64,000 bases of DNA from an uncultured Verrucomicrobia subdivision 3 bacterium (lineage in GTDB: Bacteria > Verrucomicrobiota > Verrucomicrobiae > Limisphaerales > UBA11358): the NCBI GenBank assembly GCA_903921455.1, contig CAIXPZ010000076.1, positions 9,763 to 73,762 of the forward strand, read 5' to 3'. This document shows, one piece after another, positions 1-64,000 of this stretch. The notes beneath the pieces are model-generated. The model was not told the origin of the DNA. It ran no database searches and saw only the letters and a program-made list of their open reading frames with translations. A program made the position numbers and the translations under genes. Position 1 is the stretch's first letter; the number at the start of each line of letters is the position of its first letter.

Positions 1-156
1 ATCGGCGCGCTGTGCCTCCTCGCCGGCATCGTCCTCTGCGTGGATTGCGGGTATTGGTTTGGCTGGCTGTTCATCGCCGCCGGTCTGTTCGCCATCTACG
101 AAGCCTTGAGCGGCTGGTGCATCGCCCGCGCCTGCGGCCTCAAGACGAAGATCTGA
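1..156 (+). CDS. DUF2892-like small membrane protein (3' end only)
   Basis: The first 51 codons visible are the C-terminal end of a protein whose start lies left of the window. Two hydrophobic stretches are separated by a short polar turn, and the protein ends in a Gly-Trp-Cys segment followed by a short basic tail. This matches the usual end of DUF2892/YgaP-like inner-membrane proteins, which have two membrane helices and no established enzymatic role. The frame is open from base 1 to a TGA at 154-156. The assignment rests on the C-terminal pattern only. Confidence 0.6.
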   Translation: MGALCLLAGIVLCVDCGYWFGWLFIAAGLFAIYEALSGWCIARACGLKTKI

Positions 157-168
157 TCCCGCCAGCGG

Positions 169-1839
169 TTAATGTCCCGCGTTCCGGCTCGTGCCGAGAA
201 GCGAAAGGTTTTCCAGTTTGAACGGCGCTTCAAACACCTGCACTTTGTCGTAAACCTCCGCGACCAGCCGGCCATTCGCGGGGAAGTTCGTCTTGCATTC
301 GTAGGTGAAGTTGTAGGAGTTCATCCCGCCGCCGTAACCGTTCTGGCGCAGTTCCGTCCTGGTGCCGTCCACGACGAGGTTCATCGCCTTGAGGCCGTCG
401 GGATTGGTCTTCAAATGCAACACCATCATCTGCGAACTGTTCTTCTGCCAGCCTTCCTTGATGGATTCGATCCGCGCGTCCAGATTCGTGCCGGTCGCGC
501 CAGCCGTCAATCCGTCCAGCCCGAGATCCACCTCCTTGGTGCCGCTGGACACACGGTATTGCACGTGCCCGGAAAGTTCCTTCAAGCCGTTCACGCCCTT
601 GCCGGGCAGGTTCAATTTGAATTCCAGGATCGCCGCCGTCTTGTCCTTCGCGAGCTGCGGGAAATGGACTTTGCGGTCCCACTCCGAATCCGGCAGCAGG
701 CTGGTGCCGTCGTCGGCCGCAGCCGTCTCGATCACGGTCTTGTCGGTGACGGATTGCACCGCGCCCGGAAATTCCACCAGCAGCGAGACGGTGTAGCCGG
801 TGTCATAATTGAAGGGCCGCAGATTCCGCTTGTCGTCTGATTCCGTGACCAGCCGCGCACCCACCACCTTGATGCTCTTCACGCCGCCGTCTGCAGGCGC
901 CGCGAGCACTTCCGGCGACTCATCCGCGGACGAACCGACCGCGAGAGCTTTTTTCAACGGCGCGTATTCCTTCTTCGCCGCCGCCACTTCCGCCGCGTAA
1001 TTGAACAGCAGCACGGTGCCCGGCGCGAGGACGGCCTGCACCGGCGCCTTCTCGCCGAAGATGAACTGGTTCATCTCCGCGTCCATCACCGGCTTTTCCT
1101 GCATGTCGTCAAAGCCCGTGCCGCTATGCTGCCGGCACCACGCGTCGTCGTTCACCAGCTGGTCCATGACTTCCAGCATTCTGGCGCCCGAAAATCGGAG
1201 CGCCAGGTTCCCGCCGGCGTCGTTGGTGAAATTGGCGTGGCTGACCAGCTTGCCCGGCAGATGCAACACGATGACATGCTTCATCGGCCCGAAGATGCCG
1301 GCGATCATCGGCTTGGCCTGCTGATACTGCACGCGCTGCTGCTTGATGCGCTTGTCCAGCTCCTCCGGCGTCATGTTCTTGGGCGGCGACTTCTTCTGCC
1401 GGTGGATGCTCACGCCTTCGGGCGATTCGGCTTTGTTCGTGCGCAAGGTGAGCAGCGCGTTGCCGTCCGATGTTTTCGTCCAATCCAGTTCCAGCATCGT
1501 CTGGTTCTGGATGTCCAGCTTGGACAGATTCTTGAAATACGCCGTGCCGCGAAAATACAGCCGTCCGTCGTCCAGCGTCTTGAATGTCACGTCGCGCCAC
1601 GCGTCCACGCCCTGCGATTTTTCCAGCACCTCGCGCACCGCGTTCGTCAGCGCCTTGCCGGGATCCTCGTTCTCGTTGCCGGCGGTGAGGTTCAACGCCT
1701 GAAACGTGCAGGCATGGACCACCTTGCCGGAGCCGTCGGGATTGAGCGTGTAATCTTCCTGCGTGTCAAAACAGCCGCCCGCGAACAGCAGCAGGCCGAG
1801 GCTGGCGGACAAGGTTGTTTTCTTGGCGATGGGATTCAT
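169..1839 (-). CDS. large secreted lipoprotein of unknown function
   Basis: About 556 residues. The start is placed at the ATG at 1839, not at the longer open frame, because it gives a basic N-terminus, a hydrophobic core and Cys23 in a lipobox-like context (Ala-Gly-Gly-Cys, slightly atypical at -3). The mature protein should sit on a membrane facing the periplasm. The rest is soluble and beta-rich, with no motif I recognise. An Asp-Gly-Ser-Gly turn follows soon after the lipidated Cys. It is the last gene of a minus-strand group with a YVTN beta-propeller, an ECF sigma factor and a small membrane protein, suggesting an envelope-related unit. No function is claimed. Confidence 0.7.
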   Translation of the reverse strand: MNPIAKKTTLSASLGLLLFAGGCFDTQEDYTLNPDGSGKVVHACTFQALNLTAGNENEDPGKALTNAVREVLEKSQGVDAWRDVTFKTLDDGRLYFRGTAYFKNLSKLDIQNQTMLELDWTKTSDGNALLTLRTNKAESPEGVSIHRQKKSPPKNMTPEELDKRIKQQRVQYQQAKPMIAGIFGPMKHVIVLHLPGKLVSHANFTNDAGGNLALRFSGARMLEVMDQLVNDDAWCRQHSGTGFDDMQEKPVMDAEMNQFIFGEKAPVQAVLAPGTVLLFNYAAEVAAAKKEYAPLKKALAVGSSADESPEVLAAPADGGVKSIKVVGARLVTESDDKRNLRPFNYDTGYTVSLLVEFPGAVQSVTDKTVIETAAADDGTSLLPDSEWDRKVHFPQLAKDKTAAILEFKLNLPGKGVNGLKELSGHVQYRVSSGTKEVDLGLDGLTAGATGTNLDARIESIKEGWQKNSSQMMVLHLKTNPDGLKAMNLVVDGTRTELRQNGYGGGMNSYNFTYECKTNFPANGRLVAEVYDKVQVFEAPFKLENLSLLGTSRNAGH

Positions 1840-1922
1840 GCGCGTAGTAGAACGCACCCCGGCCGAGGTTGACAATGATAATTTGGCCGGACCATCACCA
1901 GCACCCGCGGCCGTCGGAAAAG

Positions 1923-2936
1923 TTATTTCGCCCGCGCCCACGCCAGACCGTCCGCGCCCGCGCCCGCATCGATCAATTGCTTGACCTGCCAGGCGCCGGT
2001 GTCAATCACCGCAATCTTCCGGCTCGCATCGCACGACACATACGCCGCGCCGCCATCGGGACGTACCAGCACTTCCTGCGGCGCGCGCGGCACGTCGAGC
2101 ACGTGCGCGACCGTCATGGTGGCGAGATCGATCACCGCCACCTGGTTTGTGTGAATCAAGGCCACGACGAGCCAGCGGCCATCCGGCGTCGGCGCGGTGC
2201 CGTAGCCGATGCCCGGCAGCTCAATCCAGCGGGCCACGCCGTTCGTCCGGGTGTCGATGACCGCGAGCCGCGGCTGTGTTTGGTCGGACGTGAACACCCA
2301 GCGGTCATCCACCGAGAGCGCGATGCGCTGCGTGTTCCGGCACACGGGAATCACCGCGATCACTTTCCGCGCCGCGAGGTCGAGCACCGAGACCGTCCCC
2401 GGCTTGACGTTCGCCGTGTAGCCGCGCTGACCGTCCCGCGTGATGGCCAGCATGTGCGATTCCGCCTGGCCCGTCGGCACCGTCGCGACCACCGCCAACG
2501 TCCGCGGATCAATCACCGTCACGGTGTTCTCCAGCTCCGTCGTGACGTAGAGCAAGCCATCCTTCGGCCCCATCACCGCGCAATGCGGCCGCAGTCCCCG
2601 GCCCAGATCAATCGTCCCGCACACCGCGCGCTTCGCCAGATCGATCACGCGGATCAATTGTCCGTCCGTGCCCGGCCTCCCCACGCCCGCGTTGCCGTAA
2701 ATGGGCACGAAGGCCAATCGCCCGTCCGGGGACGCCACGACTTCGTGCCCCGTCACGCCGTCCTCCGGCACCGTGGCAATCATCTTGCCCGCGCCGGGAT
2801 CAATCAGCCCGAGCGTGTGGTCGCCCTTGTTGGCCACGAGCAACAGGCCTTGCGCAGACCCGTCGCCCGCCAACCCGGCGAAGACGGCGGCGAAGGTCAG
2901 CAGCAGCACGGGGAAAATCAATCGGGGTGGCATCAT
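1923..2936 (-). CDS. secreted YVTN-family beta-propeller protein
   Basis: 337 residues. The N-terminus is a signal peptide (hydrophobic stretch to about residue 27, ending Gly-Ser-Ala-Gln). The remainder consists of repeated blades of about 40 residues with the pattern Val-Ile-Asp-Pro/Leu, a basic residue and Ala-Thr-Val-Pro, typical of YVTN/cytochrome-d1-like propellers. These act as extracytoplasmic binding or scaffold domains; catalytic residues are not apparent. Two consecutive ATG codons (2936 and 2933) could start translation. It lies 39 bp downstream of the ECF sigma factor on the same strand and is probably co-transcribed with it. Confidence 0.85.
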   Translation of the reverse strand: MMPPRLIFPVLLLTFAAVFAGLAGDGSAQGLLLVANKGDHTLGLIDPGAGKMIATVPEDGVTGHEVVASPDGRLAFVPIYGNAGVGRPGTDGQLIRVIDLAKRAVCGTIDLGRGLRPHCAVMGPKDGLLYVTTELENTVTVIDPRTLAVVATVPTGQAESHMLAITRDGQRGYTANVKPGTVSVLDLAARKVIAVIPVCRNTQRIALSVDDRWVFTSDQTQPRLAVIDTRTNGVARWIELPGIGYGTAPTPDGRWLVVALIHTNQVAVIDLATMTVAHVLDVPRAPQEVLVRPDGGAAYVSCDASRKIAVIDTGAWQVKQLIDAGAGADGLAWARAK

Positions 2937-2975
2937 GGCGGCATCATGGATAGATTCCGGCGGCCGCGCAATCCT

Positions 2976-3719
2976 TCAAGCGCCGAATGCGCCGAACAGC
3001 ACCCGCAGTTCCTCGTCCACCATCGCCGCGTCGCTCAGCGTATGCGCAATCTCGTCCCGCAGCAGCACGCGATACCGCTTGCGCAGCCGGTGGATCGCCA
3101 CGCGCACCGCGCCCTCCTCCAGGCCAAGCGATTTGGCCACGTCCGCTTGCGCCGAGTCGCCGCCGCCCGCCATGAGAAACGCTTTCAACTGCTCGAAAAC
3201 CTTCGCCTTGCCCTCCGCCGCGCATTCCGCCTGCAAGCGCTCAATCACTTTCGCGAGCAGGGCCAGCGCCCATTCGCGGTCGAATGCCTGGTCGGGACTC
3301 GGCTCGCCCGCGGCCGCCACCTGAAACTTCGTGTCCGCCGTCTGCCAGTCCAGCGAGAGATGCGCCGCGCCGCCGCCACGCTTTTGCGCCTGCGCCTTGT
3401 CCCATTCGTTCGCGAGGAAATGTTTCAGCGCCGCCAGCAGAAAGGCGCGGAACTTGCCTTTCTCACTGGCCACGTCCGCGAGATAGTTCTTCGCCAGCAG
3501 CCGCGCGAAGAATGCCTGCACCAGATCCTCCGCGTCCGCCTTCGCGCGACCGCGCCGCCGGACATAGGCGTAGAGCGGGAACCAATAGGTGCGGCACAAC
3601 TCCTCCAGCGCACCGTCCGCCTGCGGCGTGTGCCGCCGGCCCGCCGCGAGCACGACCGTCCAATGCGTCGTGGCAAAGACGTCGGCCGGCGCGGCGGAGG
3701 AGGAATCGTTCGTCGTCAT
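2976..3719 (-). CDS. ECF-type RNA polymerase sigma factor
   Basis: 247 residues. Region 2 is visible around residues 40-85 (a Tyr-Trp-Phe-Pro-Leu-Tyr segment, then Asp-Ala-Glu-Asp-Leu-Val-Gln). Region 4 lies at about 190-225, with a helix-turn-helix (Ala-Asp-Val-Ala-Lys-Ser-Leu-Gly ... Val-Arg-Val-Ala-Ile-His-Arg-Leu-Arg). The N-terminal Ala-Thr-Thr-His-Trp-Thr-Val-Val segment is characteristic of the ECF sigma factors expanded in Planctomycetes and Verrucomicrobia. The ATG at 3719 overlaps the stop of the upstream membrane-protein gene by four bases (ATGA), suggesting translational coupling and perhaps a signalling partnership. No classical zinc-containing anti-sigma factor is adjacent. Confidence 0.9.
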   Translation of the reverse strand: MTTNDSSSAAPADVFATTHWTVVLAAGRRHTPQADGALEELCRTYWFPLYAYVRRRGRAKADAEDLVQAFFARLLAKNYLADVASEKGKFRAFLLAALKHFLANEWDKAQAQKRGGGAAHLSLDWQTADTKFQVAAAGEPSPDQAFDREWALALLAKVIERLQAECAAEGKAKVFEQLKAFLMAGGGDSAQADVAKSLGLEEGAVRVAIHRLRKRYRVLLRDEIAHTLSDAAMVDEELRVLFGAFGA

Positions 3720-4123
3720 GCGCGAATCATGGCCAGCAACAACGCCGCGCCGGCCGCGAACGCCAGCGCCGACAGCGCGAACACCGGCCAGCGCCAACGC
3801 GACCAGCGCCGCAGCGCGGCGGCCACCCCGGCCAGCGCCAGCAGTGTAAGCGCGACATCCGACGTCAAGATGACCGCATCGCTGAACGGGTGGTTTCGGA
3901 ACTTGAACAGCCAGGACGTGAATATCGACAGCTCCACACCCGGCGCGATGACCATGACCATCGCGATGGCTCCCCGGCAATGCTGGCAGGCAACGAAGGC
4001 GAGCGTGAACAAACCCATCAGCAGTTGCGGCCCATAAACCGCGCCCGTCGCCGCGAGGACGGCGCGCCGCCACGACCAGCGCGGCAGCGCGGGCAAAGTC
4101 GGCATGGCAGGTTCGTCGGTCAT
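3716..4123 (-). CDS. small integral membrane protein upstream of ECF sigma factor
   Basis: 135 residues with about four hydrophobic segments (about 25-50, 54-70, 82-100 and 108-132). Between the first two is a Cys-Gln-His-Cys pair that could bind metal or form a disulfide. I do not recognise the family. Its stop overlaps the start of the ECF sigma factor by four bases, so the two are translationally coupled. A role as membrane sensor or anti-sigma-like partner is possible but is only inferred from that overlap. Confidence 0.75.
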   Translation of the reverse strand: MTDEPAMPTLPALPRWSWRRAVLAATGAVYGPQLLMGLFTLAFVACQHCRGAIAMVMVIAPGVELSIFTSWLFKFRNHPFSDAVILTSDVALTLLALAGVAAALRRWSRWRWPVFALSALAFAAGAALLLAMIRA

Positions 4124-4143
4124 TGCACGTGTCCAGTATGTTT

Positions 4144-4232
4144 AACGCAAAGCGGCCACGAGGCAAAGTCGCAAGGAAAGGATTCCCCACTTGGCGCCTT
4201 GGCACCTTTGCGCCTTGGCGTTGAATTCCCCT
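4144..4232. repeat. intergenic imperfect inverted repeat
   Basis: Two arms of about 33 bases, each carrying runs of the type GCAAAG/GGCGCCTTGG, are approximate reverse complements flanking a short centre. The same layout (imperfect long hairpin filling an intergenic gap) recurs with different sequence at 9097, 15217, 20590, 25984 and 44761. Confidence 0.55.
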
Positions 4233-4297
4233 CCCGCAGTGCTGCCCGATACAGAAGCGAAACGGAGGAAATGTTACCAACTATTTAGCGCGGCGAA

Positions 4298-4378
4298 TCA
4301 CGCCCCCGCCGCGACCGTGAGCGACGCCAGCGGGTCGCAACCAGAAACGCGCGGACTCGTCCGCGGTAAATCATGTTT
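4298..4378 (-). pseudogene. remnant matching the 3' end of the gene at 8450-9076
   Basis: Read on the minus strand, the short open stretch ending in TGA at 4298-4300 encodes Val-Ser-Gly-Cys-Asp-Pro-Leu-Ala-Ser-Leu-Thr-Val-Ala-Ala, nearly identical to the C-terminus of the 208-aa protein at 8450-9076. An in-frame stop interrupts it at 4379-4381, and the sequence further upstream only loosely resembles the intact gene. It looks like a decayed or partially duplicated copy. It lies in the 365-base gap 4124-4488, which otherwise holds only the inverted repeat at 4144-4232. Confidence 0.55.
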
Positions 4379-4488
4379 TCACGGCTACCCAATTTAATGA
4401 GGAATCGGCGTTGCCGGTCACAGATATATTCCCTGCCCGTTGCTTCCGGATTCCCTGCGACCAACATCAAGGCCGGCTCATTGTTGCC

Positions 4489-5684
4489 TCACCGCATCGC
4501 AAGTATCACTCGCTGCACCGTCCAGAACAATCCCGTGGCCGCGATCAACGCCGAGGCCGGGATGACAATGGCCTTGCGATACCAATGTCGTCGCCGCCAC
4601 CCGCCGACCACGAGAAACGCCGCTGCGATGACCGTTAGCTGGCCGAGTTCCACGCCGCCGTTAAAGGCCACCAGCGCCGTCGCAAAATCCTGGCGCGGCA
4701 GGCCGAGTGATAACAGAACGCTGGAGAAGCCCAGCCCATGCACCAGCCCAAAGCCAAATACGACGAACGGACGCCATGGCTTCAGCTCCGACGTGCAGAT
4801 GTTTTCCACCGCCACGAACACGATGGACGCGGCGATGAGCGGTTCGACCACCGACGGCGGGAGCCGGATCACCCCATACATTGCCAGCCCGAGCGTGATG
4901 GAATGCGCCACCGTGAACGCCGTCACCTGCCACAGCAGCGGCTTCAGGCGGCAGCTCAACAAAAACAACCCCAGCACGAACAGGATGTGGTCCGTCCCTT
5001 TCGGCAATATGTGTTCAAAGCCGAGCGCGAGATATTGCCGCGCCACCAGCCAGCGGCCCGGTTCGGCGACCGGCGCCGCGGTTGGCGGCATGGCATTGGT
5101 GTCGGCAAGCTGGATGGGAATCGGCGGCGGCGCTTCGCCGGAATCGGCGGCGGCGCTTCGCCGGAATTGGCGACCAGCGTGGCCGGCGGCTGGCCCGGAC
5201 GATTCACCGTGATAGCGACAATGCCCATGACCGCGGGAAAACGAAACGAGACCGAGCGCGCTCCCGCCGGCAACCGTCCTTCCAGCGAGAGGGCCAACAT
5301 CACCGGCAATTGGACCATCGGCACGGATTCCTTGTAGCGCTCCAGGTCGGCAAGGCGCGGGAACATGATCTTGTCCGCGCGGCCGGCGCCTTTGTCCGTC
5401 ACCACAGAAAATTCTCTTTGAAAACGCGACTGCGCCACATCCAGACTTTGGGCCAGCGCATTGGTCGGACCGTCGAGCCAGGCGTTCATGGCGTCGTCGG
5501 TTGCGGCCGGCGGCGTCAGGTCCAGCACGAAGGGCGGCACGTCAAACGTCAGATCCAGCGTGAAATTTCCGGCCGGCGCGATGACCACCCGCGCCGCCGC
5601 CAGGGACGGGATGTGCGCCCCGGCGCCAAAGCCGCCGGCGAACAGGACGGCGGCGGCCAGCAACCGGATTGCGAACCGGGGCAT
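4489..5684 (-). pseudogene. HupE/UreJ-like membrane protein, frameshifted by a 23-bp duplication
   Basis: The first part (from ATG 5684) has a signal peptide and a periplasmic domain. The second part (4489-5091, another frame) carries about six membrane segments and the His-rich motif Gly-Phe-Glu-His-Ile-x5-Asp-His-Ile-Leu-Phe typical of HupE/UreJ_2 (PF13795) proteins, thought to handle metal ions such as nickel. The two frames are joined across an exact 23-bp tandem duplication (5117-5139 and 5140-5162). Removing one copy restores a single frame of about 390 residues, the usual family size. An ATG at 5091 might allow separate translation of the membrane half. It follows the GH38-like gene by 12 bp. 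Confidence 0.8.
5117..5162. repeat. exact 23-bp tandem duplication
   Basis: Two identical 23-base copies (5117-5139, 5140-5162), followed by a partial third (GGAATT), lie inside the HupE/UreJ-like gene. The unit begins GGAATCGGCGGCGGCGC and ends TTCGCC. As 23 is not a multiple of 3, the extra copy shifts the reading frame. Confidence 0.95.
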
Positions 5685-5696
5685 CAGGCGGGGAGG

Positions 5697-8339
5697 TTAT
5701 TCCAGCCGGAAACTCGCCGGGACAAACGCCGCGAGTTTGAAACTGAACGCGCCGTTGCGGATTTTTATCGCGCCGCCCGCCGGTTCGCCGCGCAGGTTCA
5801 CCGGCACGGCTTGGGCCGCTTTGAAATCCGCCGGCAGGTTCACCGTCAGCGAACCGGATTGGCCGGCTTGTTCCCAAACCCGCAGCAGCGTCTTGTCGCT
5901 ATAGGGGTCCGGACCGAACAGCGTCACCAGCACGCCGCGCCGCGACAGTTTCAAGCCGGTTTTCGTCACCGGCAATTTTCCGCGCGTTCCGTCACTGTAA
6001 CTCGCCACCAGCGGTTCGCGCGCCTCCCACGACGGCGTGATGAGGTTTTTCCCCGCATCGCCGCCGCGCACCACCCACAGGCGCACGCGCGAATGCCATG
6101 AGCCATCCTGCCAGAGCGGGAAGTTCGTGTCCCATTGGTTGTTGTAGAGGTTGATGAAGACGCGGCCGCGCCTCGGGAAGTCGTGCAGGGAGAACTGCCA
6201 CAGGCCCGGCTCGCCGAGGCTCACCAGCGGCGAGTCGAGCGGGCACAGGCCCACGCCGAAACCGTCCGGGCCGGTGACGGTCAGGCCGGAGTTGAGGCAG
6301 AGCAGATGGCGGTTGCCGCCGTCAACGATGTCCTTGGCCGGATCCATCAGCGAGCCGAGCCGGGCGAGTTCAAATTTCGGCTGTTCCAGGTTGAAGGGCA
6401 GGCAGAGCCAGCCGCCTTCGGGCAGCGGATTGGCCGTCTTGTCGGTAATGGTCCATTCCAGGTCGAGATAAGGCTGGCCGGCGGCAAGCGTGTATTTCAG
6501 CGTGACGGATTTGGCGAGCGGCGCGGCGTCGGCGGATTGGAGGATGATCGTTTGCGCCAGCGGACTGGACTGGACGGCGATCGTCCAATTGGTCAGCGTC
6601 AGCACCGCATAGGGCAACTGCTCCGATGCCGGTATGGGCTTGTCGAAGTCGCTCCCATGGGTGAGCGCCCAGCCACGGCAATACGCCTGCACGAACGCGT
6701 TGACATTCGTCTTGGCAAACCGTTCCTGCAGGTAGGAACCAAAACCGTTTTCGTCTTTCACCGAAACGAGTTCGCGGCCGGTCGGCAAATCCACCAGCGA
6801 AACCGCCCCGCCGCGCGCGGCGTCCGCCTTGAGCCGGAAGAATTCATTTTCGATGACGCCGGCGTTGCCGGCGGCGACCGCCGCGACGGCTTTTCCGGCG
6901 ACCGGCTGGAATGTCTTATAGCCGCCGGGCGGAACATCGGCCGCGAAAAAGTGCAGCGTGGTTCCGTCCACCGTCACCGCTTCCGACCCGGTGCCGCCGG
7001 CCAGATCGCGCACGCCGGAACAGCCGCCCTCCGGCAAGCGCACGGCCACTTCGCCGCTGCGCGCCCACGGCAGCGGATTGTAAACCACGATGCGCGGGCC
7101 GTCCGCGGCCACGTTGCGCGCGAGCAGTTGCATCCGGTCCGCAAGCGCGTTGGTGACGAGGTTCTCCGTGGTGTGGATGTAAGCGCGCTTGTCGTCGAAC
7201 GATTGCAGGAAGCGCGCATATTTGCCTTCGGCGAGTCTTTGTTTCCACGCCTCGCCATACCAGAAGCCGCCGGGTTCGCTGCCGTAATAGCCGAAGGTGT
7301 GTTCGCTGTAGAGCAGGCTGTTTTCGTAGGCGCTGGCCAACGCCGGGGCGAGCGGCGCGGGGCTCATGCCGGCGGCGCGCAGTTCGGTGTCGAGCGTCGC
7401 CACCGCCGCCTCGAGCGGGCGCACGTTGCAGCCGGTCTTGGTTTCCACGGGCATGGATTCAAAACCGTGGATCCAGGTGTCCGGCATGTCGCCGCGCACG
7501 ACGGGAATGTTCCGGTTTTTCTCCGCCGTGAAGGCATCGTAAAAATCCTCGAGCTTGCCGAACTTGAGTTTGACGCCCGGCATGGTCTTGGCGGCCTGCG
7601 CGACCAGCTTGTTGACCTGCGCGGTGGAGGGCGGACCCTGGTTGTCGCTGGTCATGATCACGGCCAGCCAGGTGTGATACGGCCAGTCTTTCGGCGGCAG
7701 CAAATCGGTGCCGTATTCCGGCGAGTAGGCCGTGAGCAGGCGCGAGCCGTCCGGACCTTCCCACCAAAACAGCGGCGGCACCTGCATGGGCTTGCTGCCG
7801 CCGTTGCACCCGACGTGCAGGAAATTCACGCCCGCGTGTTTCAGCAGCGTGGGCAACACCCAGGTGTGCTCCGGCACGTCCGTCATTTTCGCCGCGCGCG
7901 GCAGCGGCAAGCCAAGGTCGCGCGTGAGGTTGGCGGAATAGCTCATACCCTCCACCAGGTCCTCCAGATCGAGCGTCTCCGTCTCGATGCTGAACGGCAT
8001 CGCATGGACCGCGAGCCGGCCCTCCTTCACCGCCTGCAACAATTTTTCGCGCCGCTCCGGCGTCTGCCCCGGCCACAGCATCTCCTTCAGCGGCCAGCCC
8101 GGCACCGTCCAGGTGAACTGCTGCTCCGGCGGCAGCGACCGTGACTGGTCAATCACCGCCAGCGCCTTGTCCGCGAACTGCGTGCGGTAGCGGGTGAGGA
8201 TGTTCGTGACGAGGTCCGTGTAGCCGATGTCATAATGCGTCTTGAATACGACGATGATTTCCCGGACTTGGTTTTCGGCCTGCATCGGCAGCGGCGACAG
8301 CAGCAGGACACCCAACGTTATGAGGATGCGTGGATTCAT
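5697..8339 (-). CDS. secreted GH38-like (alpha-mannosidase-type) glycoside hydrolase
   Basis: 880 residues from the ATG at 8339, which gives a clean signal peptide of about 21 residues; the longer open frame to 9086 runs through a neighbouring gene and is rejected. His35 and Asp37 in His-Tyr-Asp-Ile-Gly-Tyr-Thr match the zinc-binding His-x-Asp of the GH38 fold. Asp154 in Thr-Asp-Val-Pro-Glu-His is a candidate nucleophile. The C-terminal half (from about residue 400) resembles the beta-sandwich domains of alpha-mannosidases. It probably releases sugars from glycans outside the cytoplasm; the substrate is unknown. The HupE-like gene begins 12 bp downstream, so they are likely co-transcribed. 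Confidence 0.8.
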   Translation of the reverse strand: MNPRILITLGVLLLSPLPMQAENQVREIIVVFKTHYDIGYTDLVTNILTRYRTQFADKALAVIDQSRSLPPEQQFTWTVPGWPLKEMLWPGQTPERREKLLQAVKEGRLAVHAMPFSIETETLDLEDLVEGMSYSANLTRDLGLPLPRAAKMTDVPEHTWVLPTLLKHAGVNFLHVGCNGGSKPMQVPPLFWWEGPDGSRLLTAYSPEYGTDLLPPKDWPYHTWLAVIMTSDNQGPPSTAQVNKLVAQAAKTMPGVKLKFGKLEDFYDAFTAEKNRNIPVVRGDMPDTWIHGFESMPVETKTGCNVRPLEAAVATLDTELRAAGMSPAPLAPALASAYENSLLYSEHTFGYYGSEPGGFWYGEAWKQRLAEGKYARFLQSFDDKRAYIHTTENLVTNALADRMQLLARNVAADGPRIVVYNPLPWARSGEVAVRLPEGGCSGVRDLAGGTGSEAVTVDGTTLHFFAADVPPGGYKTFQPVAGKAVAAVAAGNAGVIENEFFRLKADAARGGAVSLVDLPTGRELVSVKDENGFGSYLQERFAKTNVNAFVQAYCRGWALTHGSDFDKPIPASEQLPYAVLTLTNWTIAVQSSPLAQTIILQSADAAPLAKSVTLKYTLAAGQPYLDLEWTITDKTANPLPEGGWLCLPFNLEQPKFELARLGSLMDPAKDIVDGGNRHLLCLNSGLTVTGPDGFGVGLCPLDSPLVSLGEPGLWQFSLHDFPRRGRVFINLYNNQWDTNFPLWQDGSWHSRVRLWVVRGGDAGKNLITPSWEAREPLVASYSDGTRGKLPVTKTGLKLSRRGVLVTLFGPDPYSDKTLLRVWEQAGQSGSLTVNLPADFKAAQAVPVNLRGEPAGGAIKIRNGAFSFKLAAFVPASFRLE

Positions 8340-8449
8340 GCGCCAAGAATAGAAACGAAACTCCGGAGAAAAAAGCGGATTCAGTTCCCACATTCGGGGG
8401 AGAAGTCCCGCCGCCACCCGCAAGCTGATCCGCGCCCGCGCCTGCCTCC

Positions 8450-9076
8450 TCACGCCGCCACCGTCAGCGACGCCAGCGGATCGCAACCGGATGCGCGCAG
8501 ATAAATTCCCGCCGGATCGTTGCCGCCCGCCTTCGCACCCGTCCAGACATTGACAACCGCGTTCGTGACAAACAGCGTCGCCTCGATGACCAGCATCCAC
8601 TGGTTCGCCCCTGAGTCGAAGTAAAGCCGCGGCGACGCGCCTGCGAGCAATTGCGCGGGGTCGTCGTTCGCGAGATGCGACCAGCCGGAACCGAAGTTGA
8701 GCCAGAAACCGTTCTTCAAGCCGGGCGCCGAACCGGGTTTCAGATACGCGCTCCAGAACAGCGGGCCGCTTCCGGTGTAGCGCGCCAAGTCGCGGTAAAA
8801 CGTCCCGTCCCACGTCACGCCCGCGCGCACGCCGCCGTCTAAGAGCCAGTCGTCGGGCTGGGGATTGTTGGCGTCCGCCCAGCGCAGGCCGCTGTCGAAG
8901 TGCGGGAGCAAGATATCGCAATCGGGCTTGGCCGCGCCCACGAGACCGTCCGCGTAGCCCGCGATGCGGTAGGCATCCGCCGTGGGGCCGGACGGCGGCT
9001 GCGGCGGAAAGTCCGCTTCGAGGATCATGCGCTTGAGCGTCTGGTCCGCATGTTTCAATTTCGTTTCGCGTTTCAT
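8450..9076 (-). CDS. hypothetical protein downstream of array locus 1
   Basis: 208 residues, no signal peptide, no family recognised. The middle is rich in Gly, Trp, Asp and aromatic residues (for example Trp-Asp-Gly-Thr-Phe-Tyr-Arg-Asp-Leu and Phe-Trp-Leu-Asn-Phe-Gly), suggesting a compact beta-rich domain. It ends in Gly-Cys-Asp-Pro-Leu-Ala-Ser-Leu-Thr-Val-Ala-Ala, of which a decayed copy exists at 4298-4378. It follows the 121-aa array-associated gene on the same strand after a 77-bp gap containing a perfect 16-bp inverted repeat. A second copy elsewhere suggests a mobile or repeatedly duplicated gene. Confidence 0.7.
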   Translation of the reverse strand: MKRETKLKHADQTLKRMILEADFPPQPPSGPTADAYRIAGYADGLVGAAKPDCDILLPHFDSGLRWADANNPQPDDWLLDGGVRAGVTWDGTFYRDLARYTGSGPLFWSAYLKPGSAPGLKNGFWLNFGSGWSHLANDDPAQLLAGASPRLYFDSGANQWMLVIEATLFVTNAVVNVWTGAKAGGNDPAGIYLRASGCDPLASLTVAA

Positions 9077-9096
9077 AGGAAATCATTTTAGGAGAT

Positions 9097-9149
9097 AGCA
9101 GATGGGAGTTGGAGTTTCCCTATCTCCCATCTACCAACTCCCATCTGCT
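9097..9149. repeat. perfect 16-bp inverted repeat (hairpin)
   Basis: AGCAGATGGGAGTTGG at 9097-9112 is exactly reverse-complementary to 9134-9149, with a 21-base centre. It separates two minus-strand genes and could act as a terminator or mRNA-processing hairpin, or be a member of the intergenic inverted-repeat class seen elsewhere in the window. Confidence 0.75.
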
Positions 9150-9153
9150 TATT

Positions 9154-9519
9154 TCACGGCGTGGGCGGCGTGGGTTTCTTTTTGTTCGTCTTGCCGGTGG
9201 CGCGTTCGCTCTTGCGGACGTAGCCCATGGCGTCATACAACTCGCCGTCTTCGCCCTCGGCGGGGTCGCCCTTGACGGCGTTCACCACGAGGAGCAGTTG
9301 CTTGTTGCTCTCCACGTCGGCGATGTCCCGCTCATCCATCGCGGCGGTCATCTGGTTGTCCAGTGTGTCAATCTGGCCGCGCGCGTCGAGGCTGGGCTGC
9401 ACCTTGGTCGTGAACTGCGCGAGCGTCATGCCCGCGAAGGTCTTGGCCGGGCGCAGGTCTTTCCAGGCTTTCATCACGGAGGCGAGTCTCTCGCCCGTTA
9501 ACTTTGGATTGTTTGGCAT
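9154..9519 (-). CDS. array-associated small protein (short relative of the 204-aa fn3 family)
   Basis: 121 residues with a strong Shine-Dalgarno (GGGAGGTG) just upstream of ATG 9519. Residues 45-85 are predicted helical. They are followed by Gly-Glu-Asp-Gly-Glu-Leu-Tyr-Asp-Ala-Met-Gly-Tyr-Val-Arg-Lys-Ser-Glu-Arg at 89-106, then a Lys- and Pro-rich tail. The helical hairpin followed by an acidic/Gly turn and a Gly-aromatic element resembles residues 45-110 of the two 204-aa proteins at 23176 and 46099, here without their C-terminal fibronectin-like domain. Like them, it has a 21-bp repeat array about 100 bp upstream of its start. Function unknown; the family link is by eye. Confidence 0.75.
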   Translation of the reverse strand: MPNNPKLTGERLASVMKAWKDLRPAKTFAGMTLAQFTTKVQPSLDARGQIDTLDNQMTAAMDERDIADVESNKQLLLVVNAVKGDPAEGEDGELYDAMGYVRKSERATGKTNKKKPTPPTP

Positions 9520-9619
9520 GTCGTTTCACCTCCCTTCGTTTGAACTCGGGTTCAAAAATGACAAATCCGAATCCTCGGCTGCCCGCGGCCGGCGAAGGCG
9601 GCCGACCACCCGCTGCCAC

Positions 9620-9829
9620 AAGACGACCCGGAACGCGCGGATTCCTCATCGGAACCGGCAGATGCCTCGTGGGAACGGAGACGTTCCTCATGGGAACGCA
9701 TGGATTCCTGACGGGAACGCGGACGTTCCTGACGGGAATTGGCAGGTTCCTCGTCGGAACGCGTCCATTCCTCATCGGAACGCTGGGGTACCAAGTGGGA
9801 ACGCGTGGATTCCGGCTCCGCTTTGGGGA
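9620..9829. repeat. 21-bp-period repeat array 1 (10 units)
   Basis: Ten consecutive units of exactly 21 bases. Most have a 15-base core with arms (A/G)TTCC and GGAA(C/T) around a variable five-base centre (for example TCATC, TCGTG, TGACG, TCGTC), then a variable 6-base linker. The core GTTCCTCATGGGAAC at 9683-9697 is a good example. End units are more degenerate. The array fills most of the 411-base gap 9520-9930 and lies about 100 bp upstream of the 121-aa gene. Because 21 is divisible by three and the sequence is GC-rich, several frames stay open on both strands, so openness is not evidence of coding. Confidence 0.9.
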
Positions 9830-9930
9830 ATTCCGAAGCCCATCCTGCCGACCCGCAGCCCGCATTATTGCTTGAAAATGCCGTATTTACTGGGGTTTCG
9901 GCGAAAACAAAAGAATTCGCCGGACGGCGC

Positions 9931-10296
9931 TCAACGTTTTGGACGGAAACATTCACCGTGGTCATTTAACCACTTCAGCCGGCCATGGGATATGCAACAA
10001 TAATTGCACCCCAGGCACTGCTCCGGCCAGCCCGCCACGCGCTGTTCCGCCCGCGCGGTCAAGACACTGCCCTTGAGGCCGAACGCGCGCCCGATGCGTT
10101 GGGCGGTTTCGACGCGGGCCAGCGACCGGTTCGTTTCGAGGGCGGCGATGCCCTGACGCCGGAGGCCGGAGATTTTCGCCAATTTGGTTTGCGACCAACC
10201 GCGTCGGAGCCGTTCCTCGCGGATGATGCCGCCCAAAGCGAAACAGACCGGCTCGCGAATACCCCGCGGCAGCGGTTCGAATTTTCCCTTGGCCAT
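9931..10296 (-). CDS. XRE-family HTH protein with a C-terminal cysteine cluster
   Basis: 121 residues with a strong Shine-Dalgarno (GGGAGGGA) before ATG 10296. Residues about 20-75 form a Cro/CI-type helix-turn-helix (Trp-Ser-Gln-Thr-Lys-Leu-Ala-Lys ... Gly-Ile-Ala-Ala-Leu-Glu). The C-terminus has Cys-x2-Cys-x2-Cys-Cys and a final Cys about 17 residues later, suggesting a metal or iron-sulfur site or redox sensing. It sits between the giant kinase (27 bp upstream) and repeat array 1. It may regulate the array locus, but adjacency is the only evidence. Confidence 0.85.
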   Translation of the reverse strand: MAKGKFEPLPRGIREPVCFALGGIIREERLRRGWSQTKLAKISGLRRQGIAALETNRSLARVETAQRIGRAFGLKGSVLTARAEQRVAGWPEQCLGCNYCCISHGRLKWLNDHGECFRPKR

Positions 10297-10323
10297 AAAG
10301 TCCCTCCCGTTCAGTTCAAGGTT

Positions 10324-13300
10324 TTAGTTATTTGGTAAGACCACATCTTTCCATTCGTGCACCCGAATGGAGCGCGTGCCGATGATGAATTTCGCCACGT
10401 CGGCCAGCGGAACGGGAAAGATAAATTGCACCACACGCACGCCGGTCGCGCGCACCACGCCTGTGCCATCACTCTGTCCGCCAGCTACAATGCCGCGCCA
10501 AACCAACGTCCGCCCGTCACGGGTGACGGCCACGGCGGACATTTGGCGGTCAGGCAAGGCGGCGGCATCGTAGGAAAATCCGATAAATGCCCAACCGTAT
10601 TTGGGGTCCTCCCCGACAATGTTGAGCATACCCTCGCCCTCCAAAGGCATCATCCCCCGGAAATCAGACGGCACCTCCTTGGTGTTTTCCAGCGGGCCGA
10701 GGCTATAGCGCATCCGCACCGTGACACGACCAGGCGGGTTAGACCCGCTTAAGTCATAGGCTTTGCTGAAGGTCTTGGTGCGCCAGGCCAATTGCCCGTG
10801 TCCCGTGCGCGCGAAACCGCTCCCCTCATTTCCGCGTGCGCTGGGCGGAATAACGTGGCCATTCACGTCCAGCAACGCCACGTCGTCCAGACTGTCTTCA
10901 TCAAAGAGCGGATGCGAGAACCACAGGTGCAAGAAACGCGGTTCGGGCGAGAGCGCAGGGCTGCCAACCTTGCAACCGCCAGGGAAAACGGTCTTGAGCC
11001 ATTTCAATTCCGTCGCATCCGTCACCCGCGAGCCGTCGGGATGCCGCGGTGCGCCAGAGTGGTCGTTTTGCCATTCATCCTGCCACGCGAGAAATTGCAG
11101 CTTGGGCGGCTCGGCTAGCAATGCAGGCGCGATGGCGGGATTGGTTTTGGCTGTGCCACCGTTTTGCACCAGCTTGTAGCGGAGTTTCACGCCGCGCGGG
11201 TTCTCGGTGAAGCCGGTGATTTGCAGAATTCCCATGCCGCCTTCGCGGGTTTTGAAAATATACGTTTTGGGCAATTCACCCACGCCACTGATTAATCGAT
11301 TTTCAAATGCAGGCTTTAAATTGGCGCAGTGCTGTATCACCTGTTTGGTATCTGCCTCATTCCAATCAGAACTAGTTACCTCGTATGCCCATGTTCCATA
11401 CGAGCAGAAAAGACCGTTTAGAGTCACCTGGTGGCTATTGGTGCCGTCTGAATTCATCGTTATCCAGTTCCTAATTCTGTCTCCGATGACATCTACCCCC
11501 ATTTTATTATAAAACTTGTCACAAGTTCCCCCGGATAATTCGTCCCAGTTTGTGGTTAACGAGGCAATCGGAGCTAGCGACACAAATCGTCCCGAATCTA
11601 AATCCAGAGCCGAGTTTGTGCCGGGTGATTCCAGATTCACCACCCGTTCCATTACCGGGCCGAAGGAAAGATTTTGGCTGGCTGGCCTGGACACTGCCGG
11701 AGGCGCGGTTTTTACCTGATCACGCAGCGTAAACATCGGGAGATAAAGTGAAATCAAGGAAAACACCAGCAGGAGAATGAGGGCTAGGAAAACAAACACG
11801 CCCCACGCAGCAAACAGGATTCGACTGGCGAATTTATGCAGCGCCCAGCAGAGGACCGCATCCAGCACCAGCACCACCGGCACCAGCAAATAGCCACCAG
11901 ACTGAATCAATTGCGCCAAGTGAAGGATAAACAGCGTTGCTCCCGGCAACTTGACGCCAAAGCCGGCGAATATCTCTTTAAAGTGCGGCACAATGGTCAT
12001 GCAGAAAACCACCAGCGCTAAAAACCCGATGCCGTGCAGCACAATGACCACCGCCAACCAGCCACGCGATTTTTGTTTAGTAGGAGCCGACGTGCGGAGG
12101 CTCTGACTTCCAGCCTTTTCAGTTTGAGAATCGTCACTTCGGCTGGTGTTTGGATTGGCTAGGCGTTTTTTACGCAAGTGGAGAAGGAAATCCACCGAGG
12201 TGACAAGCGGGAGCACAATAAACAGCGACACCCAGAAATTCCATTCAGGACTGCCTACCTTTTCTAAAAGCACCAAAAGAACGAGGACGAATATCCAAAG
12301 TCCCCAAATCGCATTAAGGACTCGCCCAGGACGATACGATGGCAACGATGTGAGTTTTGACTGGCCTCCTTTGGCCTGGATTTGAGCCTCCTCACGTCGG
12401 CTGCTACCGGGCGGCGTTATGCCAGCAATTCCTGCTTTGCGGTAGCGGAAAAGTATTTCCACCAACAAAAGCAGTGGAAGCTGGGGTAAAACCGACATGC
12501 AGAAATTCCATGCTGGACTACCGATATTTTTGGTGACCACCAAAGCCAGAACGACGAAAGCCCAAATCCGAATGGCAATTAGCCAAACCGGCCCTGGCAT
12601 GAAGCGGGTGTCCAACCCCGGCGCTCCAGGAGAAAATAATCCTCTGAACCAGCTTTCCGCCTTCTGCTTTCCGTTTTCAGTTTGAGCGGACTCATGTCGG
12701 CTCCTACCCGGTGGAGTTGCCACAATCGTTTCCACCAGCGTCTTCACGTCGCTGACTTGCTGGTAGCGGAGGGCGGGGTTCTTTTCCAGGGCGCGCAGGA
12801 CGATTTCGTCGAGGCGCACGTCAATCTGGACTTTGGCCGAGGGCGGCAACAGCCGCTTGCCGGGGAGTTCGCCGGTGAGCATCTGGTAAAACACCACGCC
12901 CAGCGCGTAGATGTCCGCGCGGTGATCCACCTCGCCCGGCGCTTGGATTTGTTCGGGCGACATGTATTGCGGCGTGCCCATGACTTTGCCCGCGTCGGTG
13001 AGAACCGGAGACCCCACACCCGGCTTCGCCACCCTCTCCCCGTCGGACGGGGTGAGGGACGGGGTGAGGGGCGCGTCATTGGCAATTATCTTCGCCAATC
13101 CGAAATCCGCCACCTTGACGCGCCCGCGCCGGTCCAGGAGGAGGTTCTCCGGCTTGATGTCGCGGTGGACGATGCCCTGGTCGTGCGCATATTGCAGCGC
13201 GTCGCAGATCTGCGGCACGATGGCCAGCGCCTCGCGCGCGGACACGCGGCTGCCGGCGAGCAGCTGCCGCAGGTTCACGCCGTCCACAAATTCCATGAGG

Positions 13301-13812
13301 AAGAAATAGAGGCTGCCCTCACCCGGCCTGCGGCCACCCTCTCCCATCGGATGGGAGAGGGACGGGGTGATGGTTGTTGTCGCGCCAAGGGTATTTTGCA
13401 CCTGACCGAACTCATACAGGGTGACGATGCCGGGGTGGTTGAGTTTGGCGAGCGCCTTGGCCTCGCGGGCGAAACGCTCGGCGAACGCCAGATCGTCGCC
13501 GATGCCGGGCGGCAGGATTTTCAGCGCGACGATGCGGTCGAGCTGTTTCTGCCGCGCCCGGTAAACCGCGCCCATGCCGCCCTTGCCGATGAGCTCGAGG
13601 ATTTCCAGCTGGGGAAAGAGCGGGGCGAGTTCGGCGATGGCTGGCGGCACGAACGTCTTTTGCCGGGCGTCGGTGACGGTGTCCGCCGCCGCGCCGGCCT
13701 GCAGCAGGCAGGCGGGGCAAAGCCCGGCGAGCGCGCCGCTGGGAAGGGGCGTGCCGCAGTGCGGGCAGTGATTGGCGTCAGGCATCGGCGGGTCCATTTT
13801 TACCGGGTCCAT
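10324..13812 (-). CDS. giant membrane Ser/Thr protein kinase with N-terminal zinc ribbon
   Basis: About 1160 residues. The N-terminus is a Cys-x2-Cys ... Cys-x2-Cys zinc ribbon of the 'CPHCGTPLP' type. A Hanks-type kinase follows: P-loop Gly-Lys-Gly-Gly-Met-Gly, Ala-Leu-Lys, catalytic His-Arg-Asp-Ile-Lys-Pro-Glu-Asn, Asp-Phe-Gly, and Ser-Pro-Glu-Gln. Several membrane helices come next, then a large, probably extracytoplasmic C-terminal region with no family I recognise. ATG 13812 is chosen; a GTG at 13818 is possible. Two stretches (13015-13072 and 13320-13371) are in-frame insertions of a short genomic repeat, one between beta-strands of the N-lobe and one in the activation segment. All catalytic motifs are retained. 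Confidence 0.9.
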   Translation of the reverse strand: MDPVKMDPPMPDANHCPHCGTPLPSGALAGLCPACLLQAGAAADTVTDARQKTFVPPAIAELAPLFPQLEILELIGKGGMGAVYRARQKQLDRIVALKILPPGIGDDLAFAERFAREAKALAKLNHPGIVTLYEFGQVQNTLGATTTITPSLSHPMGEGGRRPGEGSLYFFLMEFVDGVNLRQLLAGSRVSAREALAIVPQICDALQYAHDQGIVHRDIKPENLLLDRRGRVKVADFGLAKIIANDAPLTPSLTPSDGERVAKPGVGSPVLTDAGKVMGTPQYMSPEQIQAPGEVDHRADIYALGVVFYQMLTGELPGKRLLPPSAKVQIDVRLDEIVLRALEKNPALRYQQVSDVKTLVETIVATPPGRSRHESAQTENGKQKAESWFRGLFSPGAPGLDTRFMPGPVWLIAIRIWAFVVLALVVTKNIGSPAWNFCMSVLPQLPLLLLVEILFRYRKAGIAGITPPGSSRREEAQIQAKGGQSKLTSLPSYRPGRVLNAIWGLWIFVLVLLVLLEKVGSPEWNFWVSLFIVLPLVTSVDFLLHLRKKRLANPNTSRSDDSQTEKAGSQSLRTSAPTKQKSRGWLAVVIVLHGIGFLALVVFCMTIVPHFKEIFAGFGVKLPGATLFILHLAQLIQSGGYLLVPVVLVLDAVLCWALHKFASRILFAAWGVFVFLALILLLVFSLISLYLPMFTLRDQVKTAPPAVSRPASQNLSFGPVMERVVNLESPGTNSALDLDSGRFVSLAPIASLTTNWDELSGGTCDKFYNKMGVDVIGDRIRNWITMNSDGTNSHQVTLNGLFCSYGTWAYEVTSSDWNEADTKQVIQHCANLKPAFENRLISGVGELPKTYIFKTREGGMGILQITGFTENPRGVKLRYKLVQNGGTAKTNPAIAPALLAEPPKLQFLAWQDEWQNDHSGAPRHPDGSRVTDATELKWLKTVFPGGCKVGSPALSPEPRFLHLWFSHPLFDEDSLDDVALLDVNGHVIPPSARGNEGSGFARTGHGQLAWRTKTFSKAYDLSGSNPPGRVTVRMRYSLGPLENTKEVPSDFRGMMPLEGEGMLNIVGEDPKYGWAFIGFSYDAAALPDRQMSAVAVTRDGRTLVWRGIVAGGQSDGTGVVRATGVRVVQFIFPVPLADVAKFIIGTRSIRVHEWKDVVLPNN
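13015..13072. repeat. repeat-element insertion 1 inside the kinase gene
   Basis: A short GC-rich element (Cs around CACCCTCTCCCC, then GTCGGACGGGGTGAGGG) with palindromic character lies in the kinase activation-segment coding region. On the coding strand it reads Thr-Pro-Ser-Leu-Thr-Pro-Ser-Asp-Gly-Glu-Arg-Val, a typical translated genomic repeat, without breaking the frame. It matches the copy at 13320-13371. Confidence 0.75.
13320..13371. repeat. repeat-element insertion 2 inside the kinase gene
   Basis: Same element and orientation as the copy at 13015-13072 (CACCCTCTCCCATCGGATGG then GAGAGGGACGGGGTGA). It reads Thr-Pro-Ser-Leu-Ser-His-Pro-Met-Gly-Glu-Gly-Gly on the coding strand and inserts about 20 residues between N-lobe strands, just before the hinge Leu-Tyr-Phe-Phe-Leu-Met-Glu-Phe. 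Confidence 0.75.
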
Positions 13813-13878
13813 GCCCACTTCAGAAGCAAATCCGGCGGGACGTTACCGGAAAAATGCTGAAACCACGAAAACGCGCGC

Positions 13879-14247
13879 TCAACTCACGAGCCGCAGGCAA
13901 AGCGGATACCGGTAGAACCCGCCTTCGGAGGCTTTGACGGCGGCGACAATGGGCAACACCAGGGCCATGACCATCAACGCCAATAGCAGCGGGAACCCGA
14001 TGATGATCATGGTCAAAACGACGGCGCAGATGCCGTAAATAAACAACGACAGGTGAAAGTTCAGCGATTCGCGGGCGTGGGCGGCGATTTTTTCCGACTC
14101 CCCCTTTTTCACCAGATAAATGATGAGCGGAAAAATCAGCCCCACCCCGAGAAACAGCGACAGGTGGCAAAGGATGATCAGCAATTTTTCGTTATTGTCC
14201 GGCGGGGCGACCGGCGGCGGGGCGATCAAGGGCGGCGGGTTTTCCAT
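13879..14247 (-). CDS. DUF4870 (Tic20-like) membrane protein
   Basis: 122 residues from ATG 14247 (the open frame extends to a TTG at 14259). A Pro-rich N-terminus is followed by Glu-Lys-Leu-Leu-Ile-Ile-Leu-Cys-His-Leu-Ser and about three hydrophobic segments. The family motif with Lys-x-Ile-Ala-x-His-Ala-Arg-Glu-Ser-Leu-Asn-Phe-His lies between segments one and two, typical of DUF4870. It is an integral membrane protein of unknown role. It lies upstream of the kinase on the same strand, 66 bp away. Confidence 0.85.
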   Translation of the reverse strand: MENPPPLIAPPPVAPPDNNEKLLIILCHLSLFLGVGLIFPLIIYLVKKGESEKIAAHARESLNFHLSLFIYGICAVVLTMIIIGFPLLLALMVMALVLPIVAAVKASEGGFYRYPLCLRLVS

Positions 14248-14307
14248 CGGCGAAGGCAAGCAAAGCCGTCCGCTTTCGGCAAGTATTATTCCGCGCGACG
14301 GCCAAAT

Positions 14308-15204
14308 TCAGCGCAGCTTGAAGCCGCCTTGAAAAATCACTTCCGCCGCCACGACGATGAGGAACACCGCCCCCACCAGCGCGTTCAGGCGGAAGAAGGC
14401 GTTGTTGATCCAGTTCAAGCTGCGGCGGCGCGCGATCCAGTGCTCCAGCACGAGGCAGCCGACGATGATCAGCCAGCCGATGACATACGCGATACGGAAC
14501 CGGCACAGCAGCCCGAAGCCGAGCAGCACGCCGCACATCGCCATGTGCGAGAGAAACGCGGCGGCCAGCGCATTCTGCGGGCCCCACGCCACGACGAGCG
14601 AGCGCAGGCCGTGCGACTTGTCGAACTCGTAATCCTGCAGCGCGTAAATGATGTCGAACCCGATGAGCCACAGCACAACGGCGAGCGCGAGCAGGGTCAT
14701 CTGCAGGATTTCCCAGCCGGAAACCTCCGTGCCGCGCACCGCCAGCCACGCCCCGATGGGCGCGAGCGCCAGGGCGATGCCGAGAAAGACATGCGTGTAA
14801 TCCGTGAACCGCTTCGTCAGCGAATAGAAACACACCAGCACCAGCACCACCGGCGAAAAATAAAAGCAGACCGGATTCAAGAACCAGCTCGCCGCGACAA
14901 AGCCCGCGCCGGAAAGCCCGCACAGCAGGATGGCGCTCGCCAGCGAGATCTGCCCGCTCGGCAGGTGCCGGTTTTTCGTGCGCGGATTCAGCGCATCAAA
15001 CTTGCGGTCGACGATGCGGTTGAACGCCATCGCGCACGTCCGCGCCCCGACCATCGCCGCCAGGATCAGCCCGAACACGCGCCAACCCGGCCAGCCGCGA
15101 TGGTCCCGCGCGGCCACGAGCATCGCCGCCAGCGCGAACGGCAGCGCAAACACCGTGTGCGAGAAGCGCACGAAGGAACCCCATTTCTTAAGCGTTGAAA
15201 TCAT
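14308..15204 (-). CDS. ubiA: UbiA-family 4-hydroxybenzoate/menaquinone-precursor prenyltransferase
   Basis: 298 residues from ATG 15204 (an upstream in-frame GTG is less likely). About eight membrane helices. The first Asp-rich motif appears as Asn-Arg-x2-Asp-x2-Phe-Asp (Asn-Arg-Ile-Val-Asp-Arg-Lys-Phe-Asp) and the second in the region Asp-Tyr-Glu-Phe-Asp-Lys-Ser-His-Gly. These bind the Mg-diphosphate of the polyprenyl donor in the cytoplasmic membrane. With ubiX just upstream it belongs to quinone synthesis. In Verrucomicrobiota this pair can serve the futalosine menaquinone route (MqnP/MqnM roles), which the sequence alone does not decide. Confidence 0.9.
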   Translation of the reverse strand: MISTLKKWGSFVRFSHTVFALPFALAAMLVAARDHRGWPGWRVFGLILAAMVGARTCAMAFNRIVDRKFDALNPRTKNRHLPSGQISLASAILLCGLSGAGFVAASWFLNPVCFYFSPVVLVLVCFYSLTKRFTDYTHVFLGIALALAPIGAWLAVRGTEVSGWEILQMTLLALAVVLWLIGFDIIYALQDYEFDKSHGLRSLVVAWGPQNALAAAFLSHMAMCGVLLGFGLLCRFRIAYVIGWLIIVGCLVLEHWIARRRSLNWINNAFFRLNALVGAVFLIVVAAEVIFQGGFKLR

Positions 15205-15216
15205 CTTTGTATTGGC

Positions 15217-15284
15217 CACAGAGCCACGGAGGGCAGAGAGAAAATAGTGTGCTGACTCTGTGTTCTCTGTGCCCCGGTGGCGAA
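15217..15284. repeat. intergenic imperfect inverted repeat
   Basis: Arms beginning GCCACAGAGCCACGGAG and ending GTGCCCCGGTGGC are approximate reverse complements across the ubiX-ubiA gap. Same class as the elements at 4144, 20590, 25984 and 44761. Confidence 0.6.
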
Positions 15285-15285
15285 T

Positions 15286-15843
15286 CTATTCTTTTTCCTC
15301 AATCCAGCGCGGAGCCAGTTTATTTCTGACACCGAGGTGGTCCAGCACGCGGGCGACGACGGTGTCCACCAGCTCCACGACGGTTTTCGCGCCGGAATAA
15401 AAACTCGGATTCGCCGGGATCAGCGTCACGCCGGCGAGCAGCAGCAGTTCCATGTTCTTCACATGAATCAGGCTCAACGGCGTTTCGCGCGGCACCAGAA
15501 TCAATTTCTTTTTCTCCTTCAGCACCACGTCGGCGGCGCGGAGCAGGACATCCTCGCTGTAACCGTGCGCGATGCGCCCCATCGTGCCCATCGTGCAGGG
15601 GATGACCACCATCACGTCCGGCGGATTCGAGCCGCTGGCGAACGGGGCGTTCATGCTTTTCAGGCCGTGCGGCTTGACGCCGGCGGGAAATTTCAACCCG
15701 TCCGGCAGTTCCTCCGCGACGACCTGCTGCGCGTAGTTGCTCAGCACGACGTGAATTTCGTGCTGCTGCGGATCGAGATTGTCCAGCAACCGCTGCGCAT
15801 ACAGCGCGCCGCTGGCTCCGGTGATGGCAACAAGAATTTTCAC
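15286..15843 (-). CDS. ubiX: UbiX-family flavin prenyltransferase
   Basis: 185 residues. A GTG start at 15843 is chosen because it opens directly on the Lys-Ile-Leu-Val-Ala-Ile-Thr-Gly-Ala-Ser-Gly-Ala motif that begins UbiX proteins. Ile-Pro-Cys-Thr-Met-Gly-Thr-Met and Pro-Arg-Glu-Thr-Pro-Leu-Ser match the FMN- and phosphate-binding signatures. The enzyme prenylates FMN to make the cofactor used by UbiD-type decarboxylases. It is followed 81 bp downstream by the UbiA-family gene, consistent with a quinone-biosynthesis pair. Confidence 0.92.
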   Translation of the reverse strand: MKILVAITGASGALYAQRLLDNLDPQQHEIHVVLSNYAQQVVAEELPDGLKFPAGVKPHGLKSMNAPFASGSNPPDVMVVIPCTMGTMGRIAHGYSEDVLLRAADVVLKEKKKLILVPRETPLSLIHVKNMELLLLAGVTLIPANPSFYSGAKTVVELVDTVVARVLDHLGVRNKLAPRWIEEKE

Positions 15844-16000
15844 TGGCGAAAATAATGGCTGAATCCAGCCCGGCAAACAAGCCGCACGGGAACCAAAGGC
15901 GCAAGGGGGCTCCCGGCATGCGCGGACGCCCAATCCGCCAAAATTGCCAGCGCGAATCGAAACAGCTTGAGTCCGCATTTTGCTTCCGCACAATTGGCGC

Positions 16001-17098
16001 GTGTTCAAATTTGCGGGAATCATCTGCGGCATAGGTCTGTTGCTCCTGGCCGGCTGCACCAGCACGTATCAAAATGCGGAGCCGCCGCCGCGCGAATGGT
16101 CGGTGCCCAATGCCGCGGCCCAGCCCACGCCGGCCAAAACAAATCGGCCGGTGGTTAAAATCATCCCGGCGCCGGTATGGCACACGAATCCGCCGCCGAA
16201 GATTTCCCCGGCCGCGCCCATCCTGACCTGGACTTCGCTCGACCGCTGGGCGAAGGAAAACCAGCTCGCCGCGCCCCACAAAGTCCCGAACTCACCGGTG
16301 GCCAGCTACGCCATACACTCGCCGCGCGGCACACTGGTTTTGGAGATCGGCAGCCGCGACGCCTTCTGGCAGGGCGTGAACCTGCACCTCGGCTTTGCGC
16401 CGGAGATCATTGACGACCAGGTTTTCATCTACGGCCTCGACCTGCAAAAGAATGTGGAGCCGCTGCTGCTCGGTGAACCGACCGCGTTCGGCACCAACCG
16501 CGTCATCGTGATTGATCCCGGCCACGGCGGCATCAATGGCGGCACCATCTGTGTCCTCGACGGCCGGGCCGAAAAGGAGTTTACCCTCGACTGGGCGCGG
16601 CGCATCGGCCACCGGCTCGCCACGAATGGCTGGACAGTTTTCCTCACGCGCACCAACGACGCGGACATCGCGCTCTCGAATCGCGTGGCCTTCGCCGAAG
16701 GGCATCACGCCAGCCTGTTCATCAGCCTGCACTTCAATTCGTCCGCCCCCGACCGCAAGCAGGCCGGCCTGGAAACCTATTGTCTCACGCCGACCGGCAT
16801 GCCCTCGACGCTCACCCGCGGCTTCAGCGATCTGTGGACGGATCATTTTCCCAACAACACTTTTGACGAGGCAAATCTAAAGCTCGCCCTCCAGTTGCAA
16901 AGCGCTTTGCTCCATGCGACCGGTGAGGAGGATCGCGGCGTCCGGCGCGCGCGGTTCATGGGCGTGCTGCAGGGCCAGCGGCGGCCGGCCATCTTGATCG
17001 AGGGCGGCTACCTCTCCAACCCGCACGAGGCGGCGAAAATTGAAAGCGCCGAGTTCCGGGAGAAACTGGCCGAGGCCGTCGCCACGGCGTTGCGGTGA
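16001..17098 (+). CDS. N-acetylmuramoyl-L-alanine amidase, lipoprotein
   Basis: 365 residues from GTG 16001, which gives a short lipoprotein signal (Leu-Leu-Leu-Leu-Ala-Gly-Cys). A TTG at 15980 is the only longer alternative. After a Pro-rich linker and an N-terminal domain, the C-terminal half is an Amidase_3 domain. Zinc and catalytic residues appear as His in Asp-Pro-Gly-His-Gly-Gly, Glu in Ala-Glu-Lys-Glu-Phe, His in Ser-Leu-His-Phe-Asn and Glu in Ile-Glu-Gly-Gly-Tyr-Leu-Ser-Asn. It cleaves peptidoglycan stem peptides from MurNAc in the periplasm, for cell separation or wall turnover. Confidence 0.92.
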   Translation: MFKFAGIICGIGLLLLAGCTSTYQNAEPPPREWSVPNAAAQPTPAKTNRPVVKIIPAPVWHTNPPPKISPAAPILTWTSLDRWAKENQLAAPHKVPNSPVASYAIHSPRGTLVLEIGSRDAFWQGVNLHLGFAPEIIDDQVFIYGLDLQKNVEPLLLGEPTAFGTNRVIVIDPGHGGINGGTICVLDGRAEKEFTLDWARRIGHRLATNGWTVFLTRTNDADIALSNRVAFAEGHHASLFISLHFNSSAPDRKQAGLETYCLTPTGMPSTLTRGFSDLWTDHFPNNTFDEANLKLALQLQSALLHATGEEDRGVRRARFMGVLQGQRRPAILIEGGYLSNPHEAAKIESAEFREKLAEAVATALR

Positions 17099-17133
17099 AA
17101 CGAGGATGGAGCATCGAGAATGGAGGATAGCAT

Positions 17134-17520
17134 ATGCCGCTCATCAAAAGTTTTCGTGATTTAAATGTCTATCAGGCCGCACGGGCGGAGGCGCAGAAGA
17201 TTTATTTGCGCAGCCGCAGTTTTCCCGCTGAAGAAAAATATTCATTGACCGACCAGATCCGTCGCTCTTCCCGGGCGGTCAAGGCGATGCTTGCCGAAGC
17301 GTGGGCGCGCCGTCGCTACCGCGCCGTGTTCATCAACAAAATTGACGAAGCGCTCGGCGAAGCCACGGAAACGCAGTCGTGGCTTGATGACTGCCTGGAT
17401 TGCGGCTACATCTCCGCCGACGAATTCAAACACATGAACGCCGCCTGGCAAAGCATTGGAGCCATGCTCAACAAAATGATGGTCCGGGCGGATGATTTCT
17501 GCGGAAAGTCAGAAAATTAA
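17134..17520 (+). CDS. four-helix-bundle protein (23S rRNA intervening-sequence protein family)
   Basis: 128 residues with a strong Shine-Dalgarno (GGAGG) before ATG 17134. The N-terminal Ser-Phe-Arg-Asp-Leu-Asn-Val-Tyr-Gln-Ala-Ala and Thr-Asp-Gln-Ile-Arg-Arg-Ser-Ser-Arg motifs are diagnostic of the family first seen inside 23S rRNA intervening sequences. It forms a pentameric four-helix bundle of unknown function. Here it is a stand-alone gene between the amidase and an epimerase, with no rRNA nearby. Confidence 0.93.
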   Translation: MPLIKSFRDLNVYQAARAEAQKIYLRSRSFPAEEKYSLTDQIRRSSRAVKAMLAEAWARRRYRAVFINKIDEALGEATETQSWLDDCLDCGYISADEFKHMNAAWQSIGAMLNKMMVRADDFCGKSEN

Positions 17521-17529
17521 CCGACGCCC

Positions 17530-18507
17530 ATGCCCTCTTCCATCTTCAATCCGCCATCCTCGTATATCATCGTCACCGGCGGCGCCGGCTTCATCGGCGC
17601 CCATTTGGTGGAGCGCTTGTTGAAGGACGGCAAAAGCGTCGTGGTCATCGACGATCTGTCCACCGGCAGCCGCGACAATCTCCGCGCCGTGGCGCAGCAC
17701 AAAAATTTCCGGTTCATCCAGAGCCGGATTTCCGCCTACACTGAACTGCCCGGCCTCGCGGCCGAGGCGGAATTCATTTTCCATCTCGCCGCGACCGTGG
17801 GCGTGGAACTCGTCGTCAAATCCGCGCTCCACGTCCTCGAAGCCAGCTTCAATGAAACGCAGATCCTCCTGCGCGCGGCGGCGAAAAACGCCACCCCGCT
17901 GCTGCTGACCTCCAGCTCGGAGGTGTATGGCAAGAGCGCCAAGCCGGCGTTCAGCGAGGACGATGATCTGCTCATCGGGCCGCCCGGCCATTCGCGCTGG
18001 AGCTATGCGTGCGCCAAGCTGACCGATGAATTTCTCGCCCTCGCCTACGCGCGCGAGAAGGGGCTGCCCGTCACCATCGCCCGGCTGTTCAACACCGTCG
18101 GGCCGCGCCAGACCGGGCGCTACGGCATGGTGCTGCCGCGCTTCATCGCGGCGGCCAAGGTAAATGCACCGCTGCAGGTGTTCGGCGACGGCGCGCAGTC
18201 GCGCTGCTTTGGCTTCGTGCACGATGTGGTGGAGGCGCTCGTGCGCTTGCAGCGTTGCGAGCCGGCGCGCGGCGAGATTTTCAACATCGGCGGCACGGAG
18301 GAGATTTCCATGCTGGAACTGGCCCGGCTCGTCGTGGCCACGCTCGGCTCCCCATCCGCCATCGAACTGATCCCCTACGACCAGGCCTACGCGCCGGGCT
18401 TTGACGACATGCGCCGGCGCAAGCCGCAGGTGGAAAAACTGGAACGCTTCGTGAACTTCAAACCGCAGACGGCCCTGCGCGACATCATCCGCCTGACGGC
18501 GGCGTGA
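17530..18507 (+). CDS. NAD-dependent epimerase/dehydratase (extended SDR)
   Basis: 325 residues. Gly-Gly-Ala-Gly-Phe-Ile-Gly near residue 18 binds NAD. Asp-Asp-Leu-Ser-Thr-Gly, Ser-Ser-Ser-Glu-Val-Tyr-Gly and the Tyr-x3-Lys pair (Tyr-Ala-Cys-Ala-Lys) mark the extended SDR fold of UDP-sugar epimerases and decarboxylases. It probably converts a nucleotide sugar for envelope glycans. The substrate cannot be fixed, although the general pattern resembles UDP-glucose 4-epimerase or UDP-glucuronate decarboxylase. It starts 10 bp after the four-helix-bundle gene, suggesting co-transcription. Confidence 0.88.
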   Translation: MPSSIFNPPSSYIIVTGGAGFIGAHLVERLLKDGKSVVVIDDLSTGSRDNLRAVAQHKNFRFIQSRISAYTELPGLAAEAEFIFHLAATVGVELVVKSALHVLEASFNETQILLRAAAKNATPLLLTSSSEVYGKSAKPAFSEDDDLLIGPPGHSRWSYACAKLTDEFLALAYAREKGLPVTIARLFNTVGPRQTGRYGMVLPRFIAAAKVNAPLQVFGDGAQSRCFGFVHDVVEALVRLQRCEPARGEIFNIGGTEEISMLELARLVVATLGSPSAIELIPYDQAYAPGFDDMRRRKPQVEKLERFVNFKPQTALRDIIRLTAA

Positions 18508-18523
18508 TGGCTGAGTGGCAGCG

Positions 18524-18555
18524 GGCGTTCACGATGATGCTTCCTCGTGAACGCC
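18524..18555. terminator. hairpin between convergent genes
   Basis: GGCGTTCACGA (18524-18534) and its exact reverse complement (18545-18555) form an 11-bp stem with a 10-base loop, between the epimerase (plus) and dxs (minus). There is no long T run, so factor-independent termination is uncertain, but position and stability fit a bidirectional terminator. Confidence 0.6.
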
Positions 18556-18585
18556 GCAAAGAGAAACGGTTGGCCTGATTCCCCG

Positions 18586-20571
18586 TTACGCCCCGCCCAC
18601 CAGCTTGGTGGTGGCGGTCGTGTCGCCGAAATGCGTCTTCACCTTGGCGACGGTGTTCTCGACGGACAAACCGTATTTGTTCCGCAGTTCGTCCTGCGTG
18701 GTGGCGTGCTCGATGAATTGATCCGGCCAGCCGATGCGCACGACCGGCGTGGTCACGGCTTTCTCGCTCAAGAGTTCCAGTACCGCCGAGCCGTAGCCGC
18801 CGATGAGCACATGGTCTTCCAGCGTCACGATCAGATCCGCCCCGCGCCCGAACTGCTCATGCACTGCCGCGTCAATCGGCTTGGTGAAGCGCGGGTTGAT
18901 GACGGCGACGTCAAAGCCCTCCGCCGCGAGCTGCGCGGCGGCCTTCCGGGCGATGGCGTTCATGGGGCCGAGGCCGAAAAGCGCGACCTTGCGCTTGCCG
19001 TTATTGGCGAAATTGGCCTGCACCACGGCCTTGCCGACCTCGATGAGCTGCGGCTCGTCCTTCACCGGCACGCCTTCCGCCGCGCCGCGCGGATAGCGGA
19101 TGAACGTGGGATGATTGATGGTCGTGGCCGTGAACATCATGTCCGCGAGTTCGTCCTCGTTCGCCGGCGCCATGGCGACGACGTTCGGGAAACAGCGCAG
19201 GTAGGAGATGTCGAAAATGCCGTGGTGCGTGGGGCCGTCGTTAGCGGAAAGGCCGGCGCGGTCCATGCAGAAAATCACCGGCAAATCCTGCAGGCAGACA
19301 TCGTGATGGATGCAGTCGTAGGCGCGCTGGAGAAAGCTGGAATAGATCGCCACGATCGGCCGCAGGCCCATCGTCGCCATGCCGGCGGCGAAGATGACGC
19401 CGTGTTCCTCGGCGATGCCCACGTCGTAGTAGCGCTCCGGCATCGCCTTTTCGAGATGCTTCATACCGGTGCCGCTGGGCATCGCGGCGGTGAGACCGAC
19501 GACGGCTTCGTTTTTCTTCGCGAGCTTGACGCAGGTCTGGCCCATGATGTCCTGATACATCGGCGGCGTGCCGGGCTTGGTGGCGGGCGTTTCGCCGGTG
19601 GCGGCGTTGTAGGGTCCGAGGCCGTGGAATTTTTCCGGCTGCTTGAGCGCGGCTTCGTAGCCCTTGCCCTTCTGGGTCAAAACGTGGATGACGATCGGAT
19701 GGTCGCAGGTCTTGGCAAATTCCAGCGTGCTGATGAGCAGTGGCAGGTCGTGGCCATCAATCGGGCCGAGATACCTCATGCCCATTTCTTCAAACAACAC
19801 GGGCGAACCGTGGCCGCCGCGGCCGTCGGATTCCACGAGGCTGGTGGTGCGATTCAAGCCGACGCCCGTGAGTGCGCCCTTGAGGCCGCCCTCGGCGCGG
19901 TGCGCGAGTTGGAGCGCGAGGTCACCCTTGGGCAGCCGCCGCACGAAATTCTCAAAATCCTTCGCCAGCTGGTTGTAGCGCGGGTTGGTGATGAGCTTGT
20001 TGAGGTAGCCGGAAATGGCGCCGACGTTCTTGGCGATGCTCCACTCGTTGTCGTTGAGGATGCCGATGAATTTCTTGGTCGTGTGCGCGACGTTGTTCAT
20101 CGCCTCGAAGGAGATGCCGTTGGTCAGCGCGGCGTCGCCGAAAATCGCGACGACGTTCTCATTCGAGCCACGCTTGTCGCGGGCCGCCGCCATGCCCAGC
20201 GCGGCGGAGAGCGCCGTGCCGGCGTGCCCGGCGCCGAAGCTGTCGTGCTCGCTTTCGGTGCGGAGGGCGAAGCCGTTCAGGCCGTCCGTCTGGCGGATGG
20301 TGCGGAAGCGGTTCTTGCGGCCGGTCAAAAGCTTGTGGACATAGACCTGATGGCTCACGTCCCAGACAAACTTGTCCTTGGGCGTGGTGAACACCTTGTG
20401 CAGCGCGATGGACAGTTCGACGACGCCCAAGTTCGGGCCGAGGTGGCCGCCGCCCTTGGCGAGGCCCTCGATCAGCTCGGTGCGGATTTCGCCGGCGAGT
20501 TCCTGCAATTGCGGCACCGTGAGCTTTTTAACATGCTCCGGTCCGTCCACCATGTCCAAGTATCGACTCAT
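18586..20571 (-). CDS. dxs: 1-deoxy-D-xylulose-5-phosphate synthase
   Basis: 661 residues, close to the usual 620-660. The N-terminal TPP domain contains Gly-His-x-Gly-type and Gly-Asp-Ala-Ala-Leu-Thr-Asn-Gly motifs. The central domain has the His-Val-Leu-Thr-Gln-Lys-Gly-Lys-Gly-Tyr segment, and the transketolase C-terminal domain follows. It condenses pyruvate and glyceraldehyde 3-phosphate, the first step of the MEP isoprenoid pathway, in the cytoplasm. The gene order xseA-xseB-dxs on the minus strand is common in bacteria and supports the call. An inverted repeat and a GC-alternating tract separate it from xseB. Confidence 0.97.
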   Translation of the reverse strand: MSRYLDMVDGPEHVKKLTVPQLQELAGEIRTELIEGLAKGGGHLGPNLGVVELSIALHKVFTTPKDKFVWDVSHQVYVHKLLTGRKNRFRTIRQTDGLNGFALRTESEHDSFGAGHAGTALSAALGMAAARDKRGSNENVVAIFGDAALTNGISFEAMNNVAHTTKKFIGILNDNEWSIAKNVGAISGYLNKLITNPRYNQLAKDFENFVRRLPKGDLALQLAHRAEGGLKGALTGVGLNRTTSLVESDGRGGHGSPVLFEEMGMRYLGPIDGHDLPLLISTLEFAKTCDHPIVIHVLTQKGKGYEAALKQPEKFHGLGPYNAATGETPATKPGTPPMYQDIMGQTCVKLAKKNEAVVGLTAAMPSGTGMKHLEKAMPERYYDVGIAEEHGVIFAAGMATMGLRPIVAIYSSFLQRAYDCIHHDVCLQDLPVIFCMDRAGLSANDGPTHHGIFDISYLRCFPNVVAMAPANEDELADMMFTATTINHPTFIRYPRGAAEGVPVKDEPQLIEVGKAVVQANFANNGKRKVALFGLGPMNAIARKAAAQLAAEGFDVAVINPRFTKPIDAAVHEQFGRGADLIVTLEDHVLIGGYGSAVLELLSEKAVTTPVVRIGWPDQFIEHATTQDELRNKYGLSVENTVAKVKTHFGDTTATTKLVGGA

Positions 20572-20589
20572 AAATTCTTAAAAACAGTT

Positions 20590-20686
20590 AACCACGGACG
20601 CACAGGGATAAACCCGGATTAAAAACCTGCCGGCGCGCGCGCGCGCGCGCCCAATCCGTGTCCATCGGTGTCCATCCGTGGCTGCA
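20590..20686. repeat. intergenic inverted repeat with alternating GC tract
   Basis: Arms starting AACCACGGACGCACAGGG and ending CATCCGTGGCTGC are approximate reverse complements. The centre contains an uninterrupted alternating GC run of about 19 bases (20633-20651), capable of left-handed DNA. It belongs to the same intergenic inverted-repeat class as 15217 and 25984. Confidence 0.65.
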
Positions 20687-20689
20687 AAA

Positions 20690-20953
20690 TCATTCTTCCG
20701 CCAGATCCAGCGGTTTCAATTTGAGGTCGCCTGCCGCGGTCTTTTCCAGCTGCTGGATCTTCACTTCCGCCTCGGCCAGCTTTTCCTGGCACAGCTTCAC
20801 CAGCCGCGCGCCTTCCTCGTAGCGGGCCAGCAGGGTTTCCAGCGGCAGATCGTCCGACTCCATGGCGTCCACGATGCCCTCAAGTTTCTTGAGGGCCTCT
20901 TCAAACGGCACGCCGCCCTTGGCCGCGTCCCCGGCCTTGGCTGGTTTTGACAT
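20690..20953 (-). CDS. xseB: exodeoxyribonuclease VII small subunit
   Basis: 87 residues. The core Phe-Glu-Glu-Ala-Leu-Lys-Lys-Leu-Glu-x-Ile-Val and Pro-Leu-Glu-x-Leu-Leu-Ala-Arg-Tyr-Glu-Glu-Gly matches XseB. It binds XseA to form the enzyme that degrades single-stranded DNA to oligonucleotides. It begins 52 bp after xseA on the same strand, with dxs following. Its N-terminus starts with the same Met-Ser-Lys-Pro-Ala-Lys as XseA. Confidence 0.95.
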   Translation of the reverse strand: MSKPAKAGDAAKGGVPFEEALKKLEGIVDAMESDDLPLETLLARYEEGARLVKLCQEKLAEAEVKIQQLEKTAAGDLKLKPLDLAEE

Positions 20954-21005
20954 GGGGAAAACATAGGGAAAAACCCTATCCGCGTCCAGCGCGGAGAAAA
21001 ACGAT

Positions 21006-22358
21006 TCACTCCCCCACGTGACTGAAAAATTCGCCCTTGGCCAGCCGGGTTTTCAGTTTCCGGCCGGGGCGGGCCTCGGCCGCATCCCGCAGGACTTCGC
21101 CCGTGACCGCGTCCCGCGTGAGGGAATAACCCCGCGCCAGCACCTGTTCCGGCCCGAGCGCGTGCAGGCGCTTCTCGAATTGGCGCAGGGTTTCCCGCCG
21201 CGCCTTCACGGCCAGGGACGGCCGGGCCCGCAGAAACCGGGCCGCCAGATTGTCGAGGACGATCCCCCGCGCCCGCGCGGCGGTCTTCAAGCCGCGCAAG
21301 AGTCCCGCCTGCAAATCGTCCAATCGCTGGAAGGAGTCATCCAGTTTCCGGCGCGGATGCAGGCGCGCCAGCCGCCCGTGCAACTGGGCACACCGGTCCG
21401 CGGCCGCGGCCAGTCCGCGCCGGGCGGCGCGCGGCAGCCGGAGCGCGGCGTCGCCGATGAATTCGCGGCTGGCATAGGCGCCTTCCGTGATGATCTCCGC
21501 CGCGGCGCTGGGGGTAGCCGCCCGGAAATCGGCGACAAAATCCGCGATGGTGAAGTCGATCTCGTGCCCGACGGCGGACACGACGGGAACGGCGGATTCA
21601 AAGATCGCCCGCGCCACGGCCGCCTCGTTGAACGCCCACAAGTCTTCCAGCGAACCGCCGCCGCGCGTGACCAGGATCAAATCGAGCTTCGTTGCCTCGT
21701 TGCCTCGTTGCACGGGATCCGGTCCAACGCTGTAACGATTCAACAATTGAACGGCCTCCGCGATTTCCCGCGCCGCGCCGTCGCCCTGCACGCGGCACGG
21801 GGCGAGGATGATGTCCAGACCCGGCTGCCGCCGCTGGATGACGTGGAGCACGTCGCGGATGGCCGCGCCCGTGGGCGAGGTGACCAGGCCGAGGCGCTGC
21901 GGATAGGCGGGCAGCGGCCGCTTGCGCTCCGGCGCGAACAAGCCTTCGGCGGCGAGCTGCTGCTTGAGCTTTTCAAACGCCACCTGCAGCGCGCCGACGC
22001 CCTGCAATTCCACGGCGCGGACGATGAGCTGGTATTGGCCTCGCGCCTCGTAAACGGTCACGCTGCCCTGCAACAAAACCTTTTGTCCGTCGGCGAGTAA
22101 GTTGCGCTGGGCCGCCGCCGTGCCGCGGAACAGCACGCAGCTCAACTGCGCGGCGACATCCTTGAGCGTGAAATAAACGTGGCCGGAACTTTGCGCCCGC
22201 AGGTTGGTGATCTCGCCGCCGACCCAGACGGTGCCGACCTGCTTTTCGAGCAGCCGCTTGATGTCCGTCGTGAGTTCCCCGACGGAGAGGACTTTGCGCA
22301 CCGGGGCGGCGGCGAACAGTTCGCCGAAGTCCCATTGCGATTTGGCGGGTTTGCTCAT
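21006..22358 (-). CDS. xseA: exodeoxyribonuclease VII large subunit
   Basis: 450 residues from ATG 22358 (an in-frame ATG at 22376 is possible). An N-terminal OB-fold precedes the catalytic domain, which shows Gly-Leu-Val-Thr-Ser-Pro-Thr-Gly-Ala-Ala-Ile-Arg-Asp, Arg-Gly-Gly-Gly-Ser-x-Glu-Asp-Leu and Gly-His-Glu-x-Asp-Phe-Thr-x-Ala-Asp, all XseA signatures. With XseB it removes single-stranded DNA in recombination and repair. First gene of the xseA-xseB-dxs group. Confidence 0.96.
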   Translation of the reverse strand: MSKPAKSQWDFGELFAAAPVRKVLSVGELTTDIKRLLEKQVGTVWVGGEITNLRAQSSGHVYFTLKDVAAQLSCVLFRGTAAAQRNLLADGQKVLLQGSVTVYEARGQYQLIVRAVELQGVGALQVAFEKLKQQLAAEGLFAPERKRPLPAYPQRLGLVTSPTGAAIRDVLHVIQRRQPGLDIILAPCRVQGDGAAREIAEAVQLLNRYSVGPDPVQRGNEATKLDLILVTRGGGSLEDLWAFNEAAVARAIFESAVPVVSAVGHEIDFTIADFVADFRAATPSAAAEIITEGAYASREFIGDAALRLPRAARRGLAAAADRCAQLHGRLARLHPRRKLDDSFQRLDDLQAGLLRGLKTAARARGIVLDNLAARFLRARPSLAVKARRETLRQFEKRLHALGPEQVLARGYSLTRDAVTGEVLRDAAEARPGRKLKTRLAKGEFFSHVGE

Positions 22359-22475
22359 GCGCGAAAAGTTAACCACGGCGGACCCCGGCGAAGCAAGGCG
22401 CGAAGCCGCCGGATTGCCGCCGACGACACCGCTGAAATAAAACCCTGCCGGTGCGCCGCCAACGCGGGGAATGAA

Positions 22476-23129
22476 TCAGGGAATGGCGAAATGATTGGTG
22501 GCGAGGCCGGTCCGTTGGCGTTCGCCGGCCAATTCGGAATTGCTGATCGAATGAACACTGCCATCGGCGAGCGCAATATTGCCGCCCAGGCCATGACGTT
22601 TTCCATCCCAGGCAACCGGTGAATTGGAGGTCAGTTCCAGCAAACCGGATTTTACCGGCATGCCACTCATTTCGAAATTGGCGTCGCCGGATAGGATGGT
22701 TTGCGGTTTCTCTTCCGTGGCATCCAAGCCAACCAAGTAGCTGATGTGGCCAATCATCTGCGCGGAAAAATTCGTGGCCGCCGGTATATGGGTTTTATCT
22801 TCGGGACATAACAAAATCAATGGCGTAGAAAGTTCGTTGCTAATCACTAGACAATTGCGCCAAGCATTATCTCCAATGGTCAATTCCTTAGTGCCTCCAA
22901 TGGTCACGAAAACTTCAAAGGGATATTTATCGCCATGGTCGAGCGCCCATATTCGGTAGGCGAGGCCGACTTGTTTAAGATTATTGATGCAGTTGATGCG
23001 GTTATTTTTGCGAATACGTGGGTGGGTTGGGATAAACATTATCACCAACACCGCCACCACCGCGATGATTACCAACACTTCTACTAGCGTCAGCGCGGCA
23101 TGATTGCTTGGGCCCGGGCGAACTTTCAT
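22476..23129 (-). CDS. type II secretion/pseudopilin-like protein
   Basis: 217 residues from ATG 23129; ATG 23153 is equally open. The N-terminus has Ala-Leu-Thr-Leu-Val-Glu-Val-Leu-Val followed by a long hydrophobic helix. This resembles a class III prepilin signal with Ala in place of the usual Gly/Phe junction, so cleavage is not certain. Asn-Asn-Leu-Lys-Gln-Val-Gly-Leu-Ala and the late Ala-Asp-Gly-Ser-Val match the pseudopilins expanded in Planctomycetes and Verrucomicrobia (DUF1559-like). Probably an envelope-anchored structural protein. GC content is lower than in neighbouring genes. Confidence 0.8.
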   Translation of the reverse strand: MKVRPGPSNHAALTLVEVLVIIAVVAVLVIMFIPTHPRIRKNNRINCINNLKQVGLAYRIWALDHGDKYPFEVFVTIGGTKELTIGDNAWRNCLVISNELSTPLILLCPEDKTHIPAATNFSAQMIGHISYLVGLDATEEKPQTILSGDANFEMSGMPVKSGLLELTSNSPVAWDGKRHGLGGNIALADGSVHSISNSELAGERQRTGLATNHFAIP

Positions 23130-23175
23130 ATTCCGACAGTGCGCCGGTCCCATCTTTTTGTCCAGCCAAAGCCGC

Positions 23176-23790
23176 CTAAGTGCTCATGTGGCTGGTCACA
23201 TCGGTCCAATCGCTGTAACCGGTGCTCCCGCCCAAGGCGCGCAGGCGGATCCAATACGTCGTCCCCGGCGTGAGGTTTTTCAGGATCATCCGCCGCGTGT
23301 TCTGGAACAACTGCCACGGCCGCCAGTTTTCATCACCCGTGTGGATCCATACCTCATACATGCGCGCGTTTTTGATGGGCTTCACCTTGAGGCCGAGCTG
23401 CGTGCTGGCCACGTTGGTAGTCCGCAGCAGAACCGGCTTGGGCAGTTGCGTGGGGGTGGTGTTCCGCGAGGCCACGTCGAAGCCTGAAGTATAGATTTTG
23501 CTGATATCCCCCTTGGCGGTGAACTGCACATACGCCGCCAGCTCACGCAGGAGCCGGATCACCACTTGGCGCTGCTTCGCCCGGGCGGCAATCAGCGCCC
23601 GCCCGCGATCCTTCGCTGCAATGATGGCATCAACATACGTCGTGCGCGCACTGTCCAGATCGGCCAAAGGAACCGGCGGTGACGGGAAATGACTGTTCCC
23701 CAAGAGGCGGTCATGTATGCGCAAGATGGTCGAAGCCAGTTGGGATTCTGACTCACGTCGAAATGAAAGTGAAACACGTATGGCTGCCAT
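23176..23790 (-). CDS. array-associated 204-aa fibronectin-III-like protein
   Basis: 204 residues from ATG 23790, preceded by AGGAAAGGA. Residues 5-12 read Arg-Val-Ser-Leu-Ser-Phe-Arg-Arg. Residues 44-90 are helical, Thr-Ser-Gly-Phe occurs at 101-104, and the C-terminal 85 residues form a fibronectin-III-like domain (Tyr-Glu-Val-Trp ... Leu-Thr-Pro-Gly-Thr-Thr-Tyr-Trp-Ile-Arg-Leu-Arg-Ala). It aligns gap-free with the protein at 46099-46713 through residue 104 and has the same total length. The frame stays open upstream into repeat array 2, but the ATG with its Shine-Dalgarno is the better start. There is no signal peptide, so it is probably cytoplasmic. Role unknown. Confidence 0.85.
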   Translation of the reverse strand: MAAIRVSLSFRRESESQLASTILRIHDRLLGNSHFPSPPVPLADLDSARTTYVDAIIAAKDRGRALIAARAKQRQVVIRLLRELAAYVQFTAKGDISKIYTSGFDVASRNTTPTQLPKPVLLRTTNVASTQLGLKVKPIKNARMYEVWIHTGDENWRPWQLFQNTRRMILKNLTPGTTYWIRLRALGGSTGYSDWTDVTSHMST

Positions 23791-23875
23791 AAGGTGATGT
23801 CCTTTCCTGAACCCACGGCTTGGCTGCCTCCAGGAAGCATCCTCAAGCCGAGGTGAAACGACCTTACGCCTGTCT

Positions 23876-24295
23876 TTGCTGAGCGACAAGCACGTTTTTC
23901 TGAGCGGCAAGACTGGCTTGACAGCAGGCAATTTTGCCTTGCTGAACGGCAACTTCAGCTTGCTTGGCGGAAATGCTAACTTGCTTGGCGGCCATATAAT
24001 TTTACCTCCAAGCAATGATTCTTTGCCGTTAGGCTAGACTGTCTTGCCGCTTAGCTAGTCTGGTTTGCTCCAAAGCAATTGTGTCTTGCCGCTCAGCAAA
24101 GTGGCGCACAAGCCTGCTTGGGGAAGGCAGAAGCATCGTTCCCTGACGGAAAAGCATGCTTAAGTCACGAAAACAAGCCATTCCCAGTCGCCTAGGCATG
24201 GTTCCCGAAGCAAAACACGTCATTCTCGATTGCCTGGGCATGGTGCACGAACGGAAGCAAGTCATTCCCTGACAGAACCACATCAATGCGCATCG
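23876..24295. repeat. 21-bp-period repeat array 2 (20 units, two sub-blocks)
   Basis: Twenty consecutive 21-base units with no phase change over 420 bases. Units 1-11 have arms TTGC ... GCAA around a variable centre (for example TTGCTGAACGGCAAC). Units 12-20 belong to a second subtype built on AAGCATnGTTCC-like cores. Each is followed by a variable 6-base linker. A 21st, degenerate unit may follow. The array begins about 85 bp upstream of the start of the 204-aa gene and fills most of the 641-base gap 23791-24431. No reading frame is open across the whole array, which argues against a repeat protein. Confidence 0.92.
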
Positions 24296-24431
24296 TTCTC
24301 ATGCCTCGGCCAGAAGCGGAGACTTGGTTGACGCGGACACAGGCATGATTTCCTCCCGCCCACACATTGATGCCCAGCCGGGAAATTTCGGCGCGACACG
24401 TTGGGGGAAAGGCGCTAGGCTCGGACACATC

Positions 24432-24821
24432 ATGCGCCTCCGTCGCTTTCATCATGTCGCCATCATCGCCGCCGATTACGAACGCGCCAAGGCGTTTTAC
24501 ACGCAGATCCTCGGCTTGCGCATCGTCGCCGAGACGTATCGCGCGGCGCGGCGTTCGCACAAGCTGGACCTAGCCATGCCGGACGGCAGCCAGATCGAGC
24601 TGTTCTCCTTTCCCGGCGCGCCGGCGCGGCCGTCCCGTCCGGAAGCCTGCGGGTTGCGGCATCTGTGTTTCGCCGTCGATGACCTCGCGGCGTGCATCGC
24701 CGAGTTGGAGGCCAAGGGCGTGGCGGTGGAGCCCGTGCGGGTGGATGAACTGACGGGCAAACGCTTCACCTTCTTCGCCGACCCCGACGGTCTGCCGCTG
24801 GAACTGTATGAAGCGGCGTAG
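24432..24821 (+). CDS. VOC-family (glyoxalase I-like) protein
   Basis: 129 residues from ATG 24432. The two beta-alpha-beta-beta-beta halves of the vicinal-oxygen-chelate fold are visible. His7-His8 in the first strand, Glu in Gln-Ile-Glu-Leu-Phe, His in Leu-Arg-His-Leu-Cys-Phe and the C-terminal Glu in Leu-Pro-Leu-Glu-Leu-Tyr-Glu are candidate metal ligands. The Phe-Phe-Ala-Asp-Pro-Asp-Gly-Leu-Pro-Leu-Glu ending is typical of the GloA2/YaeR-like group. Probably a metal-dependent isomerase or lyase of unknown substrate. It is transcribed away from array 2. Confidence 0.87.
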   Translation: MRLRRFHHVAIIAADYERAKAFYTQILGLRIVAETYRAARRSHKLDLAMPDGSQIELFSFPGAPARPSRPEACGLRHLCFAVDDLAACIAELEAKGVAVEPVRVDELTGKRFTFFADPDGLPLELYEAA

Positions 24822-24866
24822 GGCAATGGCGGTGACACGCTTTTGGAAACTCGTTAAGCTCATCCA

Positions 24867-25331
24867 ATGAAGACGCCATTCGTATTTATTTCATCGATGC
24901 TTCTTTTGTTCGGACCAAACACTTTTGCTGCGGAGGATTTGAATATTCCACTCTTGCAGCACGAAGCCTGGTTAAGGACTAACGTATGGATTGTTCCGGC
25001 TAGCCGCTTGGAAACCATGCCGACTTGGAAATCTGAAGCAGCAGAGCCGCCCTTGTCAGTAGGTAGGGCTGCCGCTTTAGCCAAGGACTGGGTGGTATCA
25101 AAAGGCGCGGCAACCAACGCTTTTGTTGAGCACATTGAAATTCGTTTTTTGAACAACGAAAACTCCAAATCCAAATACTTTGGCACCGCTTTTTATGTTA
25201 TCCATTTTGGCAACGTTGGAAATTATGGCCATCACATGACTGGTGTTGTGTTAATGGATGGAAGCATCGCAGAAATGAATCATCTCGGAACCCCATCGAG
25301 CAAGAAGCGATACATTGATTATCTAGATTAA
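24867..25331 (+). CDS. hypothetical secreted protein, low GC
   Basis: 154 residues with a signal peptide (Met-Lys-Thr-Pro-Phe-Val-Phe-Ile ... Phe-Ala-Ala-Glu). No family is recognised. A middle segment, Leu-Ser-Val-Gly-Arg-Ala-Ala-Ala-Leu-Ala-Lys, resembles the helix of PepSY-like inhibitors. Base composition is clearly more AT-rich than the flanking genes, suggesting recent acquisition. Its stop codon is directly followed by the rnhB start. Confidence 0.7.
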   Translation: MKTPFVFISSMLLLFGPNTFAAEDLNIPLLQHEAWLRTNVWIVPASRLETMPTWKSEAAEPPLSVGRAAALAKDWVVSKGAATNAFVEHIEIRFLNNENSKSKYFGTAFYVIHFGNVGNYGHHMTGVVLMDGSIAEMNHLGTPSSKKRYIDYLD

Positions 25332-25985
25332 ATGTCCGCCAAGTTCATCAACTCGTTTGAATTTGAATTACCCCTGTGGCAGGCCGGCCTCCGACGTGTG
25401 GCGGGCGTGGACGAGGCGGGCCGGGGTCCGCTCGCCGGGCCGGTGGTGGCCGCCGCCGCCATTCTGCCGCCGCACTGGGCGGAAACGGGTTTGCCCGCCG
25501 CGCTCGCCGGCCTGAACGATTCCAAACAGCTCACCGAGGCCAAGCGCGAACAGTATTTTGCCTTCCTCACGCAGTGCGCCGGGATCGAATGCGCCATCGC
25601 CGAGGTGGCGGCCGGGGTGATTGACGCCATCAACATCCTCCAGGCCACGCATCGCGCCATGAACGACGCGCTGGGGCGGCTCTCGCCCCTGCCGCCGCAC
25701 GCGCTCGTGGACGGGCGCCCGGTCAAGTCCTTGCGCGTGCCGCAGACCGCCATCGTCAAGGGCGACGCGCGGAGCTATTCCATCGCCGCCGCCAGTGTGC
25801 TGGCCAAGGTCAGCCGGGATCGGCTCATGCTGCAATATCACGCGCAGTGGCCGCAGTATGGCTTTGCCGAGCACAAAGGCTACGGCACAGCGAAACATCT
25901 GGCGGCCATTGCCCGACACGGGCCCTGCCCCATCCACCGGCTGACCTTCGCGCCGCTGAAGGCCGAAGCGCCGAAGCTCTTTTAG
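25332..25985 (+). CDS. rnhB: ribonuclease HII
   Basis: 217 residues. Val-Asp-Glu-Ala-Gly-Arg-Gly-Pro-Leu-Ala-Gly-Pro-Val carries the Asp-Glu metal ligands. Asn-Asp-Ser-Lys-Gln-Leu-Thr, Asp-Gly in Ala-Leu-Val-Asp-Gly and Lys-Gly-Asp-Ala-Arg-Ser-Tyr-Ser-Ile-Ala-Ala-Ala-Ser-Val-Leu-Ala-Lys complete the RNase HII signature. It removes RNA from RNA-DNA hybrids and misincorporated ribonucleotides. yraN follows on the same strand, a common arrangement. Confidence 0.97.
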   Translation: MSAKFINSFEFELPLWQAGLRRVAGVDEAGRGPLAGPVVAAAAILPPHWAETGLPAALAGLNDSKQLTEAKREQYFAFLTQCAGIECAIAEVAAGVIDAINILQATHRAMNDALGRLSPLPPHALVDGRPVKSLRVPQTAIVKGDARSYSIAAASVLAKVSRDRLMLQYHAQWPQYGFAEHKGYGTAKHLAAIARHGPCPIHRLTFAPLKAEAPKLF

Positions 25986-26070
25986 CCACCGATGGACACA
26001 GATGAAACACAGATGAGGCCACCGGCAATAGTTTTAAATACCGGTGCTTCATCTGCGTCCATTGGTGGCG
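25984..26070. repeat. intergenic inverted repeat
   Basis: GCCACCGATGGACACAGATG and the reverse complement of CATCTGCGTCCATTGGTGGC pair with few mismatches across the rnhB-yraN gap. Same class as 15217 and 20590. Confidence 0.7.
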
Positions 26071-26076
26071 GATAAA

Positions 26077-26505
26077 ATGAATCTACTGGCAAAACTCAAG
26101 GCACGCTTCACCCGCAAGGAGACGCCGGAGCATCTGCGGCGCGGCGCGCTGGGCGAGCGCGCGGCCAAGGCGTATCTGCAAAAGGCGGGCTTGAAATTTC
26201 TCGCGGCCAACTACCGCTCCCCCCGCGGCGAGATCGACCTGGTCTTCCGCGAGGCGGATTGCCTGGTGTTCGTGGAGGTGAAGACGCGGTCATCGGAGGA
26301 CTGGACGCGCCCCGCGGCGGCGGTGGATGCGCGGAAGAAGAAATTGCTGTCGCAGACGGCGCTGGATTACCTGCGGCTGCTGAAGAATCCGGCGGTGAAA
26401 TTCCGGTTCGACATCGTGGAGGTGCTGCTGGCCGACGGCGCGGTGCGGGAGCTCCGGCATTTGCCGAACGCGTTCGCGCTGGCCAAGCCGTATCGCTACG
26501 CATAA
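26077..26505 (+). CDS. yraN: YraN family (UPF0102) nuclease-fold protein
   Basis: 142 residues from ATG 26077. The pattern Gly-Glu-x-Ala-Ala-Lys-Ala-Tyr-Leu, Asn-Tyr-Arg-Ser-Pro-Arg-Gly-Glu-Ile-Asp-Leu-Val and Leu-Val-Phe-Val-Glu-Val-Lys-Thr-Arg carries the Glu, Asp, Glu-x-Lys residues of a PD-(D/E)XK endonuclease-like fold. The family is widely conserved and often next to rnhB, as here; its role is not established but is presumed to involve nucleic acids. Confidence 0.93.
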   Translation: MNLLAKLKARFTRKETPEHLRRGALGERAAKAYLQKAGLKFLAANYRSPRGEIDLVFREADCLVFVEVKTRSSEDWTRPAAAVDARKKKLLSQTALDYLRLLKNPAVKFRFDIVEVLLADGAVRELRHLPNAFALAKPYRYA

Positions 26506-26636
26506 GCCGGTGGGGCGAACTTCCCCGTGCGCCGGAATACCGGCGGCCGGTCGGTTCCGAGCGGCTCGCCCAGACGCCCGCACCACCAATTTTGCTTGCG
26601 TTGCCCTGGCAACGGGTTGAGCTTTTCGTCATAACC

Positions 26637-27860
26637 ATGCACACCTTTCTGATTGTGCGGAATGTGATCCTGTCACTGTTCGGGCTGGGATTTATCGGCT
26701 GGCTGTTCTGGCGGGCACTGAAACAGATCGATGAGCCGGCCAAGCTGATTTTTAAATGGGTGCTAACGGCGGTTCTGGGGTGGCTTGAATTCGCCTACTC
26801 GGTGCCGGCCTATGTCCGGGGAGGGTTTGATGCGATTTTTGTCGGGATCGGCCTGACCGGCGTACTTGCCATGGCCTTTAATATCCTGTGGCGGCACAGC
26901 ATCGTTGAACTGATCACCAAGCCGCTGACCAACATCTTCGACGGCGGCAGCGAACCGCCGGAGCCCAAGCCGGTGTATTCCATCGCGTTGGCGAAACGCA
27001 AGACCAACCGCCCGCATGAAGCGGTGATGGCCATCCGCGAGCAACTCGCCAAATTTCCCACGGACTTCGAGGGCATTCTGTTATTGGCGAACATCCAGGC
27101 GGAGGACTTGAATGATTTGCCGGGCGCGGAGATCACCTTGAACCATTTCTGCGACAACCCGAAGGCCCCCGACCGGCAGGTGGTCGCGGCGCTGACCCAA
27201 CTGGCGGACTGGCATTTGAAACGCTGCGCCGACGTGGACGCGGCGCGGGCGGCCCTGCAAAAAATCGTCGCGCGGTTTCCCGACACGGAAATCGCCCTAC
27301 GCGCCGAACAGCGGCTGGCGCACCTGGGCGAGACGGAAAAGATCATCCTCGGCCAGCACGACCGGCAGGCGATGGAACTGCCGGCCGGCGTGAACAACAT
27401 CGGATTATTGGATTCGACGGAGTTTCTGCGGCCGAAGGAAATCGAGCCGGGCAAGCTGGCCGGCGCCTACGTAAAACATCTCGAGCAGCACCCGCACGAC
27501 ACCGAAGTGCGCGAGAAGCTGGCGACGATCTATGCCCGGGATTTCCAGCGGCTGGACTTGGCGACGATGGAGCTGGAACAGTTGATCAACGAGCCCAAGC
27601 ACAAACCCAAGCAGTCGGCCCATTGGCTGAACCTGCTCGCCAATTTTCAGGTGGAACTCGGCGCCGACGTGGCCGCGGTGACCGAGACGCTGGGCCAGAT
27701 CGTGGAGCGGTTTCCTGATTCACCCATGGCCGAGGTGGCGCAACGGCGGCTAGCGCGGATCAATCTGGAGTTCAAGGGCAGGCAGGCCGCCACGGGCGTG
27801 AAGCTCGGCGAGTATGAGCAAAACATCGGCCTGAAATACGGCGCGCCGAAAAAATATTAA
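26637..27860 (+). CDS. membrane-anchored TPR-repeat protein
   Basis: 407 residues from ATG 26637. Three hydrophobic segments occupy residues 3-90. The rest is helical with tetratricopeptide-like repeats (Leu-Ala-Asn-Phe-Gln-Val-Glu-Leu; Ala-x2-Ala-Leu-Gln-Lys-Ile-Val-Ala-Arg-Phe-Pro-Asp; Ile-Val-Glu-Arg-Phe-Pro-Asp-Ser-Pro). Such proteins act as protein-protein scaffolds at the membrane. No specific partner is evident. The ORF is open further upstream, but the ATG at 26637 starts right at the first membrane segment. Confidence 0.8.
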   Translation: MHTFLIVRNVILSLFGLGFIGWLFWRALKQIDEPAKLIFKWVLTAVLGWLEFAYSVPAYVRGGFDAIFVGIGLTGVLAMAFNILWRHSIVELITKPLTNIFDGGSEPPEPKPVYSIALAKRKTNRPHEAVMAIREQLAKFPTDFEGILLLANIQAEDLNDLPGAEITLNHFCDNPKAPDRQVVAALTQLADWHLKRCADVDAARAALQKIVARFPDTEIALRAEQRLAHLGETEKIILGQHDRQAMELPAGVNNIGLLDSTEFLRPKEIEPGKLAGAYVKHLEQHPHDTEVREKLATIYARDFQRLDLATMELEQLINEPKHKPKQSAHWLNLLANFQVELGADVAAVTETLGQIVERFPDSPMAEVAQRRLARINLEFKGRQAATGVKLGEYEQNIGLKYGAPKKY

Positions 27861-27902
27861 GATCCGGTCCGATACGCCCGCGGGCCAAAGGCGGCCGCGA
27901 TT

Positions 27903-28817
27903 TTAGAAATCCAGCTTTTCCCCCTTTGGCTTGAGGCTGAACAGATATTCCGCCAGATCGCTCAATTCGTTGGTCGTGACAATGCCACCCCACTTGGGCA
28001 TGAAATGCGGCGGCTCCGGTCCGTTGGGATTTTTGCGCGGGATGACGCGTTCGCCGCGGCTGATGAACGCGAGCAGCTCTGCCTGGTTGTAGCCGTCGGC
28101 GACATAAACCAGGCTGGGAACCTGTTCGGCCGTCTTAGCGTTGGGGTTGGCCACGCCGCCTTTGCCGTCCGGCCCGTGGCATTGGAAGCAGCCGTATTTC
28201 TTGAAGACTTCGTGACCGCGTTCCGGCGGCGTCAGCTTAGCGAGATCGGCCGCGGAAGGACTGTTGCCGCTGACGGCGGCGCGGGCGGCCTTCGCATCGG
28301 CTTCGGAAACGGGGCCGCTCTTGTTGCCCCACGCGGTGCGGATATAGGTCAACACGGCGGCGAGATCCGCGTCGGACAGACCGGCGCCCATCGGGGCCAT
28401 GGCGAGATTCCAATCTTTGCCGGACACTTGAATCGGGCCGTTCAATCCCATCAGCGGCACGCGGGCCAGCGCGACGACGTCCTTGGCCACCCATTCGGAA
28501 CCGGCAAGCGGCGGGGCCTGGCCGGGTTTGCCCAAGCCGTCGGTGCCGTGGCAAATGCCGCAGACATTTTCGTAAACGGTTTTGCCCCGGGCCGCCAGGG
28601 CGGCGTCTCCGGATTGCGGCTGGAAGGCGGAAAGCTGCTCCGCCGAGGTGTAGGGGGAATAGACTTTCGGATCGAACCAGCCGCCCTGCTGGTCAAAGTA
28701 AGCCGCGCCCAGAAACGCCAGCACCAGCGCCAGGACGATAATCCATATCGGAACGCTGGCGGCGACGGCGGTCGGCTCGGTCGGGGTTTGATTTTGGCTA
28801 TCAGGCGATTCGTTCAT
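27903..28817 (-). CDS. membrane-anchored diheme cytochrome c
   Basis: 304 residues from ATG 28817. One N-terminal membrane helix (about 22-40) anchors two periplasmic c-type heme domains: Cys-Gly-Ile-Cys-His at 86-90 and Cys-Phe-Gln-Cys-His at 210-214. Met residues around 140 (Ala-Met-Ala-Pro-Met-Gly) and late in the second domain are likely distal heme ligands. It resembles the cytochrome c subunits of terminal oxidases or nitrite/alcohol dehydrogenase electron chains. It is the last gene of a minus-strand cluster of two other c-type cytochromes and a porin, implying one electron-transfer unit. Confidence 0.9.
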   Translation of the reverse strand: MNESPDSQNQTPTEPTAVAASVPIWIIVLALVLAFLGAAYFDQQGGWFDPKVYSPYTSAEQLSAFQPQSGDAALAARGKTVYENVCGICHGTDGLGKPGQAPPLAGSEWVAKDVVALARVPLMGLNGPIQVSGKDWNLAMAPMGAGLSDADLAAVLTYIRTAWGNKSGPVSEADAKAARAAVSGNSPSAADLAKLTPPERGHEVFKKYGCFQCHGPDGKGGVANPNAKTAEQVPSLVYVADGYNQAELLAFISRGERVIPRKNPNGPEPPHFMPKWGGIVTTNELSDLAEYLFSLKPKGEKLDF

Positions 28818-28868
28818 CGGCACATAGGCCCGCAGCTTTGAGCCACGGCGACGGCTTGGCAAGCCGGA

Positions 28869-29342
28869 TTATTTCCCGTCGTATTTGTCGTGAACTTCCT
28901 TGATCTTGGCCTGGGCGGCGGTTTTTTCCTCCGCCGTGGCTTTGCCGAGCTTCTCGTCCAGCAGCGCTTTTTTACGCACGCTGGAATCAAAGACGAGGAA
29001 TTCGTAGATCTGCTTGGCCTCGCCGGTGGAGATGCCGGAGCCGGGCTTGCGCATCATCCGCTTGACGTAGCGGGACCATTCGTCCGGCAGCACATAGTCG
29101 CAATTCACCGGCCGGCTCAGCTTGTGGCACTGGGTGCATTTCTGGCTAAAGAGGTCGTAATTATCCTTGAGGGCCGCCGGGTATTTGGAGATGTCGATCG
29201 TGGCCGGACCTTTTTCAAACGCCTCGATGCGCGCTTTGGTGGCGGCATCCAATTCATCGGCGGCGCGAGCCGCGCCCGCCCAGACCAAAGCGAGGGCGGT
29301 GGCGGCGAACAACAACGTGCGGGCAGAAATGATTTTTTTCAT
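28869..29342 (-). CDS. small periplasmic monoheme cytochrome c-like protein
   Basis: 157 residues with a signal peptide ending Ala-Arg-Ala-Ala near residue 28. A single heme site, Cys-Thr-Gln-Cys-His, lies at 69-73. The Trp-x2-Tyr-Val-Lys-Arg-Met-Met-Arg-Lys-Pro-Gly-Ser segment after it resembles c-type cytochromes in which a Met in this helix ligates the heme. The C-terminus is highly charged and helical. It lies between the porin and the diheme cytochrome, 51 bp from the latter. Confidence 0.85.
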   Translation of the reverse strand: MKKIISARTLLFAATALALVWAGAARAADELDAATKARIEAFEKGPATIDISKYPAALKDNYDLFSQKCTQCHKLSRPVNCDYVLPDEWSRYVKRMMRKPGSGISTGEAKQIYEFLVFDSSVRKKALLDEKLGKATAEEKTAAQAKIKEVHDKYDGK

Positions 29343-29360
29343 AATCGTAAAGTAACTGTT

Positions 29361-30761
29361 TTAGAATCCGTAGGAGACTTGGAATACCAGAAAGTTCGGT
29401 GGCAGGGCATTCGGGCCGGTGCTGTGGATGAATTCGTAATCGCCTTCAAACAGCAGCGTGTTGGTCAGATAATAAACGTAGCCGACGGTGTAGCGATCCG
29501 TTTTGGTGTTCAAGCCGTCGTTCTCCTGGTCGTATCGGCCAATCAATTCGATGTCGCTGATGACCGGCATATCGAGGTTCAAGCCGGCGAGCTTATAGCC
29601 CGCCTGCGACCAAAGCGCCCAGGTCCGCACGGTGCCGGCGTCAGCCGTGCCATACCAGGAACGGATATATTCCCCCTTGAGTTCAACATTCGGGCCGAGA
29701 TGCAGCGAGGCATCCAGCACGCAAGCCGACCAATTGTAATTTCCGGCGTCATCCCAGACGCCACTCTGGCCAGACAGGCCGAGTTCCAAATCCTTGTGCG
29801 TGCCCCACGGCACAAACCAACCCACCCGCCCGCCGCCGCTCGGCGAGCCGTGGAGATTGCCGGAATCGCCGCTGCTCTGGATGCCGACGTTGCCGCCGAG
29901 ATCCAGATTGGAAATTTTATTACCGCCGTTGTCGTAGGTGTAGGCGTTGCCCGTGCCGTCCACGGAACTGGGGCCGTTCGCGCAGAAAACCGCGTAGGTG
30001 AAGGACTGGCCGGATTCGCCGACCGGCACCGCGCCGCGCAATTGCACACCCGCGCCGGCACCAGGGAGAAATTCGACGCCCAACGGATCATCGGGAATCT
30101 TGTTCAGCCAGCCCGCCGTGCGTTCGCTGTAAGTGCCCAACGGCAGCAGCATATAGCCGCCCACGAACGTGACGTAGTCGTTGACGATGTAATCGAGCTG
30201 ACCAAAGCTCATGCTCAGCGCCGTGGAACTGCCGCTGTCATGCGTGTAAGTGGTGGAGGGACTGTGATAATAGGAGCCGTCGGCGGAATTGTTGTTCACC
30301 GTCACGTCAAAGCCGGCTTCAAACAGAATCCGGTCGTTGGCCTGATACAAAAAGATCGGGGCAAAGTCGGCCAGCATGAAGCCGCCGTGAGTATTGTTGC
30401 CAAAGGTTTTGGCGTATTGGATCTCCGCGTCGCCGACCATCGTGAAATTATGCAGCGCATTGCGGGGCGGCGTGGCTTGGGCCAGGGCGACGGCATCGGC
30501 TTTCTGCACCGCGTTGGTGGCCAGATTCTGGGTGTCGCCGACCTGCTGTTTCAATACCTGGATTTGCTGCTGGTCCTGATCGTGCGTCTTTTTCAGATCC
30601 TCCATCTGCTGGTTCATCTGCTGCACCATGCTTTTCAGGGCGTTAAAATCCTCGTCGCTGACGACGGCAGAGGCTGACGGCGTGAAGGCCAGCCCCAGGA
30701 TGAAACAGGCGGCGGCACTGCCGAGAATGCGGCGATTGGCGGTGTTAAAATTGTTTTTCAT
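29361..30761 (-). CDS. outer-membrane porin with N-terminal coiled coil
   Basis: 466 residues from ATG 30761 (an in-frame TTG lies two codons upstream). The signal peptide ends near Pro-Ser-Ala-Ser-Ala. Residues about 40-95 form a coiled coil (Met-Val-Gln-Gln-Met-Asn-Gln-Gln-Met) expected to trimerise in the periplasm. The remainder is a beta-barrel with alternating aromatic strands ending in Val-Ser-Tyr-Gly-Phe, a typical outer-membrane terminal Phe. It resembles OprO/P-like or general porins. Between cytochrome genes it may let small redox compounds pass, or form a porin-cytochrome conduit; the latter is speculative as no multiheme protein is present. Confidence 0.85.
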   Translation of the reverse strand: MKNNFNTANRRILGSAAACFILGLAFTPSASAVVSDEDFNALKSMVQQMNQQMEDLKKTHDQDQQQIQVLKQQVGDTQNLATNAVQKADAVALAQATPPRNALHNFTMVGDAEIQYAKTFGNNTHGGFMLADFAPIFLYQANDRILFEAGFDVTVNNNSADGSYYHSPSTTYTHDSGSSTALSMSFGQLDYIVNDYVTFVGGYMLLPLGTYSERTAGWLNKIPDDPLGVEFLPGAGAGVQLRGAVPVGESGQSFTYAVFCANGPSSVDGTGNAYTYDNGGNKISNLDLGGNVGIQSSGDSGNLHGSPSGGGRVGWFVPWGTHKDLELGLSGQSGVWDDAGNYNWSACVLDASLHLGPNVELKGEYIRSWYGTADAGTVRTWALWSQAGYKLAGLNLDMPVISDIELIGRYDQENDGLNTKTDRYTVGYVYYLTNTLLFEGDYEFIHSTGPNALPPNFLVFQVSYGF

Positions 30762-30782
30762 GATCAAAGATTGGTTCGGGGT

Positions 30783-31094
30783 TTAGTTTCCGGCTTCTTC
30801 CTTCATGTATTTCAGAATCTCCTTGGCCTGCTTAGCCGGCAGGTTGGCGCGCACCCGCATGTGCAACATGAGCGTCTGCCACTGGCCGGAAGTGAACTCC
30901 GTCGGGTAACGTTCCGGATGGCAGCGGTTGCAATTTACGGCGTAAAGTTCCGCGCCGGTCAGTTTTTTCTTGGCCTCCGCCTTCGGTTCGGCGGAAAAAA
31001 GGCTGGTGACAAAACCGCAGCAAACAAGCGCTGCGAGCGCGAACGCAACGATGGAGCGCGTGCCGTGTTTGGGGGAAGGTTGGGGTGTTTTCAT
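30783..31094 (-). CDS. small monoheme c-type cytochrome
   Basis: 103 residues with an N-terminal signal/anchor (hydrophobic 14-35). One heme motif, Cys-Asn-Arg-Cys-His, lies at 55-59. A Trp-Gln-Thr-Leu-Met-Leu-His-Met helix about 15 residues later supplies candidate axial Met or His, and the protein ends in a Leu-Pro-x2-Gln-Ala-Lys-Glu-Ile-Leu-Lys-Tyr-Met helix. It is the first gene of the cytochrome/porin cluster and has a sigma-70-like promoter just upstream. Confidence 0.88.
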   Translation of the reverse strand: MKTPQPSPKHGTRSIVAFALAALVCCGFVTSLFSAEPKAEAKKKLTGAELYAVNCNRCHPERYPTEFTSGQWQTLMLHMRVRANLPAKQAKEILKYMKEEAGN

Positions 31095-31116
31095 TTTTGG
31101 AATTTGGTTACTCCGG

Positions 31117-31145
31117 ATAATGGTCTACATAAGTTAGGTAGTCAA
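31117..31145 (-). promoter_or_regulatory. candidate sigma-70 promoter of the cytochrome/porin cluster
   Basis: On the minus strand, TTGACT (31140-31145) and CATTAT (31117-31122) are separated by 17 bases. The start codon is 23 bases beyond the -10 box. Confidence 0.5.
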
Positions 31146-31269
31146 CCATGCCATGACTAACCCTATTTTGCTAAATCCTAGAACATTTTTACTCATGCAA
31201 ACTTAAAGTAATTCTTCTCCATAAGACTATCCGTGGGCAGTCTTTTCGGCAGCGGCGACAAGTTTTACG

Positions 31270-31301
31270 CAAAAAAAGACGCCGGACCCAAGGTCCGGCG
31301 T
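31270..31301 (-). terminator. Rho-independent terminator of the small lipoprotein gene
   Basis: CGCCGGACC and GGTCCGGCG form a 9-bp stem (31280-31300) with a 3-base loop. On the minus strand it is followed by a run of seven T. It lies about 30 bp past the stop of the gene at 31331-31726. Confidence 0.9.
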
Positions 31302-31330
31302 TAGGAAAAGAGATTAAGGAAAGATTACAA

Positions 31331-31726
31331 TTACCGTGCGAGTTGCAGGGCGATTTCCTTCTCGATTTCGTGGACTAGGTCCACATCGCTGTTGCCCCAG
31401 GTGCCGCGCGCCTGCACATCCACCTGCGTGGTCTTGGGATCCACGGCTTCCACGCGTACCCAGACCGTGCGCTGGTTGATCTTGCCTTCGAGCGAGCGCG
31501 TGGCGTTGGTGTTGTCGTGCGGAATGTATTCCTTGACCAGCACACCGTTGTTCTGGATGACGATGACAGAGGCTTGATAAACCTGGTCCAGCGTGCGCTG
31601 GTAGCGGCCGGCGACGGAGTCCTTGCTCCAGGTGCTGGCAAAGGTGTGGGTGTCGCTGACAGTTTTGACACAACCAGTGGCCACCAGGGCGGCTCCGGCG
31701 AGGACGGCGAAAAATTTCAATTTCAT
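31331..31726 (-). CDS. DUF3568-like small lipoprotein
   Basis: 131 residues from ATG 31726. The lipoprotein signal ends Leu-Val-Ala-Thr-Gly-Cys. The mature domain has Ala-Gly-Arg-Tyr-Gln-Arg-Thr-Leu-Asp-Gln-Val-Tyr-Gln-Ala followed by a beta-rich stretch (Val-Trp-Val-Arg-Val, Thr-Gln-Val-Asp-Val), the pattern of DUF3568/DUF3576-like lipoproteins. Function unknown. It is divergent from the type II secretion genes and ends in a clear terminator. Confidence 0.8.
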   Translation of the reverse strand: MKLKFFAVLAGAALVATGCVKTVSDTHTFASTWSKDSVAGRYQRTLDQVYQASVIVIQNNGVLVKEYIPHDNTNATRSLEGKINQRTVWVRVEAVDPKTTQVDVQARGTWGNSDVDLVHEIEKEIALQLAR

Positions 31727-31826
31727 ATCGCACCAATGCAACCGAAAACGCCCCGCGCGTCAAGCCGGATTTAGCGGGGGATAATTTGCAACTTTCATCC
31801 GGACGCGGTTTTGAATAAAAGACTTT

Positions 31827-33113
31827 ATGCCGCAGTTTTCTTACAAAGCCCGCAAACGTTCCGGCGAACTCGTCGAGGGCGTGCTGGAGGTGCCTGACCG
31901 CAGCGCCGCGCTCCAGCAAATCCAGCGTTCCGGGCTGTTCCCCCTGGCCGTGACCGACGTGAAGGCTGGGGCCGCGACTCCGGCCAAGGGCGCGGACAAG
32001 GGTGTGAACCTGATGTCATTCCTGCCGCAGTCCATGCGCGAGCAGATGTCGCAGAAGCGCAAGCCGAAGCTGCAGGAGCTGGCGACGTTCACCACGCAGC
32101 TCGCCAACCTCCTGCAATCAGGCATGCCGCTGACGGTGGCGCTGACCAGCATGACGCATCTGGAGAGCCGGGGGATTTCCGCCGACGTCAGCCGCGAGCT
32201 GAAACAGGAAGTGACGGAGGGGCGCGGGTTATCGGACGCGATGGCGCGGCAGCCGCGCATTTTCTCGGATCTGTATGTCAACATGGTCAAGGCGGGGGAG
32301 CAGAGCGGTTCGCTGGTGCAGGTGCTGCGGCGCATGGCCCAGCATTTCCAGCAGTTCGCGGAAGTGCAGTCCAAGTTCAAGTCGGCGATGATTTATCCGG
32401 TGATGGTGATCTGCGTGGGGCTGCTCATTGTGGCGTTCTTCATGTTTTTCATGATGCCGCGTTTCACCGAAATTTTCATGGGCTTCAACATCCAGCTCCC
32501 GCTGCCGACGCGGGCGCTGATCGCGGCGAGCCAGTTGTTCCTGAAATGGTGGTGGCTGCTCGGGCTGGTCATCGTCGCGCTGGTGATTTCGTTCAAACGG
32601 TATCAGACCAGCGCGACGGGCGCTCGCAAGCTGGACGAATGGCGCATGAAGTTGCCGGTGGTGGGGAAGGTCGTGAAATTAAATCTGTTCGGCCAGTTCT
32701 CGCGGACACTGGGGACGCTGCTCCAAAACGGCGTGCCGGTGCTGACGGCGCTGAAAATCACCGAGCAGGTCATGTCCAACAGCCTCATCAAGGAGGCCGT
32801 GGCCAAGACGCGCGAGGCGGTGACGGACGGCAAGACGCTGGCGCAGCCGCTGGCGCAGAGCAAGCTGTTCCCGCAACTGATGGTGGACCTCGTGCGCATC
32901 GGCGAGGAGACCGGCGACGTGCCCGGCTCGCTGAACAATCTCGCCGACACCTACGAGGGAGAATTGCAGATTTCGCTGCGCGTGATGACGCAGCTCATCG
33001 AGCCAGTGCTAATCATCCTGATGGCGGTAGTCGTCGGGTTCCTGCTGTTAAGCATTTTGCTGCCGATGTTCAGCCTCATCTCGCACATCAGCACCAGCGG
33101 TGGAGGCCATTGA
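31827..33113 (+). CDS. gspF: type II secretion / type IV pilus inner-membrane platform protein
   Basis: 428 residues. Two T2SSF domains (about 90-220 and 290-415), each preceding hydrophobic helices, with three membrane segments overall. Ala-Asn-Leu-Leu-Gln-Ser-Gly-Met-Pro-Leu and Leu-Leu-Gln-Asn-Gly-Val-Pro-Val are the duplicated family motifs; Gly-Glu-Gln-Ser-Gly and Gly-Glu-Glu-Thr-Gly end the helical bundles. It organises pseudopilus assembly with the ATPase and pseudopilins at the inner membrane. First gene of a tightly spaced block with four minor pseudopilin-like genes; the ATPase and major pseudopilin are not in this block. Confidence 0.93.
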   Translation: MPQFSYKARKRSGELVEGVLEVPDRSAALQQIQRSGLFPLAVTDVKAGAATPAKGADKGVNLMSFLPQSMREQMSQKRKPKLQELATFTTQLANLLQSGMPLTVALTSMTHLESRGISADVSRELKQEVTEGRGLSDAMARQPRIFSDLYVNMVKAGEQSGSLVQVLRRMAQHFQQFAEVQSKFKSAMIYPVMVICVGLLIVAFFMFFMMPRFTEIFMGFNIQLPLPTRALIAASQLFLKWWWLLGLVIVALVISFKRYQTSATGARKLDEWRMKLPVVGKVVKLNLFGQFSRTLGTLLQNGVPVLTALKITEQVMSNSLIKEAVAKTREAVTDGKTLAQPLAQSKLFPQLMVDLVRIGEETGDVPGSLNNLADTYEGELQISLRVMTQLIEPVLIILMAVVVGFLLLSILLPMFSLISHISTSGGGH

Positions 33114-33116
33114 ATC

Positions 33117-33614
33117 ATGCTGCGCCGCCGCCCCCCATCGCTTGCCGCCGGATTCACGCTCATCGAGCTGATGGTGGTGATCGCCATCATCGGGCTGGTC
33201 GCGGCGATGGGCATGCCGTCCATCATTCATGCCGTGCAGAAAGACGGCATGCGCAAGGCATTGGGCGATGTGCAGGATGTGTGTTTCACGGCGCGGGAAC
33301 GGGCCATCTTCGGCAAACAAAAAACCTCGGTGCTGATTCATCCCCAGGACGGCAGCTTCAGCGTGGATGGCGCGGCCGCAGGCAGTTCCAGCCACGGCAA
33401 GGTCGCAGCCTCCACGCTGCCGGACAGCATCAAGTTTGCGATGCTGGATATTTTCCGGCAGGACTATGTCGAATCGGACTGGGCGCGCATTTTCTTTTAT
33501 CCCGACGGCACCTGTGATGAAACGGTGATGGTGCTGATGGGCCGGGGCGAATCGAAAAAAATCACCCTGGACTACGCCACCGGCACGCCGGTGATCAGCG
33601 ATGTGGACCGATGA
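33117..33614 (+). CDS. gspH: minor pseudopilin, GspH-like
   Basis: 165 residues. The prepilin signal Gly-Phe-Thr-Leu-Ile-Glu-Leu lies near residue 12, with the invariant Glu5 after cleavage, then a hydrophobic helix and a globular domain rich in beta strands (Thr-Ser-Val-Leu-Ile, Gly-Ser-Phe-Ser-Val-Asp-Gly). Position 3 bp after gspF and size suggest GspH. It would be cleaved and methylated by a prepilin peptidase. Its stop overlaps the next start by four bases. Confidence 0.8.
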   Translation: MLRRRPPSLAAGFTLIELMVVIAIIGLVAAMGMPSIIHAVQKDGMRKALGDVQDVCFTARERAIFGKQKTSVLIHPQDGSFSVDGAAAGSSSHGKVAASTLPDSIKFAMLDIFRQDYVESDWARIFFYPDGTCDETVMVLMGRGESKKITLDYATGTPVISDVDR

Positions 33615-34045
33615 ACATGAACCTCAAAACCCATCTCATCCGCCACCGCCGGGCCTTCTCGCTGCTGGAGGTGATGATCGCCATCGGCATTTTCTTCCTG
33701 GCCGTGTTCGCGATCCTGAGCCTGGTGTCCCAGACCCTGGCCAACGCCCGCCGGCTGCAACGCCCCCTCGTGGATGCCGGCCCGGTGCTGGCGACGTATG
33801 CCGCCACCAACAAGCTGGAGGAAGGCACGTATTCCGGCAACATGGAGGAAATGCTCGGCCCGTCCTACCGCGATTATTATTGGACGGCGGAGATCCGGGA
33901 GGTGGCCTCCAATAAATTGTTCAGCGTGGAATGCGCCGTGCAGTTGCGCGGCAACCGGGAACTCGTCTCGGATTTAACCACGCTTTTGTATCGCCCGCTG
34001 TCGCCCGCCGGCAGTCTCGACGGCGGCAACTTCATTCGCCGATGA
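33611..34045 (+). CDS. minor pseudopilin, GspI-like
   Basis: 144 residues. The prepilin signal here is Arg-Ala-Phe-Ser-Leu-Leu-Glu-Val, with Ala rather than Gly before the Phe, and Glu at position 5. ATG at 33611 overlaps the stop of the previous gene (ATGA), as does its own stop with the next gene. Order and length fit GspI, which with J and K caps the pseudopilus tip. Confidence 0.78.
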   Translation: MNMNLKTHLIRHRRAFSLLEVMIAIGIFFLAVFAILSLVSQTLANARRLQRPLVDAGPVLATYAATNKLEEGTYSGNMEEMLGPSYRDYYWTAEIREVASNKLFSVECAVQLRGNRELVSDLTTLLYRPLSPAGSLDGGNFIRR

Positions 34046-34785
34046 AATTTCCCCGCCCGGCGCGCCGCGCCTTCACGCTGATCGAGATGATGATCGCCAT
34101 CGCGATTTTCAGCATTGTCATCGCGGCGATTTACTCCACCTGGGGGGCGATCATGCGATCGACGGTCGTCGCGCAGGACGTCGCCGCGCAGGCGCAACGG
34201 CAGCGCATCACGCTCCGCACCATCGAGGATTCGCTGATGGCCATCCAGTCGTTTCAGGCGTCGCCACGCTATTACAGCTTTGTGCTGGAGGGTGAAGAAT
34301 CGGCGGCGGCCTTAAGTTTCACCGCCCGGGTGCCCGAGATTTTTCCGCGCAACGGCAAATTCGTCAACCCGAACACCGGTCGCGACTTCAACCTGCGCCG
34401 GCTGAATTACACGCTGGAAGCCGGCGACGGCGGCCTGAAAAATCTTGTGCTGCGCCAGAACCCCGTGTTGATGGACCTGGACGACGATGAACTGAAATAC
34501 CCCCTCGTGCTGGCGCGCAACGTCCGCAAGTTCGACGTCGAATGCTGGGATGACAAAAAACTGAAGTGGACCACGGAATGGCTGGATACCAACACCCTCC
34601 CGACCTTGCTGCGCGTGAACCTCGTCCTCGGCGGCAACGTGGTCGCCGGCGCGTCCGCGCCGGATTTGGCGATTGCCCGGGTCTATTCTCTGCCCTCCCA
34701 GATCATGCCGGCGGGCGTGCAAATGGGCACGGCGGGCGCCGCGCCCAACCAACCCCGCGTCATGCCGCCGCCCATCAAGCGATGA
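34042..34785 (+). CDS. gspJ: minor pseudopilin, GspJ-like
   Basis: 247 residues. Signal Arg-Ala-Phe-Thr-Leu-Ile-Glu-Met-Met-Ile-Ala-Ile-Ala-Ile-Phe, Glu5 present, then a long domain typical of GspJ (Arg-x3-Asp-x2-Ser ... Leu-x2-Tyr-Thr-Leu-Glu). ATG 34042 overlaps the preceding stop by four bases; the frame is open further upstream but would lengthen the pilin signal implausibly. The C-terminus is Pro-rich. Confidence 0.83.
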   Translation: MKFPRPARRAFTLIEMMIAIAIFSIVIAAIYSTWGAIMRSTVVAQDVAAQAQRQRITLRTIEDSLMAIQSFQASPRYYSFVLEGEESAAALSFTARVPEIFPRNGKFVNPNTGRDFNLRRLNYTLEAGDGGLKNLVLRQNPVLMDLDDDELKYPLVLARNVRKFDVECWDDKKLKWTTEWLDTNTLPTLLRVNLVLGGNVVAGASAPDLAIARVYSLPSQIMPAGVQMGTAGAAPNQPRVMPPPIKR

Positions 34786-35840
34786 AAATCACCCTGCGCC
34801 AGTCCGAACGCGGCTTCGCCGTCATCATCGCATTGATCGCAGTGACGGTGCTGTCCATCCTGGCGGGCGCGCTGGCGATCTTCATGAAGGTGGAATCGCA
34901 GCTCGCCCAGAACGGCAATGACGACGAAAAATTATTGTGGGTCGGCCGCGCCGGCGTCGAGCGCGCCTGCTGGATTCTCGCGCAGGAACCGCCGGGACCG
35001 ACTTCGCTGAAACAAATTTGGGCCGGCGGGCCGGGCGATGGGCCGGAGACGAACAGCCCCATCGCCGGCATTTCGCTGGACAACTTTCCTGTCGGCGATG
35101 GCTCGGTTTCGCTGCATCTCATCGAGCAGGAAAGCAAAATCAACGTCAACCGCGCCGACACCCCGCTGCTGAACCAAGTTCTCACCGCGATGGGCGTGGA
35201 CGCAAGCTCCCTTTCGCTCGTGGCCGATTCGATCCAAGACTGGATTGACACGGATGACGGCACCCGGCCCGCCGGCGCGGAGAGCGATTATTATCAGGGG
35301 CAAACCCCGCCGTATAACGCCAAGGATGCGCCGGTGGATGACATTGAGGAATTGCAATTGATCAAAGGCATCACGCCCCACATGTTCAAGGGCGGCAGCG
35401 GGGCCGACCCCACTGCGCCGTTCCAGCATCACAAGCTCGGTTTCGGCAACGCGCCGGGGCAGGAGCCGGATTACGCCTTCGGCCTGCGCGACGTGTTCAC
35501 ACCGTTCTCCAACGGCAAAATCAATGTCAACACCGCCGACGCGAACGTGCTGCAATGCATTCCCGGCCTGGACGCCACCTCGGCGCAAAATATTCTGACC
35601 CTGCGCAACAGCGAAGGGAGTTTCGATGGTTCCGGCGGCGTCATCCGCAGTCTGGGCCAGCTCGCGTCGGCAGTGGCCAACCCGCAGGTGCTGCAACAGA
35701 TCAACAACTACTGCGCCGTCAGCGGCTCGACTTACGAAGTCCATGCCACCGCCCAGGTCGGCACCAGCCAGCGCGAATTTATCGCCATCGTTTTTCGCGC
35801 CGGCAACAATGTGCAGGTCGTCAGCTTCCACCCGAAATGA
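34782..35840 (+). CDS. gspK: general secretion pathway protein K
   Basis: 352 residues. Signal Arg-Gly-Phe-Ala-Val-Ile-Ile-Ala-Leu lacks Glu5, as usual for GspK. Two Ile-Asn-Val-Asn-x-Ala-Asp segments (Lys-Ile-Asn-Val-Asn-Arg-Ala-Asp and Lys-Ile-Asn-Val-Asn-Thr-Ala-Asp) flank the large alpha domain, and a helix-hairpin-helix-like Ile-Pro-Gly-Leu-Asp-Ala-x2-Ala occurs near the end. It forms the pseudopilus tip with I and J. ATG 34782 overlaps the gspJ stop by four bases. Confidence 0.9.
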   Translation: MKITLRQSERGFAVIIALIAVTVLSILAGALAIFMKVESQLAQNGNDDEKLLWVGRAGVERACWILAQEPPGPTSLKQIWAGGPGDGPETNSPIAGISLDNFPVGDGSVSLHLIEQESKINVNRADTPLLNQVLTAMGVDASSLSLVADSIQDWIDTDDGTRPAGAESDYYQGQTPPYNAKDAPVDDIEELQLIKGITPHMFKGGSGADPTAPFQHHKLGFGNAPGQEPDYAFGLRDVFTPFSNGKINVNTADANVLQCIPGLDATSAQNILTLRNSEGSFDGSGGVIRSLGQLASAVANPQVLQQINNYCAVSGSTYEVHATAQVGTSQREFIAIVFRAGNNVQVVSFHPK

Positions 35841-35875
35841 GTTGAATTCACAGCGTCGCCCGCTATCGTTGCCCC

Positions 35876-36334
35876 ATGCGCGCGCTTTCGATTTTGCTGC
35901 TCACGCTCGGTCTTTTCGTCACGGCTCACGCCGCGGAAGTCACCGGCCGCGTGCTCAAAGTGCTGCCCCTCCTGGTGGACCAGAAAGGCCGCACCGCGCT
36001 GTCGCCGAGCTTGTTCGACCGCGATGCGTATCAGGTCCAGCTGCGGCTGCACACCAATCAGGTTTCCGCCATCCGTTACGACGTGCTCTGGTCCGCGAAA
36101 AATGCCGGTGAAACCAAATTTAAAATCCGGCTCGAACTGCGCGGCGTGGACACCTCCAATCTGCCCAAGCTGAAAACGCTCGAAACCACCGGCACGGCGG
36201 GCTTTTTCCGCCAATGGTCCCCGCTCACCCTCGACGGCGACGAGTATAAAAAATTCGGCGGCGTCACCGCCTGGCGCGCGACGCTGTGGGACGGCGAGCG
36301 GTTGCTGGGCGAGCAGAAATCGTTTTTGTGGTGA
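35876..36334 (+). CDS. hypothetical secreted protein
   Basis: 152 residues with a signal peptide (Leu-Ser-Ile-Leu-Leu-Leu-Thr-Leu ... Ala-His-Ala-Ala). The mature part is beta-rich (Tyr-Gln-Val-Gln-Leu-Arg-Leu, Arg-Tyr-Asp-Val-Leu-Trp) and ends in Lys-Ser-Phe-Leu-Trp. No family recognised. It follows gspK by 35 bp and may be an accessory of the secretion block. Confidence 0.75.
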   Translation: MRALSILLLTLGLFVTAHAAEVTGRVLKVLPLLVDQKGRTALSPSLFDRDAYQVQLRLHTNQVSAIRYDVLWSAKNAGETKFKIRLELRGVDTSNLPKLKTLETTGTAGFFRQWSPLTLDGDEYKKFGGVTAWRATLWDGERLLGEQKSFLW

Positions 36335-36346
36335 GGCCTTGGCCGC

Positions 36347-37024
36347 ATGACTTCCCTGTCCATCATCTGCACTTGCGGCCAGAAATACACCTGTGAAGTC
36401 CAGCCGCACGCCGAACACCCCCTGCCCGTCGCCTGTCCGGCCTGCCAGCGCGATGGCACGGCGGCGGTAAACCAGTTTCTCGCCAGCATCCGCCACCGGC
36501 CGTTGCCCGTCAAAATTATCTGCGCCTGCGGCCAGAAATATTCCTTTGAAGTCCGCCCCGTTAATGGCCGGCTGCCCGCGCCTGTCGCCTGCCCCATCTG
36601 CCAGCGCGATGGCACCGACGAAGCCAACCGGATCATTTCCATGCTGCTGGCCGCCGATCCGCGCACGCTCCCGCCGCCCAGCGTCAATGCGGTGTTGCAC
36701 TCCGTCCAGGCCACCCTCGCGCCGCACCTCGTAGACGCGCTCAAGTCCGCCGTCGTGCAGGAACTCGCCACGCAGCGCCGCGAACTCCTCGCCGCCCAGC
36801 AGACCGCCGCCGCCGAGCTCACCGAACTCGCGCACCGCCTCGAAGCCGTGCAGACGCCGCTGCTCGAACGCCTGCGCGCCTATGAACAACGGGTTTCCGA
36901 ATTGGAAAAAGACCTCGCCGACCAGTCGAAGGAAAACCGCGAGTTGCTTAAACTGAAAATTGACCTGCTCCGCGAAAAGATCGAGACCGAGCGCAGCGCC
37001 AGCCGCATCGTGAATTTCAACTGA
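36347..37024 (+). CDS. protein with duplicated Cys-rich zinc-ribbon-like module and coiled coil
   Basis: 225 residues. Residues about 7-40 and 61-94 are two copies of the same module: Ile-Cys-x-Cys-Gly-Gln-Lys-Tyr, then Val-Ala-Cys-Pro-x-Cys-Gln-Arg-Asp-Gly-Thr. Each supplies four cysteines and so probably one zinc. The C-terminal half (about 115-220) is a long coiled coil rich in Glu, Leu and Lys. No signal peptide, so cytoplasmic. The arrangement suggests a scaffold or nucleic-acid/protein binder. It overlaps the convergent TPR gene by eight bases at its end. Confidence 0.75.
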   Translation: MTSLSIICTCGQKYTCEVQPHAEHPLPVACPACQRDGTAAVNQFLASIRHRPLPVKIICACGQKYSFEVRPVNGRLPAPVACPICQRDGTDEANRIISMLLAADPRTLPPPSVNAVLHSVQATLAPHLVDALKSAVVQELATQRRELLAAQQTAAAELTELAHRLEAVQTPLLERLRAYEQRVSELEKDLADQSKENRELLKLKIDLLREKIETERSASRIVNFN

Positions 37025-37937
37025 CCTTCGCCCCGGATTTTTTCTCCTGCGCCAGCAGCGCGCGTTCGTAGCAATCCAGGGCCTCATCGTAGCGCCGCAG
37101 CCGGTTCAGCAGGCCGCCCTTGTGCAGATGGGCGATGGCCAGCGTGCCGTCCGCCGCGATCGCGCGGTCGCAAGTCGCCAGCGCCTCGTCGTTACGGCCG
37201 AGCTTTTCCAGCACTACGGCCTTCTTGACCAGAGCCTCCGCGTGCGTCGGCTGCGTCGCGAGCAGTTTTTCCACTGCCTCCAGCGCCGGTTGCGGCTGGC
37301 TCGCGTCCAGATATTTCTGAACCTCCGCCAGCGGATCCGCCGGCGCGCTGGTGAGGGTTTTGGTCGCCGTGACTTCCGGCAAAAACTTCTGGCCGCTCTC
37401 CAGTTCATGGATGCGCTTCTCCAATTGCCCCACCACATCCAGCAGCCGCGCGTTGGAATTTTCCACCGTCGCGCGGCCCGGCGCAGCGAGCTGATGCACC
37501 GCGCTGGCGTTGGCGATGACCTCGTGCTGGCGCGAGGAAATCTCCGCCAGCTGCGTGAATGCGCGCCACTGGAAATAAACCATCAGCAGCATGATGCCCA
37601 AACCCGCCAGCCCGAACGCCCCTGCCAGGAACAGCGTCAACTGCTGCGTCTTGCGCGCCGCTTCCGCGTCCGTGACGCGCTGCGCCGCGACGGATTGTTC
37701 GAGCGATTGCAGGCGCAGCGCCAGCGCGTCGGCATTGCTCTTGGCGACGTCGAGGGCAGCCAGCCGGCTCTGCTCGATCGCAAGCTGCGCGGCGTGGATC
37801 TGCTCCTGGATCTGGAGATAATTATTGGAGACGTCATCGCGCGTGACGCTGGGGACGACGTTGGTGTCTTCCGCAAAAACAGGAAGCGCCAGCAGCAGGC
37901 CGGCGACGAGCGTTAAAGATTTCCAAGGCAAATTCAT
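37017..37937 (-). CDS. membrane TPR-repeat protein with coiled coil
   Basis: 306 residues from ATG 37937, giving a signal peptide to about Phe-Ala-Glu. A coiled coil (about 35-95) precedes a membrane helix (Phe-Leu-Ala-Gly-Ala-Phe-Gly-Leu-Ala-Gly-Leu-Gly-Ile-Met). The C-terminal third carries TPR repeats (Ala-Leu-Val-Lys-Lys-Ala-Val-Val-Leu-Glu-Lys-Leu-Gly-Arg-Asn-Asp-Glu-Ala). With coiled coil outside and TPR inside it resembles membrane scaffold proteins. Its stop lies within the end of the convergent gene on the plus strand. Confidence 0.8.
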   Translation of the reverse strand: MNLPWKSLTLVAGLLLALPVFAEDTNVVPSVTRDDVSNNYLQIQEQIHAAQLAIEQSRLAALDVAKSNADALALRLQSLEQSVAAQRVTDAEAARKTQQLTLFLAGAFGLAGLGIMLLMVYFQWRAFTQLAEISSRQHEVIANASAVHQLAAPGRATVENSNARLLDVVGQLEKRIHELESGQKFLPEVTATKTLTSAPADPLAEVQKYLDASQPQPALEAVEKLLATQPTHAEALVKKAVVLEKLGRNDEALATCDRAIAADGTLAIAHLHKGGLLNRLRRYDEALDCYERALLAQEKKSGAKVS

Positions 37938-38006
37938 ACCAGAGGAAAACAGCGTGGCAGTTGGCAAATCGAAGTCAAGTTTCCGGCGGCAGGAGTTATT
38001 CGCAGT

Positions 38007-38903
38007 TCAATCCTTCTTCAGATCAAACTCCAGCCGCGTGCGCGAGCCGGTCTGGACGTTGCGGATTTCCATCTCCTGCAATTCCCACTGGCCGTTGACC
38101 TTCTTGAACGACTTCGGCTCGAACACTTTCAACAATTTGCCCGCCGCGTCGTAGGCCTCGGCCTCCAGAATGCCGCCGCTCTCCTTGTCAATCCACGATA
38201 GCACGCGCGAGTAACCGTTCGTGGCCGGATTCGGATGGATGCTTTCCAGTAGCGTGTATTCGCGACCGCGTTTCAGGTTCGTCGGCTTCGGCAAAATCTT
38301 CTGCGCCGACCAGTGGAGAAATTCAAGGCCAAGGTCGCATTGCCAAAAGTCTGATTGGGCAAAAGGAATCAGATGTTCTCGCATCAATTCTTTATTCGCT
38401 AATCCAGGCCCTATGCTTTGGAAACTGTATCCGTTTGGAGTCCCAAGCGGGGTGTCTCTTAACCCGATAATATAATGCCTTGGATTGCCAACGCCGTCAG
38501 GAAAGCCATTTTCAGATTTCTGTGTTTCTAAACCAGGAAAATCACCTTCCAGCGGTTGACTTTGAAATTGATTTTGAAAAGTAAAGTGGGTGACAGTTAA
38601 TGTTTCTGTGGCGTTTGTGTAAAGCGCCTTGTAAATGCTTTTCCAATTATCGGCTGCGACCAAAATTTCGCACCTGACCGGTATTTCCGAGGTGTGTCCT
38701 GTGGCATTGCGGATTTTCAAAACACCTGTCTGACTTAACCCTTCGGCTGGACGTTGCTCAAGAAGTTGCAAAACAAGTTTCCGCCCTTGAATAAATGCTT
38801 CGACAGAATCATTCGTCGTCTCCGCCCTCGCACCCATGGCCAGCAATAAAATCACCATGGCCAGCCCGCCGGCGGCGGGGCGAAAATCAGTCCAGAACTT
38901 CAT
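38007..38903 (-). CDS. secreted protein resembling outer-membrane lipoprotein-sorting domain
   Basis: 298 residues with a signal peptide (Met-Val-Ile-Leu-Leu-Leu-Ala-Met-Gly-Ala-Arg-Ala). The mature part has repeated long beta strands and ends Glu-Leu-Gln-Glu-Met-Glu-Ile-Arg-Asn-Val-Gln-Thr-Gly-Ser-Arg-Thr-Arg-Leu-Glu-Phe, the pattern of the LolA-like 'outer membrane lipoprotein-sorting' fold that binds acyl chains in a half-barrel. The assignment is by overall pattern. It sits 69 bp upstream of the TPR gene on the same strand. Confidence 0.65.
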   Translation of the reverse strand: MKFWTDFRPAAGGLAMVILLLAMGARAETTNDSVEAFIQGRKLVLQLLEQRPAEGLSQTGVLKIRNATGHTSEIPVRCEILVAADNWKSIYKALYTNATETLTVTHFTFQNQFQSQPLEGDFPGLETQKSENGFPDGVGNPRHYIIGLRDTPLGTPNGYSFQSIGPGLANKELMREHLIPFAQSDFWQCDLGLEFLHWSAQKILPKPTNLKRGREYTLLESIHPNPATNGYSRVLSWIDKESGGILEAEAYDAAGKLLKVFEPKSFKKVNGQWELQEMEIRNVQTGSRTRLEFDLKKD

Positions 38904-39240
38904 GCGGCAACGCTAGGTCGCCCGCCCCAGCCTGTCCAGCAGTGATTTTGCCCCCCACGGCCAGGTCGTTGCCCCCCACCCCACTTTGGGTCCGGACTGC
39001 CGCCGCCGGCATCCAGCATGTCCAAAATTTGTGAATATGGGCTTCCGTCGCTTTGACTCCGGCAAAAACGTTTTTTGCGTTTGAGCAATAGAGTAGACCC
39101 TTTTGATAGCTTTTTGACCTTTTGGCGGGGTTGGACGAACCTCGTGATGCCATTAGGGATGGATAATGGGCGGCGGATGGCCGCTGTCGGGTCGTTTCTT
39201 GGTGACGCGGGACGGCCAACGCCCCGGTCGGCACGCGGGG
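38904..39240. other. intergenic region with GCCCCCCAC direct repeats, possible IS remnant
   Basis: 337 bases without a convincing gene. TTGCCCCCCAC occurs twice, at 38948-38958 and 38969-38979 (21 bases apart). G/C-box direct repeats of this kind occur near ends of some IS21-type elements, but no transposase fragment is recognisable. Nothing else is seen apart from short open stretches on both strands. Confidence 0.3.
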
Positions 39241-40281
39241 TTACTTCAGGTTTTTCCGCACGGTGTCGGCGATCTGAATGAATGCCTGGCCCGCCGGATG
39301 GTTCGGGGTGGATACCACAATGGGCAGGCCGCGGTCGCCGCCTTCGCGGATAGCGGTGAAGAGGGGGATTTCGCCGAGAAAGGGAACGTTTTGCCGCGCC
39401 GCCTCTTCCTGGCCGCCGCCGTGGCCGAAGATTTCCACGCGGTCGCCGTTCGGCGCGGTGAAGTAGCTCATGTTTTCCACGATGCCGAGGATCGGCACAT
39501 TCACCTTATTGAACATGGCAATGCCCTTGCGCACGACGCCGAGCGACGCCTCCTGCGGCGTGCTGATGATGACGCCGCCGTCGAGGGGCACCGTCTGGCA
39601 GAGCGAGAGCTGGGCGTCGCCGGTGCCGGGCGGCAAATCCACTAGCAGGAAGTCCAGGTCGCCCCATTCGACGGCGAGCAGGAATTGATTAATGGTCTTC
39701 GTGATCATGGGTCCGCGCCAGATGACGGGCTGGTCGTCCGTGAGCAGCAGGCCGATGCTCATCACTTTCACGCCGTGGTTGGACGGCGGCACGAGGCGCT
39801 CAGCCGCGTTGACGGTCGGCCGCTCGTGGACCCCCATCATGAGCGGGATGCTGGGGCCGTAAATATCGCAATCCAGCAGGCCGACTTTCGCGCCGAGATG
39901 TTGGAGCGCGCAGGCGAGGTTCACGGAGCAGGTGGACTTGCCCACGCCGCCCTTGCCGCTGGCAATGGCGATGATGCGTTTCACGCCGGGAACGGCGGTC
40001 TGGTTGGTGAAGGTTTTGCCCGTGGCGGCCTGGCCGGCGGTGGGTTGACGCACGTCCACGTGGACATGGCTGACGCCGGGTAGTCTTTTGAGCACGCCCT
40101 CGGCTTCGGCCTTGATCTGCAGGGCGGCTTCGGGATTCGGCGAGGTCAATTGCATGACCACGCTCACCGCGCCGTTGGCGGCGGAGATTTCTTTGACGAG
40201 GCCGAAGGAAACAATGTCGCGCGAGTAGCCGGGATATTTCACCGCGGCCAGGGCGTTCTTGATGTCGTCTTGCGAAAGCAT
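39241..40281 (-). CDS. apbC: Mrp/ApbC-family Fe-S cluster carrier ATPase
   Basis: 346 residues. An N-terminal MIP18/DUF59 domain (residues 1-90) precedes the ATPase, with a deviant Walker A Gly-Lys-Gly-Gly-Val-Gly-Lys-Ser-Thr, Asp-Cys-Asp-Ile-Tyr-Gly-Pro-Ser and Leu-Pro-Pro-Gly-Thr-Gly-Asp. The family's C-terminal Cys-x2-Cys is not evident: the usual position reads Asn-Met-Ser-Tyr-Phe. It transfers Fe-S clusters to apoproteins. The lack of the Cys pair is common in part of this family. A suf operon lies about 2 kb away on the other strand. Confidence 0.92.
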   Translation of the reverse strand: MLSQDDIKNALAAVKYPGYSRDIVSFGLVKEISAANGAVSVVMQLTSPNPEAALQIKAEAEGVLKRLPGVSHVHVDVRQPTAGQAATGKTFTNQTAVPGVKRIIAIASGKGGVGKSTCSVNLACALQHLGAKVGLLDCDIYGPSIPLMMGVHERPTVNAAERLVPPSNHGVKVMSIGLLLTDDQPVIWRGPMITKTINQFLLAVEWGDLDFLLVDLPPGTGDAQLSLCQTVPLDGGVIISTPQEASLGVVRKGIAMFNKVNVPILGIVENMSYFTAPNGDRVEIFGHGGGQEEAARQNVPFLGEIPLFTAIREGGDRGLPIVVSTPNHPAGQAFIQIADTVRKNLK

Positions 40282-40323
40282 GGCGGACAGGTTGCCAGCG
40301 ACGCGGACGAAGGCAAGTGGTTC

Positions 40324-42171
40324 CTATTCGAAGATGCTCAATTCGCGGTTGGCCTTGCGGAGTTTGCCGGTCAGATCGAGGCAAAGGCGCTGCAGGATTT
40401 TGATTTTGAGCTCCGGATGGTTTTTCCCGAGTTCATTAAAATCGGCCAACGCCAGCATGTCGCACTCCACCTCCGTGTCGGCGACGATGTTGGCGGAACG
40501 CGGCGCGCCGTCGAGAAACGCCATTTCACCGAACGCCATGCCCGGGGAGAACGTGGCGAGGCGATGGCGCTCCTCGCCGGGCAGCAGCACGCTGACGTGG
40601 CCGCGCGTGAGGAAGAACATTTCCGTGGCGGCGTCGCCGGCGCTGATGATGAACTGGCCGGCCTTGAAATTTTTCGGGTGCAGCAGCGGCTGAAGGATCT
40701 TCAGCTCGGCGGCGGACAAATCCCGGAGCAATTCGTAGTCGGCGGGCTTCGCCTTGTAATTCGGCGCGTGGGCATACCGGGTGTTTTCCAGCAGGGTTTC
40801 CTCGCACCATTCCAGCGCCAGATCGTTGCTGGGATAGGTGACAAACAAATCCGCGAACTGCCCGGCGAGCTTTTTCTTCATCATGCGGCGCAGCAGGGGC
40901 AGATGTTCACCGTGCGTGAAGATCACGGTTTTTTCGGCGGCGTGCAGTTTGTTGACGAGCGAATGCAGCAGATGCCCGGCGCTCTCGTTCAAGCTGAGGA
41001 CGCGCTTCAGGTCGAGGATAAGAAACTGGATGGCCTCCGCCTGGTCCAGCACATCGCGCACGACCGTTTCGGTGGTGGCGAAGGCGAGATGGCCCTGCAA
41101 TTGATAGACGTGGATCACCTTGGCCAGTTCGCGCAGCGCCTGGCCTTCCTCGGCGGTGCGCACGTGGGTGGAGTTGAATTTGGCACCGGTGAACTTGGCG
41201 CGGATGGTGGATCTGCCAACGACCGGACGATTGAACAAGTGCAGGTCGAGGTGGCGCGACAATTCCTTGCAAACGGCGATGCCGCGCACGCTATTGCCGT
41301 GCGCATCCAGCTTCGGCGAAAAAACGCCGATGCCAATCTGCCCCGGCAACACTGCCAGCACGCCGCCGGCGACGCCGCTCTTCGCGGGAATGCCGACGTG
41401 ATAAAGCCACTCGCCCGCGTAGTCATACATGCCGCAGGTGCCCATCACGCTCAATACGCTCTCCACATACTCGGCACGCAAAGCTTGTTTGCCGGTGAGC
41501 GGATTGACGCCGCGATTCGCCAGCGTCGCGGCCATGACGCCGAGGTCGCGGCAATTGACGGAGATGGAACATTGCTTGAAATAAATTTCGGTCGTCGGCG
41601 CGGGGTCGCCGGTAAGCTTGTCAAAATTGCGCAGCATGTGCCCGATGGCACGATTGCGATGGCCGGTCTCGCTTTCGGATTGATACACTTTTTCGTCCAG
41701 TCCCAATTCCCGGCCGGCATAAAGCGAGAAGGTTTCCAGAATGCGCTTGAACCGCGACGCCGGCGTTTTGCCCGCAATCAAGCCCGCCGTGGCAATGGCG
41801 CCGGCATTGATCATCGGATTGCGCGGACGGCCCGTGCCGGGATCAAGACTGATGGAGTTGAATGCGTCACCCGTCGGTTCCACGCCCACCCGGTCCAGCG
41901 TCACGTCGCGGCCGTTGTCCTCAAGGGCGAGACCATACACGAAGGGCTTGGAGATGGATTGAATGGTGAATTCCTGCCGCGTGTTACCGACCTCATAAAC
42001 CGAGCCGTTCGCGGTGACGAGACAGATGCCGAACCAATCAGGATTCGCCTTCGCCAGTTCGGGAATGTAAGTCGCCACGTGGCCGTCTTTATCCCCGGCA
42101 TATTTCCGGTGGATTTCTTGCAGGAATTCCTCGATCGGTGAAACGAATTGGGGCACGGACTGGTTTTTCAT
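40324..42171 (-). CDS. glsA: glutaminase fused to STAS and cyclic-nucleotide-binding domains
   Basis: 615 residues from ATG 42171 (an AAGGAG lies about 15 bases upstream; a longer frame to 42225 lacks one). Residues about 20-310 are a GlsA-type serine glutaminase: catalytic Ser in Gln-Ser-Ile-Ser-Lys-Pro-Phe, Asn-Pro-Met-Ile-Asn-Ala-Gly-Ala-Ile, Pro-Ala-Lys-Ser-Gly-Val-Ala-Gly-Gly. A STAS domain follows at about 350-450 (Leu-Ile-Leu-Asp-Leu-Lys-Arg-Val). The last 120 residues are a cNMP-binding fold (Phe-Gly-Glu-Met-Ala-Phe-Leu-Asp-Gly-Ala-Pro-Arg-Ser-Ala). It converts glutamine to glutamate and ammonia; the added domains suggest allosteric control by a nucleotide and by protein partners. Confidence 0.93.
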   Translation of the reverse strand: MKNQSVPQFVSPIEEFLQEIHRKYAGDKDGHVATYIPELAKANPDWFGICLVTANGSVYEVGNTRQEFTIQSISKPFVYGLALEDNGRDVTLDRVGVEPTGDAFNSISLDPGTGRPRNPMINAGAIATAGLIAGKTPASRFKRILETFSLYAGRELGLDEKVYQSESETGHRNRAIGHMLRNFDKLTGDPAPTTEIYFKQCSISVNCRDLGVMAATLANRGVNPLTGKQALRAEYVESVLSVMGTCGMYDYAGEWLYHVGIPAKSGVAGGVLAVLPGQIGIGVFSPKLDAHGNSVRGIAVCKELSRHLDLHLFNRPVVGRSTIRAKFTGAKFNSTHVRTAEEGQALRELAKVIHVYQLQGHLAFATTETVVRDVLDQAEAIQFLILDLKRVLSLNESAGHLLHSLVNKLHAAEKTVIFTHGEHLPLLRRMMKKKLAGQFADLFVTYPSNDLALEWCEETLLENTRYAHAPNYKAKPADYELLRDLSAAELKILQPLLHPKNFKAGQFIISAGDAATEMFFLTRGHVSVLLPGEERHRLATFSPGMAFGEMAFLDGAPRSANIVADTEVECDMLALADFNELGKNHPELKIKILQRLCLDLTGKLRKANRELSIFE

Positions 42172-42351
42172 AGTGTTTTTAACGGGCTCCTTGGCTGCGG
42201 TCTGATTACCGACAACTTTGCGCAAGATGAACTTTCACGGCAAATCCGTCAAGCCGCCAATCATCGCCGGCCAGGCGCATAAACCACCATTTTATTGCCG
42301 AGGTTTTCAATTGCGCAACGGGCGCAAACATGGGAGATTGTCCGCCTAATT

Positions 42352-42371
42352 TATAATTAGAATGATTCTAA
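42352..42371 (+). promoter_or_regulatory. sufD promoter -10 box overlapped by a Fur/PerR-type palindrome
   Basis: TATAAT (42352-42357) looks like a -10 element. TTAGAATGATTCTAA (42357-42371) is a perfect 7-1-7 palindrome with the geometry of Fur-family operators (PerR/Fur/Zur). It ends three bases before the chosen sufD ATG at 42374. A repressor bound here would block transcription of the suf operon. Confidence 0.65.
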
Positions 42372-42373
42372 AT

Positions 42374-43711
42374 ATGACGCCGAACGCAAATAACGGAACG
42401 GAACTGCTGGTCGCCAAGTTTTCGCAGGTGGAAAATTCCGCGCAGCCCCAATGGCTGCTGCCCGTGCGGAAGGCCGGCCTCGCCAGCTTTGCCGAGCAGG
42501 GCTTCCCGAAATTGACCGACGAAGACTGGCGCTTCACCAATGTGGCCCCGATTGCCAAGCTGCCCTTCACCCTCGCCGGCCAAGGCTCCGTCAACGGCGC
42601 CGAGACCAAAGCGCTCGATGGATCCGTCTTTGCCGCCCTGCCCGGCCATCGCCTGGTGTTCGTGAACGGCTTTTTCTCCGCGAAACTTTCCCGCATCAAG
42701 CCCGTGACGGGCGGCGTCCGGATTGAGAATCTTTCCGCCGCGCTGGCCCGGGACGCCGCGGCCATCGAGCAACATCTCGGCAAATACGCCCACACGGCGG
42801 GCAATTCCTTCGCCGCGATGAATCAGGCGCTCTTTGCCGACGGCGCGTTCATCTTCGTGCCCAAGGGCGTCGCGGTCGCCGAACCCGTGCAGTTGATTTA
42901 CATTTCATCCGCCAAGCAAAGCGGCGAGACCATCCTTCCCCGCAACCTCGTCATCGCCGAAGCGGGCAGCCAACTGACCGTGGTCGAGAGCTACATCAGC
43001 ACCACCGACGTCGCCTATTTTACCAATGCCGTGACCGAAATTATCGCTGGCGACCATGCCTCGGTTGAACACGTCAAGGTGCAGGATGAAGCCGCAACGG
43101 CCTATCACATCGCCACCATCGCGGGCGAATTCGGCCGCGCGAGCAATGTCAGCGTCCATTCGTTTGCGCTCGGCGCCAAGCTCTCGCGGAACAACATCCG
43201 CACCAAGCTCGCGGGCGAAGGTCTGGAGTGCATCCTGAACGGGCTGTATCTCACCAAGGGCGAGCAGCTCGCCGACCATCACATGATTGTCGAGCATGCC
43301 CAGCCGCATTGCGCGAGCCACGAGTATTTCAACGGCATCCTGGACGATAAATCCAAGGGCGTGTTTCACGGCCGGATTTATGTCCATCCCATCGCCCAGA
43401 AAACCGACGCGAAGCAGACGAACAAAAACCTGCTGCTCTCCGACGACGCCTGCGCGGACACGAAGCCGCAGTTGGAGATTTACGCCGACGACGTGAAATG
43501 CACGCACGGCGCGACCATCGGGCAGTTGAATGATGAAAGCATATTTTATCTCCGCTCGCGCGGCATCGGCACGGACATGGCGCGGCAGATGTTGATTCAT
43601 GCCTTTGCCGGTGAGATCATTGAGCGCATCCAATGCGAGCCGGCCCGCGAAGTCATTGACAAGCTGGTGTGGGACCGCCTCGAGGCGCATCCGCATCTGT
43701 TGGGAAAGTAA
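42374..43711 (+). CDS. sufD: Fe-S cluster assembly protein SufD
   Basis: 445 residues from ATG 42374; an ATG at 42362 lies inside the operator palindrome and is less likely. Leu-Thr-Asp-Glu-Asp-Trp-Arg-Phe-Thr-Asn near residue 45 is the SufD N-terminal signature. The right-handed beta-helix core and the Lys-Thr-Asp-Ala-Lys-Gln-Thr-Asn-Lys-Asn-Leu-Leu-Leu-Ser-Asp-Asp-Ala, Cys-Thr-His-Gly-Ala-Thr-Ile-Gly and Leu-Arg-Ser-Arg-Gly-Ile segments follow. SufD forms the SufBC2D scaffold. No sufB or sufC is adjacent, so the rest of the complex must be encoded elsewhere. First gene of sufD-sufU-sufT-sufS. Confidence 0.95.
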   Translation: MTPNANNGTELLVAKFSQVENSAQPQWLLPVRKAGLASFAEQGFPKLTDEDWRFTNVAPIAKLPFTLAGQGSVNGAETKALDGSVFAALPGHRLVFVNGFFSAKLSRIKPVTGGVRIENLSAALARDAAAIEQHLGKYAHTAGNSFAAMNQALFADGAFIFVPKGVAVAEPVQLIYISSAKQSGETILPRNLVIAEAGSQLTVVESYISTTDVAYFTNAVTEIIAGDHASVEHVKVQDEAATAYHIATIAGEFGRASNVSVHSFALGAKLSRNNIRTKLAGEGLECILNGLYLTKGEQLADHHMIVEHAQPHCASHEYFNGILDDKSKGVFHGRIYVHPIAQKTDAKQTNKNLLLSDDACADTKPQLEIYADDVKCTHGATIGQLNDESIFYLRSRGIGTDMARQMLIHAFAGEIIERIQCEPAREVIDKLVWDRLEAHPHLLGK

Positions 43712-43713
43712 TA

Positions 43714-44169
43714 ATGTTCGACGACATCAACGACCTTTATCAGCAGGTCATTCTTGATCACTGCAAGAAGCCGCGCAATTTCCATGAGATGCCGCAGTGC
43801 TCCTGCTCCGCGCAGGGGTTCAACCCGCTCTGCGGCGATAATTTAAAGCTCTTTCTCACGCTCGACGGCGACATCATCAAAGACGCGAGCTTCGTCGGCT
43901 CCGGCTGCTGCATTTCCAAGGCGTCCGCCTCGTTGCTGACGGAAAACGTCAAGGGCAAGACCCGCGCGGACGCGGAAAAGATGTTCGAACGCGTCCGCGA
44001 ACTCGTCACCACCGGCAAGGCCGACGGCGATGTCGGCAAACTCGCGGTCTTTGCGGGGGTTTACAAATATCCCGCCCGCGTGAAGTGCGCCATCCTCGCG
44101 TGGCACGCGCTCATCGGCGCGCTCAAGGGCGAAGGCCAGCCCGTCAGCACCGAAAACGAGCAGACCTGA
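43714..44169 (+). CDS. sufU: SUF-type sulfur-transfer/scaffold protein SufU
   Basis: 151 residues from ATG 43714, three bases after the sufD stop. The Cys ligands are present in Asn-Pro-Leu-Cys-Gly-Asp, Gly-Ser-Gly-Cys-Cys-Ile-Ser-Lys-Ala-Ser-Ala-Ser and Val-Lys-Cys-Ala-Ile-Leu-Ala-Trp, the IscU-like SufU set binding zinc. It accepts sulfur from SufS. An extra Cys (Cys-Cys) follows the central ligand. Confidence 0.95.
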   Translation: MFDDINDLYQQVILDHCKKPRNFHEMPQCSCSAQGFNPLCGDNLKLFLTLDGDIIKDASFVGSGCCISKASASLLTENVKGKTRADAEKMFERVRELVTTGKADGDVGKLAVFAGVYKYPARVKCAILAWHALIGALKGEGQPVSTENEQT

Positions 44170-44208
44170 TTTGATTTTGGCCGGCACAACAGCGAAGATG
44201 ATTCTATT

Positions 44209-44760
44209 ATGAGTTCCGAAGCAAAGATCTTGACCCGCGACGTGGAAGCTTCCGTCGTGCCCATCGGCACGAAGGTCACGCTCCAGCAGGGTGAGACCGC
44301 CCATATCACGCAATCCCTCGGCGGCACTTACACCGTCGTCGTCAACGGCAACATGTTCCGCATCGAAGCCAAGGACGCCGACGCGCTCGGCCTCGAAGCG
44401 CCCGTGGCCGCCGCGCCCGTGGCCGCCACCGGCCCGGTGACGCAGGAACAATTGGAGAAAAAAGTCTGGGAAGCCCTGAAGACCTGCTACGACCCCGAGA
44501 TTCCCGTCAACATCGTGGACCTCGGCCTGATTTACGACTGCCACCTCACCCCCATCGGCGCGGACAACTTCAAGGCCGACGTGAAGATGACGCTGACCGC
44601 GCCCGGCTGCGGCATGGGGCCCGTCCTCGCGCAGGACGTGCAGAACAAACTGGTCTCCCTGGAGCCGATTGACGAGGCGAACGTCGAACTCGTCTGGGAT
44701 CCGCCGTGGAACCAGAGCATGATGACCGAGGCGGCCAAGTTGCAACTGGGACTTTTATAA
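44209..44760 (+). CDS. sufT: DUF59/MIP18 Fe-S assembly protein SufT
   Basis: 183 residues. A beta-rich N-terminal domain (residues 1-75) with Gly-Thr-Lys-Val-Thr-Leu-x-Gln-Gly-Glu, then the MIP18 domain (Thr-Cys-Tyr-Asp-Pro-Glu-Ile-Pro-Val-Asn-Ile-Val-Asp-Leu-Gly-Leu-Ile-Tyr, Pro-Gly-Cys-Gly-Met-Gly-Pro). This two-domain form is the usual SufT linked with suf operons; it aids maturation of Fe-S proteins. Confidence 0.94.
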   Translation: MSSEAKILTRDVEASVVPIGTKVTLQQGETAHITQSLGGTYTVVVNGNMFRIEAKDADALGLEAPVAAAPVAATGPVTQEQLEKKVWEALKTCYDPEIPVNIVDLGLIYDCHLTPIGADNFKADVKMTLTAPGCGMGPVLAQDVQNKLVSLEPIDEANVELVWDPPWNQSMMTEAAKLQLGLL

Positions 44761-44838
44761 TCCGCCGATTTCGCCGATTAACTCAGATGAGTTCTTGTTT
44801 TTAATCTGCGTCCGTCTGCGTAATCTGCGGAAAAACTC
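44761..44838. repeat. intergenic inverted repeat in the sufT-sufS gap
   Basis: TCCGCCGATTTCGCCGATTA and the reverse complement of the segment ending CTGCGTAATCTGCGGA pair imperfectly. Same class as the elements at 15217, 20590 and 25984, and here within an operon. Confidence 0.55.
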
Positions 44839-44840
44839 CG

Positions 44841-46073
44841 ATGAATAATACTGTTGATTGGTCCGCGCTGCGGCAGGATTTCCCGATCCTCCACCAGAAT
44901 GTCCACGGCAAACCGCTGGTGTATCTCGACAATGCCGCGACCTCGCAGAAGCCCCGCAGCGTGATTGACGCGCTCGTCCATTATTACGAGCACGACAACG
45001 CGAACGTCCACCGCGGCATCCATGAATTGAGCAACCGCTCCACGATCGCCTTCGAAGCCGCCCGGACCCGCGCCGCGAAATTCATCAATGCCCGGTCCGC
45101 CGACGAGATCATCTTCACGCGCGGCACGACCGAGGGCATCAACCTCGTGGCCGCCACCTGGGGTGCCAAGAATTTGAAGGCCGGCGACGTGATCCTGCTC
45201 ACCGAACTCGAGCATCACAGCAATCTCGTCCCGTGGCAGATGCTCGCCCAGCGCACCGGCGCGAAGATCGCCTACCTTCCCGTCACCGGCGACGAAGGCA
45301 TTCTCGATTTAAGCAATCTGGATGCGCTCCTCAGCTCGTCGGTGAAAATACTTTCGCTGGTGCACATCTCGAACTCCATGGGCACCGTCAATCCCGTGGA
45401 GGAACTCTGCGCCCGCGCGCGGCAACGCGGCATTGTCACGCTGGTGGACGGCGCGCAAAGCGCGGGGCACCTGCCCGTTGACGTGCAGGCCATCGGCTGC
45501 GACTTCTTTGCCTTCTCCGGTCACAAGATTTGCGGGCCGACCGGCATCGGTGTGCTCTGGGGCCGGCAGGAAATCCTCGACGCCATGCCCCCCTATCAAG
45601 GCGGCGGCGAAATGATCTTGTCCGTCGGCTATCAAAAGACGGAATACAAACACGCCCCGCACCGCTTCGAAGCGGGCACGCCCGACATCTCCGGGCCCAT
45701 CGGCTTGCACGCGGCGATGGATTACCTCGACGCCATCGGCCGCGCCAATATCTGGCGGCACGACCAGGAACTCGCGCAGTATGCGGTGGAAAAACTCAGT
45801 TCCTTGAAGAACATCCGGCTGTTCGGCCCCAGGACCAACCGCGCCGGCCTGGTCAGCTTTCTGCTCAAGGACGTCCATGCGCACGATGTCGTGACGCTCG
45901 CCGATCAAGGCGGCGTGGCCTTGCGGGGCGGCCATCATTGCACGCAGCCTTTGATGCACAAACTCGGGGTGGAATCCACCGCCCGGGCGAGCTTCTATTT
46001 TTACAACACGAACAGCGAAGTGGACGCCTTCATCGAAGTCATCAAAGAGATTCAGAAGTTCTTCGCCGCGTAA
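44841..46073 (+). CDS. sufS: cysteine desulfurase SufS
   Basis: 410 residues, a class V aminotransferase fold. Leu-Asp-Asn-Ala-Ala-Thr-Ser-Gln-Lys-Pro, Thr-Arg-Gly-Thr-Thr-Glu-Gly-Ile-Asn, PLP-lysine in Phe-Ser-Gly-His-Lys-Ile-Cys-Gly-Pro-Thr-Gly, and the catalytic Cys region Leu-Arg-Gly-Gly-His-His-Cys-Thr-Gln-Pro identify SufS. It removes sulfur from cysteine and passes it to SufU. A hairpin follows directly at its stop. Confidence 0.96.
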   Translation: MNNTVDWSALRQDFPILHQNVHGKPLVYLDNAATSQKPRSVIDALVHYYEHDNANVHRGIHELSNRSTIAFEAARTRAAKFINARSADEIIFTRGTTEGINLVAATWGAKNLKAGDVILLTELEHHSNLVPWQMLAQRTGAKIAYLPVTGDEGILDLSNLDALLSSSVKILSLVHISNSMGTVNPVEELCARARQRGIVTLVDGAQSAGHLPVDVQAIGCDFFAFSGHKICGPTGIGVLWGRQEILDAMPPYQGGGEMILSVGYQKTEYKHAPHRFEAGTPDISGPIGLHAAMDYLDAIGRANIWRHDQELAQYAVEKLSSLKNIRLFGPRTNRAGLVSFLLKDVHAHDVVTLADQGGVALRGGHHCTQPLMHKLGVESTARASFYFYNTNSEVDAFIEVIKEIQKFFAA

Positions 46074-46101
46074 GTTCACGGCGGCGGCAACGCCGAACTT
46101 A
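46071..46101. terminator. hairpin between convergent sufS and the array-associated fn3 gene
   Basis: TAAGTTC (46071-46077) pairs with GAACTTA (46095-46101), and GGCG (46080-46083) with CGCC (46091-46094). The stem includes both stop codons. No T-run, so termination is inferred from position. Confidence 0.5.
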
Positions 46102-46713
46102 AATCGCGCGGCACGTAATCATGTCGCTCCATTCGCTAAAATCGTGGAGGCCGCCCGCCGCCCGCACGCGGAGGTAATATAACTTGCCGGGCACGAGGTT
46201 TTTCACCAGCGCCTTGCGCGTCCGGGTGGAGGTGCCGGCGGCAAACCAGTTCACCCCGTCCTCGCTGGCCTCAAATTCATAATATCGGGCGTTGCGCACC
46301 CCCTTGAACGTCAGCCGGAGCGTCGTGGTCTCCGCGTAGGCATGGGAAAGGATGCTCGGCACGTCCAGCGCGGTGCGCACATGCGTCGTGCGCATCAGCG
46401 AGAAGCCGGTGGAGAGCATCACGGCGCCATTCTGGCCGCCCTGGTCCTCGGTATGTTTGGCCAGCAGACGCAAGGCGAGCAGCAACTCGTGGCGCGCGGC
46501 GCGTTTGGCGAGCGTGGCCAACGGGCCCCCGCTTATTCGCGCGGCCAAGGCACTGCGATACGTATCATGCAAGGCGGTCAGGGCGGCAGGGCTGACCGGT
46601 GGATTCGGAAAAGCGGGATTATTCGTGAAACCGTCGGCGATACTCAGGGCAAAGGGAGCCAGAGGCGCATCCCGCATGCGCCGAAAACTTAAGCTGATCC
46701 GCAATGGTCTCAT
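46099..46713 (-). CDS. array-associated 204-aa fibronectin-III-like protein
   Basis: 204 residues from ATG 46713, preceded by AGAAAGG. It matches the protein at 23176-23790 in length and layout: Arg-Ile-Ser-Leu-Ser-Phe-Arg-Arg at 5-12, Phe-Pro-Asn-Pro-Pro-Val at 35-40, a helical hairpin at 44-90, Ser-Thr-Gly-Phe at 101-104, and a fibronectin-III-like C-terminus (Tyr-Tyr-Glu-Phe-Glu-Ala-Ser-Glu-Asp-Gly ... Leu-Val-Pro-Gly-Lys-Leu-Tyr-Tyr-Leu-Arg-Val-Arg-Ala). No signal peptide. Array 3 begins about 115 bp upstream. Function unknown. Confidence 0.85.
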   Translation of the reverse strand: MRPLRISLSFRRMRDAPLAPFALSIADGFTNNPAFPNPPVSPAALTALHDTYRSALAARISGGPLATLAKRAARHELLLALRLLAKHTEDQGGQNGAVMLSTGFSLMRTTHVRTALDVPSILSHAYAETTTLRLTFKGVRNARYYEFEASEDGVNWFAAGTSTRTRKALVKNLVPGKLYYLRVRAAGGLHDFSEWSDMITCRAI

Positions 46714-46828
46714 GATGCTGCCTTTCTGACCGGCGCGGCTGCCCAATGCCGCCGCCGCCCGGTGCTTGGATACCTTTTATCGGCTCAATTCTTTTTCTAT
46801 CTGCTCACCTTTTGCCCCGCGTTGCGAG

Positions 46829-47122
46829 TCTAAAACACAACTTCGGCTAGTTTTTAGGTTTATTTCTGCAAAAAAGTAATTTTGCTGCAAAGCCTTGGCT
46901 TCAAGCTTTGCGGCTTTGTCATTTGGCTGCACAACATTATACCATAACCGCAGAACATTGCTTTTATACTCTAAAGCATTGAGGCGATGCTGTTCGTCAT
47001 CATCATCATGTCGCAAAACTTTAATGTTTTGCTCTGGGACAACATGGTTTTGCTTTGGAACTAAGCATTGATGTCCTGCAGCTTTAGCCTGATGCCGCAA
47101 AGCTTTACGCTCAATCGAATCC
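46829..47122. repeat. 21-bp-period repeat array 3 (14 units)
   Basis: Fourteen consecutive 21-base units. A 15-base core begins GC/AC and usually ends GC (for example GCATTGAGGCGATGC at 46976-46990), followed by a 6-base linker often of the form CGCAAA or TGCAAA. The centres vary more than in array 1, and the sequence is AT-rich compared with the genome. A minus-strand frame (46777-47124) is open across the array, giving a heptad-like 115-aa translation, but the other arrays do not support coding. It occupies the middle of the 751-base gap 46714-47464; nothing else is evident in that gap. Confidence 0.85.
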
Positions 47123-47464
47123 AATAAATCCTGAAATCATTCGAATAAATGCCATAAATCGTCAATAAAATGGCTGATTTACGCAAGTTACCCCTGCTCT
47201 GCCCAGGGAATTTCCGCCATTTGGCATTGGCCACGCGGCATGGATGAGTTTTGACGCTGGGTTGAGGATTTTCGCGACAGATCAGCGTGTGTTCAGAGCG
47301 GCATCGGCGGTCAACAAAACGTTGAAATGGAATTAACGCCGGTTCTTTGGCGTGCTTATCGCCGCAGCGGCCTTTCTCACGGCAAGCCATCGCCAGAATG
47401 GGGTATAGACGCCAACAGACTGGTAGGATAATTTGAACTCAAACCTAGATTCAACTGCAACGAT

Positions 47465-48295
47465 ATGAATTCGCAACCTGTTTCCTCCCCTTCCGCGCGC
47501 CGGAATGGTTTCACCCTGATTGAATTGCTCGTGGTCATCGCCATCATCGCGATTCTCGCGGCCATGCTGTTGCCCGCCCTGTCCGCCGCCAAGAAGAAGG
47601 CGCAGCAATCCATGTGCATCAACAACGTCAAGCAATTGGGTCTGGGCATGCTTATCTATTTAGGGGACAGCACCGACGTCTATGCGGGCGCGGCCTCGGC
47701 CAACACGTATGGTCCGCATCTGGAAGACTGGATCTACTGGCGCGGCGGGGCTTTCACGCCGACGGTCAACGGCATTTTGATGACGTTGGACAAAAGTCCG
47801 CTCATCAAGCTGCTCGGCACCGGCACCTCCACGAATATTTTCCGCTGCCCGATGGACAAGGACGATGCCGACCGCACCAAGTATGCCCAAGCGGGGGACG
47901 GTCCGTATAATTACAGCTATGAATTCACCAGCTACAACATCAACAACGGGCAGAATCTGGGCTTCACCACCATCATTGACCTGACCGGGAAAGCGTATCA
48001 GTTCAAATCCACGCAAGTGGTCAATCCCACCGGCAAGATGATGTGCGTGGAACCCGTGGCTTCGGCCAACATAAACGATGCTCCGGCCATTGATTTGCCG
48101 CCGGTGAAAGCAACCCCCTGGGTGGCTCAATGCGGGCGCTGGCAGCCGTTCAACGCTTCTCCCTATACGACGCCCATCAACTATTTGACCATCCGCCACA
48201 GCAAGAAAAGCGATGCCGTGTTTGCCGACGGCCATGTCGAGGCGGTCGGGCAGGACAAGGCCACGGACCAACAATATTCCAATCCGCTCTACTGA
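47465..48295 (+). CDS. prepilin-type N-terminal cleavage protein (DUF1559-like)
   Basis: 276 residues. The signal [20 protein letters not shown] lies near residue 17 with Glu5. Ala-Lys-Lys-Lys-Ala-Gln-Gln-Ser and Asn-Asn-Val-Lys-Gln-Leu-Gly follow, and the C-terminal Val-Phe-Ala-Asp-Gly-His-Val-Glu is the 'DG' box of this expanded family of pseudopilin-like secreted proteins. It is transcribed away from array 3. Function within the envelope unknown. Confidence 0.92.
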
Positions 48296-48298
48296 TGG

Positions 48299-49402
48299 CT
48301 AGACATTGAACTTGAACAATAGCACGTCGCCGTCTTTCACGACGTATTCCTTGCCTTCCATGCGGTAGAGACCTTTCTCCCGCGCGGCGGCAACGGAGCC
48401 CAGTTTAACCAAATCATCATAGCCCACGGTCTCGGCCTTGATGAATCCGCGTTCGAAGTCGGAATGGATGACGCCGGCAGCCTTCGGCGCAGTGTCGCCA
48501 TTGTGAATCGTCCAGGCCCTGACCTCTTTTTCGCCGGCGGTGAAGTAGGTGCGCAGGCCGAGGAGATGATACGTCGCCCGGATGAGCGCGCCCACGCCGG
48601 ATTCGTTCACGCCCAGCTCCTTGAGAAACTCCTTCGCCTCGGCATCGGACAGATCAATCAAATCGCTCTCAATCTGCGCGCTGATGACGACGGCTTCGCA
48701 GGCGAAATGGTGCGCGGTGTATTCGCGAACCTTGAGGACAAAGGGATTTTTGTCGGCGGTGGCCAGGTCGCTTTCCTTCACGTTGCAGGCGAAGATGGTC
48801 GGCTTGTCGGTCATGAGCCAGAACAGGCGGGAGACGGCCTTCTCCTCCGGGGTGAGCTCCAGCGTGAGCGCGGGCTTGCCGGCATTGAGGTGCGGCTCGA
48901 TCTTCTTCAGCACGGCTTCCTGCGCCAGCGCTTCCTTGTCGCCGCGCTTGGCGTCCTTGGCAACGCTCGCGAGGCGCTTCTGCACGGCTTCGAGGTCGGA
49001 CAGGACGAGTTCGGTGGTGATGACTTCGATGTCGCGCACGGGATCCACGGTGCCGGCGACGTGATGGATGTCGGCATCCTCAAAACAGCGGACGACCTGC
49101 ACGATCGCATCGACTTCGCGGATGTGCGTGAGGAATTTGTTGCCCAGCCCTTCGCCCTGGGACGCGCCCTTGACGAGGCCGGCGATGTCCACGAATTCAA
49201 CCGCGGCGGGAATGACGACGCCGGTCTTGGCAATCCTCTGGAGGACGTAAAGCCGCTCGTCTGGAACGGTGACGATGCCGACATTCGGGTCGATGGTGCA
49301 GAAGGGATAGTTCGCGGCCTCGGCTTTGCGCGTGCGCGTGACGGCGTTGAACAGGGTTGATTTGCCCACGTTGGGGAGTCCGACGATTCCAGCTTTAAGC
49401 AT
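48299..49402 (-). CDS. ychF: ribosome-associated Obg-family ATPase YchF
   Basis: 367 residues. Walker A [19 protein letters not shown]-x-Gly-Glu-Gly-Leu-Gly-Asn, and Phe-Ala-Cys-Asn-Val-Lys-Glu-Ser-Asp in place of the usual GTP-specific NKxD (as expected for this ATP-binding member). A C-terminal TGS domain follows ([14 protein letters not shown]). It binds the ribosome and takes part in stress responses. Its 3' end nearly abuts the convergent pilin-like gene (4 bp). Confidence 0.97.
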
Positions 49403-49408
49403 AATAAA

Positions 49409-50152
49409 TTATTGGTTGGTCTGAACCGGCGCCGCGCCTTGTTGGACGGGGGGATGATGCCGGCTTTGTTTGGCGAGGTGATACGCGATGTTCGTGCCGT
49501 GGATCAGGCCGAAAATGATGAGGCAGATGCCGGAGAAATGCTGCAGCCGCAGGAGGGTCTTCTCGCTGAAGCGCCCGTGCCCGCGCGACACGCCGAAACT
49601 CAGCGCCACAAACCAGGTGTTCGTGCCCAACGCCACGCCGCCGACGCACGCGGCCTTGGCGGCGAAGGAATCCGCATCCACCCATTCGCGGGCCATGAGG
49701 TTCGCCGCGAGCACAATCCAGAACAGCAGCACGCCGAGGTTGCCCATCACCCGGACAAAGCCGGTCATAAACGCGGAATGCGGGTGGAATTTCTGCTCGA
49801 TGCGCGTCTCGAGCTTATCCGAGGCGGCATCGAGCTTGGTGGGGACGTTGATGGTCTTGGCCAGCAGGAATTTGAAACCGATGAACAGGATGAATACGAA
49901 GCTGAACACCTGCATGAACGCCTTGACGATGCCATGATCCAACACGGCGGAAAAACCCGTGAAAGAAAACGCGCAGTAAATCGTCTCCATCGCCGACGCG
50001 CCGATACCGATGAGCAGCGCCCAGAGAAAGCCGCGCTGCGCGCCTTCATTGAGGATGGTGAGGTTGACCGGGCCGACGGGGATCGAGGAGAAGATCAGCC
50101 CGCAAAAAAAGCCCGCCAGCGCCGCCAGCAAAATGGGATGCGACTCGGCCAT
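49409..50152 (-). CDS. LysE-family translocator
   Basis: 247 residues with about six hydrophobic segments. Ser-Ser-Ile-Pro-Val-Gly-Pro-Val-Asn-Leu-Thr-Ile-Leu near residue 20 is the family signature. It is a membrane exporter of amino acids or related small molecules; the substrate is unknown. It directly abuts pssA (no gap) and precedes ychF by 6 bp, so the three genes are probably in one transcript. Confidence 0.88.
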   Translation of the reverse strand: MAESHPILLAALAGFFCGLIFSSIPVGPVNLTILNEGAQRGFLWALLIGIGASAMETIYCAFSFTGFSAVLDHGIVKAFMQVFSFVFILFIGFKFLLAKTINVPTKLDAASDKLETRIEQKFHPHSAFMTGFVRVMGNLGVLLFWIVLAANLMAREWVDADSFAAKAACVGGVALGTNTWFVALSFGVSRGHGRFSEKTLLRLQHFSGICLIIFGLIHGTNIAYHLAKQSRHHPPVQQGAAPVQTNQ

Positions 50153-51022
50153 TTAGCTTCCCGCCTCCACCTCGTCCTCATCCTCCTCGATTTCCTTGCG
50201 CCAGGCGCGGGAAATATGCGGGCGGACAAAGCCGTATACCAGATAGCCGGTGAAGAACAGCGGCAGGACATAATACAAAATCTTTTCGCGCAAGATGACC
50301 AGACAGCCGACGAACAGGGCCGCAATGACCACCTTCAGGAATGTCGTGGAGGAACGGATGCCCAGCGACTTGAAGCTCGGATACCGCACTTCGCTCACCA
50401 TCATGGCCGAGAGAAACACCAGCACCACCGGCAGCAGATAACCCCAGTGACCGAGATCCCGCTCCTTTTCATTCAGCTTGATGATGAACAATGTCAGCGA
50501 CGCCACCAAGCCGGCGGCGGAGGGGATGGGAAAGCCGAGAAAATCCTTGCCCGCACCGGGTAGATTCATCGCCGAGAGACAATTGAATCGCGCCAAGCGG
50601 AAGGCGCCGCAGATGAGATAGATGGAGGCAATGAACCAGCCGAGTTCAGCATAATCATCGGGCAAGGCATTGTGCAGCACCACGCGGTGCACGAGGAACG
50701 CCGGGGCGACACCGAAGGAAATCAGGTCCGCCATCGAATCGAACTCGCGGCCGAACGGGCTTTCGTGTCCGCCCATGCGCGCGACGCGGCCGTCAAACAA
50801 ATCGAAGATGCACGCGAGCAGAATACAGGCGAGCGCGAATTTGATGGGCATCCAATTGACGTGGCCGTCAATATTCGGCGTGAGATTGGCTTCGACAATC
50901 TGCGTCAGCGCCACGAAACCGCAGAACAGGTTGCCCGCCGTCAGGAGGTTCGGCAGGAAATAAATTTTCAGCTTCGTCGGTTCAGCCGAATTGCCGGGCG
51001 GAGTTGAAGGAATGGCAGCCAT
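50153..51022 (-). CDS. pssA: CDP-diacylglycerol-serine O-phosphatidyltransferase
   Basis: 289 residues. CDP-alcohol phosphotransferase motif Asp-Leu-Phe-Asp-Gly-Arg-Val-Ala-Arg ... Gly-Arg-Glu-Phe-Asp-Ser-Met-Ala-Asp, with about seven membrane helices. It makes phosphatidylserine from CDP-diacylglycerol and serine in the membrane; psd follows its function and lies immediately upstream on the same strand (3 bp), giving psd-pssA. Acidic C-terminal tail. Confidence 0.94.
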   Translation of the reverse strand: MAAIPSTPPGNSAEPTKLKIYFLPNLLTAGNLFCGFVALTQIVEANLTPNIDGHVNWMPIKFALACILLACIFDLFDGRVARMGGHESPFGREFDSMADLISFGVAPAFLVHRVVLHNALPDDYAELGWFIASIYLICGAFRLARFNCLSAMNLPGAGKDFLGFPIPSAAGLVASLTLFIIKLNEKERDLGHWGYLLPVVLVFLSAMMVSEVRYPSFKSLGIRSSTTFLKVVIAALFVGCLVILREKILYYVLPLFFTGYLVYGFVRPHISRAWRKEIEEDEDEVEAGS

Positions 51023-51025
51023 GAT

Positions 51026-51679
51026 TTATTCAAACGCGGCCAGCACAGTCAAGCCGCCGACCACCCGATCGCCGAGCTGGACCTTGACCTTCGCGTTTTT
51101 GGGCAGATAAACATCCACGCGCGAGCCGAACTGGATCAGACTGATACGCTCGCCGCGCAGGACGGGATCGTTCTGCGCCACAAAGGGCACGATGCGCCGC
51201 GCGATAAGACCGGCGATGAGGCGCAAGCCAACCTTGGTTTCGCGCGGGTCCACGGACTCGATGCCGATCAGGACATTCTCATTGAACTGTGCGCAGTCGG
51301 CGCGCATGGCATTAAGATACTGGCCGGGCTTGTGTTTGAAGAAAGCGATGCGGCCCGTGACCGGCGCGTTCTGGACATGCACGTCAAAGACCGAGAGGAA
51401 AATGGAGATGCGCTGGCATTCGCCGCCCATGAAGTCGGGTTCGGTGGTGATGTCAATCGTATCCACTTTGCCGTGGCCGGGCGCGATGACAAGGCCCGGC
51501 CCGGTGGGCGGCAGCGGGTCTGGATCGCGGAAGAAGTAAAACGTAAAGAGGACGAACAGCACCCACAAAACGCCGAGGGTCACGGCTTGGGTGACAATGA
51601 ACGTGCCGATGTGCGCGGCCAGCCAGGCGACCACCAGCAGCAGCAACACGCCGGCGCCGGACAGGGCAATCAGTTTCAT
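51026..51679 (-). CDS. psd: phosphatidylserine decarboxylase (small proteobacterial-type/archaeal-like)
   Basis: 217 residues from ATG 51679; a GTG at 51712 is an alternative. N-terminal membrane helices, then Phe-Arg-Asp-Pro, and the Ile-Gln-Phe-Gly-Ser-Arg-Val-Asp-Val-Tyr-Leu-Pro segment, where Gly-Ser is the site of autocleavage that makes the pyruvoyl prosthetic group. It converts phosphatidylserine to phosphatidylethanolamine. Directly upstream of pssA. Confidence 0.92.
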   Translation of the reverse strand: MKLIALSGAGVLLLLVVAWLAAHIGTFIVTQAVTLGVLWVLFVLFTFYFFRDPDPLPPTGPGLVIAPGHGKVDTIDITTEPDFMGGECQRISIFLSVFDVHVQNAPVTGRIAFFKHKPGQYLNAMRADCAQFNENVLIGIESVDPRETKVGLRLIAGLIARRIVPFVAQNDPVLRGERISLIQFGSRVDVYLPKNAKVKVQLGDRVVGGLTVLAAFE

Positions 51680-51820
51680 CGCGGCGGCGGAGGCTTTTCC
51701 AGAGTGTTTCACCTGCCTAAAATAAAATTTTCCGGCGCCACTTGCAATTCACCATTTTCGGTGCAACTTGGTTCCCGTCGCAAAGAAAGGCGACGTGCAC
51801 ATCAAAATCAAAATAAAATT

Positions 51821-52264
51821 ATGTCACTCCATACACCTGACCTGACGAAATTCCCGCCGCGCAGCCCGCGCGTGCGGCTCGGCGGCTATGCCATTTTACC
51901 GCGCATGCTGGACAAGGGCCGCGCCACGCTGGCCGGCAAGAACGGCGAATATCACTATGCCTGCCCGCTCGACCAGCAGTTTCTGGAATTTGCCGGCATT
52001 GATCCGGAAGCGCTGAAGCAAGAATTGACCAAGAGCGACACCGAAGTGCTCGCCTGGATCGAGGCGCACGCCAAACACAAGCGCACCGGGCCGGAAATCG
52101 CCACGTGGACGCAGTGGCAGGAAAACCGCGCACCGAACAATCCCGACGGCCGCGACTATTTCAACGGCATCCATAAAGCCGTCGCTCCCGCGCGCACGGA
52201 CATCTCAACGTGGTTCGACGTGCTGGACGCGGACGACTTTGCAAGCTACGGCGGCAAGGCATAA
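51821..52264 (+). CDS. DUF5069 domain-containing protein
   Basis: 147 residues, single domain: Asp-Leu-Thr-Lys-Phe-Pro-Pro-Arg-Ser-Pro-Arg-Val-Arg-Leu-Gly-Gly-Tyr, Leu-Pro-Arg-Met-Leu-Asp-Lys-Gly-Arg-Ala and the mid-sequence Asp-Gln-Gln-Phe-Leu-Glu-Phe are the DUF5069 pattern, common in Verrucomicrobiota and Planctomycetes. Cytoplasmic; function not established. Followed by a strong bidirectional terminator. Confidence 0.9.
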   Translation: MSLHTPDLTKFPPRSPRVRLGGYAILPRMLDKGRATLAGKNGEYHYACPLDQQFLEFAGIDPEALKQELTKSDTEVLAWIEAHAKHKRTGPEIATWTQWQENRAPNNPDGRDYFNGIHKAVAPARTDISTWFDVLDADDFASYGGKA

Positions 52265-52285
52265 AAACACATAGCCTAAAAATCA

Positions 52286-52316
52286 AAAGGCACGAAGCTT
52301 GAAGCTTCGTGCCTTT
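52286..52316. terminator. bidirectional Rho-independent terminator
   Basis: AAAGGCACGAAGC and its exact reverse complement flank a short centre; A-rich and T-rich sequence on either side serves both the DUF5069 gene (plus) and the GreA-like gene (minus). Confidence 0.85.
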
Positions 52317-52340
52317 ACTATATCGATTAACTGAACTCGG

Positions 52341-54170
52341 TTAGCTCGCAGGCGCTTCCGTTTTCCACGCCGCTATGTTTTCGATGCGGTGGCGGCGCTT
52401 GCTGCCGTGCAGTTCAAATTCCACTTCGTCGCCGACCTTGCGATTGACCAGTGCCATCGCCACCGGCGTGAGGTAGCTGATGACGCCGGCGTCGGGATCG
52501 GAATCCCACGCGCCGAGAATCGTGAAGGTCTCGGCTTGGTTGGTCGCCAGGTCGGTGACCACCACAATGGTGCCCGGCCCGACAACATCCGTCTTGGCGT
52601 TGATGAAGTCCTGGCCGCGCGCGCGGTTGAGCGCGGCTTCGAGGTCTTCCTTCTGGCGCATGAGAATCTTCTGCATCTCCTTCGCGGCCTTGTATTCATG
52701 GTTCTCGCGCAAGTCACCGTAACTGCGGGCGATGGCGATTTCCTTGGAGTTCGCCGGAATTTTCTTCTCGACGATTTCCTGATATTCCGCGCGGCGGCGT
52801 TCGAGGCTGGTCCACGATACGAGCAAGCCGGCTTCCTGCTTGGTCTGTTCGCCGCTGACGAGCGACTGCACGGCGGGGTGCGCCTTGACGAGCCGCGCCA
52901 GCAGTGAACGCTTGTCCATGTCGTCAAACACGGGCGACAATTTCAATGCGCGGGTCAAATCCTTGACCACTTCGATGTCCGCCGTGGACGTGAGTTCCAC
53001 GATCAGCGCCTGATCTTCGAGGATGAAATCGCGCAGGCGGTTCGAGCGACGCTCCTGAAACTGGTCGCGCTCCATCGCGGTAAGCATGGCGCGGAACACT
53101 TCCGGTCCGAGGATGTCCACAAAATCTTCCGTGCGCTCGCGACCGAACCAAAGCAGCAATTCGCTGCTGGCAGTGTGCTGGTTGATGAGCTTGGCCAGCG
53201 TCTCCTTGAGCAGGGCGAGTTTGCCGTCGTGGATGAGCACGCTGACAATTTCCTTCGCGAGTTTGGCAGACACAAAGTTCAGCGCGCTGCGAAACACTTC
53301 CACCCAACGTTCCGGATAGGCGGTCTTGAACGATTCCAAGGCGCGGTGATGCTTCGCCGCCGGAATGGCCTCAATCAGCGGACCGAACTTGATGCCCTCC
53401 TGCGCCCAGACCTGGGCGACGGAAAGCTCATCCGTGCCCGCCGGCAAACCGGCGGCCGCGCGCAGTTCGTCCCGCGCAAAGATGGCCTCCAGCGCCACCG
53501 CCGGTTGCGTGCGCTGGTGCGAGGCGATGTCCGGATTCAGCGCGGCAATGACTTCATTGGCGGTCGCCGCCTTGTCTTTCAAATCGGAAACCACTTTGAG
53601 AATCTCGGAAACCACGACGACCCGCGCCTTGAGTCCTTTCGCCTTGCGAAAGTCCGCGAGCAGGCGGTCTTGCAGCGAGGTTTCCTGCGCCTGATAAACC
53701 ACCGGCTCGGTCTTCTTGATGGGCACGATGAAGTGGCCGTCCTTCTTCATTTCGCGCTTGGCGGTTTCCCACCATTTCTTCCAGTCGTCGGTGATGACGT
53801 CGGCAAGCACCGATTGAATCTGATCCGTCGTCGCCTTGCCGCCAAAACTGTTCAGGACGATCTTGATCAGGTCCAGGTGATGCGCCGCGAGATGACGGAC
53901 GGCGTCGATATCCGTCGCCTTGCGGGCGAGAATGTGTTCCTTCGGCACGGGCTTGAGGGATTCCGCGGCGAAGCCCAGATCCATCGGATGTCCGGCCTTG
54001 CCCGGAAAATCAATCGTGAACCGCGCGAACACGGTGTCCACCGTCTTGATGCGGCCGAAGCCCCAGCTCCGGTGCGTGCAGCAGCCGGCTTCCGCCAGTT
54101 GCGCCAGCGCCGGCACGTGCTTGCCTTCAATTTTTCCTGCGGCTGCCAATTTCTCGAATTCTTCTTTCAT
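52341..54170 (-). CDS. large protein with C-terminal GreA/GreB-like domain
   Basis: 609 residues. The last 155 residues are a Gre-factor: coiled coil with Ser-Tyr-Gly-Asp-Leu-Arg-Glu-Asn-His-Glu-Tyr-Lys-Ala-Ala-Lys-Glu (tip acidic pair present), then the C-terminal domain with Tyr-Leu-Thr-Pro-Val-Ala and Gly-Asp-Glu-Val-Glu-Phe. The first 450 residues are an extra, mostly helical region not recognised. Likely acts at RNA polymerase to rescue paused complexes, with the N-terminal part of unknown role. Such long forms are seen in the PVC group. Confidence 0.88.
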   Translation of the reverse strand: MKEEFEKLAAAGKIEGKHVPALAQLAEAGCCTHRSWGFGRIKTVDTVFARFTIDFPGKAGHPMDLGFAAESLKPVPKEHILARKATDIDAVRHLAAHHLDLIKIVLNSFGGKATTDQIQSVLADVITDDWKKWWETAKREMKKDGHFIVPIKKTEPVVYQAQETSLQDRLLADFRKAKGLKARVVVVSEILKVVSDLKDKAATANEVIAALNPDIASHQRTQPAVALEAIFARDELRAAAGLPAGTDELSVAQVWAQEGIKFGPLIEAIPAAKHHRALESFKTAYPERWVEVFRSALNFVSAKLAKEIVSVLIHDGKLALLKETLAKLINQHTASSELLLWFGRERTEDFVDILGPEVFRAMLTAMERDQFQERRSNRLRDFILEDQALIVELTSTADIEVVKDLTRALKLSPVFDDMDKRSLLARLVKAHPAVQSLVSGEQTKQEAGLLVSWTSLERRRAEYQEIVEKKIPANSKEIAIARSYGDLRENHEYKAAKEMQKILMRQKEDLEAALNRARGQDFINAKTDVVGPGTIVVVTDLATNQAETFTILGAWDSDPDAGVISYLTPVAMALVNRKVGDEVEFELHGSKRRHRIENIAAWKTEAPAS

Positions 54171-54208
54171 AATAAATAAAATCGTATTTCTGTCGTCACC
54201 GATTCACT

Positions 54209-55519
54209 ATGACTCCATTAAACGTGGTGAACGAACAAAATCCAAGACAAATTGCGGCGCGCGTTTTATCGCAACGCCTCACCAGTGGGGAATTTACGGA
54301 AAATCTCCTCGAAACCGCCCTTGCCACCGCGCGCCTTTCGCCCGCGGACCGAGGCCTGTGCCATGAGCTCGTCTGCGGCGTCGTGCGCTGGCAGGCCACG
54401 CTTGACCGGCTCATCGCGCGCAAGACGACGCCCGGGCGCGAACCGCGACCGGCGCTCATCAATCTCCTGCGGCTCGGCCTCTACCAGATATTCTGGCTCG
54501 ACCGCATCCCGCCGCACGCCGCCGTTCACGAAACCGTTGAGCAGGCCAAGCGTTCGGGCTACGTCTCCCAGTCCGGCTTCATCAACGCCATCCTGCGCGC
54601 CTACCTGCGCGAGTTCGACGAGGTGAAGAAGATTCTCGCCGACATGAAAATCTCCCAGCCCGCGCTCGGCTGGTCGCATCCCGAATGGCTCGTGGAACGC
54701 TGGCGGAAAAACTTCGGCGAGGAGAACACGCGCGCCTTGCTCGAATGGAACAACACGCCGCCGAGAACCTTTGCCCGCGTCAATACGCTGAAAACCGATG
54801 CCGCCCAACTCATCGAACGCTGGCGCGAGGAATATGTGGAATATGATTTCTGCACGCGTGACTGGACCGGCGAGAACCTGGCCTTCGAGCTGAAGGCGCA
54901 TCCGCCGCTCCATTCGCTCGGCAGTTTCCGCGCCGGCGGTTTTTACCTGCAAGACCCCAGCACACTGCTCGCCGGGCGCGAACTCGCAGCGCAACCGGGC
55001 GAAACCATTCTCGATCTCTGCGCCGCGCCCGGCGGCAAGACGACGTTCATCGCGCAGCAAATGAACAATGAAGGGAAAGTCATCGCGCACGACAGCTTTG
55101 CCGACCGCTTGAAATTGATCCGCGAAAACTGCACGCGCCTCGGCGTGACCTGCGCCACCGCCACCGCCACCTTCAATTTTCCGCCAGCCACCTTCGACCG
55201 CATCCTCGTGGACGCGCCCTGCTCCAACACCGGCGTCATGCGCCGCCGCGTGGATTTGCGCTGGCTTATCCAGCCGCCGGAAATCGAGCGCCTGCGCACG
55301 ACACAACTGGTTTTGCTCAATCAGGCCGCAACCGTTTTGAAGCCCGACGGCGTCATCGTTTACAGCACCTGCAGCCTGGAGCCGGAGGAAAATTCCGGGT
55401 TAGTGAAACAATTTCTCGCCGCGAACGAGCACTTCAAACTGGACACTGAACGCCAGTTGCTACCATTTGCCGACCACGTGGATGGCGCGTATGTGGCGCG
55501 ACTGAAGCATTCAGCCTGA
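54209..55519 (+). CDS. rsmB: 16S rRNA (cytosine-967-C5)-methyltransferase
   Basis: 436 residues. An N-terminal NusB-like helical domain (about 1-140) precedes the SAM-dependent catalytic part: Leu-Asp-Leu-Cys-Ala-Ala-Pro-Gly-Gly-Lys-Thr-Thr binds SAM, and two Cys sit in Val-Asp-Ala-Pro-Cys-Ser-Asn-Thr-Gly and Tyr-Ser-Thr-Cys-Ser-Leu. It methylates C967 in 16S rRNA helix 31. The flavin-reductase-like gene begins 6 bp after it. Confidence 0.95.
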   Translation: MTPLNVVNEQNPRQIAARVLSQRLTSGEFTENLLETALATARLSPADRGLCHELVCGVVRWQATLDRLIARKTTPGREPRPALINLLRLGLYQIFWLDRIPPHAAVHETVEQAKRSGYVSQSGFINAILRAYLREFDEVKKILADMKISQPALGWSHPEWLVERWRKNFGEENTRALLEWNNTPPRTFARVNTLKTDAAQLIERWREEYVEYDFCTRDWTGENLAFELKAHPPLHSLGSFRAGGFYLQDPSTLLAGRELAAQPGETILDLCAAPGGKTTFIAQQMNNEGKVIAHDSFADRLKLIRENCTRLGVTCATATATFNFPPATFDRILVDAPCSNTGVMRRRVDLRWLIQPPEIERLRTTQLVLLNQAATVLKPDGVIVYSTCSLEPEENSGLVKQFLAANEHFKLDTERQLLPFADHVDGAYVARLKHSA

Positions 55520-55525
55520 TTTTTT

Positions 55526-56128
55526 ATGGAGCTTGATCTCGAAAATGAATATGCCGATCGCGCGTATCCAATCCTCGCCAGCCTCGTCACGCCGCGCCCC
55601 ATCGCGCTGGTGACGACGATGAGCGCCGACGGCAGAGTGAACGCCGCGCCGTTCAGCTTCTTCAACCTGCTCGGCGCGAATCCGCCAATCTGCGCGTTCG
55701 CCCCCGGTGACCGCGAGGACGGCACGCCCAAGGACACCGCGCGCAATGTCCGCGCCACGCATGAGTTCGTCGTAAACCTCGTGGACGAAGCCATCGCCGA
55801 AGCCATGAACCAATGCGCCGCCGCGCTGCCGTTCGGCGAAAGCGAACTCACCCGCGCCGGCTTGCACGCCGCGCCATCGTCGTCCGTCAAACCGCCGCGC
55901 ATCGCGGAATCGCCGGCCAGTCTGGAATGCGTCGAATGGGGCACACTACAGATCGGCGATAACCGCGTCGTCATCGGCCTCATCAAGCGCTTGCATTTGC
56001 GCGATGAATTATTTGATGTGGAGAAGAAACGCGTGCGCACGGAGAAGCTTTTGACGATTGGCCGTATGGCTTCGCCGCACTGGTATTGCAAAACGAACGA
56101 CCGGTTTGAAATGATCCGCCCCGCTTGA
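55526..56128 (+). CDS. flavin reductase-like FMN-binding protein
   Basis: 200 residues. Pro-Arg-Pro-Ile-Ala-Leu-Val-Thr-Thr, Asn-Ala-Ala-Pro-Phe-Ser-Phe-Phe-Asn and Phe-Val-Val-Asn-Leu-Val are the flavin-reductase (FMN-binding split-barrel) signatures. The likely activity is NAD(P)H:FMN reduction or FMN binding. It ends 4 bp before the convergent PLP-fold gene. Confidence 0.9.
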   Translation: MELDLENEYADRAYPILASLVTPRPIALVTTMSADGRVNAAPFSFFNLLGANPPICAFAPGDREDGTPKDTARNVRATHEFVVNLVDEAIAEAMNQCAAALPFGESELTRAGLHAAPSSSVKPPRIAESPASLECVEWGTLQIGDNRVVIGLIKRLHLRDELFDVEKKRVRTEKLLTIGRMASPHWYCKTNDRFEMIRPA

Positions 56129-56132
56129 ACTA

Positions 56133-57410
56133 TTACCACTGGTTCCAGAAATCTTCAAAGCTCTGCCGCTCGCGCACGCGAAGCAATCCTGTTTCGTCAT
56201 GCCAGCAAACCGCCGCGTGGCCGTGCGAAAAGCGGGTTTCCCATGGCAGATGATACGCGCCGGCGTCAAGCCAGATGAGATGATCGCCAGCCTTTAACGA
56301 GCGCGGCAACGGAATCCGCGCCAGTTGGTCGAAGGCCATGCACGTCGGGCCGTGGACGACGGTGAGAATCTCTGTGCCGCGGCGCTCAGCCAGCGGCAGA
56401 AGCGCGTGCTGCTCCCACACTGACATCAGCGCATTCAGCGTGCGGCCGCCATCGCAGATGAGCTGACGCACGCCGCGCCGTTCCTTCACGTCGCGAATTT
56501 TCACCACCAGCACCCCGCTGCCGGCGCTGACGAAGCGCCCGTTCTCCAGCCAGAGTTCGCGCAGGCCGGGAAACAACTTCGCCGACTGGCGCAGCATTTG
56601 GGCGAATGAGCGCAGGCCAAATTCGCCGTCATAAACTTTGCCACCGCGCGTCAGCACCTGGCGCACGGGAACCCCGCCACCGAGGTCAAGGTGCAGCGGG
56701 CTGAACTTCGCCGCGCGGCAAATCTCCGCGACCTCGGCGATGGCGCGCTCGAAGGTCGCCACGGAAGAAACATTCGAACGCAGATGAAAATGCACCATCT
56801 CCAGGCGGGCTTTGGCACGCAACAGTTTTTTGAGGGCAATCACAGCTTCGTCCGGCGCGAAACCAAACTGCGTCGGGAACTGCGGGTTTTCCGGATCGAA
56901 TTCTTCGCCGGTCAAAATACGAACGCCACAACGCCAGTTGAGTTGCTTGGCGAGGGGCAGCAAGGCGGCCAGTTCGGCGGGCGAATCGAAGTTCACCGAC
57001 AATTCGCGTAGCTCAAACTGCGGCAGCCAGTGATGTTTGGCCGGACCGTTGACCAGGATATTTCCCGGCGCATAGCCTTCGGCAAGCGCCGCCCGCAATT
57101 CAAACTCGCTGACGACCTCAATGCCCCGCTCCTGCTCGCGCCACCAGCGGAGCAGTGGCGCGACCGGCTGGGTTTTGCACGAGAGCCAATGGCAAAAGGT
57201 GATTTTTGATTTATGATTTGCGATTGCCGATTGAAAACCGGCGTTTATTAGCGCGGTATTCAGTTCAGTAATGCGTTCCGCGATGGGCAACGCGGAGAAC
57301 AAGTAGAGCGGCGTGGGCGTAGAAAGCGAAAGCGCCTCGCGAACGAGGCGCTTCCAGAATTGAATCGTTTCCGGTGCGTGGCCAAAATTGAGCGAACCTG
57401 GCGTCTTCAT
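56133..57410 (-). CDS. PLP-dependent decarboxylase-like protein (Orn/DAP/Arg decarboxylase fold)
   Basis: 425 residues from ATG 57410; in-frame ATGs at 57440 and 57458 are possible. The Ser-Cys-Lys-Thr-Gln-Pro segment supplies the PLP lysine, Leu-Asp-Leu-Gly-Gly-Gly-Val-Pro the phosphate loop, and Gly-Pro-Thr-Cys-Met-Ala-Phe-Asp-Gln-Leu with a late Gly-Ala-Tyr the C-terminal signature of the family. Substrate unknown (an amino-acid decarboxylase or a related racemase). It is the last chromosomal gene before the integrated element and diverges from the integrase. Confidence 0.82.
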   Translation of the reverse strand: MKTPGSLNFGHAPETIQFWKRLVREALSLSTPTPLYLFSALPIAERITELNTALINAGFQSAIANHKSKITFCHWLSCKTQPVAPLLRWWREQERGIEVVSEFELRAALAEGYAPGNILVNGPAKHHWLPQFELRELSVNFDSPAELAALLPLAKQLNWRCGVRILTGEEFDPENPQFPTQFGFAPDEAVIALKKLLRAKARLEMVHFHLRSNVSSVATFERAIAEVAEICRAAKFSPLHLDLGGGVPVRQVLTRGGKVYDGEFGLRSFAQMLRQSAKLFPGLRELWLENGRFVSAGSGVLVVKIRDVKERRGVRQLICDGGRTLNALMSVWEQHALLPLAERRGTEILTVVHGPTCMAFDQLARIPLPRSLKAGDHLIWLDAGAYHLPWETRFSHGHAAVCWHDETGLLRVRERQSFEDFWNQW

Positions 57411-57490
57411 GTTGGCCAGTCCGGCTCGGACCGTTAACATATTCGTAATATATGGCATATAACCATTATTTAAAAACGGTTGCCATACGG

Positions 57491-57519
57491 TTGACTGCTT
57501 CCTCAATTTCGGGTATAAT
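57491..57519 (+). promoter_or_regulatory. integrase promoter, almost no 5' leader
   Basis: TTGACT (57491-57496), 17-base spacer, TATAAT (57514-57519). The integrase ATG at 57528 is only eight bases past the -10 box, so the mRNA is leaderless or nearly so; no Shine-Dalgarno is visible. Confidence 0.8.
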
Positions 57520-57527
57520 GGGGCACA

Positions 57528-58727
57528 ATGAAAACTCCGAAGGCTCGGTTCAAGATTTTGCCCTTCACAAACCCGAGAACGGGCACGCCAAGCTGGCGGG
57601 TCACCGGCACCCGCCGCAACGGGGATCGCATCCGTGAAAACTTCGCCCGCGCCGAAGAGGCGCAGTATCGGTTCACCGAATTGGAGGGCGAATTTCATGC
57701 CGCCAATGGTGTCGCCGCTTTACGGGCGACGCGGCTAACGGATAATCAGGTGGGCGTCGCTGAGGCCGCTTTCAAGCGGCTGGAGCGGGATGAGGATTTA
57801 ATCACGGCCGTGGATCATTGGCTGCGCACGGGCAAGCCGGCGTCAGTCAAGGAGTCCCCGCGCTTGGATGAGGCGCTGAAAGTTTTCATCGACTGGCTTA
57901 CCACCACGCAGGAATTGCGCCCCATGACCAAGGACAACCTTCGCAACCGGGTGACCCGCTTTGTCGGCAATCTGGGCAATCTGCGGGTGACCGACGTGCT
58001 GCCCGATCACATCGAGCATTTTCTGGCAAACCGAAATGTGTCAGTCATCACCAAGGACGCTGATCGCCGGGCTCTTTCCAGTTTCTTTTTGTGGTGCATG
58101 AAGGGGAAACGGCATTGGGCCGTGAACAACCCCTGTTACGCGGTCGAGATCGAGGGGTTTGCCACCGCCGATCATCACGAACCGGTGGTGTTGCCGGTGG
58201 AAGAATGCCGGGCACTTGTGCAGGCGGCAGAGAAGATCCAGAAAGGGCGGTCGGTGCCGTATGTTGCGCTGTGTATGTTTGGCGGACTGCGCCCCACTGA
58301 GGCGGCGCGGTTGTCGTGGGATCAGGTCAATCTGAAGGATGGGGAGATTCGGTTGAAGGGCACGCAGACCAAGACCGGCAAGGGCCGGATTGTGGTGATT
58401 GATAAAACGCTGAAAGCGTGGCTGAGCCTATATCGCAAGCGCGGCGAGATTTACCGTTCGGCTTATGAAAAAGATTTGCGCCAAGGTCGTGTCAGCATCG
58501 GGTATGGGACCAAGACGGACGAGCAGCCGCACATGCGGCCGTGGGTGTCGGACGTGTTGCGGCACACGGCGATCTCGCATTACTTCCGGCTGACGGGCAG
58601 CTACGGCCGGACGGCGGAGCAGTTCGGTAATTCCGAGGCCATCATCAAGAAGCATTACCAGGGCCGTGTGAGTAGCGCGGAGACGAAGCTGTTTTATGCG
58701 CTGCGGCCTAACGCGAAAAAAACTTGA
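57528..58727 (+). CDS. tyrosine recombinase (site-specific integrase)
   Basis: 399 residues. An N-terminal arm-binding-like part and a SAM-like core-binding domain (about 120-210) precede the catalytic domain: Arg in Gly-Leu-Arg-Pro-Thr-Glu-Ala, a Leu-Arg-His-Thr box in which the usual first His is Asp (Asp-Val-Leu-Arg-His), and the nucleophile Tyr in Ile-Lys-Lys-His-Tyr-Gln-Gly. It inserts and excises DNA at short sites. It marks the left end of an integrated element. The attachment site is not recognisable. Confidence 0.93.
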   Translation: MKTPKARFKILPFTNPRTGTPSWRVTGTRRNGDRIRENFARAEEAQYRFTELEGEFHAANGVAALRATRLTDNQVGVAEAAFKRLERDEDLITAVDHWLRTGKPASVKESPRLDEALKVFIDWLTTTQELRPMTKDNLRNRVTRFVGNLGNLRVTDVLPDHIEHFLANRNVSVITKDADRRALSSFFLWCMKGKRHWAVNNPCYAVEIEGFATADHHEPVVLPVEECRALVQAAEKIQKGRSVPYVALCMFGGLRPTEAARLSWDQVNLKDGEIRLKGTQTKTGKGRIVVIDKTLKAWLSLYRKRGEIYRSAYEKDLRQGRVSIGYGTKTDEQPHMRPWVSDVLRHTAISHYFRLTGSYGRTAEQFGNSEAIIKKHYQGRVSSAETKLFYALRPNAKKT

Positions 58728-59432
58728 TCAGTCTGGTGGCAATTTGGTTTTGGGATTTGTCACCGGGGCTTGGCCGCCTGTCGTTGCTACTTCACTTTGC
58801 CTGAAAGCTTGCGGGAAGTTCGCAAAATCATTTATCCCAACAGGTGTCTTCAGCTTTGGTATCTCTACTGAAAACTCCTTGGCGAGGTCGTCCAGGAACC
58901 GGCGAATCCTCCAGCGCGCGAGACGCATGTTGTCGTTCAACTTGGTTTCGGCCAAAATCAATTGGAGTTCAGTTAGCAGTTGCTTGTCCGCGTTTTCAAC
59001 GAACCACTGTTGTCTGGCCATCAAATCCACTTTGGCCTCGATGAGTTCAACCACTTCCGCTTGTTTCCCTTCCGCCTTAGCCTTTTGCAAAGTCGCTTCG
59101 ATTGATTTGTCATCCCATAATTTAGTCTCCACGAAAGCGCGGTAAAATTCGTAATCGGCCTTGGTGTATTCGCCATCGCCTCTCCCGGCGTTCACCAGGG
59201 TGACGCCCTTTTCCGGCGGGACGCTGGGGTCGCCGGCAAACAACCAAGCCTCATCCACGCCGGTAGCCTCGGCAATCCGCAGGGCAAGCTCTTCGGTGAG
59301 GGGTAATTTGTTCAGTTCGATGGATTGAATAGTGCGAGCGGCGCGGTTGACGAGGTCGCCCATTTCTTTTTGAGTCAGGCCGATGGTCTTTCTCAAGATG
59401 GCCAAAGGATGAAGCAAAGGTGAACGTTGCAT
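58728..59432 (-). CDS. Cro/CI-family transcriptional repressor
   Basis: 234 residues. An N-terminal XRE helix-turn-helix (Leu-Thr-Gln-Lys-Glu-Met-Gly-Asp-Leu-Val-Asn-Arg-Ala ... Thr-Ile-Gln-Ser-Ile-Glu) is followed by an alpha-helical, charged C-terminal part (about 100-190) without a LexA-type protease motif. Divergent from the small gene at 59517, so a CI/Cro-like switch controlling the element is likely. Its stop abuts the integrase stop (convergent). Confidence 0.88.
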   Translation of the reverse strand: MQRSPLLHPLAILRKTIGLTQKEMGDLVNRAARTIQSIELNKLPLTEELALRIAEATGVDEAWLFAGDPSVPPEKGVTLVNAGRGDGEYTKADYEFYRAFVETKLWDDKSIEATLQKAKAEGKQAEVVELIEAKVDLMARQQWFVENADKQLLTELQLILAETKLNDNMRLARWRIRRFLDDLAKEFSVEIPKLKTPVGINDFANFPQAFRQSEVATTGGQAPVTNPKTKLPPD

Positions 59433-59473
59433 GGCTTAACTATGCCCGATGTGTGAACGGTATCAACTTTAAT

Positions 59474-59502
59474 TTGACGGAATCGGCCGCTTTGCTTAAA
59501 AT
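59474..59502 (+). promoter_or_regulatory. promoter of the small DNA-binding gene, short leader
   Basis: TTGACG (59474-59479), 17-base spacer, TAAAAT (59497-59502). The ATG at 59517 is about 14 bases past the -10 box. It lies in the 84-base region between the divergent repressor and this gene, a natural operator site. Confidence 0.65.
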
Positions 59503-59516
59503 ACATCTACTTTGGT

Positions 59517-59822
59517 ATGAATACGAACAAAACAAATCAATCCGCCCGTCTGGCCACGCTGGATCAACTGTCGCAAACGCTGATCTCAGCCTATCTCACG
59601 CCCGTCCCCAGCAACGAAACGTTGCGGGACTGGTTCGACACGGCGCGCATCCCGCGCTTTAAATCCAACCCTGCCGCCAAGCGCGGTGGCGGCTCGGTCT
59701 TTTACTCCGTGGCTGCCGTGGAGAAATTTCTCCAGACGCGGACGTTGCCGTGCCGGTTGCCGGCGGCGACGCTGCCGAGCCGTAATCAGCTCAACCCGCC
59801 CTCGGACCCCAGCTTGAACTGA
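59517..59822 (+). CDS. small DNA-binding (excisionase/MerR-like) protein
   Basis: 101 residues. The central Ser-Asn-Glu-Thr-Leu-Arg-Asp-Trp-Phe-Asp-Thr-Ala-Arg-Ile-Pro and Val-Phe-Tyr-Ser-Val-Ala-Ala-Val-Glu-Lys-Phe-Leu fit a winged-helix of the excisionase/AlpA type. Position between repressor and primase is typical for such genes. By analogy it could direct excision; evidence is pattern and context only. Confidence 0.65.
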   Translation: MNTNKTNQSARLATLDQLSQTLISAYLTPVPSNETLRDWFDTARIPRFKSNPAAKRGGGSVFYSVAAVEKFLQTRTLPCRLPAATLPSRNQLNPPSDPSLN

Positions 59823-59938
59823 CATGTCAGGAATGTCATTCAAAACCGCCGACGAAGCGTGTCCTAATGCGGCATGGGGACGCGCCATTTGCCTTACGAC
59901 GAATCCTGATTTGAAAACCGCATGATTTGACAACTAAT

Positions 59939-62335
59939 ATGAGACCTGGAATTTCCAACGAGATGCTGGCGCGCGCTGGCGTGCACCACGTCAGCGCCGA
60001 CGAGGCCAAAGATCTTTGCGGACTGGATTCGTCCGGTCTTTGGCTGCCCTATCGTAACACCGACGGCAGCGTGATCCGCGACGGCAAAAAGATTTATGGC
60101 CGGCTGCGTTTGGACAAGCCGCGCGGCGACATGAAATATTATCAAGCGCCCGGCACCAATGTGCACGCCTACCTGCCGCCGACGGTTGCTGACGACACCA
60201 CCGTTGGCGGCGATTTAATTATTGTCGAGGGCGAGTTCAAATCGTTGTCGCAGACGGAGGCGGGCTTTCCGGCGGTGGGCATTTCTGGATTTTACGGATT
60301 TGGTAAAAAAGACAACGGAGGTATCGTGCCGGAACTGGCCGCCGTCATCGAGCGGCGCAAGCCGACGCGCATTTTGTTTTGCGGCGATTCGGATACGGCG
60401 CTGAATTATTTCTTCCCAATCGCAGCGATTCGTCTGGCGAACCAAGTGCAACCAATCCCGGTGCTGTTGCCGCGCATTCCGCTGGATGGCCCCGGCAAAG
60501 GTGCGGACGATTGCCGCGCCAAGCTGGGCGCAACATTCAATGATTGGTGGCGTGAGCGGATCGCGCAGGCAATCGAGGTGAAGCCCGACACGGATGCCAA
60601 GGTGCTGATGATGGAGTTGTTTGAGCGGGAGGAGACCGCCATGATCAGCCTGAAAGGCAAGGCGCGACGGGATTTGGAGCAGCGGTTGGTGAAACTGGCC
60701 GCGGCCTTCAATCAGCATGCGCTCGACCAAGACCGCGTGCTGAAGTTTGCGGAAAAGAAGCTGGGGCTGAGTCGGAGTGCCTTGAAAAAGGATGTCGAAG
60801 CAGCGGCAAAAGCGCAGGCCGCGCGCCGCAACCAAGGCGATGGCACGGAGGGCACCGGTCGCAAAATCGACCACGATGAGCCGGCCGGAATTTGGACCCG
60901 TCAGGTGTGGGAAGCAGTCGCCGATTCCTTGTATTCCTATTCCAAGCAAGTGTGCCGACTCTACGACGGCCGGCTGCACCCGCAGGATGCGGCGGCGATG
61001 GTTTCGTATTTGGATATTCCAACCCGGTGCCGATTTCAGACGCACAACCGCAAAGGTGAAGAATTGCAGTCGAGTTTTACCGAAGCGGATGCGCGGGTGT
61101 TTATTTCGTCGGCACCGAATTCGCCAGATCTAGTCCGGACGGTGGACGTGTTTTCGAACGTGCCAGTGTTAGCCTGGGACGGGGAAAAAGCGGTGCTGGT
61201 CAACCGCTACGACCGCGAACTTCGCATCCTGGCCGACGGGGAGACGTTGACGTTGCCGACGCCGACAGAGGCGGTGGAAATCATTGTGCGTTTGCTGGGC
61301 GACTACGACTTTGGGTCGAATGGTGATCTGGGTCGGGCGATTTCGTTGTTGTTGTCGCCGGCGCTGGCCCAGGGCGGTTTTCTGGGCAAGGGCCGCGTGC
61401 CGTTGTTTCTGATCGAGAAAAGCGAGGCCAGCACCGGCGGCTCGCTCATGTTGCGCCTAGCCTGCCAGATTTACGGGTTGAAGCCCAAGCCGATCAGCCG
61501 GCTCGACAACAAGGACAAGGCGGTGGAGGACATTTCACGCCTGCTGTTGAGCGGCGCCGGTTTTATCTACTTCGACAACGCCCGCGGTAAAGGCCTGCAA
61601 AATCTGCCGGAACTAGAGTCACTGCTTACCGAGCCGACCTTCAACTGCCGGGCACCGTATCTGCACGGCGAAGCCGATGTGACGCGCCGGGTGCTGGCGG
61701 TGTCGAGCAACGGCGCGGTGTTTTCACGCGATCTGGCGAGCCGCACGGTGAAGATTTACATCCGAAAGCGTCCAGCCGACTACAAGTTTGCGGAATACGC
61801 CGAAGGCAGCATTGAAGACCATCTCGTCGCCAACATGAGGCTTTATCTCGGTGCCGTGTTCAGCCTGGTCAAAGACTGGGCGGATCATGGGCGGCCCGCC
61901 GGAAAGGAGTTGACGGCATTCCGCTTCACGCAGTGGGAAAAAGCCTGCGCGTGGATACTGCAAAACCATTTCCCGGGATTGCCGCTGTTGGATGCTTCGC
62001 ATCAGGAATCCCAGGAACGTCTGGCCGATCCCAATCACGATCTGCTGCGGAATTTGTTCCGGATGGTGACGGAGGGCGAAACGCGCGGCGAATTGACCGC
62101 CTCCAGCCTGGCGGAAATTGGTGCCCAGTCAGGCTTGCTCGACGGTGATGAGCAACAGAATAAAATGCGGGTTGGCAAAGTGATGAAATCACGGTTTCCA
62201 ACCGATGGCGAATACCCGTTTGATGGCGGCAACTTCCGAGTGGTGCGCGACACGCGCATCAGCACCAGTGGCAATGGTCACACCATCTCTTTCTACGAAA
62301 TCTACGGCAAAGGAAACAACTATGAACTCAATTGA
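59939..62335 (+). CDS. toprim-domain primase/helicase-like protein of the element
   Basis: 798 residues from ATG 59939 (TTG 59927 is an alternative). An N-terminal zinc-finger-free region precedes a DUF3854/toprim-like domain: Val-Glu-Gly-Glu-Phe-Lys at 96-101 and Gly-Asp-Ser-Asp at 149-152 are the toprim Glu and Asp-x-Asp. The C-terminal half resembles a D5-type replicative helicase: a degenerate P-loop (Ser-Glu-Ala-Ser-Thr-Gly-Gly-Ser), Walker B-like Phe-Ile-Tyr-Phe-Asp-Asn and a terminal sensor Arg motif. It probably initiates replication of the element. The missing Lys of Walker A is unusual. The next gene overlaps its end by 14 bases. Confidence 0.82.
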   Translation: MRPGISNEMLARAGVHHVSADEAKDLCGLDSSGLWLPYRNTDGSVIRDGKKIYGRLRLDKPRGDMKYYQAPGTNVHAYLPPTVADDTTVGGDLIIVEGEFKSLSQTEAGFPAVGISGFYGFGKKDNGGIVPELAAVIERRKPTRILFCGDSDTALNYFFPIAAIRLANQVQPIPVLLPRIPLDGPGKGADDCRAKLGATFNDWWRERIAQAIEVKPDTDAKVLMMELFEREETAMISLKGKARRDLEQRLVKLAAAFNQHALDQDRVLKFAEKKLGLSRSALKKDVEAAAKAQAARRNQGDGTEGTGRKIDHDEPAGIWTRQVWEAVADSLYSYSKQVCRLYDGRLHPQDAAAMVSYLDIPTRCRFQTHNRKGEELQSSFTEADARVFISSAPNSPDLVRTVDVFSNVPVLAWDGEKAVLVNRYDRELRILADGETLTLPTPTEAVEIIVRLLGDYDFGSNGDLGRAISLLLSPALAQGGFLGKGRVPLFLIEKSEASTGGSLMLRLACQIYGLKPKPISRLDNKDKAVEDISRLLLSGAGFIYFDNARGKGLQNLPELESLLTEPTFNCRAPYLHGEADVTRRVLAVSSNGAVFSRDLASRTVKIYIRKRPADYKFAEYAEGSIEDHLVANMRLYLGAVFSLVKDWADHGRPAGKELTAFRFTQWEKACAWILQNHFPGLPLLDASHQESQERLADPNHDLLRNLFRMVTEGETRGELTASSLAEIGAQSGLLDGDEQQNKMRVGKVMKSRFPTDGEYPFDGGNFRVVRDTRISTSGNGHTISFYEIYGKGNNYELN

Positions 62336-62816
62336 TTGGCTCAAGTCGGTCCGAAAAAACACTCAAAAACCCCTTATTCCCCCCGATCCCCCCGAGGCCA
62401 CCAGGGAAGAAAATGCAGTAAAAACGCTGATTCCCCCCGTGACCCCCCGTAGTTCTGTATATTTGATTAAAAAAGAAAATATTTCAGAAGAAGGGGTAGA
62501 GGAAAAAAAATGCACTATAGAGGGAAAAGAGGAAACCTCGGGGGGTCTCGGGGGGAATATGGGGTTTTACAGGGGGAATGACGATTTGGAGCACAGGGGG
62601 GACGAGGGGAATCAGGGAAATCCGAACGTTTCCGAGGTCCAAGCTGCACCCGCCGAGTTACCGAAGCCATTTTTCACCCCCGGTGGAGATCTATCCATCC
62701 CATTTGCGAGCGATCCGAAGTATCACTGGTGGAAAGGTGGGCAGAGCGTGGACTGCACGCGCGCCGAGGTTCTGGCGCAAATGAAGGCGGAGCCGAACCA
62801 GCCAGCCATACAGTAG
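62322..62816 (+). CDS. hypothetical element protein encoded by C-run/G-run-rich DNA
   Basis: 164 residues from ATG 62322, overlapping the primase end. The amino-terminal part is Pro-rich (Pro-Pro-Asp-Pro-Pro-Glu, coded by C runs) and the middle Gly-rich (coded by G runs), low in predicted structure. The C-terminus has Tyr-His-Trp-Trp-Lys-Gly-Gly-Gln-Ser and ends Gln-Pro-Ala-Ile-Gln. No family recognised; the C-terminal Trp-Trp motif is similar to short tails seen on replication-linked proteins, without firm assignment. Confidence 0.6.
   Translation: MNSIDWLKSVRKNTQKPLIPPDPPEATREENAVKTLIPPVTPRSSVYLIKKENISEEGVEEKKCTIEGKEETSGGLGGNMGFYRGNDDLEHRGDEGNQGNPNVSEVQAAPAELPKPFFTPGGDLSIPFASDPKYHWWKGGQSVDCTRAEVLAQMKAEPNQPAIQ
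62540..62576 (+). other. G-quadruplex-capable G-run tract
   Basis: Four G runs (6, 6, 4 and 5 G at 62540-62545, 62550-62555, 62561-62564 and 62572-62576) separated by 4-, 5- and 7-base loops satisfy the four-run G4 pattern on the plus strand. About 150 bases upstream, C runs of 4-6 (62370-62373, 62379-62384, 62388-62393, 62433-62438, 62443-62448) give the same potential on the other strand. Confidence 0.8.
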
Positions 62817-63260
62817 ACCGAAAGTAGCCCAAGAGTGGACCATTCTGGCCGGAACGGTTGGGTAAAAGTGGGGTAAGAGTGGGGTATTTCTGGCAGGCGG
62901 GCGTTTTCTGACGGTTATACAAAAGTGGCACAAAGGTGTGACAGTTTGACCGACGGGGGTGGGCGGAACTGCTGCAAAGAGTGGGTGTTTCAGGAATTGG
63001 CATTCGATGGGTGACTGGAACCAAGGGTTCCTAAAGAGTGCACCAAGAGTTCACGTTTTGTCCGAGCCGGCATCGAAAACGCGGTGCCAGTGGTAAGCAA
63101 AGGTTCAGTGGAAGTTCGGTGTGGCGTGGAATGGTGTGCGGAAGGAACGGTTTCCAAAGGTCGCCGACCATTGGCGCGTGGGTTTGGGCGCGGCGTGAGT
63201 GCCCAACCGCCGGATGGCTGCGCGGCTGACGACCTCAAAGGCGTCAGCCGCGAAAATATT
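62817..63260. other. 444-base intergenic region with G/T-rich direct repeats
   Basis: No gene is evident. Short direct repeats related to AAAGTGG/AAGAGTGG recur at irregular spacing (around 62831, 62862, 62873, 62923, 62976 and 63032), and the plus strand is G/T-rich. This could be an origin or regulatory region of the element; nothing more specific is seen. Confidence 0.35.
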
Positions 63261-63626
63261 TTAGGGTTTTCTGCCTTGGCAAACCTGCGGCTTGGCTTTC
63301 GGGTCGTCGGTGTAAATCAGTTCCTGTCCGCACGTCCGGCAGTGTGTCCAAAAAATCCCGGCATCGCGGCGGCGGTTATACCAATTGATTCCGCACTGGG
63401 CCGTGACGGTGTCATTCTTGGCGCGGTTCTTTTCTTCGCGCTTCCAGCGGCGGGTGTTCTTGGCGATTTCTTCCTCGGCTTTGCGCTGGGTGCGCTGGGC
63501 CAGCAACAAAACTTTCGCGGCGGCTTTGGCGGCGCGTTCGTGCTGCTCGGCGGCGCGTTGCGCGTCGCATTTCGCTGCCTCGGCGGCGACGGCGTCGGCT
63601 TCAAAGGGCATCAGGTCTTGATTCAT
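63261..63626 (-). CDS. coiled-coil protein with C-terminal Cys cluster
   Basis: 121 residues from ATG 63626; an in-frame TTG at 63671 overlaps the previous stop. Residues about 10-75 are an Ala/Glu/Lys/Arg-rich helix. The C-terminal 45 residues contain Cys at Gln-Cys-Gly-Ile-Asn-Trp-Tyr and a His-Cys-Arg-Thr-Cys-Gly pair plus a final Cys, suggesting a zinc finger. It is coupled to the DUF6573 gene, a combination found in element backbones. Confidence 0.65.
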   Translation of the reverse strand: MNQDLMPFEADAVAAEAAKCDAQRAAEQHERAAKAAAKVLLLAQRTQRKAEEEIAKNTRRWKREEKNRAKNDTVTAQCGINWYNRRRDAGIFWTHCRTCGQELIYTDDPKAKPQVCQGRKP

Positions 63627-63667
63627 GGCGAAAGGGCCGCGCCTGTCACGCGCGGCGTTGTGGGTGG

Positions 63668-64000
63668 TCAATCTTCATCCGGCATCATGACGGTGATGGC
63701 GGGGGACGGGTCGTCCATGTCGAGGGGGCCGCACTGGGCAATCAACTTCACCAACTTGGCGCGGGTGTTGTCGTTGCGGACATAGAGCGCGACAGGCACG
63801 CGGTCGGTGTGGCTGCGGCTGCGGAGGATGGCGAAGCGCAACATCCAAACAATGTCCCAAAGCCTTCCGGCTTCATCCTGGCCGCTGACGCCTTCCGGCA
63901 CGGCGACATAGGCATCAAACACCGTGCGCGTGAGGAACACCGGAAAACTGATTCCGGCTTCCTTGGCGGTCTTGGTGACTTCGACTTGCACGCCGTCGGC
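63668..64000 (-). CDS. DUF6573 family protein (5' end outside the window)
   Basis: About 110 residues visible; the frame is open to the right edge, and the first visible residues Ala-Asp-Gly-Val-Gln-Val-Glu-Val match an internal part of the family, so the start lies beyond 64000. Thr-Ala-Lys-Glu-Ala-Gly-Ile-Ser-Phe-Pro-Val-Phe-Leu-Thr, Arg-Leu-Trp-Asp-Ile-Val-Trp-Met-Leu and the Lys-Leu-Ile-Ala-Gln-Cys-Gly-Pro-Leu-Asp-Met segment are DUF6573-like. The family is common on plasmids and integrative elements; role unknown. Confidence 0.82.
   Translation of the reverse strand, partial: ADGVQVEVTKTAKEAGISFPVFLTRTVFDAYVAVPEGVSGQDEAGRLWDIVWMLRFAILRSRSHTDRVPVALYVRNDNTRAKLVKLIAQCGPLDMDDPSPAITVMMPDED

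What the first reader, a model, noticed from the sequence alone, without database searches (positions are those of the whole stretch)
9154..47122. Three 21-bp-period repeat arrays, each just upstream of a member of one protein family
Seen: exact-period arrays at 9620-9829, 23876-24295 and 46829-47122. Each lies about 85-115 bp upstream of the start codon of a minus-strand gene (9154-9519, 23176-23790, 46099-46713). The second and third genes encode 204-aa proteins that align without gaps over residues 1-104 (shared Arg-x-Ser-Leu-Ser-Phe-Arg-Arg, Phe-Pro-x-Pro-Pro-Val, Thr/Ser-Gly-Phe). The first encodes a shorter relative without the fn3-like domain. Three of three with the same orientation and spacing is unlikely by chance. 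Arrays differ in sequence between loci but are homogeneous within a locus, as expected from local amplification. Inference: array plus protein form one unit, copied at least three times. I know of no named system with this layout.
Basis: partly seen in the sequence, partly recalled or inferred. Interest (0 to 1): 0.92.

Follow-up and report, generated by a model that had tools for sequence, protein, structure and literature searches.

The report
Palindromic 21-base repeat arrays before genes
Some soil and water bacteria carry blocks of about ten to twenty tandem copies of a roughly 21-letter mirror-image DNA word, usually just in front of one family of small unknown proteins but also elsewhere and even inside an essential gene; the rhythm and the mirror symmetry stay while the word itself differs from block to block.

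Summary
In detail: three 21-bp-period arrays lie 86-116 bp upstream of three minus-strand genes. Two genes encode fn3-containing paralogues; the third (121 aa) is not detectably related, though its homologues often carry arrays too. The link is not chance: 61 of 73 well-scoring fn3-family genes have a 21/42-bp array within 600 bp upstream, against 1 of 69 downstream; a few others have 20- or 22-bp arrays. But array plus protein is only half the story. In G019, 15 of 15 arrays in stretches not chosen for these genes have no such gene nearby, and in-frame 21-bp arrays sit in one loop of alaS in 4 of 30 genomes examined, each with a different palindrome. Units are dyad-symmetric, arrays share only a faint common motif, and close paralogues can carry unrelated cores. 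I propose a DNA-level tandem palindrome that grows and is rewritten by sequence-independent copying in both orientations (slippage plus inverted template switching), is gained at new sites, and is kept 5' of fn3-family genes, perhaps as a cis-acting structure. Association, presence/absence and turnover are shown; mechanism and function are inferred. Six searches aimed at such arrays found no description.

The parts
9620..9829 (.). Array 1: 21-bp period, half-sites GTTCC and GGAAC alternating about every half period, read on the gene strand
   Evidence: lag-21 peak 0.595; units with dyads listed; TRF 9629-9783
9154..9519 (-). 121-aa protein of a separate family, 329 homologues at E<=0.001; no Pfam or NCBIfam family
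   Evidence: no detectable relation to the fn3 family
23876..24295 (.). Array 2: 21/42-bp period; about 23862-24092 with TTGC/GCAA half-sites, about 24093-24302 with another core
   Evidence: lag-21 peak 0.562; TRF periods 21 and 42; units
23176..23790 (-). 204-aa protein, conserved N-terminal region plus fn3 domain (24.9 bits, Pfam cut-off 25)
46829..47122 (.). Array 3: degenerate 21-bp period, GCAGC/GCAAA-type half-sites with dyads
   Evidence: lag-21 peak 0.467; units; not reported by TRF
46099..46713 (-). 204-aa paralogue, fn3 domain below Pfam's cut-off (16.5 of 25 bits)
   Evidence: 33% identity over 198 residues to the 23176-23790 protein

Best explanation
The arrays are DNA-level tandem palindromes with a locked period of about two helical turns (mostly 21 bp, in a few loci 20 or 22). 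Shown: half-sites alternate in orientation; each array is locally coherent; arrays share at most a faint motif with each other; an array can be present at a site in one genome and absent in relatives; and an array's core can be replaced while place and period stay. Inferred: units are copied into neighbours in direct and inverted orientation (replication slippage plus inverted template switching at hairpin-prone DNA), which makes and keeps palindromes and lets a new core sweep an array. Inferred: upstream of fn3-family and 121-aa-family genes the array is kept by selection as a cis-acting DNA structure (expression, supercoiling or recombination between copies); elsewhere it is tolerated, 21 bp being seven codons, so in-frame arrays survive even in alaS.
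For: 61 of 73 against 1 of 69. Best dyad centre beats the 95th percentile of column-permuted controls in 34 of 80 arrays outside long ORFs. Same-orientation identity falls 0.51 to 0.39 over eight units, and arm complementarity falls as smoothly from 0.45 to 0.39 with no excess for arms of the same unit, as copying in both orientations predicts and covarying hairpins do not. G.T and A.C mismatches equal, 827 and 804; no mean GC skew in 57 gene-oriented arrays. Within-genome arrays (G019, G011; 310 pairs) are no more alike than the other 2693 pairs (4.5% and 4.2% above the null 99% point). Four alaS genes with arrays of four different cores at one loop, 26 of 30 without. trpE array in G019, 0 of 7 relatives; rlmN array in 1 of 8 relatives with another core. 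Paralogues L150/L157 with unrelated cores at the same place. 34 arrays at lag 21 against 0-3 at each of eight other lags.
Against: The copying process was not observed; orthologous arrays in very close strains were not available. Both pair classes exceed the 1% expected by chance about fourfold, and a weak common TCCG...CGGA tendency exists, so sequence is not wholly free. It does not explain why the period is 20-22 bp or why fn3 genes keep an array 5'. 12 of 73 strong fn3 genes lack a 21/42-bp array within 600 bp. Stop codons are fewer than in column-permuted arrays (1179 against 1783), which hints at other sequence constraints. 46 of 80 arrays do not pass the dyad test. Some arrays fold well as RNA.
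Confidence: 0.5

Rival explanations
1. Operator arrays: a dimeric protein or filament binds one half-site per helical turn on one face of the DNA and controls the downstream gene; cores differ because binding is only weakly specific or because each locus has its own regulator.
For: Dyads with a period near 2 x 10.5 bp; fixed place upstream of fn3 genes; no strand skew; faint common TCCG...CGGA tendency.
Against: Cores are unrelated even between paralogues 83% identical in protein and among the 25 G019 arrays listed; arrays also lie in convergent gaps and inside alaS; 20- and 22-bp periods would lose helical phase over many units.
Confidence: 0.25
2. Guide-RNA or structured-RNA arrays: the array is transcribed and processed into 21- or 42-nt RNAs, like a TIGR stem-loop array.
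For: Short repeats that vary between loci beside a protein gene; 12-13-bp palindrome plus more variable 8-9 bp in some arrays; RNA folds better than shuffles for arrays 1 and 2 and L150 (z -3.75, -2.62, -6.36).
Against: No same-unit covariation; G.T equals A.C mismatches; z only -1.31 and -1.09 for array 3 and L188; Nop domain PF01798 in 0 of 18 genomes (a Pfam profile could miss diverged Tas proteins); no Rfam match in the window; arrays inside alaS.
Confidence: 0.08
3. A mobile element that inserts whole arrays copied from elsewhere, as palindromic element families do.
For: Presence/absence between relatives at trpE, rlmN and alaS; intergenic and in-frame sites; multi-copy array plus gene.
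Against: No array family sequence within a genome; no shared end sequence was noticed in the arrays printed, though no systematic search for ends or target duplications was made.
Confidence: 0.12
4. Coding heptad repeats: the arrays encode 7-residue repeats, and the intergenic ones are remnants of coding tracts.
For: 21 bp is seven codons; alaS arrays are in frame; fewer stops than in permuted arrays and 76 of 378 frames open against 47 expected; window array 3 is open in one minus frame (ORF 46777-47124); some lag-21 regions are plain coding repeats (L155, L159; probably L312).
Against: 80 of 86 pooled arrays lie outside ORFs of 250 aa or more; the four alaS arrays encode unrelated heptapeptides; window array 2 has stops in all six frames; 20- and 22-bp arrays occur.
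Confidence: 0.04

Closest known systems
Rickettsia palindromic elements (RPE)
   Same: Palindromic DNA found both between genes and fused in frame into conserved protein genes (passages of PMC2229807)
   Different: RPEs are 105-146-bp elements with terminal inverted repeats forming sequence families; here tandem 21-bp units with no family sequence
PARCEL (palindromic amphipathic repeat coding elements)
   Same: Tandem repeats whose DNA has dyad symmetry, patchy distribution (abstract and passages of PMC2996958)
   Different: PARCELs are 25-residue protein-coding repeats with a conserved protein motif; most arrays here are outside long ORFs
TIGR arrays
   Same: Short repeats conserved within a locus and varying across loci, beside a protein gene; stem-loop variants (passages of PMC12045711)
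   Different: TIGR units give 36-nt RNAs and lie beside Nop-domain Tas genes; Nop in 0 of 18 genomes here, unit 21/42
REP/BIME extragenic palindromes
   Same: Extragenic palindromes in high copy (start of abstract of PMC3733652 in a search listing)
   Different: REPs form sequence families tagged GTAG or CGTC according to that title; no family sequence here
Minisatellites and quasipalindrome template switching
   Same: Tandem units gained and lost in place; template switching can create and maintain perfect stems (abstract of PMC8794818)
   Different: Period locked at 20-22 bp, dyads in every array type, and a fixed 5' link to one gene family

Membership tests
TIGR-Tas | Nop-domain Tas protein encoded by the genome | tested here: not met
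   PF01798 in 0 of 18 genomes; the control rang in 4 archaea. Diverged Tas could be missed by the Pfam profile.
TIGR-Tas | two alternating 8-12-nt repeats with 9-nt spacers, unit about 36 nt | tested here: not met
   unit 21/42 bp (20 or 22 in some), palindromic half-sites in alternation
TIGR-Tas | array transcribed and processed to small RNAs | not testable with these tools
   no RNA data
RPE-like palindromic elements | insertion both between genes and in frame inside conserved genes | tested here: met
   alaS in 4 of 30 genomes; intergenic arrays
RPE-like palindromic elements | one sequence family dispersed over the genome | tested here: not met
   within-genome array similarity equals between-genome similarity
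PARCEL | dyad symmetry of tandem repeats | tested here: met
   34 of 80 arrays above the 95th percentile of permuted controls
PARCEL | 25-residue coding repeat | tested here: not met
   period 21 bp; 80 of 86 arrays outside ORFs of 250 aa or more
minisatellite | tandem units of some tens of bp at a locus, variable between relatives | tested here: met
REP/BIME | tagged REP sequence and associated RAYT transposase | not tested
   no search for RAYT was made
CRISPR | cas genes beside the array | not tested
   only the three window proteins were scanned against PADLOC: one weak match, Csx19 E 0.009, to the 23176-23790 protein

The most novel reading that the evidence does not exclude
A nearly sequence-agnostic genetic element whose heritable identity is its period (two helical turns) and its mirror symmetry: a machinery, perhaps involving the small fn3 or 121-aa proteins that so often sit beside an array, builds and rewrites palindrome arrays at particular places in the genome, giving each place its own private palindrome.
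Probability: 0.25. Interest if true: 0.95.

Novelty: new variant of a known kind. Interest (0 to 1): 0.8.

Why it matters
Repeats are normally classed by sequence; these are held together by rhythm and symmetry, and their sequence turns over as a block while the place stays. If confirmed, they are a natural system in which slippage and inverted template switching can be watched acting together in bacteria, a candidate new type of cis-acting DNA structure tied to two families of unknown small proteins, and a source of in-frame peptide inserts in an essential tRNA synthetase. Searches by sequence similarity would tend to miss them; a lag-and-dyad scan finds them.

Tried and rejected
RNA hairpin selection was tested by same-unit versus different-unit pairing, by G.T against A.C mismatches and by strand skew, without support. 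The within-array excess (50 of 64 arrays) is biased because the dyad centre was chosen on the same data; one search is the fairer test. The second dyad centre 10.5 bp away follows arithmetically from one centre plus the period and is not independent evidence.

Homology of the 121-aa and 204-aa families: profile-profile comparison negative. TIGR-Tas: Nop search negative. Sigma-70-like sites: no enrichment between array and gene or on the far flank.

Array density in fn3-negative relatives: 0 solo intergenic arrays in 249 kb, against 22 in 1.46 Mb of fn3-positive stretches; 13 of the 22 come from G019, and some stretches were chosen on contigs with fn3 hits, so this is only suggestive. The within-genome class holds G019 and G011 pairs only; other same-genome pairs (such as L016/L037) were counted with the rest. 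In one search, 8 genes with under 450 bp of upstream sequence were dropped, matches lacking the N-terminus were left out, weaker matches (15) were counted apart, several of the 73 genes are paralogues from the same genomes, and the two window genes are not in the 73. Of seven close pairs only two align through the array; one pair (L029/L033, proteins 91% identical) shares no upstream sequence. The alaS search matched 39 of 40 genomes, of which 30 gave loci.

Literature: six word searches were aimed at such arrays and three at comparison systems; none of the listings showed a description of such arrays. The library holds open-access PMC papers only, and no supplements were read.
Full report
WHAT WAS CLAIMED AND WHAT IS THERE. 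The three arrays exist. Lag-21 self-match in 210-bp windows is 0.595, 0.562 and 0.467 at arrays 1-3, the three highest lag-21 peaks of the 64-kb window; 100 block-shuffled windows never exceeded 0.438 at lags 21/42. Tandem Repeats Finder reports pieces of arrays 1 and 2 only; array 3 is degenerate, and lag 30 reaches 0.462 elsewhere in the window. The gaps to the start codons are 101, 86 and 116 bp, all three genes being on the minus strand.

THE PROTEINS. The genes at 23176-23790 and 46099-46713 encode 204-aa paralogues (33% identity over 198 residues, no gaps). The C-terminal fn3 domain scores 24.9 bits in the first (Pfam cut-off 25) and 16.5 in the second; the N-terminal region matched no family convincingly. 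39 homologues were found, one named by its source as Pyrinomonadaceae and one as Acidobacteriota. The 121-aa protein (9154-9519) belongs to another family with 329 homologues at E<=0.001; BLASTP and profile-profile comparison show no relation to the fn3 family.

THE LINK IS REAL. A scan of genome records with the fn3 alignment returned 75 loci, mostly in records titled as Verrucomicrobia groups, some as Acidobacteria or Blastocatellia (a few bins titled Klebsiella or Akkermansia look mislabelled, which is my inference). Upstream 21/42-bp periodicity is conspicuous in many of them, in both phyla. After adding loci from whole genomes and removing duplicates, 61 of 73 genes that match the profile at 100 bits or more, include the N-terminus and have at least 450 bp of upstream sequence show a 21/42-bp array within 600 bp upstream, against 1 of 69 in 600 bp downstream. 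Two of the 12 misses have a 21-bp array further out (L001, L159). Of 15 weaker matches 8 have a 21/42-bp array; five of the other seven have another lag on top, and looking at six of those seven shows 22-bp arrays at L137, L138, L169 and L213 and 20-bp arrays at L190 and L215. For the 121-aa family 5 of 8 strong and 2 of 4 weaker matches have a 21/42-bp array within 600 bp, and L078 has one further out. Even in the densest genome seen (15 arrays in 383 kb) a random 600-bp stretch would touch an array about 4% of the time (my arithmetic). The family is patchy: in 194 genomes drawn from the phylum of G006, 14 had a match, most of them weak matches inside long proteins; the clear ones are G006 itself, G035 and G140. 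Among relatives of G019 29 of 59 had a match.

THE UNIT IS A PALINDROME WITH ALMOST NO FAMILY SEQUENCE. In 80 arrays outside long ORFs the best dyad centre pairs with mean probability 0.53, against 0.44 for column-permuted controls; 34 of 80 exceed the 95th percentile of the controls, where 4 are expected. Conservation is highest 2.5-4 bp from the centre and low near both centres, so the picture is a conserved half-site about every 10.5 bp in alternating orientation. Unit identity decays from 0.51 to 0.39 over eight units; complementarity decays as smoothly from 0.45 to 0.39 without any excess for arms of the same unit. Among 78 arrays, consensus similarity of 310 pairs within G019 or G011 equals that of the other 2693 pairs (4.5% and 4.2% above the null 99% point); both are about four times the chance rate, which fits a faint common TCCG...CGGA tendency. 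The 25 G019 consensus words listed are all different.

ARRAYS OUTSIDE THE FAMILY. In G019 stretches picked partly for fn3 hits (329 kb) 20 lag-21 regions were found (0-2 at control lags), 13 beside an fn3 gene, and 13 of 13 fn3 ORFs found there had one; of the other seven, two are plain coding repeats and one another tandem repeat. In further G019 stretches (383 kb) the stricter count is 15 arrays, none near an fn3 or 121-aa gene, 13 of them outside long ORFs; in 400 kb of one G011 contig it is 5, none near. The single fn3 genes in these two sets carry 20- and 22-bp arrays instead (L190, L169). Solo arrays lie in divergent, tandem and convergent gaps (gene calls there are simple longest-ORF calls). 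Over all stretches, 34 arrays at lag 21 stand against totals of 0-3 at lags 15, 18, 19, 20, 22, 23, 24 and 27.

THE alaS CASE. In G019 one array lies in frame inside alanyl-tRNA synthetase, in a loop before the DIAFRVIADH segment (I recognised the enzyme from its sequence). 39 of 40 genomes searched had a match and 30 gave loci. Of these 30 (G019 included), four carry 21-bp arrays at this loop: G019, G230, G227 and G232. 26 show none; in two of these the loop anchors were not found, and several others have array-free loops of varied length. The arrays keep frame and place but encode unrelated heptapeptides from four different words (VGANPPM, GSTDKPI, RTENxLP/xxREAV, SPNVGTP). G232 has no fn3-family match. 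So neither the fn3 gene nor a given DNA or peptide sequence is needed for an array to exist.

GAIN AND TURNOVER. The trpE array of G019 is absent in 7 of 7 relatives with 80-90% identical trpE, one of them with only 425 bp of upstream sequence. The divergent gap is 581 bp in G019, 223 bp in G227 and about 214 bp in G220 (extrapolated start); in the four other relatives tested the neighbour gene was not found. At rlmN 1 of 8 relatives (G230) has an array, with another core; 7 have none. Two G019 paralogues (L150, L157: proteins 83% identical; 237 aligned columns across the gap and gene start at 80%) carry arrays at the same place with unrelated cores. Of seven close pairs compared, two (L016/L037, L146/L154) align through array and far flank, so there array and gene were copied together; L029/L033 share no upstream sequence.

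HOW IT MOST LIKELY WORKS. Shown: period lock, dyads, local coherence in both orientations, near absence of a family sequence, presence/absence, core turnover, and the 5' place at fn3 genes. Inferred: copying of units into neighbours in direct and inverted orientation, that is slippage plus inverted template switching. The abstract of PMC8794818 says template switching can create and maintain perfect stems; this fits the equal numbers of G.T and A.C mismatches (827 and 804) and the absence of mean strand skew (0.002 in 57 arrays). Also inferred: selection keeps the array 5' of fn3-family and 121-aa-family genes as a cis-acting DNA structure. I give this picture 0.5 and operator arrays for a dimeric protein 0.25. 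Against the picture: it does not say why the period is 20-22 bp, 12 of 73 genes lack the array nearby, 46 of 80 arrays do not pass the dyad test on their own, stop codons are depleted in arrays, and some arrays fold well as RNA (z -3.75, -2.62 and -6.36, but -1.31 and -1.09 for two others).

WHAT IT RESEMBLES. Rickettsia palindromic elements share the in-frame and intergenic habit (passages read) but are sequence families; PARCELs share tandem dyads (abstract and passages) but are 25-residue coding repeats; TIGR arrays share short repeats that vary between loci (passages), but the Nop profile matched 0 of 18 genomes. The Methylacidiphilum fumariolicum genome paper reports 54 short tandem repeats; the passages read do not describe such a structure. 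Six searches aimed at such arrays found no description.

VERDICT. The array is a regular companion of the fn3 family, but it belongs to a wider class of palindromic arrays defined by period and symmetry rather than sequence. As an object I rate it a new variant of dispersed palindromic and minisatellite repeats; it would be categorically new if a dedicated machinery is behind it.

Noticed in passing
L008, L019, L024, L029, L038, roughly 110 bp upstream of the fn3 start codon: A small ORF of about 35 codons with repeated W-D-G-like motifs (ITWDGKD.QGKPF.WDTPGLTWDG) lies between array and fn3 gene and ends at its start; L137 and L215 show short ORFs with a similar rhythm.
   Followed up: no
L154:11268-12218 and L191:8042-8794: Arrays also lie 163 and 124 bp upstream of a 317-aa and a 251-aa protein, neither with a Pfam match: possibly further array-associated families.
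   Followed up: partly
window 23176-23790 and 46099-46713: The C-terminal part matches PHROG 6977 (minor tail protein) at E 6.8e-4 and 3.3e-6, probably through the fn3 fold.
   Followed up: no
L262, L263, L264, L284 and other alaS loci: The same alaS loop also holds array-free inserts of very different length in relatives (44 to 123 residues), so it is a generally tolerant site.
   Followed up: partly
L013 and L017 (contig ends 53 bp upstream of nearly identical fn3 genes): Contigs of one bin break just upstream of two 97.6% identical fn3 genes, as if arrays hindered assembly; arrays may be undercounted in draft genomes.
   Followed up: no
L022, L050, L065: Record titles Klebsiella pneumoniae and Akkermansia muciniphila on metagenome bins carrying this family look like mislabelled bins.
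   Followed up: no
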